A stretch of DNA of 64,000 nt from Pythium myriotylum (taxonomy: Eukaryota > Oomycota > Peronosporomycetes > Pythiales > Pythiaceae). Under the pieces are notes generated by a model. It was given only the letters and a program-made list of their open reading frames with translations. It was not told the origin of the DNA and did no database searches. This document shows positions 1 through 64,000 of the stretch, piece by piece. A program made the translations under genes and the position numbers. The stretch lies in NCBI GenBank assembly GCA_023091665.1, contig JALJCQ010000023.1:930001-994000 (forward strand), read 5' to 3'. How positions within the stretch are numbered: position 1 is the stretch's first letter; each line of letters opens with the position of its first letter.

Positions 1-561
1 CAACAACAAGAACGACGACAACAACAACAACGACGAATGTCCCGTGCCCACGAATAAGGAGCAGTGGCTATGCAGACCTGCGAGCGGTGAGGTGGCATTC
101 ATCTCCACGGTGGCCAGGTGGGCGTCGGTAGATCAGGAGTGAAGTGTATGGCGAAGGCGGAGCTGTGAGTATACGGGCTTGGGGCGAGTGTTTGATGGAA
201 CGACGGGGTGAGGAGGGCGCCGAGGGGATGGAGAGGTGGCGGAGTGGATGTGGGGCAAGGAATGGAGTGCAGGCGACTTGTGCGGTCTCGGCGAGGTGGT
301 TGATTGTGTGTAGGAGGAATCAGTGTGTAGCGGTGGGTGGGAATGAGCGAAGGGAACGAAGGGACGTTGAAGCGGTTTTGTCGAAGGATTGGGCGTGCGA
401 GTGAGGTTGGTGAGTGCTGTAGTGGTTTTGCGGGAGCATATGGGTACGATGCGAGAGTTTGTTGTGTGTGGAGTGGTGAGTAATGTCTGTTTTTGCTATT
501 TTGCGTGGCGTGGTTGTGATGCATGTTTGTGAGGAGTATGGTGTGTGGTAGGTGGTTGTAT

Positions 562-634
562 GGGGATGTAGCTCAGATGGTAGAGCGCTCGCTTAGCATG
601 CGAGAGGTACTGGGATCGATACCCAGCTTCTCCA
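562..634 (+). tRNA. tRNA-Ala(AGC), unit 1 (reference copy)
   Basis: A 73-nt cloverleaf: 7-bp acceptor with the alanine identity pair G3·U70, D stem GCTC/GAGC, anticodon stem CTCGC/GCGAG, loop TTAGCAT with anticodon AGC at nt 34-36, and a perfect T stem CTGGG/CCCAG. Discriminator A73; CCA is not encoded and there is no intron. The A box begins at nt 8. Two oddities: a U6·U67 mismatch in the acceptor stem, and a T loop reading ATCGATA (A54, A60) where most elongator tRNAs have T54. The 3' end is one nucleotide from tRNA-His, so the two are probably one Pol III transcript. Nt 1-15 are the target and duplication of the retroelements in this window. Unit length 1,526 bp. Confidence 0.97.
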
Positions 635-635
635 G

Positions 636-707
636 GCGTATGTAGTATAGTGGTTAGTACCTCACGTTGTGGCCGTGATATCCCAGGTTCGACTCCTGGC
701 ATACGCA
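636..707 (+). tRNA. tRNA-His(GTG), unit 1 (reference copy)
   Basis: A 72-nt cloverleaf: acceptor GCGTATG/CATACGC fully paired, D stem GTAT/GTAC, anticodon stem TCACG/CGTGA with loop TTGTGGC (anticodon GTG), T stem CCAGG/CCTGG, canonical B box GGTTCGACTCC, discriminator A. The base before it (635) is G, so the G-1 needed by HisRS is present in the DNA although eukaryotes normally add it with Thg1. A T5 Pol III terminator is at 712-716. The spacer after it has a class A CTCACG ladder (751-826) and a long GCCTCC block (881-916). Confidence 0.97.
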
Positions 708-711
708 TCTC

Positions 712-716
712 TTTTT
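712..716 (+). terminator. Pol III oligo-T terminator after tRNA-His, unit 1
   Basis: A run of five T starts 5 nt after the tRNA-His discriminator (context CTCTTTTTGC). There is no T run of four or more between the two tRNAs, which supports a dicistronic transcript. The same run follows every tRNA-His in the window at the same offset. Confidence 0.85.
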
Positions 717-750
717 GCACAACCTATCACATCCGAATCCCCGCAGCTAT

Positions 751-826
751 CACACTCACGCTCACGCTCACGCTCACGCTCACCCACACGCTCACGCTCA
801 CGCTCACCCACACGCTCACGCACACT
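751..826 (+). repeat. CTCACG/CACCCACACG microsatellite ladder (unit 1 example)
   Basis: Hexamer CTCACG repeats interrupted by CACCCACA steps, about 40 bp downstream of each tRNA-His. Copy number varies between units (the shortest forms are in units 9 and 15) and explains much of the unit length variation. The strand is strongly pyrimidine-rich. Confidence 0.9.
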
Positions 827-880
827 TGCGCCTCGACGATCGATCGCCCCCTCTATCTATCGTCCCTATCGAAGCCCTGC

Positions 881-916
881 GCCTCCACCTGCGCCTCCAC
901 CTCCGCCTCCGCCTCC
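881..916 (+). repeat. GCCTCC hexamer block (unit 1 example)
   Basis: Short run of GCCTCC with CACCT/GCGCCT variants, occurring in three main lengths that differ by 6 bp between units. Confidence 0.85.
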
Positions 917-1259
917 GATCTGCACACAGCCGCATTGTTCGTGCCACATGCCACGCCCTTGTCTTCATCTCCAACGCGGACAGAATCGTAGGCCATCCGC
1001 GTCGTGCGTCTCTCGTGCCACGCCTTGGTGACTTTGAAGTGTTGGAGCCCCGTGTTCTATATCCCCCGCATCCCCGTATTCCCGTACCCCCGTATCCTCG
1101 TATCGCCTTATTCCCATGTCCCTACGGCCCGTCCATCATCGACCACCGACCATCGACGCGGCCCCACAGGAGCAAGTCTGAGTAGTATTGTTTCTCTTCA
1201 AGAGCGTGGTGGCTTTGTTGTCTCATCTCCACAGCACAACTCGACACGATAGAGTGCGA

Positions 1260-1276
1260 GGTGGTGGTGGTGGTGG
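1260..1276 (+). repeat. GGT trinucleotide repeat (unit 1 example)
   Basis: Five to six GGT triplets, present in every unit at the start of the G-rich half of the spacer; it could form a weak two-tetrad quadruplex. Confidence 0.8.
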
Positions 1277-1417
1277 CTGTGTATCGATAGCGGCTTCTTG
1301 AGGTCACAGTCACTCGATCGGCTTCCTCCTTGCGATGCGAACGTCGTGTGGCGCTCTACGACGTACTTCCTACGGCCACGACGCGGGGAGAGCGATAGAG
1401 GGACAGGAGAGAGCGAT

Positions 1418-1431
1418 AGAGAGAGAGAGAG
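1418..1431 (+). repeat. GA dinucleotide repeat (unit 1 example)
   Basis: (AG)7 run. It is longer in units 9-12, 28 and 30, and missing together with its flank in units 16-20, so it is a useful unit marker. Confidence 0.85.
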
Positions 1432-1479
1432 CGAGGTGGAGACAATATCGGCAACGACCGATACGAAAACAAAAACAAA

Positions 1480-1563
1480 GTCGAAGACGAAGGCGACGAC
1501 GACGACGACGACGACAACAACGACGACAACAACAAGAACGACGACAACAACAACAACGACGAA
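1480..1563 (+). repeat. GAC/AAC triplet tract (unit 1 example)
   Basis: An imperfect triplet tract of GAC, AAC and GAA, fully purine/C, variable between units (an extra GAAGGCGAC step from unit 2 on; rearranged in units 26, 27 and 29). Translated, it gives runs of Thr, Arg/Gln or Asp/Asn in the three frames, which explains the low-complexity open frames here. Confidence 0.9.
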
Positions 1564-2087
1564 TGTCCCGTGCCCACGAATAAGGAGCAGTGGCTATGCA
1601 GACCTGCGAGCGGTGAGGTGGCATTCATCTCCACGGTGGCCAGGTGGGCGTCGGTAGATCAGGAGTGAAGTGTATGGCGAAGGCGGAGCTGTGAGTATAC
1701 GGGCTTGGGGCGAGTGTTTGATGGAACGACGGGGTGAGGAGGGCGCCGAGGGGATGGAGAGGTGGCGGAGTGGATGTGGGGCAAGGAATGGAGTGCAGGC
1801 GACTTGTGCGGTCTCGGCGAGGTGGTTGATTGTGTGTAGGAGGAATCAGTGTGTAGCGGTGGGTGGGAATGAGCGAAGGGAACGAAGGGACGTTGAAGCG
1901 GTTTTGTCGAAGGATTGGGCGTGCGAGTGAGGTTGGTGAGTGCTGTAGTGGTTTTGCGGGAGCATATGGGTACGATGCGAGAGTTTGTTGTGTGTGGAGT
2001 GGTGAGTAATGTCTGTTTTTGCTATTTTGCGTGGCGTGGTTGTGATGCATGTTTGTGAGGAGTATGGTGTGTGGTAGGTGGTTGTAT

Positions 2088-2160
2088 GGGGATGTAGCTC
2101 AGATGGTAGAGCGCTCGCTTAGCATGCGAGAGGTACTGGGATCGATACCCAGCTTCTCCA
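2088..2160 (+). tRNA. tRNA-Ala(AGC), unit 2
   Basis: Same sequence by eye as the unit 1 gene, including G3·U70 and the A54/A60 T loop. Unit length 1,538 bp. Confidence 0.97.
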
Positions 2161-2161
2161 G

Positions 2162-2233
2162 GCGTATGTAGTATAGTGGTTAGTACCTCACGTTGTGGCC
2201 GTGATATCCCAGGTTCGACTCCTGGCATACGCA
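2162..2233 (+). tRNA. tRNA-His(GTG), unit 2
   Basis: Matches the unit 1 gene; G-1 at 2161, T5 at 2238-2242. The following CTCACG ladder is class B (a CACCCA step replaces two hexamers); the GCCTCC block is long. First unit with the extra GAAGGCGAC step in the triplet tract. Confidence 0.97.
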
Positions 2234-3625
2234 TCTCTTTTTGCACAACCTATCACATCCGAATCCCCGCAGCTATCACACTCACGCTCACCCACACGCT
2301 CACGCTCACCCACACGCTCACGCTCACGCTCACCCACACGCTCACGCACACTTGCGCCTCGACGATCGATCGCCCCCTCTATCTATCGTCCCTATCGAAG
2401 CCCTGCGCCTCCACCTGCGCCTCCACCTCCGCCTCCGCCTCCGATCTGCACACAGCCGCATTGTTCGTGCCACATGCCACGCCCTTGTCTTCATCTCCAA
2501 CGCGGACAGAATCGTAGGCCATCCGCGTCGTGCGTCTCTCGTGCCACGCCTTGGTGACTTTGAAGTGTTGGAGCCCCGTGTTCTATATCCCCCGCATCCC
2601 CGTATTCCCGTACCCCCGTATCCTCGTATCGCCTTATTCCCATGTCCCTACGGCCCGTCCATCATCGACCACCGACCATCGACGCGGCCCCACAGGAGCA
2701 AGTCTGAGTAGTATTGTTTCTCTTCAAGAGCGTGGTGGCTTTGTTGTCTCATCTCCACAGCACAACTCGACACGATAGAGTGCGAGGTGGTGGTGGTGGT
2801 GGCTGTGTATCGATAGCGGCTTCTTGAGGTCACAGTCACTCGATCGGCTTCCTCCTTGCGATGCGAACGTCGTGTGGCGCTCTACGACGTACTTCCTACG
2901 GCCACGACGCGGGGAGAGCGATAGAGGGACAGGAGAGAGCGATAGAGAGAGAGAGAGCGAGGTGGAGACAATATCGGCAACGACCGATACGAAAACAAAA
3001 ACAAAGTCGAAGACGAAGGCGACGACGAAGGCGACGACGACGACGACGACGACAACAACGACGACAACAACAAGAACGACGACAACAACAACAACGACGA
3101 ATGTCCCGTGCCCACGAATAAGGAGCAGTGGCTATGCAGACCTGCGAGCGGTGAGGTGGCATTCATCTCCACGGTGGCCAGGTGGGCGTCGGTAGATCAG
3201 GAGTGAAGTGTATGGCGAAGGCGGAGCTGTGAGTATACGGGCTTGGGGCGAGTGTTTGATGGAACGACGGGGTGAGGAGGGCGCCGAGGGGATGGAGAGG
3301 TGGCGGAGTGGATGTGGGGCAAGGAATGGAGTGCAGGCGACTTGTGCGGTCTCGGCGAGGTGGTTGATTGTGTGTAGGAGGAATCAGTGTGTAGCGGTGG
3401 GTGGGAATGAGCGAAGGGAACGAAGGGACGTTGAAGCGGTTTTGTCGAAGGATTGGGCGTGCGAGTGAGGTTGGTGAGTGCTGTAGTGGTTTTGCGGGAG
3501 CATATGGGTACGATGCGAGAGTTTGTTGTGTGTGGAGTGGTGAGTAATGTCTGTTTTTGCTATTTTGCGTGGCGTGGTTGTGATGCATGTTTGTGAGGAG
3601 TATGGTGTGTGGTAGGTGGTTGTAT

Positions 3626-3698
3626 GGGGATGTAGCTCAGATGGTAGAGCGCTCGCTTAGCATGCGAGAGGTACTGGGATCGATACCCAGCTTCTCCA
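3626..3698 (+). tRNA. tRNA-Ala(AGC), unit 3
   Basis: Matches unit 1. Unit length 1,532 bp; start of a run of near-identical units 3-5. Confidence 0.97.
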
Positions 3699-3699
3699 G

Positions 3700-3771
3700 G
3701 CGTATGTAGTATAGTGGTTAGTACCTCACGTTGTGGCCGTGATATCCCAGGTTCGACTCCTGGCATACGCA
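3700..3771 (+). tRNA. tRNA-His(GTG), unit 3
   Basis: Matches unit 1; G-1 at 3699, T5 at 3776-3780. Class B ladder, medium GCCTCC block. Confidence 0.97.
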
Positions 3772-5157
3772 TCTCTTTTTGCACAACCTATCACATCCGA
3801 ATCCCCGCAGCTATCACACTCACGCTCACCCACACGCTCACGCTCACCCACACGCTCACGCTCACGCTCACCCACACGCTCACGCACACTTGCGCCTCGA
3901 CGATCGATCGCCCCCTCTATCTATCGTCCCTATCGAAGCCCTGCGCCTCCACCTGCGCCTCCGCCTCCGCCTCCGATCTGCACACAGCCGCATTGTTCGT
4001 GCCACATGCCACGCCCTTGTCTTCATCTCCAACGCGGACAGAATCGTAGGCCATCCGCGTCGTGCGTCTCTCGTGCCACGCCTTGGTGACTTTGAAGTGT
4101 TGGAGCCCCGTGTTCTATATCCCCCGCATCCCCGTATTCCCGTACCCCCGTATCCTCGTATCGCCTTATTCCCATGTCCCTACGGCCCGTCCATCATCGA
4201 CCACCGACCATCGACGCGGCCCCACAGGAGCAAGTCTGAGTAGTATTGTTTCTCTTCAAGAGCGTGGTGGCTTTGTTGTCTCATCTCCACAGCACAACTC
4301 GACACGATAGAGTGCGAGGTGGTGGTGGTGGTGGCTGTGTATCGATAGCGGCTTCTTGAGGTCACAGTCACTCGATCGGCTTCCTCCTTGCGATGCGAAC
4401 GTCGTGTGGCGCTCTACGACGTACTTCCTACGGCCACGACGCGGGGAGAGCGATAGAGGGACAGGAGAGAGCGATAGAGAGAGAGAGAGCGAGGTGGAGA
4501 CAATATCGGCAACGACCGATACGAAAACAAAAACAAAGTCGAAGACGAAGGCGACGACGAAGGCGACGACGACGACGACGACGACAACAACGACGACAAC
4601 AACAAGAACGACGACAACAACAACAACGACGAATGTCCCGTGCCCACGAATAAGGAGCAGTGGCTATGCAGACCTGCGAGCGGTGAGGTGGCATTCATCT
4701 CCACGGTGGCCAGGTGGGCGTCGGTAGATCAGGAGTGAAGTGTATGGCGAAGGCGGAGCTGTGAGTATACGGGCTTGGGGCGAGTGTTTGATGGAACGAC
4801 GGGGTGAGGAGGGCGCCGAGGGGATGGAGAGGTGGCGGAGTGGATGTGGGGCAAGGAATGGAGTGCAGGCGACTTGTGCGGTCTCGGCGAGGTGGTTGAT
4901 TGTGTGTAGGAGGAATCAGTGTGTAGCGGTGGGTGGGAATGAGCGAAGGGAACGAAGGGACGTTGAAGCGGTTTTGTCGAAGGATTGGGCGTGCGAGTGA
5001 GGTTGGTGAGTGCTGTAGTGGTTTTGCGGGAGCATATGGGTACGATGCGAGAGTTTGTTGTGTGTGGAGTGGTGAGTAATGTCTGTTTTTGCTATTTTGC
5101 GTGGCGTGGTTGTGATGCATGTTTGTGAGGAGTATGGTGTGTGGTAGGTGGTTGTAT

Positions 5158-5230
5158 GGGGATGTAGCTCAGATGGTAGAGCGCTCGCTTAGCATGCGAG
5201 AGGTACTGGGATCGATACCCAGCTTCTCCA
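5158..5230 (+). tRNA. tRNA-Ala(AGC), unit 4
   Basis: Matches unit 1. Unit length 1,532 bp. Confidence 0.97.
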
Positions 5231-5231
5231 G

Positions 5232-5303
5232 GCGTATGTAGTATAGTGGTTAGTACCTCACGTTGTGGCCGTGATATCCCAGGTTCGACTCCTGGCATAC
5301 GCA
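5232..5303 (+). tRNA. tRNA-His(GTG), unit 4
   Basis: Matches unit 1; G-1 at 5231, T5 at 5308-5312. Class B ladder, medium GCCTCC block. Confidence 0.97.
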
Positions 5304-6689
5304 TCTCTTTTTGCACAACCTATCACATCCGAATCCCCGCAGCTATCACACTCACGCTCACCCACACGCTCACGCTCACCCACACGCTCACGCTCACGCT
5401 CACCCACACGCTCACGCACACTTGCGCCTCGACGATCGATCGCCCCCTCTATCTATCGTCCCTATCGAAGCCCTGCGCCTCCACCTGCGCCTCCGCCTCC
5501 GCCTCCGATCTGCACACAGCCGCATTGTTCGTGCCACATGCCACGCCCTTGTCTTCATCTCCAACGCGGACAGAATCGTAGGCCATCCGCGTCGTGCGTC
5601 TCTCGTGCCACGCCTTGGTGACTTTGAAGTGTTGGAGCCCCGTGTTCTATATCCCCCGCATCCCCGTATTCCCGTACCCCCGTATCCTCGTATCGCCTTA
5701 TTCCCATGTCCCTACGGCCCGTCCATCATCGACCACCGACCATCGACGCGGCCCCACAGGAGCAAGTCTGAGTAGTATTGTTTCTCTTCAAGAGCGTGGT
5801 GGCTTTGTTGTCTCATCTCCACAGCACAACTCGACACGATAGAGTGCGAGGTGGTGGTGGTGGTGGCTGTGTATCGATAGCGGCTTCTTGAGGTCACAGT
5901 CACTCGATCGGCTTCCTCCTTGCGATGCGAACGTCGTGTGGCGCTCTACGACGTACTTCCTACGGCCACGACGCGGGGAGAGCGATAGAGGGACAGGAGA
6001 GAGCGATAGAGAGAGAGAGAGCGAGGTGGAGACAATATCGGCAACGACCGATACGAAAACAAAAACAAAGTCGAAGACGAAGGCGACGACGAAGGCGACG
6101 ACGACGACGACGACGACAACAACGACGACAACAACAAGAACGACGACAACAACAACAACGACGAATGTCCCGTGCCCACGAATAAGGAGCAGTGGCTATG
6201 CAGACCTGCGAGCGGTGAGGTGGCATTCATCTCCACGGTGGCCAGGTGGGCGTCGGTAGATCAGGAGTGAAGTGTATGGCGAAGGCGGAGCTGTGAGTAT
6301 ACGGGCTTGGGGCGAGTGTTTGATGGAACGACGGGGTGAGGAGGGCGCCGAGGGGATGGAGAGGTGGCGGAGTGGATGTGGGGCAAGGAATGGAGTGCAG
6401 GCGACTTGTGCGGTCTCGGCGAGGTGGTTGATTGTGTGTAGGAGGAATCAGTGTGTAGCGGTGGGTGGGAATGAGCGAAGGGAACGAAGGGACGTTGAAG
6501 CGGTTTTGTCGAAGGATTGGGCGTGCGAGTGAGGTTGGTGAGTGCTGTAGTGGTTTTGCGGGAGCATATGGGTACGATGCGAGAGTTTGTTGTGTGTGGA
6601 GTGGTGAGTAATGTCTGTTTTTGCTATTTTGCGTGGCGTGGTTGTGATGCATGTTTGTGAGGAGTATGGTGTGTGGTAGGTGGTTGTAT

Positions 6690-6762
6690 GGGGATGTAGC
6701 TCAGATGGTAGAGCGCTCGCTTAGCATGCGAGAGGTACTGGGATCGATACCCAGCTTCTCCA
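6690..6762 (+). tRNA. tRNA-Ala(AGC), unit 5
   Basis: Matches unit 1. Unit length 1,532 bp. Confidence 0.97.
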
Positions 6763-6763
6763 G

Positions 6764-6835
6764 GCGTATGTAGTATAGTGGTTAGTACCTCACGTTGTGG
6801 CCGTGATATCCCAGGTTCGACTCCTGGCATACGCA
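6764..6835 (+). tRNA. tRNA-His(GTG), unit 5
   Basis: Matches unit 1; G-1 at 6763, T5 at 6840-6844. The spacer has a private change, GACAACATCGG instead of GACAATATCGG, near 7568. Confidence 0.97.
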
Positions 6836-8221
6836 TCTCTTTTTGCACAACCTATCACATCCGAATCCCCGCAGCTATCACACTCACGCTCACCCACACG
6901 CTCACGCTCACCCACACGCTCACGCTCACGCTCACCCACACGCTCACGCACACTTGCGCCTCGACGATCGATCGCCCCCTCTATCTATCGTCCCTATCGA
7001 AGCCCTGCGCCTCCACCTGCGCCTCCGCCTCCGCCTCCGATCTGCACACAGCCGCATTGTTCGTGCCACATGCCACGCCCTTGTCTTCATCTCCAACGCG
7101 GACAGAATCGTAGGCCATCCGCGTCGTGCGTCTCTCGTGCCACGCCTTGGTGACTTTGAAGTGTTGGAGCCCCGTGTTCTATATCCCCCGCATCCCCGTA
7201 TTCCCGTACCCCCGTATCCTCGTATCGCCTTATTCCCATGTCCCTACGGCCCGTCCATCATCGACCACCGACCATCGACGCGGCCCCACAGGAGCAAGTC
7301 TGAGTAGTATTGTTTCTCTTCAAGAGCGTGGTGGCTTTGTTGTCTCATCTCCACAGCACAACTCGACACGATAGAGTGCGAGGTGGTGGTGGTGGTGGCT
7401 GTGTATCGATAGCGGCTTCTTGAGGTCACAGTCACTCGATCGGCTTCCTCCTTGCGATGCGAACGTCGTGTGGCGCTCTACGACGTACTTCCTACGGCCA
7501 CGACGCGGGGAGAGCGATAGAGGGACAGGAGAGAGCGATAGAGAGAGAGAGAGCGAGGTGGAGACAACATCGGCAACGACCGATACGAAAACAAAAACAA
7601 AGTCGAAGACGAAGGCGACGACGAAGGCGACGACGACGACGACGACGACAACAACGACGACAACAACAAGAACGACGACAACAACAACAACGACGAATGT
7701 CCCGTGCCCACGAATAAGGAGCAGTGGCTATGCAGACCTGCGAGCGGTGAGGTGGCATTCATCTCCACGGTGGCCAGGTGGGCGTCGGTAGATCAGGAGT
7801 GAAGTGTATGGCGAAGGCGGAGCTGTGAGTATACGGGCTTGGGGCGAGTGTTTGATGGAACGACGGGGTGAGGAGGGCGCCGAGGGGATGGAGAGGTGGC
7901 GGAGTGGATGTGGGGCAAGGAATGGAGTGCAGGCGACTTGTGCGGTCTCGGCGAGGTGGTTGATTGTGTGTAGGAGGAATCAGTGTGTAGCGGTGGGTGG
8001 GAATGAGCGAAGGGAACGAAGGGACGTTGAAGCGGTTTTGTCGAAGGATTGGGCGTGCGAGTGAGGTTGGTGAGTGCTGTAGTGGTTTTGCGGGAGCATA
8101 TGGGTACGATGCGAGAGTTTGTTGTGTGTGGAGTGGTGAGTAATGTCTGTTTTTGCTATTTTGCGTGGCGTGGTTGTGATGCATGTTTGTGAGGAGTATG
8201 GTGTGTGGTAGGTGGTTGTAT

Positions 8222-8294
8222 GGGGATGTAGCTCAGATGGTAGAGCGCTCGCTTAGCATGCGAGAGGTACTGGGATCGATACCCAGCTTCTCCA
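8222..8294 (+). tRNA. tRNA-Ala(AGC), unit 6
   Basis: Matches unit 1. Unit length 1,538 bp. Confidence 0.97.
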
Positions 8295-8295
8295 G

Positions 8296-8367
8296 GCGTA
8301 TGTAGTATAGTGGTTAGTACCTCACGTTGTGGCCGTGATATCCCAGGTTCGACTCCTGGCATACGCA
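8296..8367 (+). tRNA. tRNA-His(GTG), unit 6
   Basis: Matches unit 1; G-1 at 8295, T5 at 8372-8376. The spacer carries the TTGGAACCCC variant (TTGGAGCCCC in most units) and a long GCCTCC block. Confidence 0.97.
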
Positions 8368-9759
8368 TCTCTTTTTGCACAACCTATCACATCCGAATCC
8401 CCGCAGCTATCACACTCACGCTCACCCACACGCTCACGCTCACCCACACGCTCACGCTCACGCTCACCCACACGCTCACGCACACTTGCGCCTCGACGAT
8501 CGATCGCCCCCTCTATCTATCGTCCCTATCGAAGCCCTGCGCCTCCACCTGCGCCTCCACCTCCGCCTCCGCCTCCGATCTGCACACAGCCGCATTGTTC
8601 GTGCCACATGCCACGCCCTTGTCTTCATCTCCAACGCGGACAGAATCGTAGGCCATCCGCGTCGTGCGTCTCTCGTGCCACGCCTTGGTGACTTTGAAGT
8701 GTTGGAACCCCGTGTTCTATATCCCCCGCATCCCCGTATTCCCGTACCCCCGTATCCTCGTATCGCCTTATTCCCATGTCCCTACGGCCCGTCCATCATC
8801 GACCACCGACCATCGACGCGGCCCCACAGGAGCAAGTCTGAGTAGTATTGTTTCTCTTCAAGAGCGTGGTGGCTTTGTTGTCTCATCTCCACAGCACAAC
8901 TCGACACGATAGAGTGCGAGGTGGTGGTGGTGGTGGCTGTGTATCGATAGCGGCTTCTTGAGGTCACAGTCACTCGATCGGCTTCCTCCTTGCGATGCGA
9001 ACGTCGTGTGGCGCTCTACGACGTACTTCCTACGGCCACGACGCGGGGAGAGCGATAGAGGGACAGGAGAGAGCGATAGAGAGAGAGAGAGCGAGGTGGA
9101 GACAATATCGGCAACGACCGATACGAAAACAAAAACAAAGTCGAAGACGAAGGCGACGACGAAGGCGACGACGACGACGACGACGACAACAACGACGACA
9201 ACAACAAGAACGACGACAACAACAACAACGACGAATGTCCCGTGCCCACGAATAAGGAGCAGTGGCTATGCAGACCTGCGAGCGGTGAGGTGGCATTCAT
9301 CTCCACGGTGGCCAGGTGGGCGTCGGTAGATCAGGAGTGAAGTGTATGGCGAAGGCGGAGCTGTGAGTATACGGGCTTGGGGCGAGTGTTTGATGGAACG
9401 ACGGGGTGAGGAGGGCGCCGAGGGGATGGAGAGGTGGCGGAGTGGATGTGGGGCAAGGAATGGAGTGCAGGCGACTTGTGCGGTCTCGGCGAGGTGGTTG
9501 ATTGTGTGTAGGAGGAATCAGTGTGTAGCGGTGGGTGGGAATGAGCGAAGGGAACGAAGGGACGTTGAAGCGGTTTTGTCGAAGGATTGGGCGTGCGAGT
9601 GAGGTTGGTGAGTGCTGTAGTGGTTTTGCGGGAGCATATGGGTACGATGCGAGAGTTTGTTGTGTGTGGAGTGGTGAGTAATGTCTGTTTTTGCTATTTT
9701 GCGTGGCGTGGTTGTGATGCATGTTTGTGAGGAGTATGGTGTGTGGTAGGTGGTTGTAT

Positions 9760-9832
9760 GGGGATGTAGCTCAGATGGTAGAGCGCTCGCTTAGCATGCG
9801 AGAGGTACTGGGATCGATACCCAGCTTCTCCA
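9760..9832 (+). tRNA. tRNA-Ala(AGC), unit 7
   Basis: Matches unit 1. Unit length 1,514 bp. Confidence 0.97.
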
Positions 9833-9833
9833 G

Positions 9834-9905
9834 GCGTATGTAGTATAGTGGTTAGTACCTCACGTTGTGGCCGTGATATCCCAGGTTCGACTCCTGGCAT
9901 ACGCA
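9834..9905 (+). tRNA. tRNA-His(GTG), unit 7
   Basis: Matches unit 1; G-1 at 9833, T5 at 9910-9914. The CTCACG ladder is 18 bp shorter than class B. Confidence 0.97.
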
Positions 9906-11273
9906 TCTCTTTTTGCACAACCTATCACATCCGAATCCCCGCAGCTATCACACTCACGCTCACCCACACGCTCACGCTCACGCTCACCCACACGCTCACG
10001 CACACTTGCGCCTCGACGATCGATCGCCCCCTCTATCTATCGTCCCTATCGAAGCCCTGCGCCTCCACCTGCGCCTCCGCCTCCGCCTCCGATCTGCACA
10101 CAGCCGCATTGTTCGTGCCACATGCCACGCCCTTGTCTTCATCTCCAACGCGGACAGAATCGTAGGCCATCCGCGTCGTGCGTCTCTCGTGCCACGCCTT
10201 GGTGACTTTGAAGTGTTGGAGCCCCGTGTTCTATATCCCCCGCATCCCCGTATTCCCGTACCCCCGTATCCTCGTATCGCCTTATTCCCATGTCCCTACG
10301 GCCCGTCCATCATCGACCACCGACCATCGACGCGGCCCCACAGGAGCAAGTCTGAGTAGTATTGTTTCTCTTCAAGAGCGTGGTGGCTTTGTTGTCTCAT
10401 CTCCACAGCACAACTCGACACGATAGAGTGCGAGGTGGTGGTGGTGGTGGCTGTGTATCGATAGCGGCTTCTTGAGGTCACAGTCACTCGATCGGCTTCC
10501 TCCTTGCGATGCGAACGTCGTGTGGCGCTCTACGACGTACTTCCTACGGCCACGACGCGGGGAGAGCGATAGAGGGACAGGAGAGAGCGATAGAGAGAGA
10601 GAGAGCGAGGTGGAGACAATATCGGCAACGACCGATACGAAAACAAAAACAAAGTCGAAGACGAAGGCGACGACGAAGGCGACGACGACGACGACGACGA
10701 CAACAACGACGACAACAACAAGAACGACGACAACAACAACAACGACGAATGTCCCGTGCCCACGAATAAGGAGCAGTGGCTATGCAGACCTGCGAGCGGT
10801 GAGGTGGCATTCATCTCCACGGTGGCCAGGTGGGCGTCGGTAGATCAGGAGTGAAGTGTATGGCGAAGGCGGAGCTGTGAGTATACGGGCTTGGGGCGAG
10901 TGTTTGATGGAACGACGGGGTGAGGAGGGCGCCGAGGGGATGGAGAGGTGGCGGAGTGGATGTGGGGCAAGGAATGGAGTGCAGGCGACTTGTGCGGTCT
11001 CGGCGAGGTGGTTGATTGTGTGTAGGAGGAATCAGTGTGTAGCGGTGGGTGGGAATGAGCGAAGGGAACGAAGGGACGTTGAAGCGGTTTTGTCGAAGGA
11101 TTGGGCGTGCGAGTGAGGTTGGTGAGTGCTGTAGTGGTTTTGCGGGAGCATATGGGTACGATGCGAGAGTTTGTTGTGTGTGGAGTGGTGAGTAATGTCT
11201 GTTTTTGCTATTTTGCGTGGCGTGGTTGTGATGCATGTTTGTGAGGAGTATGGTGTGTGGTAGGTGGTTGTAT

Positions 11274-11346
11274 GGGGATGTAGCTCAGATGGTAGAGCGC
11301 TCGCTTAGCATGCGAGAGGTACTGGGATCGATACCCAGCTTCTCCA
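11274..11346 (+). tRNA. tRNA-Ala(AGC), unit 8
   Basis: Matches unit 1. Unit length 1,538 bp. Confidence 0.97.
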
Positions 11347-11347
11347 G

Positions 11348-11419
11348 GCGTATGTAGTATAGTGGTTAGTACCTCACGTTGTGGCCGTGATATCCCAGGT
11401 TCGACTCCTGGCATACGCA
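11348..11419 (+). tRNA. tRNA-His(GTG), unit 8
   Basis: Matches unit 1; G-1 at 11347, T5 at 11424-11428. Class B ladder, long GCCTCC block. Confidence 0.97.
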
Positions 11420-12811
11420 TCTCTTTTTGCACAACCTATCACATCCGAATCCCCGCAGCTATCACACTCACGCTCACCCACACGCTCACGCTCACCCACA
11501 CGCTCACGCTCACGCTCACCCACACGCTCACGCACACTTGCGCCTCGACGATCGATCGCCCCCTCTATCTATCGTCCCTATCGAAGCCCTGCGCCTCCAC
11601 CTGCGCCTCCACCTCCGCCTCCGCCTCCGATCTGCACACAGCCGCATTGTTCGTGCCACATGCCACGCCCTTGTCTTCATCTCCAACGCGGACAGAATCG
11701 TAGGCCATCCGCGTCGTGCGTCTCTCGTGCCACGCCTTGGTGACTTTGAAGTGTTGGAGCCCCGTGTTCTATATCCCCCGCATCCCCGTATTCCCGTACC
11801 CCCGTATCCTCGTATCGCCTTATTCCCATGTCCCTACGGCCCGTCCATCATCGACCACCGACCATCGACGCGGCCCCACAGGAGCAAGTCTGAGTAGTAT
11901 TGTTTCTCTTCAAGAGCGTGGTGGCTTTGTTGTCTCATCTCCACAGCACAACTCGACACGATAGAGTGCGAGGTGGTGGTGGTGGTGGCTGTGTATCGAT
12001 AGCGGCTTCTTGAGGTCACAGTCACTCGATCGGCTTCCTCCTTGCGATGCGAACGTCGTGTGGCGCTCTACGACGTACTTCCTACGGCCACGACGCGGGG
12101 AGAGCGATAGAGGGACAGGAGAGAGCGATAGAGAGAGAGAGAGCGAGGTGGAGACAATATCGGCAACGACCGATACGAAAACAAAAACAAAGTCGAAGAC
12201 GAAGGCGACGACGAAGGCGACGACGACGACGACGACGACAACAACGACGACAACAACAAGAACGACGACAACAACAACAACGACGAATGTCCCGTGCCCA
12301 CGAATAAGGAGCAGTGGCTATGCAGACCTGCGAGCGGTGAGGTGGCATTCATCTCCACGGTGGCCAGGTGGGCGTCGGTAGATCAGGAGTGAAGTGTATG
12401 GCGAAGGCGGAGCTGTGAGTATACGGGCTTGGGGCGAGTGTTTGATGGAACGACGGGGTGAGGAGGGCGCCGAGGGGATGGAGAGGTGGCGGAGTGGATG
12501 TGGGGCAAGGAATGGAGTGCAGGCGACTTGTGCGGTCTCGGCGAGGTGGTTGATTGTGTGTAGGAGGAATCAGTGTGTAGCGGTGGGTGGGAATGAGCGA
12601 AGGGAACGAAGGGACGTTGAAGCGGTTTTGTCGAAGGATTGGGCGTGCGAGTGAGGTTGGTGAGTGCTGTAGTGGTTTTGCGGGAGCATATGGGTACGAT
12701 GCGAGAGTTTGTTGTGTGTGGAGTGGTGAGTAATGTCTGTTTTTGCTATTTTGCGTGGCGTGGTTGTGATGCATGTTTGTGAGGAGTATGGTGTGTGGTA
12801 GGTGGTTGTAT

Positions 12812-12884
12812 GGGGATGTAGCTCAGATGGTAGAGCGCTCGCTTAGCATGCGAGAGGTACTGGGATCGATACCCAGCTTCTCCA
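12812..12884 (+). tRNA. tRNA-Ala(AGC), unit 9
   Basis: Matches unit 1. Unit length 1,498 bp, the shortest in block 1. Confidence 0.97.
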
Positions 12885-12885
12885 G

Positions 12886-12957
12886 GCGTATGTAGTATAG
12901 TGGTTAGTACCTCACGTTGTGGCCGTGATATCCCAGGTTCGACTCCTGGCATACGCA
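12886..12957 (+). tRNA. tRNA-His(GTG), unit 9
   Basis: Matches unit 1; G-1 at 12885, T5 at 12962-12966. The CTCACG ladder is reduced to its minimal form; the GA repeat is 2 bp longer. Confidence 0.97.
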
Positions 12958-14309
12958 TCTCTTTTTGCACAACCTATCACATCCGAATCCCCGCAGCTAT
13001 CACACTCACGCTCACCCACACGCTCACGCACACTTGCGCCTCGACGATCGATCGCCCCCTCTATCTATCGTCCCTATCGAAGCCCTGCGCCTCCACCTGC
13101 GCCTCCACCTCCGCCTCCGCCTCCGATCTGCACACAGCCGCATTGTTCGTGCCACATGCCACGCCCTTGTCTTCATCTCCAACGCGGACAGAATCGTAGG
13201 CCATCCGCGTCGTGCGTCTCTCGTGCCACGCCTTGGTGACTTTGAAGTGTTGGAGCCCCGTGTTCTATATCCCCCGCATCCCCGTATTCCCGTACCCCCG
13301 TATCCTCGTATCGCCTTATTCCCATGTCCCTACGGCCCGTCCATCATCGACCACCGACCATCGACGCGGCCCCACAGGAGCAAGTCTGAGTAGTATTGTT
13401 TCTCTTCAAGAGCGTGGTGGCTTTGTTGTCTCATCTCCACAGCACAACTCGACACGATAGAGTGCGAGGTGGTGGTGGTGGTGGCTGTGTATCGATAGCG
13501 GCTTCTTGAGGTCACAGTCACTCGATCGGCTTCCTCCTTGCGATGCGAACGTCGTGTGGCGCTCTACGACGTACTTCCTACGGCCACGACGCGGGGAGAG
13601 CGATAGAGGGACAGGAGAGAGCGATAGAGAGAGAGAGAGAGCGAGGTGGAGACAATATCGGCAACGACCGATACGAAAACAAAAACAAAGTCGAAGACGA
13701 AGGCGACGACGAAGGCGACGACGACGACGACGACGACAACAACGACGACAACAACAAGAACGACGACAACAACAACAACGACGAATGTCCCGTGCCCACG
13801 AATAAGGAGCAGTGGCTATGCAGACCTGCGAGCGGTGAGGTGGCATTCATCTCCACGGTGGCCAGGTGGGCGTCGGTAGATCAGGAGTGAAGTGTATGGC
13901 GAAGGCGGAGCTGTGAGTATACGGGCTTGGGGCGAGTGTTTGATGGAACGACGGGGTGAGGAGGGCGCCGAGGGGATGGAGAGGTGGCGGAGTGGATGTG
14001 GGGCAAGGAATGGAGTGCAGGCGACTTGTGCGGTCTCGGCGAGGTGGTTGATTGTGTGTAGGAGGAATCAGTGTGTAGCGGTGGGTGGGAATGAGCGAAG
14101 GGAACGAAGGGACGTTGAAGCGGTTTTGTCGAAGGATTGGGCGTGCGAGTGAGGTTGGTGAGTGCTGTAGTGGTTTTGCGGGAGCATATGGGTACGATGC
14201 GAGAGTTTGTTGTGTGTGGAGTGGTGAGTAATGTCTGTTTTTGCTATTTTGCGTGGCGTGGTTGTGATGCATGTTTGTGAGGAGTATGGTGTGTGGTAGG
14301 TGGTTGTAT

Positions 14310-14382
14310 GGGGATGTAGCTCAGATGGTAGAGCGCTCGCTTAGCATGCGAGAGGTACTGGGATCGATACCCAGCTTCTCCA
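14310..14382 (+). tRNA. tRNA-Ala(AGC), unit 10
   Basis: Matches unit 1. Unit length 1,534 bp; first of three near-identical units 10-12. Confidence 0.97.
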
Positions 14383-14383
14383 G

Positions 14384-14455
14384 GCGTATGTAGTATAGTG
14401 GTTAGTACCTCACGTTGTGGCCGTGATATCCCAGGTTCGACTCCTGGCATACGCA
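14384..14455 (+). tRNA. tRNA-His(GTG), unit 10
   Basis: Matches unit 1; G-1 at 14383, T5 at 14460-14464. Class A ladder, TTGGAACCCC variant, and a GA run with no GCG break. Confidence 0.97.
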
Positions 14456-15843
14456 TCTCTTTTTGCACAACCTATCACATCCGAATCCCCGCAGCTATCA
14501 CACTCACGCTCACGCTCACGCTCACGCTCACCCACACGCTCACGCTCACGCTCACCCACACGCTCACGCACACTTGCGCCTCGACGATCGATCGCCCCCT
14601 CTATCTATCGTCCCTATCGAAGCCCTGCGCCTCCACCTGCGCCTCCGCCTCCGCCTCCGATCTGCACACAGCCGCATTGTTCGTGCCACATGCCACGCCC
14701 TTGTCTTCATCTCCAACGCGGACAGAATCGTAGGCCATCCGCGTCGTGCGTCTCTCGTGCCACGCCTTGGTGACTTTGAAGTGTTGGAACCCCGTGTTCT
14801 ATATCCCCCGCATCCCCGTATTCCCGTACCCCCGTATCCTCGTATCGCCTTATTCCCATGTCCCTACGGCCCGTCCATCATCGACCACCGACCATCGACG
14901 CGGCCCCACAGGAGCAAGTCTGAGTAGTATTGTTTCTCTTCAAGAGCGTGGTGGCTTTGTTGTCTCATCTCCACAGCACAACTCGACACGATAGAGTGCG
15001 AGGTGGTGGTGGTGGTGGCTGTGTATCGATAGCGGCTTCTTGAGGTCACAGTCACTCGATCGGCTTCCTCCTTGCGATGCGAACGTCGTGTGGCGCTCTA
15101 CGACGTACTTCCTACGGCCACGACGCGGGGAGAGCGATAGAGGGACAGGAGAGAGCGATAGAGAGAGAGAGAGAGAGAGGTGGAGACAATATCGGCAACG
15201 ACCGATACGAAAACAAAAACAAAGTCGAAGACGAAGGCGACGACGAAGGCGACGACGACGACGACGACGACAACAACGACGACAACAACAAGAACGACGA
15301 CAACAACAACAACGACGAATGTCCCGTGCCCACGAATAAGGAGCAGTGGCTATGCAGACCTGCGAGCGGTGAGGTGGCATTCATCTCCACGGTGGCCAGG
15401 TGGGCGTCGGTAGATCAGGAGTGAAGTGTATGGCGAAGGCGGAGCTGTGAGTATACGGGCTTGGGGCGAGTGTTTGATGGAACGACGGGGTGAGGAGGGC
15501 GCCGAGGGGATGGAGAGGTGGCGGAGTGGATGTGGGGCAAGGAATGGAGTGCAGGCGACTTGTGCGGTCTCGGCGAGGTGGTTGATTGTGTGTAGGAGGA
15601 ATCAGTGTGTAGCGGTGGGTGGGAATGAGCGAAGGGAACGAAGGGACGTTGAAGCGGTTTTGTCGAAGGATTGGGCGTGCGAGTGAGGTTGGTGAGTGCT
15701 GTAGTGGTTTTGCGGGAGCATATGGGTACGATGCGAGAGTTTGTTGTGTGTGGAGTGGTGAGTAATGTCTGTTTTTGCTATTTTGCGTGGCGTGGTTGTG
15801 ATGCATGTTTGTGAGGAGTATGGTGTGTGGTAGGTGGTTGTAT

Positions 15844-15916
15844 GGGGATGTAGCTCAGATGGTAGAGCGCTCGCTTAGCATGCGAGAGGTACTGGGATCG
15901 ATACCCAGCTTCTCCA
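15844..15916 (+). tRNA. tRNA-Ala(AGC), unit 11
   Basis: Matches unit 1. Unit length 1,534 bp. Confidence 0.97.
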
Positions 15917-15917
15917 G

Positions 15918-15989
15918 GCGTATGTAGTATAGTGGTTAGTACCTCACGTTGTGGCCGTGATATCCCAGGTTCGACTCCTGGCATACGCA
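15918..15989 (+). tRNA. tRNA-His(GTG), unit 11
   Basis: Matches unit 1; G-1 at 15917, T5 at 15994-15998. Spacer as in unit 10. Confidence 0.97.
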
Positions 15990-17377
15990 TCTCTTTTTGC
16001 ACAACCTATCACATCCGAATCCCCGCAGCTATCACACTCACGCTCACGCTCACGCTCACGCTCACCCACACGCTCACGCTCACGCTCACCCACACGCTCA
16101 CGCACACTTGCGCCTCGACGATCGATCGCCCCCTCTATCTATCGTCCCTATCGAAGCCCTGCGCCTCCACCTGCGCCTCCGCCTCCGCCTCCGATCTGCA
16201 CACAGCCGCATTGTTCGTGCCACATGCCACGCCCTTGTCTTCATCTCCAACGCGGACAGAATCGTAGGCCATCCGCGTCGTGCGTCTCTCGTGCCACGCC
16301 TTGGTGACTTTGAAGTGTTGGAACCCCGTGTTCTATATCCCCCGCATCCCCGTATTCCCGTACCCCCGTATCCTCGTATCGCCTTATTCCCATGTCCCTA
16401 CGGCCCGTCCATCATCGACCACCGACCATCGACGCGGCCCCACAGGAGCAAGTCTGAGTAGTATTGTTTCTCTTCAAGAGCGTGGTGGCTTTGTTGTCTC
16501 ATCTCCACAGCACAACTCGACACGATAGAGTGCGAGGTGGTGGTGGTGGTGGCTGTGTATCGATAGCGGCTTCTTGAGGTCACAGTCACTCGATCGGCTT
16601 CCTCCTTGCGATGCGAACGTCGTGTGGCGCTCTACGACGTACTTCCTACGGCCACGACGCGGGGAGAGCGATAGAGGGACAGGAGAGAGCGATAGAGAGA
16701 GAGAGAGAGAGAGGTGGAGACAATATCGGCAACGACCGATACGAAAACAAAAACAAAGTCGAAGACGAAGGCGACGACGAAGGCGACGACGACGACGACG
16801 ACGACAACAACGACGACAACAACAAGAACGACGACAACAACAACAACGACGAATGTCCCGTGCCCACGAATAAGGAGCAGTGGCTATGCAGACCTGCGAG
16901 CGGTGAGGTGGCATTCATCTCCACGGTGGCCAGGTGGGCGTCGGTAGATCAGGAGTGAAGTGTATGGCGAAGGCGGAGCTGTGAGTATACGGGCTTGGGG
17001 CGAGTGTTTGATGGAACGACGGGGTGAGGAGGGCGCCGAGGGGATGGAGAGGTGGCGGAGTGGATGTGGGGCAAGGAATGGAGTGCAGGCGACTTGTGCG
17101 GTCTCGGCGAGGTGGTTGATTGTGTGTAGGAGGAATCAGTGTGTAGCGGTGGGTGGGAATGAGCGAAGGGAACGAAGGGACGTTGAAGCGGTTTTGTCGA
17201 AGGATTGGGCGTGCGAGTGAGGTTGGTGAGTGCTGTAGTGGTTTTGCGGGAGCATATGGGTACGATGCGAGAGTTTGTTGTGTGTGGAGTGGTGAGTAAT
17301 GTCTGTTTTTGCTATTTTGCGTGGCGTGGTTGTGATGCATGTTTGTGAGGAGTATGGTGTGTGGTAGGTGGTTGTAT

Positions 17378-17450
17378 GGGGATGTAGCTCAGATGGTAGA
17401 GCGCTCGCTTAGCATGCGAGAGGTACTGGGATCGATACCCAGCTTCTCCA
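17378..17450 (+). tRNA. tRNA-Ala(AGC), unit 12
   Basis: Matches unit 1. Unit length 1,534 bp. Confidence 0.97.
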
Positions 17451-17451
17451 G

Positions 17452-17523
17452 GCGTATGTAGTATAGTGGTTAGTACCTCACGTTGTGGCCGTGATATCCC
17501 AGGTTCGACTCCTGGCATACGCA
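17452..17523 (+). tRNA. tRNA-His(GTG), unit 12
   Basis: Matches unit 1; G-1 at 17451, T5 at 17528-17532. Spacer as in units 10-11, plus GCGAGGGTTTG (GCGAGAGTTTG elsewhere) near 18805, shared only with unit 13. Confidence 0.97.
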
Positions 17524-18911
17524 TCTCTTTTTGCACAACCTATCACATCCGAATCCCCGCAGCTATCACACTCACGCTCACGCTCACGCTCACGCTCACC
17601 CACACGCTCACGCTCACGCTCACCCACACGCTCACGCACACTTGCGCCTCGACGATCGATCGCCCCCTCTATCTATCGTCCCTATCGAAGCCCTGCGCCT
17701 CCACCTGCGCCTCCGCCTCCGCCTCCGATCTGCACACAGCCGCATTGTTCGTGCCACATGCCACGCCCTTGTCTTCATCTCCAACGCGGACAGAATCGTA
17801 GGCCATCCGCGTCGTGCGTCTCTCGTGCCACGCCTTGGTGACTTTGAAGTGTTGGAACCCCGTGTTCTATATCCCCCGCATCCCCGTATTCCCGTACCCC
17901 CGTATCCTCGTATCGCCTTATTCCCATGTCCCTACGGCCCGTCCATCATCGACCACCGACCATCGACGCGGCCCCACAGGAGCAAGTCTGAGTAGTATTG
18001 TTTCTCTTCAAGAGCGTGGTGGCTTTGTTGTCTCATCTCCACAGCACAACTCGACACGATAGAGTGCGAGGTGGTGGTGGTGGTGGCTGTGTATCGATAG
18101 CGGCTTCTTGAGGTCACAGTCACTCGATCGGCTTCCTCCTTGCGATGCGAACGTCGTGTGGCGCTCTACGACGTACTTCCTACGGCCACGACGCGGGGAG
18201 AGCGATAGAGGGACAGGAGAGAGCGATAGAGAGAGAGAGAGAGAGAGGTGGAGACAATATCGGCAACGACCGATACGAAAACAAAAACAAAGTCGAAGAC
18301 GAAGGCGACGACGAAGGCGACGACGACGACGACGACGACAACAACGACGACAACAACAAGAACGACGACAACAACAACAACGACGAATGTCCCGTGCCCA
18401 CGAATAAGGAGCAGTGGCTATGCAGACCTGCGAGCGGTGAGGTGGCATTCATCTCCACGGTGGCCAGGTGGGCGTCGGTAGATCAGGAGTGAAGTGTATG
18501 GCGAAGGCGGAGCTGTGAGTATACGGGCTTGGGGCGAGTGTTTGATGGAACGACGGGGTGAGGAGGGCGCCGAGGGGATGGAGAGGTGGCGGAGTGGATG
18601 TGGGGCAAGGAATGGAGTGCAGGCGACTTGTGCGGTCTCGGCGAGGTGGTTGATTGTGTGTAGGAGGAATCAGTGTGTAGCGGTGGGTGGGAATGAGCGA
18701 AGGGAACGAAGGGACGTTGAAGCGGTTTTGTCGAAGGATTGGGCGTGCGAGTGAGGTTGGTGAGTGCTGTAGTGGTTTTGCGGGAGCATATGGGTACGAT
18801 GCGAGGGTTTGTTGTGTGTGGAGTGGTGAGTAATGTCTGTTTTTGCTATTTTGCGTGGCGTGGTTGTGATGCATGTTTGTGAGGAGTATGGTGTGTGGTA
18901 GGTGGTTGTAT

Positions 18912-18984
18912 GGGGATGTAGCTCAGATGGTAGAGCGCTCGCTTAGCATGCGAGAGGTACTGGGATCGATACCCAGCTTCTCCA
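18912..18984 (+). tRNA. tRNA-Ala(AGC), unit 13
   Basis: Matches unit 1. Unit length 1,532 bp. Confidence 0.97.
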
Positions 18985-18985
18985 G

Positions 18986-19057
18986 GCGTATGTAGTATAG
19001 TGGTTAGTACCTCACGTTGTGGCCGTGATATCCCAGGTTCGACTCCTGGCATACGCA
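18986..19057 (+). tRNA. tRNA-His(GTG), unit 13
   Basis: Matches unit 1; G-1 at 18985, T5 at 19062-19066. Class B ladder again; GCGAGGGTTTG variant near 20337. Confidence 0.97.
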
Positions 19058-20443
19058 TCTCTTTTTGCACAACCTATCACATCCGAATCCCCGCAGCTAT
19101 CACACTCACGCTCACCCACACGCTCACGCTCACCCACACGCTCACGCTCACGCTCACCCACACGCTCACGCACACTTGCGCCTCGACGATCGATCGCCCC
19201 CTCTATCTATCGTCCCTATCGAAGCCCTGCGCCTCCACCTGCGCCTCCGCCTCCGCCTCCGATCTGCACACAGCCGCATTGTTCGTGCCACATGCCACGC
19301 CCTTGTCTTCATCTCCAACGCGGACAGAATCGTAGGCCATCCGCGTCGTGCGTCTCTCGTGCCACGCCTTGGTGACTTTGAAGTGTTGGAGCCCCGTGTT
19401 CTATATCCCCCGCATCCCCGTATTCCCGTACCCCCGTATCCTCGTATCGCCTTATTCCCATGTCCCTACGGCCCGTCCATCATCGACCACCGACCATCGA
19501 CGCGGCCCCACAGGAGCAAGTCTGAGTAGTATTGTTTCTCTTCAAGAGCGTGGTGGCTTTGTTGTCTCATCTCCACAGCACAACTCGACACGATAGAGTG
19601 CGAGGTGGTGGTGGTGGTGGCTGTGTATCGATAGCGGCTTCTTGAGGTCACAGTCACTCGATCGGCTTCCTCCTTGCGATGCGAACGTCGTGTGGCGCTC
19701 TACGACGTACTTCCTACGGCCACGACGCGGGGAGAGCGATAGAGGGACAGGAGAGAGCGATAGAGAGAGAGAGAGCGAGGTGGAGACAATATCGGCAACG
19801 ACCGATACGAAAACAAAAACAAAGTCGAAGACGAAGGCGACGACGAAGGCGACGACGACGACGACGACGACAACAACGACGACAACAACAAGAACGACGA
19901 CAACAACAACAACGACGAATGTCCCGTGCCCACGAATAAGGAGCAGTGGCTATGCAGACCTGCGAGCGGTGAGGTGGCATTCATCTCCACGGTGGCCAGG
20001 TGGGCGTCGGTAGATCAGGAGTGAAGTGTATGGCGAAGGCGGAGCTGTGAGTATACGGGCTTGGGGCGAGTGTTTGATGGAACGACGGGGTGAGGAGGGC
20101 GCCGAGGGGATGGAGAGGTGGCGGAGTGGATGTGGGGCAAGGAATGGAGTGCAGGCGACTTGTGCGGTCTCGGCGAGGTGGTTGATTGTGTGTAGGAGGA
20201 ATCAGTGTGTAGCGGTGGGTGGGAATGAGCGAAGGGAACGAAGGGACGTTGAAGCGGTTTTGTCGAAGGATTGGGCGTGCGAGTGAGGTTGGTGAGTGCT
20301 GTAGTGGTTTTGCGGGAGCATATGGGTACGATGCGAGGGTTTGTTGTGTGTGGAGTGGTGAGTAATGTCTGTTTTTGCTATTTTGCGTGGCGTGGTTGTG
20401 ATGCATGTTTGTGAGGAGTATGGTGTGTGGTAGGTGGTTGTAT

Positions 20444-20516
20444 GGGGATGTAGCTCAGATGGTAGAGCGCTCGCTTAGCATGCGAGAGGTACTGGGATCG
20501 ATACCCAGCTTCTCCA
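20444..20516 (+). tRNA. tRNA-Ala(AGC), unit 14
   Basis: Matches unit 1. Unit length 1,532 bp. Confidence 0.97.
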
Positions 20517-20517
20517 G

Positions 20518-20589
20518 GCGTATGTAGTATAGTGGTTAGTACCTCACGTTGTGGCCGTGATATCCCAGGTTCGACTCCTGGCATACGCA
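20518..20589 (+). tRNA. tRNA-His(GTG), unit 14
   Basis: Matches unit 1; G-1 at 20517, T5 at 20594-20598. Class B ladder, medium GCCTCC block. Confidence 0.97.
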
Positions 20590-21975
20590 TCTCTTTTTGC
20601 ACAACCTATCACATCCGAATCCCCGCAGCTATCACACTCACGCTCACCCACACGCTCACGCTCACCCACACGCTCACGCTCACGCTCACCCACACGCTCA
20701 CGCACACTTGCGCCTCGACGATCGATCGCCCCCTCTATCTATCGTCCCTATCGAAGCCCTGCGCCTCCACCTGCGCCTCCGCCTCCGCCTCCGATCTGCA
20801 CACAGCCGCATTGTTCGTGCCACATGCCACGCCCTTGTCTTCATCTCCAACGCGGACAGAATCGTAGGCCATCCGCGTCGTGCGTCTCTCGTGCCACGCC
20901 TTGGTGACTTTGAAGTGTTGGAGCCCCGTGTTCTATATCCCCCGCATCCCCGTATTCCCGTACCCCCGTATCCTCGTATCGCCTTATTCCCATGTCCCTA
21001 CGGCCCGTCCATCATCGACCACCGACCATCGACGCGGCCCCACAGGAGCAAGTCTGAGTAGTATTGTTTCTCTTCAAGAGCGTGGTGGCTTTGTTGTCTC
21101 ATCTCCACAGCACAACTCGACACGATAGAGTGCGAGGTGGTGGTGGTGGTGGCTGTGTATCGATAGCGGCTTCTTGAGGTCACAGTCACTCGATCGGCTT
21201 CCTCCTTGCGATGCGAACGTCGTGTGGCGCTCTACGACGTACTTCCTACGGCCACGACGCGGGGAGAGCGATAGAGGGACAGGAGAGAGCGATAGAGAGA
21301 GAGAGAGCGAGGTGGAGACAATATCGGCAACGACCGATACGAAAACAAAAACAAAGTCGAAGACGAAGGCGACGACGAAGGCGACGACGACGACGACGAC
21401 GACAACAACGACGACAACAACAAGAACGACGACAACAACAACAACGACGAATGTCCCGTGCCCACGAATAAGGAGCAGTGGCTATGCAGACCTGCGAGCG
21501 GTGAGGTGGCATTCATCTCCACGGTGGCCAGGTGGGCGTCGGTAGATCAGGAGTGAAGTGTATGGCGAAGGCGGAGCTGTGAGTATACGGGCTTGGGGCG
21601 AGTGTTTGATGGAACGACGGGGTGAGGAGGGCGCCGAGGGGATGGAGAGGTGGCGGAGTGGATGTGGGGCAAGGAATGGAGTGCAGGCGACTTGTGCGGT
21701 CTCGGCGAGGTGGTTGATTGTGTGTAGGAGGAATCAGTGTGTAGCGGTGGGTGGGAATGAGCGAAGGGAACGAAGGGACGTTGAAGCGGTTTTGTCGAAG
21801 GATTGGGCGTGCGAGTGAGGTTGGTGAGTGCTGTAGTGGTTTTGCGGGAGCATATGGGTACGATGCGAGAGTTTGTTGTGTGTGGAGTGGTGAGTAATGT
21901 CTGTTTTTGCTATTTTGCGTGGCGTGGTTGTGATGCATGTTTGTGAGGAGTATGGTGTGTGGTAGGTGGTTGTAT

Positions 21976-22048
21976 GGGGATGTAGCTCAGATGGTAGAGC
22001 GCTCGCTTAGCATGCGAGAGGTACTGGGATCGATACCCAGCTTCTCCA
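21976..22048 (+). tRNA. tRNA-Ala(AGC), unit 15
   Basis: Matches unit 1. This is the last pair before LINE copy 1. Confidence 0.97.
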
Positions 22049-22049
22049 G

Positions 22050-22121
22050 GCGTATGTAGTATAGTGGTTAGTACCTCACGTTGTGGCCGTGATATCCCAG
22101 GTTCGACTCCTGGCATACGCA
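22050..22121 (+). tRNA. tRNA-His(GTG), unit 15
   Basis: Matches unit 1; G-1 at 22049, T5 at 22126-22130. Minimal CTCACG ladder; the triplet tract has one GAC replaced by AAC. Confidence 0.97.
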
Positions 22122-23465
22122 TCTCTTTTTGCACAACCTATCACATCCGAATCCCCGCAGCTATCACACTCACGCTCACCCACACGCTCACGCACACTTG
22201 CGCCTCGACGATCGATCGCCCCCTCTATCTATCGTCCCTATCGAAGCCCTGCGCCTCCACCTGCGCCTCCGCCTCCGCCTCCGATCTGCACACAGCCGCA
22301 TTGTTCGTGCCACATGCCACGCCCTTGTCTTCATCTCCAACGCGGACAGAATCGTAGGCCATCCGCGTCGTGCGTCTCTCGTGCCACGCCTTGGTGACTT
22401 TGAAGTGTTGGAGCCCCGTGTTCTATATCCCCCGCATCCCCGTATTCCCGTACCCCCGTATCCTCGTATCGCCTTATTCCCATGTCCCTACGGCCCGTCC
22501 ATCATCGACCACCGACCATCGACGCGGCCCCACAGGAGCAAGTCTGAGTAGTATTGTTTCTCTTCAAGAGCGTGGTGGCTTTGTTGTCTCATCTCCACAG
22601 CACAACTCGACACGATAGAGTGCGAGGTGGTGGTGGTGGTGGCTGTGTATCGATAGCGGCTTCTTGAGGTCACAGTCACTCGATCGGCTTCCTCCTTGCG
22701 ATGCGAACGTCGTGTGGCGCTCTACGACGTACTTCCTACGGCCACGACGCGGGGAGAGCGATAGAGGGACAGGAGAGAGCGATAGAGAGAGAGAGAGCGA
22801 GGTGGAGACAATATCGGCAACGACCGATACGAAAACAAAAACAAAGTCGAAGACGAAGGCGACGACGAAGGCGACGACGACGACGACGACAACAACAACG
22901 ACGACAACAACAAGAACGACGACAACAACAACAACGACGAATGTCCCGTGCCCACGAATAAGGAGCAGTGGCTATGCAGACCTGCGAGCGGTGAGGTGGC
23001 ATTCATCTCCACGGTGGCCAGGTGGGCGTCGGTAGATCAGGAGTGAAGTGTATGGCGAAGGCGGAGCTGTGAGTATACGGGCTTGGGGCGAGTGTTTGAT
23101 GGAACGACGGGGTGAGGAGGGCGCCGAGGGGATGGAGAGGTGGCGGAGTGGATGTGGGGCAAGGAATGGAGTGCAGGCGACTTGTGCGGTCTCGGCGAGG
23201 TGGTTGATTGTGTGTAGGAGGAATCAGTGTGTAGCGGTGGGTGGGAATGAGCGAAGGGAACGAAGGGACGTTGAAGCGGTTTTGTCGAAGGATTGGGCGT
23301 GCGAGTGAGGTTGGTGAGTGCTGTAGTGGTTTTGCGGGAGCATATGGGTACGATGCGAGAGTTTGTTGTGTGTGGAGTGGTGAGTAATGTCTGTTTTTGC
23401 TATTTTGCGTGGCGTGGTTGTGATGCATGTTTGTGAGGAGTATGGTGTGTGGTAGGTGGTTGTAT

Positions 23466-23480
23466 GGGGATGTAGCTCAG
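23466..23480 (+). pseudogene. tRNA-Ala 5' stub, left target-site duplication of LINE copy 1
   Basis: GGGGATGTAGCTCAG is nt 1-15 of tRNA-Ala, preceded by normal array sequence and followed directly by the LINE 3' end. The matching duplication at the other end is nt 1-15 of the intact tRNA-Ala at 30823. Confidence 0.95.
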
Positions 23481-23663
23481 TTTCAAGGCGTCTGTATTAA
23501 CTAAAATTAATGCGACTATGACTACTCTAATCTACCTCGTCGATGAATATTATACACTTGACTAGTATGTGACGAGGCTGGGAGCTTCAATTGTTGAGTT
23601 GTTGGTTGACTTCCGTTGGTCTTGACTGGTCTAGGTACTTGTTTTAGCACATCGGTTGGATAA

Positions 23664-23739
23664 CTGCGGTTAGCTCAAATGGTTGTGAGCGTGGACCCCG
23701 ATGTTGTCGGTCGCGCGGGTTCGATCCCCACCTCGGGGA
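23664..23739 (+). promoter_or_regulatory. tRNA-like antisense Pol III promoter in LINE 3' UTR, copy 1
   Basis: On the strand opposite to the LINE ORFs there is an A box, TAGCTCAAATGG (23671-23682), and a perfect B box, GGTTCGATCCC (23718-23728), at tRNA spacing. A D stem GCTC/GAGC forms and the T arm pairs at 4 of 5 positions. The acceptor halves CTGCGGT and CTCGGGG do not pair, and the anticodon stem is only ~4 bp around an 11-nt loop, so this is not a working tRNA gene. A T4 run at 23871-23874 could end a ~210-nt transcript antisense to the 3' UTR. Known parallel: Dictyostelium TRE5-A carries a 3' module that drives antisense transcription. Confidence 0.6.
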
Positions 23740-23870
23740 GGTTTCTTGTGCTAGTGGTTTCGCTTGACTTCGGTCGCGAAGGTACGCTCTGATTCCAAAA
23801 CGAGGTTGGTTTCGAGCCAGTATTGAAAGCAAGCACCCGCACTGAAGAAGAAGAAACGGCAGGAAATCGC

Positions 23871-23874
23871 TTTT
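23871..23874 (+). terminator. T4 run overlapping the ORF2 stop codon, copy 1
   Basis: TTTT on the + strand, two bases of which belong to the TAA stop (23873-23875) of ORF2 on the other strand. It is the first T4 downstream of the antisense A/B boxes, so it would limit a Pol III transcript to the 3' UTR. Confidence 0.4.
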
Positions 23875-26800
23875 ATGCCAAAAAGCGAACTGCAAACAAC
23901 CCCATGTTGTTTTGCAGGAAGGCACCGAAAGAAGGCGTAGACTGGAGACTTGACAACACAACCTGAAGCGAAGCACGCTGCGCATCGTCGTACACACGTC
24001 GAAGACACGCACGCACATGAGCACCCACAGTCGTATACACCACACGCAGTGCTGCAATTGTTGGCATCGGGGACCGCCCGTTGAACAGTCGCCCATTGCG
24101 TTCAGTCCACAACAGGTGAAGCACCACAGCACGGATGACTTGCCACAGGTCTTGGATTTCTTCTGTGTGGTCCTTCCACACGGGAGCAGCGCGGATGGCT
24201 TTACCGAAGACAATGTCGGTCCAGGAGGGTCGAGATGTGAAGAACACCGACATATCACGGAAGATGTCGCGCCATATCACAGTCGGCAGCACACACTCGA
24301 AGAACAAATGACGCGCCGTCTCCACTGAGTTGCAGCCTGGTCGAACACAGTACACGATGCCGGGATTTGCCACCGTCATGAACGAGAAGCGTGAGCGAGT
24401 CGGTAACAAGCCGTACGCCAAGCGGAACTGGAGGTCTTCGTATATCGGGAGAAGCAACACACGAAGCCGCTTGCGTAGCTTGTTGAATCGGAGGACCACG
24501 TCTGTAGGCGCTCGAGGGTCGTGGAAGAACAGCGGATGCGTTCTCGTCGGCTCTGGAGCTTGCCACACCAGGCGGAGCAGTTGGGATCGTGGAATGCGCG
24601 GCACCCAGCACACACGGTCGTTGATCTCCACACCGACTCGCGGATGTTGGTGCTCAGGCGCCGTCGGTAGCACTCCATCGACTGGGACAGAGCACATTGT
24701 GCAGAGACGCCCGAAAACTTGCGTGGCTTCCTCGTGAAGCTTGAGCAGCCACGTGTACTGTCGATACGGGGTGATGGAGACTTGGGTGTAGTCGACATGT
24801 CGCTCAGCAAACTCGATCGCGCTCGGCCACTTGTCGCCTTCACCAGCGAAGTCACGAAGAGATCGCAACTGAAAGACACGGGCAACTTGCCGACGGAAGC
24901 TTCGTTGCGGCTCTGCAATCATGCTGAGAGAACGATGCTGGGACGGCGTTGTGTCGGAACGGCTGGTTGGGAGGAACTGGAAGTTCTTGTCGCCATGGAA
25001 CCAGATCGGTTGGTCGAGTGCAAACGCAAGACGGTCTTCTGGAGGGAGGTCGAGCCACGACACCGGCCACTTGATAGCGTACCAAGTCTTCCAGGCCGCA
25101 CGCCACCACGAAGAGAGCTGGTCCCACTCGATCGAGCCTCGATGCCGCCACGGACTGACGTAGAGAAAGTCGAGTGGCCTCTGCGGGCCCCACCGCGGAA
25201 GACTGATCCGCAGCAGCTCGACTCCTGCTACCGTCCAGTTGCCGGTCGTCGATGCCGAAGCTGCCGTGAACTGAAGCAGGAGCTGCAGTGACTGTCGCTT
25301 GAGCACACCGTCGAGACTCGGTACCTGCAGACCCCCAGACTCGCGCGGCAGGTTGACAAATTCGTTCGAGATCAACTGGACATGCCGAGCGTCGCGTTCG
25401 TAGCGCCGACTCAAGACGAACCGGTGTAGCGCGGCTTGCCACTTCTTCACTCGTCCTGGCGGCACAACAACGTGAGCAGTGTAGTGCCACAGACGTGAGA
25501 GCACCATGGTCTGGGCGACGAGGAGCCTGCCTTGGAGCGTCCGTGCGCGCCGAAACCACTGCTTGAACCCGTCAAAGAAGCGTCGATCGAGGTCTTCAAC
25601 AATCAACTCCGTAGTGCGTCGCTGTCCGAACAGGAGACCGAGGAACTTGACCGTGGAGTCTTCATCGAGAACCTGCACACCTGGTATGCCCGGGCATCGC
25701 CGCGTTCGATGCAGCGACATCAGCACACACTTGTTCACGTTGAGCTTGGCGCCGGAGCCTTGACAGTATTCTTCGACCAACCCAAGTTGCGCCTCGACAC
25801 CAGCGATAGAGCCCGACAGTAACGCCGAGTCGTCGGCGAAGAAAACACTCGTGACGGTGGCATCCGCTGTCAAGCAGATCCCATGTTCTTCGTGCTGGCG
25901 GAGCAGGTTACCGAGTGGCTCGATAACAAGCAAGAACAGCAGCGCCGACAGCGGATCACCTTGCTTGACTCCGCGCGTTGGGCAGAGCGGGTCTTGCACG
26001 AATCCGTTGATCATGAGATGCGCGCGTGGTCGAGTGTACAGGAGCTTCACCCACCCCGAGAACGCCCCGCCACATCCCATCCGATCGAGCACCTGAAACA
26101 TGTAGTTCCAGTTGACGCGGTCGTACGCCTTCTCAAAGTCGAGGAACATGGCGTAGGCTTCTTCGTCGCGCGCGGTGACGAGGTCTTGCAGGTCACTCAC
26201 GAAACGAACGTGGTGATGCAGAGAGCGACCACGCACGAAAGCCTTCTGGTCTTGGTGCACAAGCTTGGTCAGGAACAACTGCAGTCGGAAAGCGAGAACC
26301 TTTGACAGTGCCTTCACGTCGACACCCATCAAAGCAATTGGGCGATAGTTGCCTGGGTCAGCTCGGGATCCCTTCTTGTGCAGCAGACTGATCGCAGACT
26401 GGCGCTGACACCGAAGGAGCTCTCCTCGCTGAAGCTGGTAGTTGAACACGATCTCGAGGCATTCACCGAAGACGTCAGGAGCCACTTGGTAGAACGAAGC
26501 TGGAAGCCCATCCATCCCGGGTGCAGACGATGCCCGCATCTTCTTGATTGCACTAGCAAGGTCCGCCGCTGTGATCGGAGCGTTGAGGATATTTTGCTCG
26601 TCTTCAGACAGTCGGCGGTCGATCGTGTCGAGCATCCGGTCAATCTGGCTCTGCTCAGGCTCTTGGACGACAACACCACCGCGCTCAACATCGCCCATGA
26701 TACCGCCCCAGTGCTGATTGAAGGCAGCCGCGATATCCGCGGGGTTGCTTGATGCTGAGCCATCTTGAAGCCGCACTTCTTCGATGCTGACTCTCCGCAA

Positions 26801-28039
26801 GGATCCGTCCAGCGGTCGAAAGAAGTACTTGGATGACTTCTCCGCGTGTTGAGCCTGGAAGTCGAAAGCCGAGTCTTGGTTGTAAAGACGCGCCGAGTTG
26901 ATGCTGTCTTGGTATGCCGTCAGTGCGGTCTGGAACACCGTCTGCGCGCGATCGCTTCGCTCCGACCGGTATGCCGCAGCCGCGTGGGCAAGTGCCTGAC
27001 GAGCTTCGGTGATGGCGGTCTCACCTTGACGCTTCAGCTTGCGCTGCAGAGCTTGAAGCTGACGACGCATGTCCTTCTTCCACTTGTGCCACACCTTGCC
27101 CGGGTTGGAGGAGCGCCGTAACGCAGCAAGCACAGTCGTCGCTTCGCCTTGGATAGCTTCAACGATATCGGGGAAGTCGAGCATCGCCGACTGGAAACGC
27201 CAGTACCCGTGGCCTTGAGGCTGGCTCATCGCGCGCAACACAACTTGATGTGCGAGATGGTCGCCGGCACCCTTGGGCTCAAAGTACGAGGAGTCACCGT
27301 ATAGCGCGGTGCAGAAGTCCTCCGACATGAGGATGTAGTCGAGACGGTTGTGTCGAGGCTGTGGACCAGTGTAGACGCGTTCGTCGGGATGGTGGATTCG
27401 CCAGGCATCCACGACACCGAGTTGGGCCAACCACGCCACACACGCGTTACCGCCGGTCGTTCCTGTCGCCCTTGGATCCGACGCATCGACGAGGGGGTCA
27501 AGTGGCGTGTTGAGGTCACCGAGCACCAGGTGAGTCGCATTGTCTTCGAACACTTCGTACGGTAGCGCTTCGAAGAACCCCTTCTTCTCGAAGTTATCGA
27601 CTGGCGCGTACACGTTGTGGATGTAGATCGGAGCACCGTTCGCGACGACCCGGACGACCAAGTAGCGGCCTTGAATAGTCAACGAAGACTGCTCACAAGC
27701 AGACTGAAAGCCGGGAAAGTCGGAGCGGAGCACTGTCATGACGCCACCCGATCGTGCAGCAACGGCAACTGGACTGTGCGCGTTGGTGTCGCTGACGAAG
27801 AGGCGGTGTTGAAATCTGGTGTCATGGTGAAATTGGAGCGTTGCACGATGATGCGAGTCGCGCAGCTTGGTCTCTTGGACGCACGAGAGACTGTTCTTGA
27901 TGAGCTGGTTCTCGATCAACAGGTGGCCGTTCTTCTTGATCCCGTTGGTGTTCACCGTCAAAAGACTGATGTTCTCCCACGAGACCTCGGCCGCGTCCGC
28001 CTCGACCGCTTTAGCAGTCGAGGCAGAGCGGTCCGGCAC
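23873..28039 (-). CDS. LINE ORF2: APE-type endonuclease and reverse transcriptase, copy 1
   Basis: 1388-residue frame. It nicks the target and copies the LINE RNA at the nick (target-primed reverse transcription). Endonuclease domain ~23-270: TVNTNG, QETK (E56), NVYAP, GDLN (174-177), RLDYI (232-236) and GDH (259-261). Reverse transcriptase ~485-760: SAPGMDG (505-511), LDFEKAYD (633-640), RGVKQGDPLSALLF (689-702) and FADD (734-737). A C-terminal Cys/His motif C-x4-C-x7-H-x4-C at 1231-1249 resembles zf-RVT; no RNase H is visible. The frame opens just after a TAG (28040-28042). The first possible start is GTG at 28039, and the first ATG codon is residue 101, beyond catalytic E56. ORF2 overlaps ORF1 by 29 nt in the +1 frame, so its translation probably uses frameshifting, reinitiation or a non-AUG start. 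Confidence 0.93.
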   Translation of the reverse strand: MPDRSASTAKAVEADAAEVSWENISLLTVNTNGIKKNGHLLIENQLIKNSLSCVQETKLRDSHHRATLQFHHDTRFQHRLFVSDTNAHSPVAVAARSGGVMTVLRSDFPGFQSACEQSSLTIQGRYLVVRVVANGAPIYIHNVYAPVDNFEKKGFFEALPYEVFEDNATHLVLGDLNTPLDPLVDASDPRATGTTGGNACVAWLAQLGVVDAWRIHHPDERVYTGPQPRHNRLDYILMSEDFCTALYGDSSYFEPKGAGDHLAHQVVLRAMSQPQGHGYWRFQSAMLDFPDIVEAIQGEATTVLAALRRSSNPGKVWHKWKKDMRRQLQALQRKLKRQGETAITEARQALAHAAAAYRSERSDRAQTVFQTALTAYQDSINSARLYNQDSAFDFQAQHAEKSSKYFFRPLDGSLRRVSIEEVRLQDGSASSNPADIAAAFNQHWGGIMGDVERGGVVVQEPEQSQIDRMLDTIDRRLSEDEQNILNAPITAADLASAIKKMRASSAPGMDGLPASFYQVAPDVFGECLEIVFNYQLQRGELLRCQRQSAISLLHKKGSRADPGNYRPIALMGVDVKALSKVLAFRLQLFLTKLVHQDQKAFVRGRSLHHHVRFVSDLQDLVTARDEEAYAMFLDFEKAYDRVNWNYMFQVLDRMGCGGAFSGWVKLLYTRPRAHLMINGFVQDPLCPTRGVKQGDPLSALLFLLVIEPLGNLLRQHEEHGICLTADATVTSVFFADDSALLSGSIAGVEAQLGLVEEYCQGSGAKLNVNKCVLMSLHRTRRCPGIPGVQVLDEDSTVKFLGLLFGQRRTTELIVEDLDRRFFDGFKQWFRRARTLQGRLLVAQTMVLSRLWHYTAHVVVPPGRVKKWQAALHRFVLSRRYERDARHVQLISNEFVNLPRESGGLQVPSLDGVLKRQSLQLLLQFTAASASTTGNWTVAGVELLRISLPRWGPQRPLDFLYVSPWRHRGSIEWDQLSSWWRAAWKTWYAIKWPVSWLDLPPEDRLAFALDQPIWFHGDKNFQFLPTSRSDTTPSQHRSLSMIAEPQRSFRRQVARVFQLRSLRDFAGEGDKWPSAIEFAERHVDYTQVSITPYRQYTWLLKLHEEATQVFGRLCTMCSVPVDGVLPTAPEHQHPRVGVEINDRVCWVPRIPRSQLLRLVWQAPEPTRTHPLFFHDPRAPTDVVLRFNKLRKRLRVLLLPIYEDLQFRLAYGLLPTRSRFSFMTVANPGIVYCVRPGCNSVETARHLFFECVLPTVIWRDIFRDMSVFFTSRPSWTDIVFGKAIRAAPVWKDHTEEIQDLWQVIRAVVLHLLWTERNGRLFNGRSPMPTIAALRVVYTTVGAHVRACLRRVYDDAQRASLQVVLSSLQSTPSFGAFLQNNMGLFAVRFLA

Positions 28040-30728
28040 CTAGTGTTGCGACGCCGTTGACAGCCGTAAGCTGGAGAACCGCTTCGTCGTCGGAGAAGTA
28101 CAAGCCGCACGTGCGAAGATATTCGAGGTCGTCGAGAAGCTCGCCTTGCCACTGGATCTTCTCCCACACGGCAAAGATCTGTGCGCCCAAGTCGGAGCGC
28201 AGCAGTGCCAACAACACGTTGGGGTGGAGCAAACGACCGTTGAGTGCTGGAATCCACCCGACTGGAGCTCCGGTAAGGCGCTGGATCCACATGTCGCTCT
28301 GGAAGATCTGCGGCGCCGTGCACATGAGCATCAACTCGAACAACGAGAGCGCGCACGTGGCTCGCAAGAGCGCCGACATCCGCTCATCACGATACCACCG
28401 TCCCGTCATCTTGAAGATGTCATTGCGATCCTTCGGCAGCTTCTCACCGTAGTGCGCAGCCCACTTGTGCGCGAAGGTCGTACACGAGTTTGGATCAGTC
28501 GCGCTCAACACACGATTGATCATGTGGAGCTGTGCGAGTTCCTTGACGTTGCCGCTGAGGTCACTCATCTCGCCGAGCAGCACAGAGTTGAACGCGAGCG
28601 GAGACTTCCCACCGGCAAGATGGCCGATCGTGTCCGGGTTGGCCGTGTTGCGGAGAGTCTTCCGAAGTGATTCCGCACGAACGTCCGCTGCAGCGATATG
28701 GTTCGACTGGAGCTGGAGGTCGGCGGTGGGCTCGGTCGTCTCGAGTTCGGCGAGGATCTCTTGGATTGACGTCGGTTCCTTCGTCTTCATGACCAGAGTG
28801 TGGTGCTTGGTCAAGAAGTGACTCGACTCCTTGCTGGTCTTGATCGTGTCGGGACCCTTGACCTTGCGAGGCACGACCTGGAACCGCGGCAGGCTCGACT
28901 CGTTGAGCGCCGCATTGCAGCAGTCGAGTTCGAACTCGATGGAGTTCAACACTTCGAAGTAGTTGCTTGTCGCGATGCCTTGCACGGGCTTCGGTCGCGC
29001 CTTCTGTAACATGTCGGCAAAGTCGTCGGCGTAACGCGAGCGCTTGCCCTTGGACTTGGTCGATTTGGTTCCGTTTTCCGGACGATCTGCGTTGGACGCG
29101 GACAGACCGAGCGGCGGTGGCGGCGGCGGCAGAGACTTGGCTCCAGGCTGCGGACTACCCGGAGGCGTCAACAGCGATCCCGCGTGCGTACCGACCGAGA
29201 TGACGCTTGCAGAGTCTTGCGACTTGGACTCCGCTTGCGAGACACCGTTCTTCACCGCGTCTGCGTACGAAGTCGGAGCAGCCGGCTCGGACGGTTGCAC
29301 TGGTGCTGGCGGAGTAGGCTGGTTGATCTTGTCCAAGTCCAAAGCGTGTGGCGACACCTGACCGAAACCACGTCGCTGGGACGGGAACGCGGCGTCGCGC
29401 GCCAAAGCTGGGTACATGCGGTTGCCGAAGATGACTTGGTCGCACGTGAAGCCTTGCACACACAGCGCTCGTGGGCACGTCGCACTTCGAAAGTAGACGC
29501 GCCACGTTGCTGTCGTCATTCCGGACGCGAGGTTGACGTCGCGGAACGTGTCGTAAATCGGCTCGCTGCCGATGTCGAAGAACGCGCGCAGAAGACCTTC
29601 GTTGTCGAAGTTGCTGTCGACGCTCGAGATGTCGATGTAGAAGCGATCGGCGAGGACGTCGAAGTCTTGGAACATGTACTTGCCACCGAGGATCTTGACT
29701 TCCTGACGCGCGAGGCGTTCGCACGCAGCACGTGACTTGACCTTGACGCGGATTTCTCCGCCACGACCCTTGGAGATCTGGCCGAGTTCTTGAAGCTTGA
29801 TCTGCTCGGTGACCACGGGGTTCCCGTTGTCCTTGAGAAAAGACGCCATGATCTTGTTGATGCCGGTACGCTCGAACGCGCGACCAGTGTCGATGGTCAT
29901 GACGTAACGAGCGCGCGGGAGCTCGTACGGGCGCGCTTGTTCAACTGACGTGAAGAGCGAGGCCCAGTCGCCACCGTTCTCGTACAGCGCGTCAATCGCT
30001 TCGATATCCGCAGCACACGGTCGAGGCAGCACCACACGACTGGTCGCCGAGACGGGAGTTCTGTCACGGCGAATCTCGGTTGGACGGCGTAGAAGAGCAC
30101 CAAGCGAAGGCGTCGCACCTGCCGCACTGGCAGGCGGTTGCTGAGCATCCGGAATCGGATCCGGGGTCGAATCAGTCGTAGTCGAGTCTTCAACAGTTGA
30201 TTCGTCGGGGCTTGAGGCGAGACTGAGCTGGAGCGAGGTCGCCGCCATCATCAAGTCGTCGTCGTCATCGTCGCCACAGGAGACAGCAGTAGTCCCAGTG
30301 TTCGCGAGCGAGTCGGTCGAACTGGAAAGCGCAACGGAGATCTCGACACCAGACGCCACCGGAGCGGAGCCTGTCACGAGCACCGTCATACCGGCACCGA
30401 CATCCACGATGCGGGCGGTAGAGGCGGGTCCGTCGGCGGTTGAAGGAGCGTCGGCGTCGTCGACCGCGGAGGTAGCCGTCGTGCCGGAGCTGACTGGGGC
30501 TTGCGCATTCACTGACTTCGAAGTCACGTGAGATACGGGCGCGGGCGTCGCAGGGTCGTCGGCAGTCGCACTGGCACCATCCGGACCAGATGGTGGCTCA
30601 CAATGCGTGAGACTTCCCGAATCTTGTGCAGAGACGGGACGGAGCAGCTGCGCGGGAGGGTTCTCACCCACAAAGTCGAGGTCGGAGGGGGATGGGCGAG
30701 CCGAGTCGATCTGGTTCGCTGGCTTCAT
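28011..30728 (-). CDS. LINE ORF1: RNA-binding nucleoprotein, copy 1
   Basis: 905 residues from an ATG 94 nt inside the element 5' end. Residues 1-230 are Ser/Thr/Ala/Pro-rich and probably disordered, with an acidic DDDDDD stretch at 153-158. Residues ~274-356 and ~362-440 each show a β-α-β pattern like an RRM (FYIDIS as an RNP2-like strand, ATWRVYF as an RNP1-like strand); this is my reading of the pattern, not a database match. A proline run and a basic stretch, KSTKSKGKRSR, lie near 525-560. The C-terminal ~300 residues look globular but I do not recognise them. I see no CCHC zinc knuckles. The likely role is binding LINE RNA, by analogy with other LINE ORF1 proteins. The stop TAA (28011-28013) lies inside the start of ORF2. 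Confidence 0.85.
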   Translation of the reverse strand: MKPANQIDSARPSPSDLDFVGENPPAQLLRPVSAQDSGSLTHCEPPSGPDGASATADDPATPAPVSHVTSKSVNAQAPVSSGTTATSAVDDADAPSTADGPASTARIVDVGAGMTVLVTGSAPVASGVEISVALSSSTDSLANTGTTAVSCGDDDDDDLMMAATSLQLSLASSPDESTVEDSTTTDSTPDPIPDAQQPPASAAGATPSLGALLRRPTEIRRDRTPVSATSRVVLPRPCAADIEAIDALYENGGDWASLFTSVEQARPYELPRARYVMTIDTGRAFERTGINKIMASFLKDNGNPVVTEQIKLQELGQISKGRGGEIRVKVKSRAACERLARQEVKILGGKYMFQDFDVLADRFYIDISSVDSNFDNEGLLRAFFDIGSEPIYDTFRDVNLASGMTTATWRVYFRSATCPRALCVQGFTCDQVIFGNRMYPALARDAAFPSQRRGFGQVSPHALDLDKINQPTPPAPVQPSEPAAPTSYADAVKNGVSQAESKSQDSASVISVGTHAGSLLTPPGSPQPGAKSLPPPPPPLGLSASNADRPENGTKSTKSKGKRSRYADDFADMLQKARPKPVQGIATSNYFEVLNSIEFELDCCNAALNESSLPRFQVVPRKVKGPDTIKTSKESSHFLTKHHTLVMKTKEPTSIQEILAELETTEPTADLQLQSNHIAAADVRAESLRKTLRNTANPDTIGHLAGGKSPLAFNSVLLGEMSDLSGNVKELAQLHMINRVLSATDPNSCTTFAHKWAAHYGEKLPKDRNDIFKMTGRWYRDERMSALLRATCALSLFELMLMCTAPQIFQSDMWIQRLTGAPVGWIPALNGRLLHPNVLLALLRSDLGAQIFAVWEKIQWQGELLDDLEYLRTCGLYFSDDEAVLQLTAVNGVATLGAGPLCLDC

Positions 30729-30822
30729 CTTCGTTCGACGGGAAGGCTGGGAGGCTGGTTGGCTGGTTACTTCGGCTGTTTGCTTGGATCGACTTGTGCT
30801 CGACGAGGCAAAACGAGAAGTA

Positions 30823-30895
30823 GGGGATGTAGCTCAGATGGTAGAGCGCTCGCTTAGCATGCGAGAGGTACTGGGATCGATACCCAGCTTCTCCA
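30823..30895 (+). tRNA. tRNA-Ala(AGC), unit 16, rebuilt by LINE 1 duplication
   Basis: Full gene matching unit 1. Its first 15 nt are the right-hand target-site duplication, and its 5' flank is now the LINE 5' UTR instead of array spacer. The tRNA and the LINE are divergent and abut. Unit length 1,508 bp. Confidence 0.97.
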
Positions 30896-30896
30896 G

Positions 30897-30968
30897 GCGT
30901 ATGTAGTATAGTGGTTAGTACCTCACGTTGTGGCCGTGATATCCCAGGTTCGACTCCTGGCATACGCA
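30897..30968 (+). tRNA. tRNA-His(GTG), unit 16
   Basis: Matches unit 1; G-1 at 30896, T5 at 30973-30977. Shortest GCCTCC block; TTGGAACCCC variant. Confidence 0.97.
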
Positions 30969-32330
30969 TCTCTTTTTGCACAACCTATCACATCCGAATC
31001 CCCGCAGCTATCACACTCACGCTCACGCTCACGCTCACGCTCACCCACACGCTCACGCTCACGCTCACCCACACGCTCACGCACACTTGCGCCTCGACGA
31101 TCGATCGCCCCCTCTATCTATCGTCCCCATCGAAGCCCTGCGCCTCCACCTGCGCCTCCGCCTCCGATCTGCACACAGCCGCATTGTTCGTGCCACATGC
31201 CACGCCCTTGTCTTCATCTCCAACGCGGACAGAATCGTAGGCCATCCGCGTCGTGCGTCTCTCGTGCCACGCCTTGGTGACTTTGAAGTGTTGGAACCCC
31301 GTGTTCTATATCCCCCGCATCCCCGTATTCCCGTACCCCCGTATCCTCGTATCGCCTTATTCCCATGTCCCTACGGCCCGTCCATCATCGACCACCGACC
31401 ATCGACGCGGCCCCACAGGAGCAAGTCTGAGTAGTATTGTTTCTCTTCAAGAGCGTGGTGGCTTTGTTGTCTCATCTCCACAGCACAACTCGACACGATA
31501 GAGTGCGAGGTGGTGGTGGTGGTGGCTGTGTATCGATAGCGGCTTCTTGAGGTCACAGTCACTCGATCGGCTTCCTCCTTGCGATGCGAACGTCGTGTGG
31601 CGCTCTACGACGTACTTCCTACGGCCACGACGCGGGGAGAGCGATAGAGGGACAGGAGAGAGCGAGGTGGAGACAATATCGGCAACGACCGATACGAAAA
31701 CAAAAACAAAGTCGAAGACGAAGGCGACGACGAAGGCGACGACGACGACGACGACAACAACAACGACGACAACAACAAGAACGACGACAACAACAACAAC
31801 GACGAATGTCCCGTGCCCACGAATAAGGAGCAGTGGCTATGCAGACCTGCGAGCGGTGAGGTGGCATTCATCTCCACGGTGGCCAGGTGGGCGTCGGTAG
31901 ATCAGGAGTGAAGTGTATGGCGAAGGCGGAGCTGTGAGTATACGGGCTTGGGGCGAGTGTTTGATGGAACGACGGGGTGAGGAGGGCGCCGAGGGGATGG
32001 AGAGGTGGCGGAGTGGATGTGGGGCAAGGAATGGAGTGCAGGCGACTTGTGCGGTCTCGGCGAGGTGGTTGATTGTGTGTAGGAGGAATCAGTGTGTAGC
32101 GGTGGGTGGGAATGAGCGAAGGGAGCGAAGGGACGTTGAAGCGGTTTTGTCGAAGGATTGGGCGTGCGAGTGAGGTTGGTGAGTGCTGTAGTGGTTTTGC
32201 GGGAGCATATGGGTACGATGCGAGAGTTTGTTGTGTGTGGAGTGGTGAGTAATGTCTGTTTTTGCTATTTTGCGTGGCGTGGTTGTGATGCATGTTTGTG
32301 AGGAGTATGGTGTGTGGTAGGTGGTTGTAT

Positions 32331-32403
32331 GGGGATGTAGCTCAGATGGTAGAGCGCTCGCTTAGCATGCGAGAGGTACTGGGATCGATACCCAGCTTCT
32401 CCA
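32331..32403 (+). tRNA. tRNA-Ala(AGC), unit 17
   Basis: Matches unit 1. Unit length 1,508 bp. Confidence 0.97.
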
Positions 32404-32404
32404 G

Positions 32405-32476
32405 GCGTATGTAGTATAGTGGTTAGTACCTCACGTTGTGGCCGTGATATCCCAGGTTCGACTCCTGGCATACGCA
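32405..32476 (+). tRNA. tRNA-His(GTG), unit 17
   Basis: Matches unit 1; G-1 at 32404, T5 at 32481-32485. The spacer lacks the long GA segment. Confidence 0.97.
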
Positions 32477-33838
32477 TCTCTTTTTGCACAACCTATCACA
32501 TCCGAATCCCCGCAGCTATCACACTCACGCTCACGCTCACGCTCACGCTCACCCACACGCTCACGCTCACGCTCACCCACACGCTCACGCACACTTGCGC
32601 CTCGACGATCGATCGCCCCCTCTATCTATCGTCCCCATCGAAGCCCTGCGCCTCCACCTGCGCCTCCGCCTCCGATCTGCACACAGCCGCATTGTTCGTG
32701 CCACATGCCACGCCCTTGTCTTCATCTCCAACGCGGACAGAATCGTAGGCCATCCGCGTCGTGCGTCTCTCGTGCCACGCCTTGGTGACTTTGAAGTGTT
32801 GGAGCCCCGTGTTCTATATCCCCCGCATCCCCGTATTCCCGTACCCCCGTATCCTCGTATCGCCTTATTCCCATGTCCCTACGGCCCGTCCATCATCGAC
32901 CACCGACCATCGACGCGGCCCCACAGGAGCAAGTCTGAGTAGTATTGTTTCTCTTCAAGAGCGTGGTGGCTTTGTTGTCTCATCTCCACAGCACAACTCG
33001 ACACGATAGAGTGCGAGGTGGTGGTGGTGGTGGCTGTGTATCGATAGCGGCTTCTTGAGGTCACAGTCACTCGATCGGCTTCCTCCTTGCGATGCGAACG
33101 TCGTGTGGCGCTCTACGACGTACTTCCTACGGCCACGACGCGGGGAGAGCGATAGAGGGACAGGAGAGAGCGAGGTGGAGACAATATCGGCAACGACCGA
33201 TACGAAAACAAAAACAAAGTCGAAGACGAAGGCGACGACGAAGGCGACGACGACGACGACGACAACAACAACGACGACAACAACAAGAACGACGACAACA
33301 ACAACAACGACGAATGTCCCGTGCCCACGAATAAGGAGCAGTGGCTATGCAGACCTGCGAGCGGTGAGGTGGCATTCATCTCCACGGTGGCCAGGTGGGC
33401 GTCGGTAGATCAGGAGTGAAGTGTATGGCGAAGGCGGAGCTGTGAGTATACGGGCTTGGGGCGAGTGTTTGATGGAACGACGGGGTGAGGAGGGCGCCGA
33501 GGGGATGGAGAGGTGGCGGAGTGGATGTGGGGCAAGGAATGGAGTGCAGGCGACTTGTGCGGTCTCGGCGAGGTGGTTGATTGTGTGTAGGAGGAATCAG
33601 TGTGTAGCGGTGGGTGGGAATGAGCGAAGGGAGCGAAGGGACGTTGAAGCGGTTTTGTCGAAGGATTGGGCGTGCGAGTGAGGTTGGTGAGTGCTGTAGT
33701 GGTTTTGCGGGAGCATATGGGTACGATGCGAGAGTTTGTTGTGTGTGGAGTGGTGAGTAATGTCTGTTTTTGCTATTTTGCGTGGCGTGGTTGTGATGCA
33801 TGTTTGTGAGGAGTATGGTGTGTGGTAGGTGGTTGTAT

Positions 33839-33911
33839 GGGGATGTAGCTCAGATGGTAGAGCGCTCGCTTAGCATGCGAGAGGTACTGGGATCGATACC
33901 CAGCTTCTCCA
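33839..33911 (+). tRNA. tRNA-Ala(AGC), unit 18
   Basis: Matches unit 1. Unit length 1,508 bp. Confidence 0.97.
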
Positions 33912-33912
33912 G

Positions 33913-33984
33913 GCGTATGTAGTATAGTGGTTAGTACCTCACGTTGTGGCCGTGATATCCCAGGTTCGACTCCTGGCATACGCA
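33913..33984 (+). tRNA. tRNA-His(GTG), unit 18
   Basis: Matches unit 1; G-1 at 33912, T5 at 33989-33993. Spacer as in unit 17. Confidence 0.97.
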
Positions 33985-35346
33985 TCTCTTTTTGCACAAC
34001 CTATCACATCCGAATCCCCGCAGCTATCACACTCACGCTCACGCTCACGCTCACGCTCACCCACACGCTCACGCTCACGCTCACCCACACGCTCACGCAC
34101 ACTTGCGCCTCGACGATCGATCGCCCCCTCTATCTATCGTCCCCATCGAAGCCCTGCGCCTCCACCTGCGCCTCCGCCTCCGATCTGCACACAGCCGCAT
34201 TGTTCGTGCCACATGCCACGCCCTTGTCTTCATCTCCAACGCGGACAGAATCGTAGGCCATCCGCGTCGTGCGTCTCTCGTGCCACGCCTTGGTGACTTT
34301 GAAGTGTTGGAGCCCCGTGTTCTATATCCCCCGCATCCCCGTATTCCCGTACCCCCGTATCCTCGTATCGCCTTATTCCCATGTCCCTACGGCCCGTCCA
34401 TCATCGACCACCGACCATCGACGCGGCCCCACAGGAGCAAGTCTGAGTAGTATTGTTTCTCTTCAAGAGCGTGGTGGCTTTGTTGTCTCATCTCCACAGC
34501 ACAACTCGACACGATAGAGTGCGAGGTGGTGGTGGTGGTGGCTGTGTATCGATAGCGGCTTCTTGAGGTCACAGTCACTCGATCGGCTTCCTCCTTGCGA
34601 TGCGAACGTCGTGTGGCGCTCTACGACGTACTTCCTACGGCCACGACGCGGGGAGAGCGATAGAGGGACAGGAGAGAGCGAGGTGGAGACAATATCGGCA
34701 ACGACCGATACGAAAACAAAAACAAAGTCGAAGACGAAGGCGACGACGAAGGCGACGACGACGACGACGACAACAACAACGACGACAACAACAAGAACGA
34801 CGACAACAACAACAACGACGAATGTCCCGTGCCCACGAATAAGGAGCAGTGGCTATGCAGACCTGCGAGCGGTGAGGTGGCATTCATCTCCACGGTGGCC
34901 AGGTGGGCGTCGGTAGATCAGGAGTGAAGTGTATGGCGAAGGCGGAGCTGTGAGTATACGGGCTTGGGGCGAGTGTTTGATGGAACGACGGGGTGAGGAG
35001 GGCGCCGAGGGGATGGAGAGGTGGCGGAGTGGATGTGGGGCAAGGAATGGAGTGCAGGCGACTTGTGCGGTCTCGGCGAGGTGGTTGATTGTGTGTAGGA
35101 GGAATCAGTGTGTAGCGGTGGGTGGGAATGAGCGAAGGGAGCGAAGGGACGTTGAAGCGGTTTTGTCGAAGGATTGGGCGTGCGAGTGAGGTTGGTGAGT
35201 GCTGTAGTGGTTTTGCGGGAGCATATGGGTACGATGCGAGAGTTTGTTGTGTGTGGAGTGGTGAGTAATGTCTGTTTTTGCTATTTTGCGTGGCGTGGTT
35301 GTGATGCATGTTTGTGAGGAGTATGGTGTGTGGTAGGTGGTTGTAT

Positions 35347-35419
35347 GGGGATGTAGCTCAGATGGTAGAGCGCTCGCTTAGCATGCGAGAGGTACTGGGA
35401 TCGATACCCAGCTTCTCCA
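35347..35419 (+). tRNA. tRNA-Ala(AGC), unit 19
   Basis: Matches unit 1. Unit length 1,508 bp. Confidence 0.97.
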
Positions 35420-35420
35420 G

Positions 35421-35492
35421 GCGTATGTAGTATAGTGGTTAGTACCTCACGTTGTGGCCGTGATATCCCAGGTTCGACTCCTGGCATACGCA
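35421..35492 (+). tRNA. tRNA-His(GTG), unit 19
   Basis: Matches unit 1; G-1 at 35420, T5 at 35497-35501. Spacer as in unit 17. Confidence 0.97.
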
Positions 35493-36854
35493 TCTCTTTT
35501 TGCACAACCTATCACATCCGAATCCCCGCAGCTATCACACTCACGCTCACGCTCACGCTCACGCTCACCCACACGCTCACGCTCACGCTCACCCACACGC
35601 TCACGCACACTTGCGCCTCGACGATCGATCGCCCCCTCTATCTATCGTCCCCATCGAAGCCCTGCGCCTCCACCTGCGCCTCCGCCTCCGATCTGCACAC
35701 AGCCGCATTGTTCGTGCCACATGCCACGCCCTTGTCTTCATCTCCAACGCGGACAGAATCGTAGGCCATCCGCGTCGTGCGTCTCTCGTGCCACGCCTTG
35801 GTGACTTTGAAGTGTTGGAGCCCCGTGTTCTATATCCCCCGCATCCCCGTATTCCCGTACCCCCGTATCCTCGTATCGCCTTATTCCCATGTCCCTACGG
35901 CCCGTCCATCATCGACCACCGACCATCGACGCGGCCCCACAGGAGCAAGTCTGAGTAGTATTGTTTCTCTTCAAGAGCGTGGTGGCTTTGTTGTCTCATC
36001 TCCACAGCACAACTCGACACGATAGAGTGCGAGGTGGTGGTGGTGGTGGCTGTGTATCGATAGCGGCTTCTTGAGGTCACAGTCACTCGATCGGCTTCCT
36101 CCTTGCGATGCGAACGTCGTGTGGCGCTCTACGACGTACTTCCTACGGCCACGACGCGGGGAGAGCGATAGAGGGACAGGAGAGAGCGAGGTGGAGACAA
36201 TATCGGCAACGACCGATACGAAAACAAAAACAAAGTCGAAGACGAAGGCGACGACGAAGGCGACGACGACGACGACGACAACAACAACGACGACAACAAC
36301 AAGAACGACGACAACAACAACAACGACGAATGTCCCGTGCCCACGAATAAGGAGCAGTGGCTATGCAGACCTGCGAGCGGTGAGGTGGCATTCATCTCCA
36401 CGGTGGCCAGGTGGGCGTCGGTAGATCAGGAGTGAAGTGTATGGCGAAGGCGGAGCTGTGAGTATACGGGCTTGGGGCGAGTGTTTGATGGAACGACGGG
36501 GTGAGGAGGGCGCCGAGGGGATGGAGAGGTGGCGGAGTGGATGTGGGGCAAGGAATGGAGTGCAGGCGACTTGTGCGGTCTCGGCGAGGTGGTTGATTGT
36601 GTGTAGGAGGAATCAGTGTGTAGCGGTGGGTGGGAATGAGCGAAGGGAGCGAAGGGACGTTGAAGCGGTTTTGTCGAAGGATTGGGCGTGCGAGTGAGGT
36701 TGGTGAGTGCTGTAGTGGTTTTGCGGGAGCATATGGGTACGATGCGAGAGTTTGTTGTGTGTGGAGTGGTGAGTAATGTCTGTTTTTGCTATTTTGCGTG
36801 GCGTGGTTGTGATGCATGTTTGTGAGGAGTATGGTGTGTGGTAGGTGGTTGTAT

Positions 36855-36927
36855 GGGGATGTAGCTCAGATGGTAGAGCGCTCGCTTAGCATGCGAGAGG
36901 TACTGGGATCGATACCCAGCTTCTCCA
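36855..36927 (+). tRNA. tRNA-Ala(AGC), unit 20
   Basis: Matches unit 1. Unit length 1,484 bp, the shortest complete unit. Confidence 0.97.
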
Positions 36928-36928
36928 G

Positions 36929-37000
36929 GCGTATGTAGTATAGTGGTTAGTACCTCACGTTGTGGCCGTGATATCCCAGGTTCGACTCCTGGCATACGCA
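36929..37000 (+). tRNA. tRNA-His(GTG), unit 20
   Basis: Matches unit 1; G-1 at 36928, T5 at 37005-37009. The CTCACG ladder is 24 bp shorter than in unit 19. Confidence 0.97.
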
Positions 37001-38338
37001 TCTCTTTTTGCACAACCTATCACATCCGAATCCCCGCAGCTATCACACTCACGCTCACGCTCACGCTCACGCTCACCCACACGCTCACGCACACTTGCGC
37101 CTCGACGATCGATCGCCCCCTCTATCTATCGTCCCCATCGAAGCCCTGCGCCTCCACCTGCGCCTCCGCCTCCGATCTGCACACAGCCGCATTGTTCGTG
37201 CCACATGCCACGCCCTTGTCTTCATCTCCAACGCGGACAGAATCGTAGGCCATCCGCGTCGTGCGTCTCTCGTGCCACGCCTTGGTGACTTTGAAGTGTT
37301 GGAGCCCCGTGTTCTATATCCCCCGCATCCCCGTATTCCCGTACCCCCGTATCCTCGTATCGCCTTATTCCCATGTCCCTACGGCCCGTCCATCATCGAC
37401 CACCGACCATCGACGCGGCCCCACAGGAGCAAGTCTGAGTAGTATTGTTTCTCTTCAAGAGCGTGGTGGCTTTGTTGTCTCATCTCCACAGCACAACTCG
37501 ACACGATAGAGTGCGAGGTGGTGGTGGTGGTGGCTGTGTATCGATAGCGGCTTCTTGAGGTCACAGTCACTCGATCGGCTTCCTCCTTGCGATGCGAACG
37601 TCGTGTGGCGCTCTACGACGTACTTCCTACGGCCACGACGCGGGGAGAGCGATAGAGGGACAGGAGAGAGCGAGGTGGAGACAATATCGGCAACGACCGA
37701 TACGAAAACAAAAACAAAGTCGAAGACGAAGGCGACGACGAAGGCGACGACGACGACGACGACAACAACAACGACGACAACAACAAGAACGACGACAACA
37801 ACAACAACGACGAATGTCCCGTGCCCACGAATAAGGAGCAGTGGCTATGCAGACCTGCGAGCGGTGAGGTGGCATTCATCTCCACGGTGGCCAGGTGGGC
37901 GTCGGTAGATCAGGAGTGAAGTGTATGGCGAAGGCGGAGCTGTGAGTATACGGGCTTGGGGCGAGTGTTTGATGGAACGACGGGGTGAGGAGGGCGCCGA
38001 GGGGATGGAGAGGTGGCGGAGTGGATGTGGGGCAAGGAATGGAGTGCAGGCGACTTGTGCGGTCTCGGCGAGGTGGTTGATTGTGTGTAGGAGGAATCAG
38101 TGTGTAGCGGTGGGTGGGAATGAGCGAAGGGAGCGAAGGGACGTTGAAGCGGTTTTGTCGAAGGATTGGGCGTGCGAGTGAGGTTGGTGAGTGCTGTAGT
38201 GGTTTTGCGGGAGCATATGGGTACGATGCGAGAGTTTGTTGTGTGTGGAGTGGTGAGTAATGTCTGTTTTTGCTATTTTGCGTGGCGTGGTTGTGATGCA
38301 TGTTTGTGAGGAGTATGGTGTGTGGTAGGTGGTTGTAT

Positions 38339-38411
38339 GGGGATGTAGCTCAGATGGTAGAGCGCTCGCTTAGCATGCGAGAGGTACTGGGATCGATACC
38401 CAGCTTCTCCA
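38339..38411 (+). tRNA. tRNA-Ala(AGC), unit 21
   Basis: Matches unit 1. Unit length 1,526 bp. Confidence 0.97.
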
Positions 38412-38412
38412 G

Positions 38413-38484
38413 GCGTATGTAGTATAGTGGTTAGTACCTCACGTTGTGGCCGTGATATCCCAGGTTCGACTCCTGGCATACGCA
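38413..38484 (+). tRNA. tRNA-His(GTG), unit 21
   Basis: Matches unit 1; G-1 at 38412, T5 at 38489-38493. Private ladder length; long GCCTCC block; the GA segment is present again. Confidence 0.97.
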
Positions 38485-39864
38485 TCTCTTTTTGCACAAC
38501 CTATCACATCCGAATCCCCGCAGCTATCACACTCACGCTCACGCTCACCCACACGCTCACGCTCACGCTCACCCACACGCTCACGCACACTTGCGCCTCG
38601 ACGATCGATCGCCCCCTCTATCTATCGTCCCTATCGAAGCCCTGCGCCTCCACCTGCGCCTCCACCTCCGCCTCCGCCTCCGATCTGCACACAGCCGCAT
38701 TGTTCGTGCCACATGCCACGCCCTTGTCTTCATCTCCAACGCGGACAGAATCGTAGGCCATCCGCGTCGTGCGTCTCTCGTGCCACGCCTTGGTGACTTT
38801 GAAGTGTTGGAGCCCCGTGTTCTATATCCCCCGCATCCCCGTATTCCCGTACCCCCGTATCCTCGTATCGCCTTATTCCCATGTCCCTACGGCCCGTCCA
38901 TCATCGACCACCGACCATCGACGCGGCCCCACAGGAGCAAGTCTGAGTAGTATTGTTTCTCTTCAAGAGCGTGGTGGCTTTGTTGTCTCATCTCCACAGC
39001 ACAACTCGACACGATAGAGTGCGAGGTGGTGGTGGTGGTGGCTGTGTATCGATAGCGGCTTCTTGAGGTCACAGTCACTCGATCGGCTTCCTCCTTGCGA
39101 TGCGAACGTCGTGTGGCGCTCTACGACGTACTTCCTACGGCCACGACGCGGGGAGAGCGATAGAGGGACAGGAGAGAGCGATAGAGAGAGAGAGAGCGAG
39201 GTGGAGACAATATCGGCAACGACCGATACGAAAACAAAAACAAAGTCGAAGACGAAGGCGACGACGAAGGCGACGACGACGACGACGACGACAACAACGA
39301 CGACAACAACAAGAACGACGACAACAACAACAACGACGAATGTCCCGTGCCCACGAATAAGGAGCAGTGGCTATGCAGACCTGCGAGCGGTGAGGTGGCA
39401 TTCATCTCCACGGTGGCCAGGTGGGCGTCGGTAGATCAGGAGTGAAGTGTATGGCGAAGGCGGAGCTGTGAGTATACGGGCTTGGGGCGAGTGTTTGATG
39501 GAACGACGGGGTGAGGAGGGCGCCGAGGGGATGGAGAGGTGGCGGAGTGGATGTGGGGCAAGGAATGGAGTGCAGGCGACTTGTGCGGTCTCGGCGAGGT
39601 GGTTGATTGTGTGTAGGAGGAATCAGTGTGTAGCGGTGGGTGGGAATGAGCGAAGGGAGCGAAGGGACGTTGAAGCGGTTTTGTCGAAGGATTGGGCGTG
39701 CGAGTGAGGTTGGTGAGTGCTGTAGTGGTTTTGCGGGAGCATATGGGTACGATGCGAGAGTTTGTTGTGTGTGGAGTGGTGAGTAATGTCTGTTTTTGCT
39801 ATTTTGCGTGGCGTGGTTGTGATGCATGTTTGTGAGGAGTATGGTGTGTGGTAGGTGGTTGTAT

Positions 39865-39937
39865 GGGGATGTAGCTCAGATGGTAGAGCGCTCGCTTAGC
39901 ATGCGAGAGGTACTGGGATCGATACCCAGCTTCTCCA
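39865..39937 (+). tRNA. tRNA-Ala(AGC), unit 22
   Basis: Matches unit 1. Unit length 1,532 bp. Confidence 0.97.
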
Positions 39938-39938
39938 G

Positions 39939-40010
39939 GCGTATGTAGTATAGTGGTTAGTACCTCACGTTGTGGCCGTGATATCCCAGGTTCGACTCCT
40001 GGCATACGCA
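39939..40010 (+). tRNA. tRNA-His(GTG), unit 22
   Basis: Matches unit 1; G-1 at 39938, T5 at 40015-40019. Class A ladder, medium GCCTCC block. Confidence 0.97.
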
Positions 40011-41396
40011 TCTCTTTTTGCACAACCTATCACATCCGAATCCCCGCAGCTATCACACTCACGCTCACGCTCACGCTCACGCTCACCCACACGCTCACGC
40101 TCACGCTCACCCACACGCTCACGCACACTTGCGCCTCGACGATCGATCGCCCCCTCTATCTATCGTCCCTATCGAAGCCCTGCGCCTCCACCTGCGCCTC
40201 CGCCTCCGCCTCCGATCTGCACACAGCCGCATTGTTCGTGCCACATGCCACGCCCTTGTCTTCATCTCCAACGCGGACAGAATCGTAGGCCATCCGCGTC
40301 GTGCGTCTCTCGTGCCACGCCTTGGTGACTTTGAAGTGTTGGAGCCCCGTGTTCTATATCCCCCGCATCCCCGTATTCCCGTACCCCCGTATCCTCGTAT
40401 CGCCTTATTCCCATGTCCCTACGGCCCGTCCATCATCGACCACCGACCATCGACGCGGCCCCACAGGAGCAAGTCTGAGTAGTATTGTTTCTCTTCAAGA
40501 GCGTGGTGGCTTTGTTGTCTCATCTCCACAGCACAACTCGACACGATAGAGTGCGAGGTGGTGGTGGTGGTGGCTGTGTATCGATAGCGGCTTCTTGAGG
40601 TCACAGTCACTCGATCGGCTTCCTCCTTGCGATGCGAACGTCGTGTGGCGCTCTACGACGTACTTCCTACGGCCACGACGCGGGGAGAGCGATAGAGGGA
40701 CAGGAGAGAGCGATAGAGAGAGAGAGAGCGAGGTGGAGACAATATCGGCAACGACCGATACGAAAACAAAAACAAAGTCGAAGACGAAGGCGACGACGAA
40801 GGCGACGACGACGACGACGACGACAACAACGACGACAACAACAAGAACGACGACAACAACAACAACGACGAATGTCCCGTGCCCACGAATAAGGAGCAGT
40901 GGCTATGCAGACCTGCGAGCGGTGAGGTGGCATTCATCTCCACGGTGGCCAGGTGGGCGTCGGTAGATCAGGAGTGAAGTGTATGGCGAAGGCGGAGCTG
41001 TGAGTATACGGGCTTGGGGCGAGTGTTTGATGGAACGACGGGGTGAGGAGGGCGCCGAGGGGATGGAGAGGTGGCGGAGTGGATGTGGGGCAAGGAATGG
41101 AGTGCAGGCGACTTGTGCGGTCTCGGCGAGGTGGTTGATTGTGTGTAGGAGGAATCAGTGTGTAGCGGTGGGTGGGAATGAGCGAAGGGAGCGAAGGGAC
41201 GTTGAAGCGGTTTTGTCGAAGGATTGGGCGTGCGAGTGAGGTTGGTGAGTGCTGTAGTGGTTTTGCGGGAGCATATGGGTACGATGCGAGAGTTTGTTGT
41301 GTGTGGAGTGGTGAGTAATGTCTGTTTTTGCTATTTTGCGTGGCGTGGTTGTGATGCATGTTTGTGAGGAGTATGGTGTGTGGTAGGTGGTTGTAT

Positions 41397-41469
41397 GGGG
41401 ATGTAGCTCAGATGGTAGAGCGCTCGCTTAGCATGCGAGAGGTACTGGGATCGATACCCAGCTTCTCCA
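41397..41469 (+). tRNA. tRNA-Ala(AGC), unit 23
   Basis: Matches unit 1. Unit length 1,532 bp. Confidence 0.97.
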
Positions 41470-41470
41470 G

Positions 41471-41542
41471 GCGTATGTAGTATAGTGGTTAGTACCTCAC
41501 GTTGTGGCCGTGATATCCCAGGTTCGACTCCTGCCATACGCA
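41471..41542 (+). tRNA. tRNA-His(GTG), unit 23, T-stem variant
   Basis: The only visibly altered tRNA copy. 41534 is C where all other copies have G, which breaks the outer T-stem pair (canonical 49:65, C-G to C-C). The B box is untouched, so transcription should be normal while folding or stability may suffer. G-1 at 41470, T5 at 41547-41551. The same unit has a private A-to-T change before its GGT repeat near 42088. Confidence 0.93.
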
Positions 41543-42928
41543 TCTCTTTTTGCACAACCTATCACATCCGAATCCCCGCAGCTATCACACTCACGCTCAC
41601 GCTCACGCTCACGCTCACCCACACGCTCACGCTCACGCTCACCCACACGCTCACGCACACTTGCGCCTCGACGATCGATCGCCCCCTCTATCTATCGTCC
41701 CTATCGAAGCCCTGCGCCTCCACCTGCGCCTCCGCCTCCGCCTCCGATCTGCACACAGCCGCATTGTTCGTGCCACATGCCACGCCCTTGTCTTCATCTC
41801 CAACGCGGACAGAATCGTAGGCCATCCGCGTCGTGCGTCTCTCGTGCCACGCCTTGGTGACTTTGAAGTGTTGGAGCCCCGTGTTCTATATCCCCCGCAT
41901 CCCCGTATTCCCGTACCCCCGTATCCTCGTATCGCCTTATTCCCATGTCCCTACGGCCCGTCCATCATCGACCACCGACCATCGACGCGGCCCCACAGGA
42001 GCAAGTCTGAGTAGTATTGCTTCTCTTCAAGAGCGTGGTGGCTTTGTTGTCTCATCTCCACAGCACAACTCGACACGATAGAGTGCGTGGTGGTGGTGGT
42101 GGTGGCTGTGTATCGATAGCGGCTTCTTGAGGTCACAGTCACTCGATCGGCTTCCTCCTTGCGATGCGAACGTCGTGTGGCGCTCTACGACGTACTTCCT
42201 ACGGCCACGACGCGGGGAGAGCGATAGAGGGACAGGAGAGAGCGATAGAGAGAGAGAGAGCGAGGTGGAGACAATATCGGCAACGACCGATACGAAAACA
42301 AAAACAAAGTCGAAGACGAAGGCGACGACGAAGGCGACGACGACGACGACGACGACAACAACGACGACAACAACAAGAACGACGACAACAACAACAACGA
42401 CGAATGTCCCGTGCCCACGAATAAGGAGCAGTGGCTATGCAGACCTGCGAGCGGTGAGGTGGCATTCATCTCCACGGTGGCCAGGTGGGCGTCGGTAGAT
42501 CAGGAGTGAAGTGTATGGCGAAGGCGGAGCTGTGAGTATACGGGCTTGGGGCGAGTGTTTGATGGAACGACGGGGTGAGGAGGGCGCCGAGGGGATGGAG
42601 AGGTGGCGGAGTGGATGTGGGGCAAGGAATGGAGTGCAGGCGACTTGTGCGGTCTCGGCGAGGTGGTTGATTGTGTGTAGGAGGAATCAGTGTGTAGCGG
42701 TGGGTGGGAATGAGCGAAGGGAGCGAAGGGACGTTGAAGCGGTTTTGTCGAAGGATTGGGCGTGCGAGTGAGGTTGGTGAGTGCTGTAGTGGTTTTGCGG
42801 GAGCATATGGGTACGATGCGAGAGTTTGTTGTGTGTGGAGTGGTGAGTAATGTCTGTTTTTGCTATTTTGCGTGGCGTGGTTGTGATGCATGTTTGTGAG
42901 GAGTATGGTGTGTGGTAGGTGGTTGTAT

Positions 42929-43001
42929 GGGGATGTAGCTCAGATGGTAGAGCGCTCGCTTAGCATGCGAGAGGTACTGGGATCGATACCCAGCTTCTCC
43001 A
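42929..43001 (+). tRNA. tRNA-Ala(AGC), unit 24
   Basis: Matches unit 1. Unit length 1,532 bp. Confidence 0.97.
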
Positions 43002-43002
43002 G

Positions 43003-43074
43003 GCGTATGTAGTATAGTGGTTAGTACCTCACGTTGTGGCCGTGATATCCCAGGTTCGACTCCTGGCATACGCA
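43003..43074 (+). tRNA. tRNA-His(GTG), unit 24
   Basis: Matches unit 1; G-1 at 43002, T5 at 43079-43083. TTGGAACCCC variant. Confidence 0.97.
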
Positions 43075-44460
43075 TCTCTTTTTGCACAACCTATCACATC
43101 CGAATCCCCGCAGCTATCACACTCACGCTCACGCTCACGCTCACGCTCACCCACACGCTCACGCTCACGCTCACCCACACGCTCACGCACACTTGCGCCT
43201 CGACGATCGATCGCCCCCTCTATCTATCGTCCCTATCGAAGCCCTGCGCCTCCACCTGCGCCTCCGCCTCCGCCTCCGATCTGCACACAGCCGCATTGTT
43301 CGTGCCACATGCCACGCCCTTGTCTTCATCTCCAACGCGGACAGAATCGTAGGCCATCCGCGTCGTGCGTCTCTCGTGCCACGCCTTGGTGACTTTGAAG
43401 TGTTGGAACCCCGTGTTCTATATCCCCCGCATCCCCGTATTCCCGTACCCCCGTATCCTCGTATCGCCTTATTCCCATGTCCCTACGGCCCGTCCATCAT
43501 CGACCACCGACCATCGACGCGGCCCCACAGGAGCAAGTCTGAGTAGTATTGTTTCTCTTCAAGAGCGTGGTGGCTTTGTTGTCTCATCTCCACAGCACAA
43601 CTCGACACGATAGAGTGCGAGGTGGTGGTGGTGGTGGCTGTGTATCGATAGCGGCTTCTTGAGGTCACAGTCACTCGATCGGCTTCCTCCTTGCGATGCG
43701 AACGTCGTGTGGCGCTCTACGACGTACTTCCTACGGCCACGACGCGGGGAGAGCGATAGAGGGACAGGAGAGAGCGATAGAGAGAGAGAGAGCGAGGTGG
43801 AGACAATATCGGCAACGACCGATACGAAAACAAAAACAAAGTCGAAGACGAAGGCGACGACGAAGGCGACGACGACGACGACGACGACAACAACGACGAC
43901 AACAACAAGAACGACGACAACAACAACAACGACGAATGTCCCGTGCCCACGAATAAGGAGCAGTGGCTATGCAGACCTGCGAGCGGTGAGGTGGCATTCA
44001 TCTCCACGGTGGCCAGGTGGGCGTCGGTAGATCAGGAGTGAAGTGTATGGCGAAGGCGGAGCTGTGAGTATACGGGCTTGGGGCGAGTGTTTGATGGAAC
44101 GACGGGGTGAGGAGGGCGCCGAGGGGATGGAGAGGTGGCGGAGTGGATGTGGGGCAAGGAATGGAGTGCAGGCGACTTGTGCGGTCTCGGCGAGGTGGTT
44201 GATTGTGTGTAGGAGGAATCAGTGTGTAGCGGTGGGTGGGAATGAGCGAAGGGAGCGAAGGGACGTTGAAGCGGTTTTGTCGAAGGATTGGGCGTGCGAG
44301 TGAGGTTGGTGAGTGCTGTAGTGGTTTTGCGGGAGCATATGGGTACGATGCGAGAGTTTGTTGTGTGTGGAGTGGTGAGTAATGTCTGTTTTTGCTATTT
44401 TGCGTGGCGTGGTTGTGATGCATGTTTGTGAGGAGTATGGTGTGTGGTAGGTGGTTGTAT

Positions 44461-44533
44461 GGGGATGTAGCTCAGATGGTAGAGCGCTCGCTTAGCATGC
44501 GAGAGGTACTGGGATCGATACCCAGCTTCTCCA
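44461..44533 (+). tRNA. tRNA-Ala(AGC), unit 25
   Basis: Matches unit 1. Last pair before LINE copy 2. Confidence 0.97.
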
Positions 44534-44534
44534 G

Positions 44535-44606
44535 GCGTATGTAGTATAGTGGTTAGTACCTCACGTTGTGGCCGTGATATCCCAGGTTCGACTCCTGGCA
44601 TACGCA
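44535..44606 (+). tRNA. tRNA-His(GTG), unit 25
   Basis: Matches unit 1; G-1 at 44534, T5 at 44611-44615. The spacer has ATTGCTTCTC instead of ATTGTTTCTC, shared with units 23 and 26-28. Confidence 0.97.
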
Positions 44607-45992
44607 TCTCTTTTTGCACAACCTATCACATCCGAATCCCCGCAGCTATCACACTCACGCTCACGCTCACGCTCACGCTCACCCACACGCTCACGCTCAC
44701 GCTCACCCACACGCTCACGCACACTTGCGCCTCGACGATCGATCGCCCCCTCTATCTATCGTCCCTATCGAAGCCCTGCGCCTCCACCTGCGCCTCCACC
44801 TCCGCCTCCGATCTGCACACAGCCGCATTGTTCGTGCCACATGCCACGCCCTTGTCTTCATCTCCAACGCGGACAGAATCGTAGGCCATCCGCGTCGTGC
44901 GTCTCTCGTGCCACGCCTTGGTGACTTTGAAGTGTTGGAGCCCCGTGTTCTATATCCCCCGCATCCCCGTATTCCCGTACCCCCGTATCCTCGTATCGCC
45001 TTATTCCCATGTCCCTACGGCCCGTCCATCATCGACCACCGACCATCGACGCGGCCCCACAGGAGCAAGTCTGAGTAGTATTGCTTCTCTTCAAGAGCGT
45101 GGTGGCTTTGTTGTCTCATCTCCACAGCACAACTCGACACGATAGAGTGCGAGGTGGTGGTGGTGGTGGCTGTGTATCGATAGCGGCTTCTTGAGGTCAC
45201 AGTCACTCGATCGGCTTCCTCCTTGCGATGCGAACGTCGTGTGGCGCTCTACGACGTACTTCCTACGGCCACGACGCGGGGAGAGCGATAGAGGGACAGG
45301 AGAGAGCGATAGAGAGAGAGAGAGCGAGGTGGAGACAATATCGGCAACGACCGATACGAAAACAAAAACAAAGTCGAAGACGAAGGCGACGACGAAGGCG
45401 ACGACGACGACGACGACGACAACAACGACGACAACAACAAGAACGACGACAACAACAACAACGACGAATGTCCCGTGCCCACGAATAAGGAGCAGTGGCT
45501 ATGCAGACCTGCGAGCGGTGAGGTGGCATTCATCTCCACGGTGGCCAGGTGGGCGTCGGTAGATCAGGAGTGAAGTGTATGGCGAAGGCGGAGCTGTGAG
45601 TATACGGGCTTGGGGCGAGTGTTTGATGGAACGACGGGGTGAGGAGGGCGCCGAGGGGATGGAGAGGTGGCGGAGTGGATGTGGGGCAAGGAATGGAGTG
45701 CAGGCGACTTGTGCGGTCTCGGCGAGGTGGTTGATTGTGTGTAGGAGGAATCAGTGTGTAGCGGTGGGTGGGAATGAGCGAAGGGAGCGAAGGGACGTTG
45801 AAGCGGTTTTGTCGAAGGATTGGGCGTGCGAGTGAGGTTGGTGAGTGCTGTAGTGGTTTTGCGGGAGCATATGGGTACGATGCGAGAGTTTGTTGTGTGT
45901 GGAGTGGTGAGTAATGTCTGTTTTTGCTATTTTGCGTGGCGTGGTTGTGATGCATGTTTGTGAGGAGTATGGTGTGTGGTAGGTGGTTGTAT

Positions 45993-46007
45993 GGGGATGT
46001 AGCTCAG
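45993..46007 (+). pseudogene. tRNA-Ala 5' stub, left target-site duplication of LINE copy 2
   Basis: Nt 1-15 of tRNA-Ala followed directly by the LINE 3' end; the partner duplication starts the intact gene at 53349. Confidence 0.95.
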
Positions 46008-46190
46008 TTTCAAGGCGTCTGTATTAACTAAAATTAATGCGACTATGACTACTCTAATCTACCTCGTCGATGAATATTATACACTTGACTAGTATGTGAC
46101 GAGGCTGGGAGCTTCAATTGTTGAGTTGTTGGTTGACTTCCGTTGGTCTTGACTGGTCTAGGTACTTGTTTTAGCACATCGGTTGGATAA

Positions 46191-46266
46191 CTGCGGTTAG
46201 CTCAAATGGTTGTGAGCGTGGACCCCGATGTTGTCGGTCGCGCGGGTTCGATCCCCACCTCGGGGA
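46191..46266 (+). promoter_or_regulatory. tRNA-like antisense Pol III promoter in LINE 3' UTR, copy 2
   Basis: Same sequence as in copy 1: A box at 46198-46209, B box at 46245-46255, first T4 run at 46398-46401 overlapping the ORF2 stop. Its conservation in both copies adds little because they are nearly identical. Confidence 0.6.
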
Positions 46267-46399
46267 GGTTTCTTGTGCTAGTGGTTTCGCTTGACTTCGG
46301 TCGCGAAGGTACGCTCTGATTCCAAAACGAGGTTGGTTTCGAGCCAGTATTGAAAGCAAGCACCCGCACTGAAGAAGAAGAAACGGCAGGAAATCGCTT

Positions 46400-49300
46400 T
46401 TATGCCAAAAAGCGAACTGCAAACAACCCCATGTTGTTTTGCAGGAAGGCACCGAAAGAAGGCGTAGACTGGAGACTTGACAACACAACCTGAAGCGAAG
46501 CACGCTGCGCATCGTCGTACACACGTCGAAGACACGCACGCACATGAGCACCCACAGTCGTATACACCACACGCAGTGCTGCAATTGTTGGCATCGGGGA
46601 CCGCCCGTTGAACAGTCGCCCATTGCGTTCAGTCCACAACAGGTGAAGTACCACAGCACGGATGACTTGCCACAGGTCTTGGATTTCTTCTGTGTGGTCC
46701 TTCCACACGGGAGCAACGCGGATGGCTTTACCGAAGACAATGTCGGTCCAGGAGGGTCGAGATGTGAAGAACACCGACATATCACGGAAGATGTCGCGCC
46801 ATATCACAGTCGGCAGCACACACTCGAAGAACAAATGACGCGCCGTCTCCACTGAGTTGCAGCCTGGTCGAACACAGTACACGATGCCGGGATTTGCCAC
46901 CGTCATGAACGAGAAGCGTGAGCGAGTCGGTAACAAGCCGTACGCCAAGCGGAACTGGAGGTCTTCGTATATCGGGAGAAGCAACACACGAAGCCGCTTG
47001 CGTAGCTTGTTGAATCGGAGGACCACGTCTGTAGGCGCTCGAGGGTCGTGGAAGAACAGCGGATGCGTTCTCGTCGGCTCTGGAGCTTGCCACACCAGGC
47101 GGAGCAGTTGGGATCGTGGAATGCGCGGCACCCAGCACACACGGTCGTTGATCTCCACACCGACTCGCGGATGTTGGTGCTCAGGCGCCGTCGGTAGCAC
47201 TCCATCGACTGGGACAGAGCACATTGTGCAGAGACGCCCGAAAACTTGCGTGGCTTCCTCGTGAAGCTTGAGCAGCCACGTGTACTGTCGATACGGGGTG
47301 ATGGAGACTTGGGTGTAGTCGACATGTCGCTCAGCAAACTCGATCGCGCTCGGCCACTTGTCGCCTTCACCAGCGAAGTCACGAAGAGATCGCAACTGAA
47401 AGACACGGGCAACTTGCCGACGGAAGCTTCGTTGCGGCTCTGCAATCATGCTGAGAGAACGATGCTGGGACGGCGTTGTGTCGGAACGGCTGGTTGGGAG
47501 GAACTGGAAGTTCTTGTCGCCATGGAACCAGATCGGTTGGTCGAGTGCAAACGCAAGACAGTCTTCTGGAGGGAGGTCGAGCCACGACACCGGCCACTTG
47601 ATAGCGTACCAAGTCTTCCAGGCCGCACGCCACCACGAAGAGAGCTGGTCCCACTCGATCGAGCCTCGATGCCGCCACGGACTGACGTAGAGAAAGTCGA
47701 GTGGCCTCTGCGGGCCCCACCGCGGAAGACTGATCCGCAGCAGCTCGACTCCTGCTACCGTCCAGTTGCCGGTCGTCGATGCCGAAGCTGCCGTGAACTG
47801 AAGCAGGAGCTGCAGTGACTGTCGCTTGAGCACACCGTCGAGACTCGGTACCTGCAGACCCCCAGACTCGCGCGGCAGGTTGACAAATTCGTTCGAGATC
47901 AACTGGACATGCCGAGCGTCGCGTTCGTAGCGCCGACTCAAGACGAACCGGTGTAGCGCGGCTTGCCACTTCTTCACTCGTCCTGGCGGCACAACAACGT
48001 GAGCAGTGTAGTGCCACAGACGTGAGAGCACCATGGTCTGGGCGACGAGGAGCCTGCCTTGGAGCGTCCGTGCGCGCCGAAACCACTGCTTGAACCCGTC
48101 AAAGAAGCGTCGATCGAGGTCTTCAACAATCAATTCCGTTGTGCGTCGTTGACCGAACAGGAGACCGAGGAACTTGACCGTGGAGTCTTCATCGAGAACC
48201 TGCACACCTGGTATGCCCGGGCATCGCCGCGTTCGATGCAGCGACATCAGCACACACTTGTTCACGTTGAGCTTGGCGCCGGAGCCTTGACAGTATTCTT
48301 CGACCAACCCAAGTTGCGCCTCGACACCAGCGATAGAGCCCGACAGTAACGTCGAGTCGTCGGCGAAGAAAATACTCGCGACGGTGGCATCCGCTGTCAA
48401 GCAGATCCCATGTTCTTCGTGCTGGCGGAGCAGGTTACCGAGTGGCTCGATAACAAGCAAGAACAGCAGCGCCGACAGCGGATCACCTTGCTTGACTCCG
48501 CGCGTTGGGCAGAGCGGGTCTTGCACGAATCCGTTGATCATGAGATGCGCGTGTGGTCGAGTGTACAGGAGCTTCACCCACCCCGAGAACGCCCCGCCAC
48601 ATCCCATCCGATCGAGCACCTGAAACATGTAGTTCCAGTTGACGCGGTCGTACGCCTTCTCAAAGTCGAGGAACATGGCGTAGGCTTCCTCGTCGCGCGC
48701 GGTGACGAGGTCTTGCAGGTCACTCACGAAACGAACGTGGTGATGCAGAGAGCGACCACGCACGAAAGCCTTCTGGTCTTGGTGCACAAGCTTGGTCAGG
48801 AACAACTGCAGTCGGAAAGCGAGAACCTTTGACAGTGCCTTCACGTCGACACCCATCAAAGCAATTGGGCGATAGTTGCCTGGGTCAGCTCGGGATCCCT
48901 TCTTGTGCAGCAGACTGATCGCAGACTGGCGCTGACACCGAAGGAGCTCTCCTCGCTGAAGCTGGTAGTTGAACACGATCTCGAGGCATTCACCGAAGAC
49001 GTCAGGAGCCACTTGGTAGAACGAAGCTGGAAGCCCATCCATCCCGGGTGCAGACGATGCCCGCATCTTCTTGATTGCACTAGCAAGGTCCGCCGCTGTG
49101 ATCGGAGCGTTGAGGATATTTTGCTCGTCTTCAGACAGTCGGCGGTCGATCGTGTCGAGCATCCGGTCAATCTGGCTCTGCTCAGGCTCTTGGACGACAA
49201 CACCACCGCGCTCAACATCGCCCATGATACCGCCCCAGTGCTGATTGAAGGCAGCCGCGATATCCGCGGGGTTGCTTGATGCTGAGCCATCTTGAAGCCG

Positions 49301-50566
49301 CACTTCTTCGATGCTGACTCTCCGCAAGGATCCGTCCAGCGGTCGAAAGAAGTACTTGGATGACTTCTCCGCGTGTTGAGCCTGGAAGTCGAAAGCCGAG
49401 TCTTGGTTGTAAAGACGCGCCGAGTTGATGCTGTCTTGGTATGCCGTCAGTGCGGTCTGGAACACCGTCTGCGCGCGATCGCTTCGCTCCGACCGGTATG
49501 CCGCAGCCGCGTGGGCAAGTGCCTGACGAGCTTCGGTGATGGCGGTCTCACCTTGACGCTTCAGCTTGCGCTGCAGAGCTTGAAGCTGACGACGCATGTC
49601 CTTCTTCCACTTGTGCCACACCTTGCCCGGGTTGGAGGAGCGCCGTAACGCAGCAAGCACAGTCGTCGCTTCGCCTTGGATAGCTTCAACGATATCGGGG
49701 AAGTCGAGCATCGCCGACTGGAAACGCCAGTACCCGTGGCCTTGAGGCTGGCTCATCGCGCGCAACACAACTTGATGTGCGAGATGGTCGCCGGCACCCT
49801 TGGGCTCAAAGTACGAGGAGTCACCGTATAGCGCGGTGCAGAAGTCCTCCGACATGAGGATGTAGTCGAGACGGTTGTGTCGAGGCTGTGGACCAGTGTA
49901 GACGCGTTCGTCGGGATGGTGGATTCGCCAGGCATCCACGACACCGAGTTGGGCCAACCACGCCACACACGCGTTACCGCCGGTCGTTCCTGTCGCCCTT
50001 GGATCCGACGCATCGACGAGGGGGTCAAGTGGCGTGTTGAGGTCACCGAGCACCAGGTGAGTCGCATTGTCTTCGAACACTTCGTACGGTAGCGCTTCGA
50101 AGAACCCCTTCTTCTCGAAGTTATCGACTGGCGCGTACACGTTGTGGATGTAGATCGGAGCACCGTTCGCGACGACCCGGACGACCAAGTAGCGGCCTTG
50201 AATAGTCAACGAAGACTGCCCACAAGCAGACTGAAAGCCGGGAAAGTCGGAGCGGAGCACTGTCATGACGCCACCCGATCGTGCAGCAACGGCAACTGGA
50301 CTGTGCGCGTTGGTGTCGCTGACGAAGAGGCGGTGTTGAAATCTGGTGTCATGGTGAAATTGGAGCGTTGCACGATGATGCGAGTCGCGCAGCTTGGTCT
50401 CTTGGACGCACGAGAGACTGTTCTTGATGAGCTGGTTCTCGATCAACAGGTGGCCGTTCTTCTTGATCCCGTTGGTGTTCACCGTCAAAAGACTGATGTT
50501 CTCCCACGAGACCTCGGCCGCGTCCGCCTCGACCGCTTTAGCAGTCGAGGCAGAGCGGTCCGGCAC
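46400..50566 (-). CDS. LINE ORF2: APE-type endonuclease and reverse transcriptase, copy 2
   Basis: 1388 residues, same domain order as copy 1. All endonuclease and reverse transcriptase motifs are intact, including FADD. Replacements relative to copy 1 are few: E116G, R672H, three around the FADD motif (VTSVFFADDSAL becomes VASIFFADDSTL), one R-to-C and one A-to-V toward the C-terminus. The 5' end is arranged as in copy 1: TAG, then GTG, no ATG before residue 101, and a 29-nt +1-frame overlap with ORF1. Four changes near 48133-48154 are all synonymous, as expected if protein function has been selected. Confidence 0.93.
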   Translation of the reverse strand: MPDRSASTAKAVEADAAEVSWENISLLTVNTNGIKKNGHLLIENQLIKNSLSCVQETKLRDSHHRATLQFHHDTRFQHRLFVSDTNAHSPVAVAARSGGVMTVLRSDFPGFQSACGQSSLTIQGRYLVVRVVANGAPIYIHNVYAPVDNFEKKGFFEALPYEVFEDNATHLVLGDLNTPLDPLVDASDPRATGTTGGNACVAWLAQLGVVDAWRIHHPDERVYTGPQPRHNRLDYILMSEDFCTALYGDSSYFEPKGAGDHLAHQVVLRAMSQPQGHGYWRFQSAMLDFPDIVEAIQGEATTVLAALRRSSNPGKVWHKWKKDMRRQLQALQRKLKRQGETAITEARQALAHAAAAYRSERSDRAQTVFQTALTAYQDSINSARLYNQDSAFDFQAQHAEKSSKYFFRPLDGSLRRVSIEEVRLQDGSASSNPADIAAAFNQHWGGIMGDVERGGVVVQEPEQSQIDRMLDTIDRRLSEDEQNILNAPITAADLASAIKKMRASSAPGMDGLPASFYQVAPDVFGECLEIVFNYQLQRGELLRCQRQSAISLLHKKGSRADPGNYRPIALMGVDVKALSKVLAFRLQLFLTKLVHQDQKAFVRGRSLHHHVRFVSDLQDLVTARDEEAYAMFLDFEKAYDRVNWNYMFQVLDRMGCGGAFSGWVKLLYTRPHAHLMINGFVQDPLCPTRGVKQGDPLSALLFLLVIEPLGNLLRQHEEHGICLTADATVASIFFADDSTLLSGSIAGVEAQLGLVEEYCQGSGAKLNVNKCVLMSLHRTRRCPGIPGVQVLDEDSTVKFLGLLFGQRRTTELIVEDLDRRFFDGFKQWFRRARTLQGRLLVAQTMVLSRLWHYTAHVVVPPGRVKKWQAALHRFVLSRRYERDARHVQLISNEFVNLPRESGGLQVPSLDGVLKRQSLQLLLQFTAASASTTGNWTVAGVELLRISLPRWGPQRPLDFLYVSPWRHRGSIEWDQLSSWWRAAWKTWYAIKWPVSWLDLPPEDCLAFALDQPIWFHGDKNFQFLPTSRSDTTPSQHRSLSMIAEPQRSFRRQVARVFQLRSLRDFAGEGDKWPSAIEFAERHVDYTQVSITPYRQYTWLLKLHEEATQVFGRLCTMCSVPVDGVLPTAPEHQHPRVGVEINDRVCWVPRIPRSQLLRLVWQAPEPTRTHPLFFHDPRAPTDVVLRFNKLRKRLRVLLLPIYEDLQFRLAYGLLPTRSRFSFMTVANPGIVYCVRPGCNSVETARHLFFECVLPTVIWRDIFRDMSVFFTSRPSWTDIVFGKAIRVAPVWKDHTEEIQDLWQVIRAVVLHLLWTERNGRLFNGRSPMPTIAALRVVYTTVGAHVRACLRRVYDDAQRASLQVVLSSLQSTPSFGAFLQNNMGLFAVRFLA

Positions 50567-53254
50567 CTAGTGTTGCGACGCCGTTGACAGCCGTAAGCTG
50601 GAGAACCGCTTCGTCGTCGGAGAAGTACAAGCCGCACGTGCGAAGATATTCGAGGTCGTCGAGAAGCTCGCCTTGCCACTGGATCTTCTCCCACACGGCA
50701 AAGATCTGTGCGCCCAAGTCGGAGCGCAGCAGTGCCAACAACACGTTGGGGTGGAGCAAACGACCGTTGAGTGCTGGAATCCACCCGACTGGAGCTCCGG
50801 TAAGGCGCTGGATCCACATGTCGCTCTGGAAGATCTGCGGCGCCGTGCACATGAGCATCAACTCGAACAACGAGAGCGCGCACGTGGCTCGCAAGAGCGC
50901 CGACATCCGCTCATCACGATACCACCGTCCCGTCATCTTGAAGATGTCATTGCGATCCTTCGGCAGCTTCTCACCGTAGTGCGCAGCCCACTTGTGCGCG
51001 AAGGTCGTACACGAGTTTGGATCAGTCGCGCTCAACACACGATTGATCATGTGGAGCTGTGCGAGTTCCTTGACGTTGCCGCTGAGGTCACTCATCTCGC
51101 CGAGCAGCACAGAGTTGAACGCGAGCGGAGACTTCCCACCGGCAAGATGGCCGATCGTGTCCGGGTTGGCCGTGTTGCGGAGAGTCTTCTGAAGTGATTC
51201 CGCACGAACGTCCGCTGCAGCGATATGGTTCGACTGGAGCTGGAGGTCGGCGGTGGGCTCGGTCGTCTCGAGTTCGGCGAGGATCTCTTGGATTGACGTC
51301 GGTTCCTTCGTCTTCATGACCAGAGTGTGGTGCTTGGTCAAGAAGTGACTCGACTCCTTGCTGGTCTTGATCGTGTCGGGACCCTTGACCTTGCGAGGCA
51401 CGACCTGGAACCGCGGCAGGCTCGACTCGTTGAGCGCCGCATTGCAGCAGTCGAGTTCGAACTCGATGGAGTTCAACACTTCGAAGTAGTTGCTTGTCGC
51501 GATGCCTTGCACGGGCTTCGGTCGCGCCTTCTGTAACATGTCGGCAAAGTCGTCGGCGTAACGCGAGCGCTTGCCCTTGGACTTGGTCGATTTGGTTCCG
51601 TTTTCCGGACGATCTGCGTTGGACGCGGACAGACCGAGCGGCGGTGGCGGCGGCGGCAGAGACTTGGCTCCAGGCTGCGGACTACCCGGAGGCGTCAACA
51701 GCGATCCCGCGTGCGTACCGACCGAGATGACGCTTGCAGAGTCTTGCGACTTGGACTCCGCTTGCGAGACACCGTTCTTCACCGCGTCTGCGTACGAAGT
51801 CGGAGCAGCCGGCTCGGACGGTTGCACTGGTGCTGGCGGAGTAGGCTGGTTGATCTTGTCCAAGTCCAAAGCGTGTGGCGACACCTGACCGAAACCACGT
51901 CGCTGGGACGGGAACGCGGCGTCGCGCGCCAAAGCTGGGTACATGCGGTTGCCGAAGATGACTTGGTCGCACGTGAAGCCTTGCACACACAGCGCTCGTG
52001 GGCACGTCGCACTTCGAAAGTAGACGCGCCACGTTGCTGTCGTCATTCCGGACGCGAGGTTGACGTCGCGGAACGTGTCGTAAATCGGCTCGCTGCCGAT
52101 GTCGAAGAACGCGCGCAGAAGACCTTCGTTGTCGAAGTTGCTGTCGACGCTCGAGATGTCGATGTAGAAGCGATCGGCGAGGACGTCGAAGTCTTGGAAC
52201 ATGTACTTGCCACCGAGGATCTTGACTTCCTGACGCGCGAGGCGTTCGCACGCAGCACGTGACTTGACCTTGACGCGGATTTCTCCGCCACGACCCTTGG
52301 AGATCTGGCCGAGTTCTTGAAGCTTGATCTGCTCGGTGACCACGGGGTTCCCGTTGTCCTTGAGAAAAGACGCCATGATCTTGTTGATGCCGGTACGCTC
52401 GAACGCGCGACCAGTGTCGATGGTCATGACGTAACGAGCGCGCGGGAGCTCGTACGGGCGCGCTTGTTCAACTGACGTGAAGAGCGAGGCCCAGTCGCCA
52501 CCGTTCTCGTACAGCGCGTCAATCGCTTCGATATCCGCAGCACACGGTCGAGGCAGCACCACACGACTGGTCGCCGAGACGGGAGTTCTGTCACGGCGAA
52601 TCTCGGTTGGACGGCGTAGAAGAGCACCAAGCGAAGGCGTCGCACCTGCCGCACTGGCAGGCGGTTGCTGAGCATCCGGAATCGGATCCGGGGTCGAATC
52701 AGTCGTAGTCGAGTCTTCAACAGTTGATTCGTCGGGGCTTGAGGCGAGACTGAGCTGGAGCGAGGTCGCCGCCATCATCAAGTCGTCGTCGTCATCGTCG
52801 CCACAGGAGACAGCAGTAGTCCCAGTGTTCGCGAGCGAGTCGGTCGAACTGGAAAGCGCAACGGAGATCTCGACACCAGACGCCACCGGAGCGGAGCCTG
52901 TCACGAGCACCGTCATACCGGCACCGACATCCACGATGCGGGCGGTAGAGGCGGGTCCGTCGGCGGTTGAAGGAGCGTCGGCGTCGTCGACCGCGGAGGT
53001 AGCCGTCGTGCCGGAGCTGACTGGGGCTTGCGCATTCACTGACTTCGAAGTCACGTGAGATACGGGCGCGGGCGTCGCAGGGTCGTCGGCAGTCGCACTG
53101 GCACCATCCGGACCAGATGGTGGCTCACAATGCGTGAGACTTCCCGAATCTTGTGCAGAGACGGGACGGAGCAGCTGCGCGGGAGGGTTCTCACCCACAA
53201 AGTCGAGGTCGGAGGGGGATGGGCGAGCCGAGTCGATCTGGTTCGCTGGCTTCA
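50538..53254 (-). CDS. LINE ORF1: RNA-binding nucleoprotein, copy 2
   Basis: 905 residues, nearly identical to copy 1 (one visible replacement, R to Q, in ESLRKTLR). I place the start at the ATG matching copy 1, near 53254. In this copy the frame stays open upstream through the 5' UTR and antisense through both tRNAs to about 53507, because the extra junction A of copy 1 is missing. Translation of the tRNA antisense is unlikely to be meaningful, and copy 1 does not support it. RRM-like region, acidic run, proline run and basic stretch as in copy 1. Confidence 0.85.
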
Positions 53255-53348
53255 TCTTCGTTCGACGGGAAGGCTGGGAGGCTGGTTGGCTGGTTACTTC
53301 GGCTGTTTGCTTGGATCGACTTGTGCTCGACGAGGCAAAACGAGAAGT

Positions 53349-53421
53349 GGGGATGTAGCTCAGATGGTAGAGCGCTCGCTTAGCATGCGAGAGGTACTGG
53401 GATCGATACCCAGCTTCTCCA
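53349..53421 (+). tRNA. tRNA-Ala(AGC), unit 26, rebuilt by LINE 2 duplication
   Basis: Matches unit 1; its first 15 nt are the right duplication of LINE copy 2 and its upstream flank is the LINE 5' UTR. Confidence 0.97.
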
Positions 53422-53422
53422 G

Positions 53423-53494
53423 GCGTATGTAGTATAGTGGTTAGTACCTCACGTTGTGGCCGTGATATCCCAGGTTCGACTCCTGGCATACGCA
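53423..53494 (+). tRNA. tRNA-His(GTG), unit 26
   Basis: Matches unit 1; G-1 at 53422, T5 at 53499-53503. Long GCCTCC block; triplet tract shortened by loss of the AAGAACGAC part. Confidence 0.97.
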
Positions 53495-54871
53495 TCTCTT
53501 TTTGCACAACCTATCACATCCGAATCCCCGCAGCTATCACACTCACGCTCACGCTCACGCTCACGCTCACCCACACGCTCACGCTCACGCTCACCCACAC
53601 GCTCACGCACACTTGCGCCTCGACGATCGATCGCCCCCTCTATCTATCGTCCCTATCGAAGCCCTGCGCCTCCACCTGCGCCTCCACCTCCGCCTCCGCC
53701 TCCGATCTGCACACAGCCGCATTGTTCGTGCCACATGCCACGCCCTTGTCTTCATCTCCAACGCGGACAGAATCGTAGGCCATCCGCGTCGTGCGTCTCT
53801 CGTGCCACGCCTTGGTGACTTTGAAGTGTTGGAGCCCCGTGTTCTATATCCCCCGCATCCCCGTATTCCCGTACCCCCGTATCCTCGTATCGCCTTATTC
53901 CCATGTCCCTACGGCCCGTCCATCATCGACCACCGACCATCGACGCGGCCCCACAGGAGCAAGTCTGAGTAGTATTGCTTCTCTTCAAGAGCGTGGTGGC
54001 TTTGTTGTCTCATCTCCACAGCACAACTCGACACGATAGAGTGCGAGGTGGTGGTGGTGGTGGCTGTGTATCGATAGCGGCTTCTTGAGGTCACAGTCAC
54101 TCGATCGGCTTCCTCCTTGCGATGCGAACGTCGTGTGGCGCTCTACGACGTACTTCCTACGGCCACGACGCGGGGAGAGCGATAGAGGGACAGGAGAGAG
54201 CGATAGAGAGAGAGAGAGCGAGGTGGAGACAATATCGGCAACGACCGATACGAAAACAAAAACAAAGTCGAAGACGAAGGCGACGACGAAGGCGACGACG
54301 ACGACGACGACGACGACAACAACGACGACAACAACAACAACGACGAATGTCCCGTGCCCACGAATAAGGAGCAGTGGCTATGCAGACCTGCGAGCGGTGA
54401 GGTGGCATTCATCTCCACGGTGGCCAGGTGGGCGTCGGTAGATCAGGAGTGAAGTGTATGGCGAAGGCGGAGCTGTGAGTATACGGGCTTGGGGCGAGTG
54501 TTTGATGGAACGACGGGGTGAGGAGGGCGCCGAGGGGATGGAGAGGTGGCGGAGTGGATGTGGGGCAAGGAATGGAGTGCAGGCGACTTGTGCGGTCTCG
54601 GCGAGGTGGTTGATTGTGTGTAGGAGGAATCAGTGTGTAGCGGTGGGTGGGAATGAGCGAAGGGAACGAAGGGACGTTGAAGCGGTTTTGTCGAAGGATT
54701 GGGCGTGCGAGTGAGGTTGGTGAGTGCTGTAGTGGTTTTGCGGGAGCATATGGGTACGATGCGAGAGTTTGTTGTGTGTGGAGTGGTGAGTAATGTCTGT
54801 TTTTGCTATTTTGCGTGGCGTGGTTGTGATGCATGTTTGTGAGGAGTATGGTGTGTGGTAGGTGGTTGTAT

Positions 54872-54886
54872 GGGGATGTAGCTCAG
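54872..54886 (+). pseudogene. tRNA-Ala 5' stub, left duplication of short element 1
   Basis: Nt 1-15 of tRNA-Ala, then the 3' end of the short element; the partner duplication begins the gene at 55649. Confidence 0.95.
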
Positions 54887-55122
54887 TTTCAAGGCGTCTG
54901 TATTGCTGCACTAGCATTTACGACTGACTTCTAACTGCTCGCTAATCCCGTGCGGGTTTTATGTTGCTAAGGTTCGGTTGAGTCTCGTGGTTGGCTGGTC
55001 GGTTTGTGCTGAGAGGATGAATCCTTGCGTCATGGTTCGTTGGGTTGTTGAGGTGGTTGTTCTGTTGTCGTTGAAGCTGGGTACTGGGTTAACTTGACCT
55101 TCATTTGCTGGTTTGCTGGTAT

Positions 55123-55274
55123 GTTGATGCTGGGTTGCTTGAGTGTTGGTTGGGTTGAAGCTGGGTTGGCTGAATGCCGGTTGGGTTGATGCTGGGTTGC
55201 TTGAATGCTGGTTGGGTTGAGGTTGGTGTCGGTGAGTGCTGGTTGGGTTGAGGTTGGTGTCGGTGAGTGTTGGT
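55123..55274. repeat. Minisatellite inside short element 1
   Basis: Imperfect GGTTGGGTTGA-type repeats; the last two copies have a clear 31-bp period. It accounts for the Gln/Pro/Thr/Asn-rich open frames on the minus strand. Confidence 0.75.
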
Positions 55275-55359
55275 TACCCAACGGTCTCGTGAGTGAAGGT
55301 TGGTGGCTGGGTGCCGTGAGTGTTGGTCACGGCGTGGGTTGATCAGCGGTGGGTTGATA

Positions 55360-55536
55360 TTAGAGTCGACCAGGTGGCCGAGCTCTGGCGCGCGCTCTCC
55401 ATGTGGTGAATGTCGGCTCTCCCGATGAAGCCGAAGGAAGCACGCATGGGATGCCGACTGGTCGGCGCGGTGGCGGCAGCGTCCCGATGCCAAGCTTCTT
55501 GCGCTTGGTCTTGGCTCTCGCAGCACCCTTGGTCAT
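55360..55536 (-). CDS. Small basic ORF in short element 1 (uncertain)
   Basis: 58 codons from the first ATG of the sense strand (context GCCATGA, favourable) about 110 nt from the element 5' end. The N-terminus MTKGAARAKTKRKKLG is strongly basic and the C-terminus Arg/Pro-rich. I do not recognise it. It could be a remnant of a captured mRNA, a real small nucleic-acid-binding peptide, or chance. The second copy is identical, which is uninformative because the elements are so similar. Confidence 0.25.
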   Translation of the reverse strand: MTKGAARAKTKRKKLGIGTLPPPRRPVGIPCVLPSASSGEPTFTTWRARARARPPGRL

Positions 55537-55648
55537 GGCGACTGGGTGTGGAGAGGGTCGGGGGTGATGGGCTGGCAGCTGGGCTGGGTGCTTGGACTGG
55601 ACACTTCTGGACTTGGTCACTTGAGGGGTAGCGAGCAAATTGCGAAGT

Positions 55649-55721
55649 GGGGATGTAGCTCAGATGGTAGAGCGCTCGCTTAGCATGCGAGAGGTACTGG
55701 GATCGATACCCAGCTTCTCCA
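55649..55721 (+). tRNA. tRNA-Ala(AGC), unit 27, rebuilt by short element duplication
   Basis: Matches unit 1; upstream flank is the 5' end of short element 1. Confidence 0.97.
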
Positions 55722-55722
55722 G

Positions 55723-55794
55723 GCGTATGTAGTATAGTGGTTAGTACCTCACGTTGTGGCCGTGATATCCCAGGTTCGACTCCTGGCATACGCA
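55723..55794 (+). tRNA. tRNA-His(GTG), unit 27
   Basis: Matches unit 1; G-1 at 55722, T5 at 55799-55803. Rearranged triplet tract and a GAGATGG variant after the GA repeat. Confidence 0.97.
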
Positions 55795-57192
55795 TCTCTT
55801 TTTGCACAACCTATCACATCCGAATCCCCGCAGCTATCACACTCACGCTCACGCTCACGCTCACGCTCACCCACACGCTCACGCTCACGCTCACCCACAC
55901 GCTCACGCACACTTGCGCCTCGACGATCGATCGCCCCCTCTATCTATCGTCCCTATCGAAGCCCTGCGCCTCCACCTGCGCCTCCACCTCCGCCTCCGCC
56001 TCCGATCTGCACACAGCCGCATTGTTCGTGCCACATGCCACGCCCTTGTCTTCATCTCCAACGCGGACAGAATCGTAGGCCATCCGCGTCGTGCGTCTCT
56101 CGTGCCACGCCTTGGTGACTTTGAAGTGTTGGAGCCCCGTGTTCTATATCCCCCGCATCCCCGTATTCCCGTACCCCCGTATCCTCGTATCGCCTTATTC
56201 CCATGTCCCTACGGCCCGTCCATCATCGACCACCGACCATCGACGCGGCCCCACAGGAGCAAGTCTGAGTAGTATTGCTTCTCTTCAAGAGCGTGGTGGC
56301 TTTGTTGTCTCATCTCCACAGCACAACTCGACACGATAGAGTGCGAGGTGGTGGTGGTGGTGGCTGTGTATCGATAGCGGCTTCTTGAGGTCACAGTCAC
56401 TCGATCGGCTTCCTCCTTGCGATGCGAACGTCGTGTGGCGCTCTACGACGTACTTCCTACGGCCACGACGCGGGGAGAGCGATAGAGGGACAGGAGAGAG
56501 CGATAGAGAGAGAGAGAGCGAGATGGAGACAATATCGGCAACGACCGATACGAAAACAAAAACAAAGTCGAAGACGAAGGCGACGACGAAGGCGACGACG
56601 ACGACGACGACGACGACAACAAGAACGACGACAACAACAACAACGACGACAACAACAACAACGACGAATGTCCCGTGCCCACGAATAAGGAGCAGTGGCT
56701 ATGCAGACCTGCGAGCGGTGAGGTGGCATTCATCTCCACGGTGGCCAGGTGGGCGTCGGTAGATCAGGAGTGAAGTGTATGGCGAAGGCGGAGCTGTGAG
56801 TATACGGGCTTGGGGCGAGTGTTTGATGGAACGACGGGGTGAGGAGGGCGCCGAGGGGATGGAGAGGTGGCGGAGTGGATGTGGGGCAAGGAATGGAGTG
56901 CAGGCGACTTGTGCGGTCTCGGCGAGGTGGTTGATTGTGTGTAGGAGGAATCAGTGTGTAGCGGTGGGTGGGAATGAGCGAAGGGAGCGAAGGGACGTTG
57001 AAGCGGTTTTGTCGAAGGATTGGGCGTGCGAGTGAGGTTGGTGAGTGCTGTAGTGGTTTTGCGGGAGCATATGGGTACGATGCGAGAGTTTGTTGTGTGT
57101 GGAGTGGTGAGTAATGTCTGTTTTTGCTATTTTGCGTGGCGTGGTTGTGATGCATGTTTGTGAGGAGTATGGTGTGTGGTAGGTGGTTGTAT

Positions 57193-57207
57193 GGGGATGT
57201 AGCTCAG
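57193..57207 (+). pseudogene. tRNA-Ala 5' stub, left duplication of truncated element
   Basis: Nt 1-15 of tRNA-Ala ahead of the truncated short element. Confidence 0.95.
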
Positions 57208-57277
57208 TTTCAAGGCGTCTGTATTGCTGCACTAGCATTTACGACTGACTTCTAACTGCTCGCTAATCCCGTGCGGA
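57208..57277 (-). mobile_element. 5'-truncated short retroelement
   Basis: The terminal 69 bp of the short element (3' end retained, 5' end missing) plus one extra A (57277) before the next GGGGATGTAGCTCAG. 5' truncation with an intact 3' end is the signature of incomplete target-primed reverse transcription. Confidence 0.92.
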
Positions 57278-57292
57278 GGGGATGTAGCTCAG
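57278..57292 (+). pseudogene. tRNA-Ala 5' stub between two stacked insertions
   Basis: A second GGGGATGTAGCTCAG. It is both the right duplication of the truncated element and the left duplication of the following full element, showing reuse of the regenerated target. Confidence 0.93.
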
Positions 57293-57528
57293 TTTCAAGG
57301 CGTCTGTATTGCTGCACTAGCATTTACGACTGACTTCTAACTGCTCGCTAATCCCGTGCGGGTTTTATGTTGCTAAGGTTCGGTTGAGTCTCGTGGTTGG
57401 CTGGTCGGTTTGTGCTGAGAGGATGAATCCTTGCGTCATGGTTCGTTGGGTTGTTGAGGTGGTTGTTCTGTTGTCGTTGAAGCTGGGTACTGGGTTAACT
57501 TGACCTTCATTTGCTGGTTTGCTGGTAT

Positions 57529-57680
57529 GTTGATGCTGGGTTGCTTGAGTGTTGGTTGGGTTGAAGCTGGGTTGGCTGAATGCCGGTTGGGTTGATGCTG
57601 GGTTGCTTGAATGCTGGTTGGGTTGAGGTTGGTGTCGGTGAGTGCTGGTTGGGTTGAGGTTGGTGTCGGTGAGTGTTGGT
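57529..57680. repeat. Minisatellite inside short element 2
   Basis: Same GGTTGGGTTGA-type tract as in copy 1. Confidence 0.75.
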
Positions 57681-57765
57681 TACCCAACGGTCTCGTGAGT
57701 GAAGGTTGGTGGCTGGGTGCCGTGAGTGTTGGTCACGGCGTGGGTTGATCAGCGGTGGGTTGATA

Positions 57766-57942
57766 TTAGAGTCGACCAGGTGGCCGAGCTCTGGCGCGCG
57801 CTCTCCATGTGGTGAATGTCGGCTCTCCCGATGAAGCCGAAGGAAGCACGCATGGGATGCCGACTGGTCGGCGCGGTGGCGGCAGCGTCCCGATGCCAAG
57901 CTTCTTGCGCTTGGTCTTGGCTCTCGCAGCACCCTTGGTCAT
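57766..57942 (-). CDS. Small basic ORF in short element 2 (uncertain)
   Basis: Identical to the 58-codon frame of copy 1, with the same favourable ATG context; product not recognised. Confidence 0.25.
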   Translation of the reverse strand: MTKGAARAKTKRKKLGIGTLPPPRRPVGIPCVLPSASSGEPTFTTWRARARARPPGRL

Positions 57943-58054
57943 GGCGACTGGGTGTGGAGAGGGTCGGGGGTGATGGGCTGGCAGCTGGGCTGGGTGCTTG
58001 GACTGGACACTTCTGGACTTGGTCACTTGAGGGGTAGCGAGCAAATTGCGAAGT

Positions 58055-58127
58055 GGGGATGTAGCTCAGATGGTAGAGCGCTCGCTTAGCATGCGAGAGG
58101 TACTGGGATCGATACCCAGCTTCTCCA
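58055..58127 (+). tRNA. tRNA-Ala(AGC), unit 28, rebuilt by short element duplication
   Basis: Matches unit 1; upstream flank is short element 2. Unit length 1,539 bp. Confidence 0.97.
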
Positions 58128-58128
58128 G

Positions 58129-58200
58129 GCGTATGTAGTATAGTGGTTAGTACCTCACGTTGTGGCCGTGATATCCCAGGTTCGACTCCTGGCATACGCA
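58129..58200 (+). tRNA. tRNA-His(GTG), unit 28
   Basis: Matches unit 1; G-1 at 58128, T5 at 58205-58209. The spacer has a GA repeat 2 bp longer and a 1-bp deletion near 59306. Confidence 0.97.
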
Positions 58201-59593
58201 TCTCTTTTTGCACAACCTATCACATCCGAATCCCCGCAGCTATCACACTCACGCTCACGCTCACGCTCACGCTCACCCACACGCTCACGCTCACGCTCAC
58301 CCACACGCTCACGCACACTTGCGCCTCGACGATCGATCGCCCCCTCTATCTATCGTCCCTATCGAAGCCCTGCGCCTCCACCTGCGCCTCCACCTCCGCC
58401 TCCGCCTCCGATCTGCACACAGCCGCATTGTTCGTGCCACATGCCACGCCCTTGTCTTCATCTCCAACGCGGACAGAATCGTAGGCCATCCGCGTCGTGC
58501 GTCTCTCGTGCCACGCCTTGGTGACTTTGAAGTGTTGGAGCCCCGTGTTCTATATCCCCCGCATCCCCGTATTCCCGTACCCCCGTATCCTCGTATCGCC
58601 TTATTCCCATGTCCCTACGGCCCGTCCATCATCGACCACCGACCATCGACGCGGCCCCACAGGAGCAAGTCTGAGTAGTATTGCTTCTCTTCAAGAGCGT
58701 GGTGGCTTTGTTGTCTCATCTCCACAGCACAACTCGACACGATAGAGTGCGAGGTGGTGGTGGTGGTGGCTGTGTATCGATAGCGGCTTCTTGAGGTCAC
58801 AGTCACTCGATCGGCTTCCTCCTTGCGATGCGAACGTCGTGTGGCGCTCTACGACGTACTTCCTACGGCCACGACGCGGGGAGAGCGATAGAGGGACAGG
58901 AGAGAGCGATAGAGAGAGAGAGAGAGCGAGGTGGAGACAATATCGGCAACGACCGATACGAAAACAAAAACAAAGTCGAAGACGAAGGCGACGACGAAGG
59001 CGACGACGACGACGACGACAACAACAACGACGACAACAACAAGAACGACGACAACAACAACAACGACGAATGTCCCGTGCCCACGAATAAGGAGCAGTGG
59101 CTATGCAGACCTGCGAGCGGTGAGGTGGCATTCATCTCCACGGTGGCCAGGTGGGCGTCGGTAGATCAGGAGTGAAGTGTATGGCGAAGGCGGAGCTGTG
59201 AGTATACGGGCTTGGGGCGAGTGTTTGATGGAACGACGGGGTGAGGAGGGCGCCGAGGGGATGGAGAGGTGGCGGAGTGGATGTGGGGCAAGGAATGGAG
59301 TGCAGCGACTTGTGCGGTCTCGGCGAGGTGGTTGATTGTGTGTAGGAGGAATCAGTGTGTAGCGGTGGGTGGGAATGAGCGAAGGGAGCGAAGGGACGTT
59401 GAAGCGGTTTTGTCGAAGGATTGGGCGTGCGAGTGAGGTTGGTGAGTGCTGTAGTGGTTTTGCGGGAGCATATGGGTACGATGCGAGAGTTTGTTGTGTG
59501 TGGAGTGGTGAGTAATGTCTGTTTTTGCTATTTTGCGTGGCGTGGTTGTGATGCATGTTTGTGAGGAGTATGGTGTGTGGTAGGTGGTTGTAT

Positions 59594-59666
59594 GGGGATG
59601 TAGCTCAGATGGTAGAGCGCTCGCTTAGCATGCGAGAGGTACTGGGATCGATACCCAGCTTCTCCA
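59594..59666 (+). tRNA. tRNA-Ala(AGC), unit 29
   Basis: Matches unit 1. Unit length 1,523 bp. Confidence 0.97.
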
Positions 59667-59667
59667 G

Positions 59668-59739
59668 GCGTATGTAGTATAGTGGTTAGTACCTCACGTT
59701 GTGGCCGTGATATCCCAGGTTCGACTCCTGGCATACGCA
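59668..59739 (+). tRNA. tRNA-His(GTG), unit 29
   Basis: Matches unit 1; G-1 at 59667, T5 at 59744-59748. GCCTCTGCC variant and GGGGATAGCG, both shared with unit 31; short triplet tract as in unit 26. Confidence 0.97.
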
Positions 59740-61116
59740 TCTCTTTTTGCACAACCTATCACATCCGAATCCCCGCAGCTATCACACTCACGCTCACGCT
59801 CACGCTCACGCTCACCCACACGCTCACGCTCACGCTCACCCACACGCTCACGCACACTTGCGCCTCGACGATCGATCGCCCCCTCTATCTATCGTCCCTA
59901 TCGAAGCCCTGCGCCTCCACCTGCGCCTCTGCCTCCGCCTCCGCCTCCGATCTGCACACAGCCGCATTGTTCGTGCCACATGCCACGCCCTTGTCTTCAT
60001 CTCCAACGCGGACAGAATCGTAGGCCATCCGCGTCGTGCGTCTCTCGTGCCACGCCTTGGTGACTTTGAAGTGTTGGAGCCCCGTGTTCTATATCCCCCG
60101 CATCCCCGTATTCCCGTACCCCCGTATCCTCGTATCGCCTTATTCCCATGTCCCTACGGCCCGTCCATCATCGACCACCGACCATCGACGCGGCCCCACA
60201 GGAGCAAGTCTGAGTAGTATTGTTTCTCTTCAAGAGCGTGGTGGCTTTGTTGTCTCATCTCCACAGCACAACTCGACACGATAGAGTGCGAGGTGGTGGT
60301 GGTGGTGGCTGTGTATCGATAGCGGCTTCTTGAGGTCACAGTCACTCGATCGGCTTCCTCCTTGCGATGCGAACGTCGTGTGGCGCTCTACGACGTACTT
60401 CCTACGGCCACGACGCGGGGATAGCGATAGAGGGACAGGAGAGAGCGATAGAGAGAGAGAGAGCGAGGTGGAGACAATATCGGCAACGACCGATACGAAA
60501 ACAAAAACAAAGTCGAAGACGAAGGCGACGACGAAGGCGACGACGACGACGACGACGACGACAACAACGACGACAACAACAACAACGACGAATGTCCCGT
60601 GCCCACGAATAAGGAGCAGTGGCTATGCAGACCTGCGAGCGGTGAGGTGGCATTCATCTCCACGGTGGCCAGGTGGGCGTCGGTAGATCAGGAGTGAAGT
60701 GTATGGCGAAGGCGGAGCTGTGAGTATACGGGCTTGGGGCGAGTGTTTGATGGAACGACGGGGTGAGGAGGGCGCCGAGGGGATGGAGAGGTGGCGGAGT
60801 GGATGTGGGGCAAGGAATGGAGTGCAGGCGACTTGTGCGGTCTCGGCGAGGTGGTTGATTGTGTGTAGGAGGAATCAGTGTGTAGCGGTGGGTGGGAATG
60901 AGCGAAGGGAGCGAAGGGACGTTGAAGCGGTTTTGTCGAAGGATTGGGCGTGCGAGTGAGGTTGGTGAGTGCTGTAGTGGTTTTGCGGGAGCATATGGGT
61001 ACGATGCGAGAGTTTGTTGTGTGTGGAGTGGTGAGTAATGTCTGTTTTTGCTATTTTGCGTGGCGTGGTTGTGATGCATGTTTGTGAGGAGTATGGTGTG
61101 TGGTAGGTGGTTGTAT

Positions 61117-61189
61117 GGGGATGTAGCTCAGATGGTAGAGCGCTCGCTTAGCATGCGAGAGGTACTGGGATCGATACCCAGCTTCTCCA
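61117..61189 (+). tRNA. tRNA-Ala(AGC), unit 30
   Basis: Matches unit 1. Unit length 1,540 bp. Confidence 0.97.
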
Positions 61190-61190
61190 G

Positions 61191-61262
61191 GCGTATGTAG
61201 TATAGTGGTTAGTACCTCACGTTGTGGCCGTGATATCCCAGGTTCGACTCCTGGCATACGCA
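61191..61262 (+). tRNA. tRNA-His(GTG), unit 30
   Basis: Matches unit 1; G-1 at 61190, T5 at 61267-61271. Long GA repeat as in unit 28. Confidence 0.97.
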
Positions 61263-62656
61263 TCTCTTTTTGCACAACCTATCACATCCGAATCCCCGCA
61301 GCTATCACACTCACGCTCACGCTCACGCTCACGCTCACCCACACGCTCACGCTCACGCTCACCCACACGCTCACGCACACTTGCGCCTCGACGATCGATC
61401 GCCCCCTCTATCTATCGTCCCTATCGAAGCCCTGCGCCTCCACCTGCGCCTCCACCTCCGCCTCCGCCTCCGATCTGCACACAGCCGCATTGTTCGTGCC
61501 ACATGCCACGCCCTTGTCTTCATCTCCAACGCGGACAGAATCGTAGGCCATCCGCGTCGTGCGTCTCTCGTGCCACGCCTTGGTGACTTTGAAGTGTTGG
61601 AGCCCCGTGTTCTATATCCCCCGCATCCCCGTATTCCCGTACCCCCGTATCCTCGTATCGCCTTATTCCCATGTCCCTACGGCCCGTCCATCATCGACCA
61701 CCGACCATCGACGCGGCCCCACAGGAGCAAGTCTGAGTAGTATTGTTTCTCTTCAAGAGCGTGGTGGCTTTGTTGTCTCATCTCCACAGCACAACTCGAC
61801 ACGATAGAGTGCGAGGTGGTGGTGGTGGTGGCTGTGTATCGATAGCGGCTTCTTGAGGTCACAGTCACTCGATCGGCTTCCTCCTTGCGATGCGAACGTC
61901 GTGTGGCGCTCTACGACGTACTTCCTACGGCCACGACGCGGGGAGAGCGATAGAGGGACAGGAGAGAGCGATAGAGAGAGAGAGAGAGCGAGGTGGAGAC
62001 AATATCGGCAACGACCGATACGAAAACAAAAACAAAGTCGAAGACGAAGGCGACGACGAAGGCGACGACGACGACGACGACAACAACAACGACGACAACA
62101 ACAAGAACGACGACAACAACAACAACGACGAATGTCCCGTGCCCACGAATAAGGAGCAGTGGCTATGCAGACCTGCGAGCGGTGAGGTGGCATTCATCTC
62201 CACGGTGGCCAGGTGGGCGTCGGTAGATCAGGAGTGAAGTGTATGGCGAAGGCGGAGCTGTGAGTATACGGGCTTGGGGCGAGTGTTTGATGGAACGACG
62301 GGGTGAGGAGGGCGCCGAGGGGATGGAGAGGTGGCGGAGTGGATGTGGGGCAAGGAATGGAGTGCAGGCGACTTGTGCGGTCTCGGCGAGGTGGTTGATT
62401 GTGTGTAGGAGGAATCAGTGTGTAGCGGTGGGTGGGAATGAGCGAAGGGAGCGAAGGGACGTTGAAGCGGTTTTGTCGAAGGATTGGGCGTGCGAGTGAG
62501 GTTGGTGAGTGCTGTAGTGGTTTTGCGGGAGCATATGGGTACGATGCGAGAGTTTGTTGTGTGTGGAGTGGTGAGTAATGTCTGTTTTTGCTATTTTGCG
62601 TGGCGTGGTTGTGATGCATGTTTGTGAGGAGTATGGTGTGTGGTAGGTGGTTGTAT

Positions 62657-62729
62657 GGGGATGTAGCTCAGATGGTAGAGCGCTCGCTTAGCATGCGAGA
62701 GGTACTGGGATCGATACCCAGCTTCTCCA
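62657..62729 (+). tRNA. tRNA-Ala(AGC), unit 31
   Basis: Matches unit 1. The unit runs off the window at 64000. Confidence 0.97.
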
Positions 62730-62730
62730 G

Positions 62731-62802
62731 GCGTATGTAGTATAGTGGTTAGTACCTCACGTTGTGGCCGTGATATCCCAGGTTCGACTCCTGGCATACG
62801 CA
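62731..62802 (+). tRNA. tRNA-His(GTG), unit 31
   Basis: Matches unit 1; G-1 at 62730, T5 at 62807-62811. Variants as in unit 29, plus a private change in the triplet tract near 63650. Confidence 0.97.
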
Positions 62803-64000
62803 TCTCTTTTTGCACAACCTATCACATCCGAATCCCCGCAGCTATCACACTCACGCTCACGCTCACGCTCACGCTCACCCACACGCTCACGCTCACGCTC
62901 ACCCACACGCTCACGCACACTTGCGCCTCGACGATCGATCGCCCCCTCTATCTATCGTCCCTATCGAAGCCCTGCGCCTCCACCTGCGCCTCTGCCTCCG
63001 CCTCCGCCTCCGATCTGCACACAGCCGCATTGTTCGTGCCACATGCCACGCCCTTGTCTTCATCTCCAACGCGGACAGAATCGTAGGCCATCCGCGTCGT
63101 GCGTCTCTCGTGCCACGCCTTGGTGACTTTGAAGTGTTGGAGCCCCGTGTTCTATATCCCCCGCATCCCCGTATTCCCGTACCCCCGTATCCTCGTATCG
63201 CCTTATTCCCATGTCCCTACGGCCCGTCCATCATCGACCACCGACCATCGACGCGGCCCCACAGGAGCAAGTCTGAGTAGTATTGTTTCTCTTCAAGAGC
63301 GTGGTGGCTTTGTTGTCTCATCTCCACAGCACAACTCGACACGATAGAGTGCGAGGTGGTGGTGGTGGTGGCTGTGTATCGATAGCGGCTTCTTGAGGTC
63401 ACAGTCACTCGATCGGCTTCCTCCTTGCGATGCGAACGTCGTGTGGCGCTCTACGACGTACTTCCTACGGCCACGACGCGGGGATAGCGATAGAGGGACA
63501 GGAGAGAGCGATAGAGAGAGAGAGAGCGAGGTGGAGACAATATCGGCAACGACCGATACGAAAACAAAAACAAAGTCGAAGACGAAGGCGACGACGAAGG
63601 CGACGACGACGACGACGACGACAACAACGACGACAACAACAAGAACGACGACGACAACAACAACGACGAATGTCCCGTGCCCACGAATAAGGAGCAGTGG
63701 CTATGCAGACCTGCGAGCGGTGAGGTGGCATTCATCTCCACGGTGGCCAGGTGGGCGTCGGTAGATCAGGAGTGAAGTGTATGGCGAAGGCGGAGCTGTG
63801 AGTATACGGGCTTGGGGCGAGTGTTTGATGGAACGACGGGGTGAGGAGGGCGCCGAGGGGATGGAGAGGTGGCGGAGTGGATGTGGGGCAAGGAATGGAG
63901 TGCAGGCGACTTGTGCGGTCTCGGCGAGGTGGTTGATTGTGTGTAGGAGGAATCAGTGTGTAGCGGTGGGTGGGAATGAGCGAAGGGAGCGAAGGGACGT

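Follow-up and report, generated by a model that had tools for sequence, protein, structure and literature searches.

Site-specific LINEs attract study as natural safe-harbour inserters. R1-like members occupy, by definition, one fixed position within a multicopy RNA gene, and R1 and TRAS are thought to read their target sequence directly; Mutsu and Dewa are Tx1 elements, and TRE5-A is an APE-type LINE. Described target-specific LINEs include Keno in U2, Mutsu in 5S and Dewa in the tRNA-Leu spacer (PMC3706591). Most reported target-specific families fall into three groups, one of which is the Tx1 clade; Keno, like Tx1 elements generally, has an APE endonuclease, and families with target specificity that belong to neither Tx1 nor R1 have a restriction-like endonuclease (PMC4640811). 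Non-LTR retrotransposons specific for tRNA genes include NeSL-1_TV in tRNA-Pro, LIN15_SM in tRNA-Arg and LIN25_SM in tRNA-Glu (PMC4640811). Dictyostelid tRNA-targeting retrotransposons use many tRNA genes (PMC5391098, PMC5006619), with 80.2% of TRE5-A insertions within 47+/-3 bp upstream (PMC5391098), and Acanthamoeba, Physarum and Protostelium reportedly lack TRE-like elements (PMC5391098, PMC5006619). Dada DNA transposon families of fish and Perkinsus target tRNA nt 8-13 (e.g. TAGCTC), in the A box; each Perkinsus family enters one tRNA kind, and goldfish Dada-tY enters Tyr and Phe (PMC8869645, PMC3706591).

At the locus analysed here, an APE-type LINE family is accompanied by a short non-autonomous element. 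The family's target is, with high probability, the A box (the internal pol III promoter) of tRNA genes generally. As those reports describe the known elements, the family resembles Keno, Mutsu and Dewa (L1/Tx1-type) in having a fixed site in multicopy RNA genes and, like Keno and Tx1 elements generally, an APE endonuclease, but, unlike Dewa, it lies inside the gene, in the A box of many tRNA kinds. It is a tRNA-gene-specific non-LTR retrotransposon like NeSL-1_TV, LIN15_SM and LIN25_SM but, compared by description, enters many tRNA kinds, whereas those elements, discussed among NeSL relatives, are each given one kind. It shares with TRE5-A and other dictyostelid elements the use of many tRNA genes by a LINE, but the dictyostelid elements land next to the gene, at a distance that varies within a window. 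It shares with several Dada families entry into the A box inside tRNA genes, but Dada has a DDE transposase and a 6-7 bp duplication, which is too short to restore the tRNA gene. In the open-access literature searched we found no LINE of this kind.

The window (the whole 64,000-nucleotide stretch of Pythium myriotylum DNA analysed) contains 31 tRNA-Ala(AGC) genes that are uninterrupted and all identical. Orphan tRNA-Ala 5' halves, GGGGATGTAGCTCAG, number exactly five, at 23466, 45993, 54872, 57193 and 57278, each followed by TTTCAAGGCGTCTGTATT; GCTCAGATGG is observed 31 times, against a mean of 0.12 expected from dinucleotide shuffles. The first orphan half (nt 1-15; 23466..23480, + strand) is the 3'-junction flank of LINE copy 1 (full length, ~7342 bp; 23480..30821, − strand), behind which stands a complete, regenerated tRNA-Ala (30823..30895, + strand); base 23480, a G, could be assigned to the tRNA half or to the LINE and is most likely element-supplied. 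The second orphan half (45993..46007, + strand) is the 3'-junction flank of LINE copy 2 (full length, ~7341 bp; 46007..53347, − strand), followed by a complete, regenerated tRNA-Ala (53349..53421, + strand). The two LINEs, ~7.34 kb each, have 14 differences in 7341 aligned bases, and their 5' junctions are also unlike. The third orphan half (54872..54886, + strand) precedes short non-autonomous element 1 (762 bp; 54886..55647, − strand) and its complete, regenerated tRNA-Ala (55649..55721, + strand). The fourth (57193..57207, + strand) precedes a 5'-truncated short-element copy of ~70 bp with an intact 3' end (57207..57277, − strand), and the fifth (57278..57292, + strand), a second copy of nt 1-15, is the duplication made by the truncated copy and flanks short element 2 (762 bp, 100% identical to element 1; 57292..58053, − strand), behind which the tRNA-Ala is again complete and regenerated (58055..58127, + strand). 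The site and the orientation are read directly: both LINEs, both full short elements and the truncated copy occupy one base of tRNA-Ala in one orientation, and this claim of a sequence-only reading of the window is confirmed by the orphan halves and junctions. The only significant match between the short element and the LINE is the last 19 nt, and with these 3'-terminal bases in common the short element occupies the same sites as the LINE. Genome-wide, 159 short-element ends lie directly after an exact GCTCAG. No pol III head (tRNA, 5S or 7SL derived) was seen on the short element by eye, and ARAGORN called no tRNA inside the window copies.

ORFs are directly visible in both window LINEs. ORF2 of copy 1 (1388 aa, an open frame; 23873..28039, − strand) contains an APE endonuclease, a reverse transcriptase (FADD, at 734) and a C-terminal CX4CX7HX4C motif, and ORF2 of copy 2 (46400..50566, − strand) differs from it at 7 aa. 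The reverse transcriptase matches PF00078 at 1.8e-33, and, among solved structures, ORF2 matches human L1 ORF2 at 2.4e-58, L1 here being the nearest structure and not a clade placement. The N-terminal APE/EEP endonuclease matches PF03372 at 3.1e-05 (24.3 bits, slightly below the 24.5 cut-off), the domain alone matches L1 endonuclease chains at 1.4e-07, and QET, GDxN, LDYI and GDH, which we take to be the catalytic motifs of APE endonucleases, are present; Pfam reports no restriction-like endonuclease domain in ORF2. The ends have non-LTR features (a constant 3' end, 5' truncation, target duplication and, on reading the element ends by eye, no LTRs). On the combined evidence of reverse transcriptase, endonuclease and end structure, we classify the element as an APE-type non-LTR retrotransposon, and the domain matches and motifs bear out the earlier assignment to LINEs with an APE-type endonuclease. 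ORF1 of copy 1 (905 aa counted from the first ATG; 28011..30728, − strand) has no match in Pfam or PDB up to E = 1 and only weak NCBIfam matches, all under their cut-offs; a single-sequence fold of an ORF1 piece had a mean pLDDT of 34 and was discarded. At L074 and L081 the longest stop-free stretches finish in a frame other than that of ORF1.

To define the target range we read all 46 LINE-type 3' ends listed genome-wide with <=2 mismatches in 23 bases, a set that leaves out LINEs with a lost or more diverged 3' end; 2 of them lie in the window, 31 were read as one set and 13 in addition. Of these ends, 42/46 have one A-box base in common, spread over 13 tRNA gene kinds (Ala, Arg, Phe, Tyr, Ile(TAT), Ile(AAT), Thr(AGT type), Thr(TGT), Trp, Cys, Lys, Met and Asn), the kind being judged at some sites from the 5' half only. 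The remaining 4/46 lie outside an assigned tRNA A box: one (C16) at an A-box-like site with no assigned tRNA, and with no LINE 5' end at the expected distance; one (C43) in the 5' flank of tRNA-Val; one (C18:619002) within the tRNA-like stretch of another LINE (self-nested); and one (C12:1745328) in non-tRNA DNA, with target duplication TACACTGGAGCTGCTCAG and no B-box motif within 300 bp. At two LINE 5' ends at tRNA-Pro genes, the LINE 3' end is absent at the expected distance. The proposed specificity for tRNA-Ala is not supported, the A boxes of 13 kinds being entered, but a fixed base and orientation inside the gene holds, since the same base is nicked at 42/46 ends, and the genome-wide flanks, of which one in 46 is clearly non-tRNA and one (C16) is unassigned, leave that claim standing. 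A single fixed site in a multicopy RNA gene is R1-like behaviour, here with 13 tRNA kinds and 4/46 exceptions; apart from the one copy in the tRNA-Val flank, it is not the loose flank insertion of TRE5-like elements. If harmful insertions elsewhere have been lost to selection, the tRNA preference may seem stricter than that of the enzyme itself.

The junctions locate the cuts. At the tRNA-Arg sites and in the flank of tRNA-Val, the native DNA continues with A and the junction base is G, so the junction G is element-supplied, and, judged from these junctions, the nick is after nt 14 (..GCTCA|) and not after nt 15. The sequence-only reading had the first nick on the tRNA-sense strand, after GCTCAG; the junction geometry agrees with the strand and with a position within GCTCAG, and moves the nick from nt 15 to nt 14. 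It had the second cut at the first base of the tRNA; the duplication of 15-18 bp puts that cut near the first base, not exactly there. In the set of 31 3' ends, a matching 5' end was identified for 26, and the duplication was seen by script in 23/26 pairs and by eye in the other three (two Arg copies and one stuttered Thr copy). A complete tRNA gene called by ARAGORN lies <=13 nt from the LINE end in 29/30 5' loci, the exception being the self-nested copy; of five further LINE 5' ends, four run into a complete tRNA gene (in the tRNA-Val case beginning 17 nt later), and at the fifth a short element is stacked. Through the duplication of nt 1-15, each insert comes to stand directly ahead of a complete tRNA gene: the insertion is inside the gene, as had been claimed, but the gene is not broken. 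The duplication and the complete gene are directly observed; the host tRNA gene appears to survive insertion, rebuilt behind the insert. The LINE 3' end shows no jitter save for a few GTTTCA stutters, and 5'-truncated copies of ~70 nt (window) and ~31 nt (C12:1745328) are found, which together are the pattern expected of target-primed reverse transcription.

According to one alternative, the copies go back to one or a few chance hits on tRNA genes, which unequal crossing-over and gene conversion then amplified within tandem tRNA arrays. The arrays are tandem, the window short elements are 100% identical, and some copies have identical junctions: in four Trp copies the 3'-end types alternate and each alternate pair has a common 5' junction, which indicates that unequal crossing-over does contribute to copy spread there. 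However, 13 tRNA kinds across many contigs are not derivable from one insertion, the Ala, Lys, Cys and Phe arrays each contain copies with unlike 5' junctions, and the window LINEs differ at 14 bases and in their 5' junction. Independent events are thus seen directly, spread by unequal crossing-over alone is excluded by the tRNA kinds and differing 5' junctions, and, as far as the junction sequences attest, array multiplication as sole cause is contradicted; we regard it as scarcely credible.

The preferred reading, insertion at the A box by target-primed reverse transcription, raises the question of what is recognised. The 17 distinct sites all have G at −4 and A at the nick, and positions −9 to −7 hold little information, scoring having ended at −9; the non-tRNA site (C12:1745328), the tRNA-like site and the tRNA-Val flank site are each cut after YCA. 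The A-box octamer TAGCTCAG occurs 1748 times in the genome, with a B box 30-60 bp downstream in 569 cases vs. 5 in a reversed control. Subtraction by hand of junction copies and 157 recognised tRNA genes leaves roughly 800 octamers outside recognised tRNA genes, yet 0/11 distinct TAGCTCAG targets lie in such DNA (~2e-4 by hand, assuming equal sites and ignoring selection). The octamer alone fails to explain the tRNA restriction, and a second tRNA-gene cue is therefore likely on these counts. Direct DNA recognition only, in which the endonuclease and other ORF2 parts read ~8-14 bp of the 5' tRNA and A box without a host factor, accords with the nick without jitter, the two invariant bases and the cuts after YCA at the three exceptional sites, but is at odds with the 0/11 count and with the little information at −9 to −7; we consider it possible but doubtful. 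If the element were merely tethered to the pol III machinery, a mechanism put forward for Dictyostelium TRE5-A, and its endonuclease cut anything nearby, this would account for the many tRNA kinds entered and for the restriction beyond what the octamer explains. However, TRE5-A is described as using a window ~47 bp upstream, as against one base inside the gene in 42/46 cases here, and one non-tRNA insertion has no nearby B-box motif, so that tethering alone is improbable.

We propose that insertion at the A box likely proceeds through target-primed reverse transcription by an A-box-preferring endonuclease. The endonuclease would nick the tRNA-sense strand after nt 14 (..TAGCTCA|G), in a strand order suggested by the junctions, and the freed 3' end would prime reverse transcription at the last base of the element RNA (..CCUUGAAAC). 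The cut in the other strand would fall 15-18 bp upstream, close to where the tRNA begins, and repair would duplicate nt 1-15, so that the tRNA gene directly behind the insert is complete and has both of its internal promoter boxes. Repair would thereby renew the site, so that more copies could stack there. Pol III factors, the B box or open chromatin may provide the second cue that confines insertion to tRNA genes. A broader version, in which the A box is a universal self-renewing landing site secured by two locks (A-box sequence and a pol III signal), with a tRNA-like stretch of the LINE 3'UTR as part of the system, is a speculation we advance tentatively; if it is true, one LINE can enter almost any tRNA gene, restoring the gene and its own target at once. 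The strategies already known are use of a spacer, use of a flank or sacrifice of spare copies; a LINE that enters a gene class via a common promoter motif, and whose own duplication gives the gene back, would represent a further, gene-preserving strategy. It becomes a testable question how an APE endonuclease is base-exact yet confined to pol III genes, and a natural experiment is at hand in the more than 10 distinct tRNA sites, the self-nested site and the non-tRNA site.

The tRNA-like stretch, recognised by eye, lies in the LINE 3'UTR, antisense to the LINE (23669..23745, + strand), with A-box-like TTAGCTCAAATGG and B-box-like GGTTCGATCCC. A true tRNA gene was considered and rejected, since the window copies had no hit in Rfam up to E = 1 and were not called by ARAGORN; ARAGORN likewise made no call in the stretch at other loci. 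Its fold energy is no better than that of mononucleotide shuffles (z −0.02), and the stretch is strongly unlike between LINE types with near-identical ORF2 ends. The stretch can itself be a LINE target, as the self-nested copy shows, and one short element (L121) lies inside the B box of a tRNA-Ala(TGC)-like gene.

The window, 64 kb of contig C23, is a tandem array with a unit of ~1.53 kb, in which a tRNA-Ala(AGC) gene is followed directly by a tRNA-His(GTG) gene; ARAGORN predicts 31 such pairs. The 31 uninterrupted tRNA-Ala genes in the window are the same at 73 of 73 bp. At five array positions, nt 1-15 of tRNA-Ala stand alone, followed by TTTCAAGGCGTCTGTATT; two of the inserts at these positions are LINEs, two are 762-bp elements, and the fifth is a 5'-truncated copy, and the 3' end of each of the five faces the tRNA 5' half, as the sequence-only reading had proposed in placing five inserts at one tRNA-Ala base in one orientation. 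Between the LINE copies, 14 of 7341 bases and 7 ORF2 residues are different. The LINE contains two long reading frames: ORF1 (905 aa when counted from the first ATG), for which searches of Pfam and PDB up to E = 1 gave no match, and ORF2 (1388 aa), which contains an APE endonuclease, an RT, and a C-terminal CX4CX7HX4C motif.

A genome-wide scan of the assembly (58.7 Mb, 55 contigs) for the 18-bp element terminus, with up to 2 mismatches, yields 220 occurrences. Of these, 159 are short elements immediately 3' of GCTCAG, and 46 are LINE-type 3' ends, a count that covers LINEs with a recognisable 3' end and excludes lost or more diverged ones; every LINE-type end was listed, and every flank read. 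The flank is a tRNA A box for 42 of the 46, and the genes are of 13 kinds, assigned by the ARAGORN 5'-side call, by the neighbouring tRNA of the same locus, or by 5'-half identity: Ala (7), Lys (6), Arg and Cys (5 each), Trp (4), Thr(AGT type) and Asn (3 each), Phe, Met, and Ile(AAT) (2 each), and Tyr, Ile(TAT), and Thr(TGT) (1 each). The proposed specificity for tRNA-Ala is thus not sustained. A Thr(CGT) array may be the home of the Thr copy on contig C11. The other four LINE-type ends lie at an unassigned A-box-like site (C16), in the flank of a tRNA-Val gene (C43), in a tRNA-like stretch of another LINE (C18:619002), and at a position with no tRNA (C12:1745328).

Fifteen termini fall in neither class, and six of these were inspected. 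One (L118) is stacked behind a LINE and has a stutter, and three (L122-L124) lie 3' of TAGCTCAG, the A-box octamer. Two are short elements on C7 in genes of the same tRNA kind: L120 lies 3' of an A box GCGCAG, and its neighbour L121 (C7:577420-577500) lies 3' of ..CCGGGTTCA, which was identified by eye as the B box of a gene resembling tRNA-Ala(TGC). The B box is thus a possible second landing point inside a tRNA gene. The LINE 5' end has 39 exact occurrences genome-wide, three of which (on C4, on C9, and at C15:8624) have no listed 3' partner. The 5' ends L074 (C4:1632940) and L075 (C9:2577240) adjoin tRNA-Pro genes with A box GGTCTA; no LINE 3' end was found at the expected distance from either.

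Insertion occurred repeatedly, as shown by the 13 tRNA kinds, the many contigs, and the variety of 5' junctions inside the Ala, Lys, Cys, and Phe arrays; the same observations contradict the alternative that all copies spread from one chance insertion by unequal crossing-over. The four Trp copies, in which the 3'-end type alternates and 5' junctions are shared, look like the product of later array duplication. Long tandem tRNA arrays of several kinds are present on C3, C4, C11, C14, C15, C18, and C23, a parallel to the tRNA arrays of Entamoeba; in one array on C11, the Trp genes point the opposite way to the Thr or Ser genes.

In most targets a G follows CTCA, so that nicks after nt 14 and nt 15 are indistinguishable there. 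The tRNA-Arg gene, however, reads GGCCCAATGG and its junction GGCCCAGTTTC, and the tRNA-Val flank reads GGTCAAGTG and its junction GGTCAGTTTC. Because both junctions differ from the native base, the junction G is most likely part of the element, in which case the true 3' end would be ..CCTTGAAAC and the nick would fall after ..CA at nt 14. The 3'-terminal 19 nt are common to LINE and short element. The nick would accordingly lie within GCTCAG, after nt 14, where the sequence-only reading had placed it after the G at nt 15. In a table of 17 distinct sites typed from the flanks read, G-4 and the A at the nick are found in 17/17, C-1 in 16/17, and T-6, C-3, and T-2 in 15/17 each. Both C7 short-element sites share the G-4 and have CA at the nick, and the same base rule applies at the non-tRNA site (target duplication TACACTGGAGCTGCTCAG) and at the self-nested site.

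The octamer occurs 1748 times genome-wide, 569 times with a B box 30-60 bp downstream, vs. 5 in a reversed control; some of these 569 belong to tRNA-like stretches carried by LINEs or are located on C2. (The same A-box/B-box matches are present twice on C2, 72,126 bases apart; C2 may represent a duplicated assembly of an organelle genome.) When the 569, at most 197 junction copies (159 of short elements, 38 of LINEs), and 157 genes (where identified, Ala and Tyr) are subtracted by hand, about 825 of 1551 sites remain that fall outside any recognised tRNA gene. The 11 distinct octamer targets, which comprise 10 tRNA kinds and the self-nested tRNA-like site, include no such non-tRNA octamer (P ~2e-4 given equal chances per site, a figure weakened by selection against harmful inserts). 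We therefore favour two cues in site choice: local sequence and some property of the tRNA gene.

Of 31 3' ends in the first flank reading, 26 were matched to a 5' end. A script detected a 15-18 bp duplication in 23 of the 26 pairs, and in the other three the duplication is visible, masked by the Arg base or a stutter. The span is 7327-7353 bp in 25 pairs and 14,688 bp in the 26th, a LINE harbouring a nested LINE. A complete predicted tRNA gene begins within 13 nt at 29 of 30 5' junctions; of five further 5' ends, one precedes a stacked short element, and a complete tRNA gene lies behind each of the other four, at a distance of 17 nt in the Val case. In the window, the tRNA genes behind full-length inserts are identical to uninterrupted ones. 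At C4:2511820-2610805 (L017-L038), short elements in tRNA-Thr(TGT) genes are stacked head-to-tail at a spacing of 779 or 810 bp, with a 15-nt tRNA 5' half between successive elements, as expected if each insert renews its own target.

In the literature consulted, Dewa is located in a tRNA-Leu spacer (PMC3706591), NeSL-like families use one tRNA kind apiece (PMC4640811), and TRE elements insert beside tRNA genes (PMC5391098, PMC5006619), whereas the LINE described here enters A boxes across many tRNA kinds. Dada elements, which are DNA transposons, target nt 8-13 of tRNA genes (PMC8869645, PMC3706591). Our searches of the open-access literature turned up no LINE that combines A-box insertion across many kinds of tRNA with restoration of the gene.

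Extra bases precede the element at some junctions: GTTTCA in three Arg copies and in one short element located behind a LINE, with GTTTCAATTTCA in a single Thr copy. Like the target primer, all of these added stretches end in CA, and they could arise if a new cDNA end were set back to the template start. The LINE 3'UTR contains, on the opposite strand, a tRNA-like stretch, which has GGGTAGCTCAGACG in one LINE type and GGTTAGCTCAAATGG in the other. At C18:619002, another LINE is nested in precisely this stretch of a first-type LINE (target duplication CTGCGGGTAGCTCAG). The stretch of the second type is missing CAG; that this change protects against self-insertion is, with one nested case, only a thought.

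The two types of LINE 3' end differ strongly in the tRNA-like stretch. The 7345-bp copies in the C11 Trp and C15 Lys arrays (L049/L077, L051/L079, L059/L088) join the 3' end of one type to the 5' part and ORF1 start of the other, and the ORF1 piece of L049 with L077 equals that of L071 at 505 of 505 residues. The types are thus mosaic, which points to recombination between them or to template switching. In selected pieces compared between types, dN is 0.002-0.006 and dS 0.020-0.026 for the ORF2 C terminus, and dN is about 0.03 and dS 0.065-0.071 for the ORF1 N terminus, values consistent with purifying selection, least on ORF1. A normal ORF2 end is present in 25 of 28 LINE 3' pieces scanned and absent in Arg copies L039, L041, and L043; ORF1 pieces are altered in L074, L081, L086, and L097. 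The L074 piece has an apparent frame-shift, and the L075 piece is 96% identical to L071. In the LINE L081 (C13:1584257), which lies upstream of tRNA-Met, the start of ORF1 is broken, the 5' junction carries 10 additional bases, and the D-arm and T-arm halves of the 3'UTR tRNA-like stretch still seem, by eye, able to pair. The short element at 54886-55647 shows no visible pol III head and contains a small basic open frame (MTKGAARAKTKRKK..), and its 5' end resembles the LINE 5' end in CTTC only.
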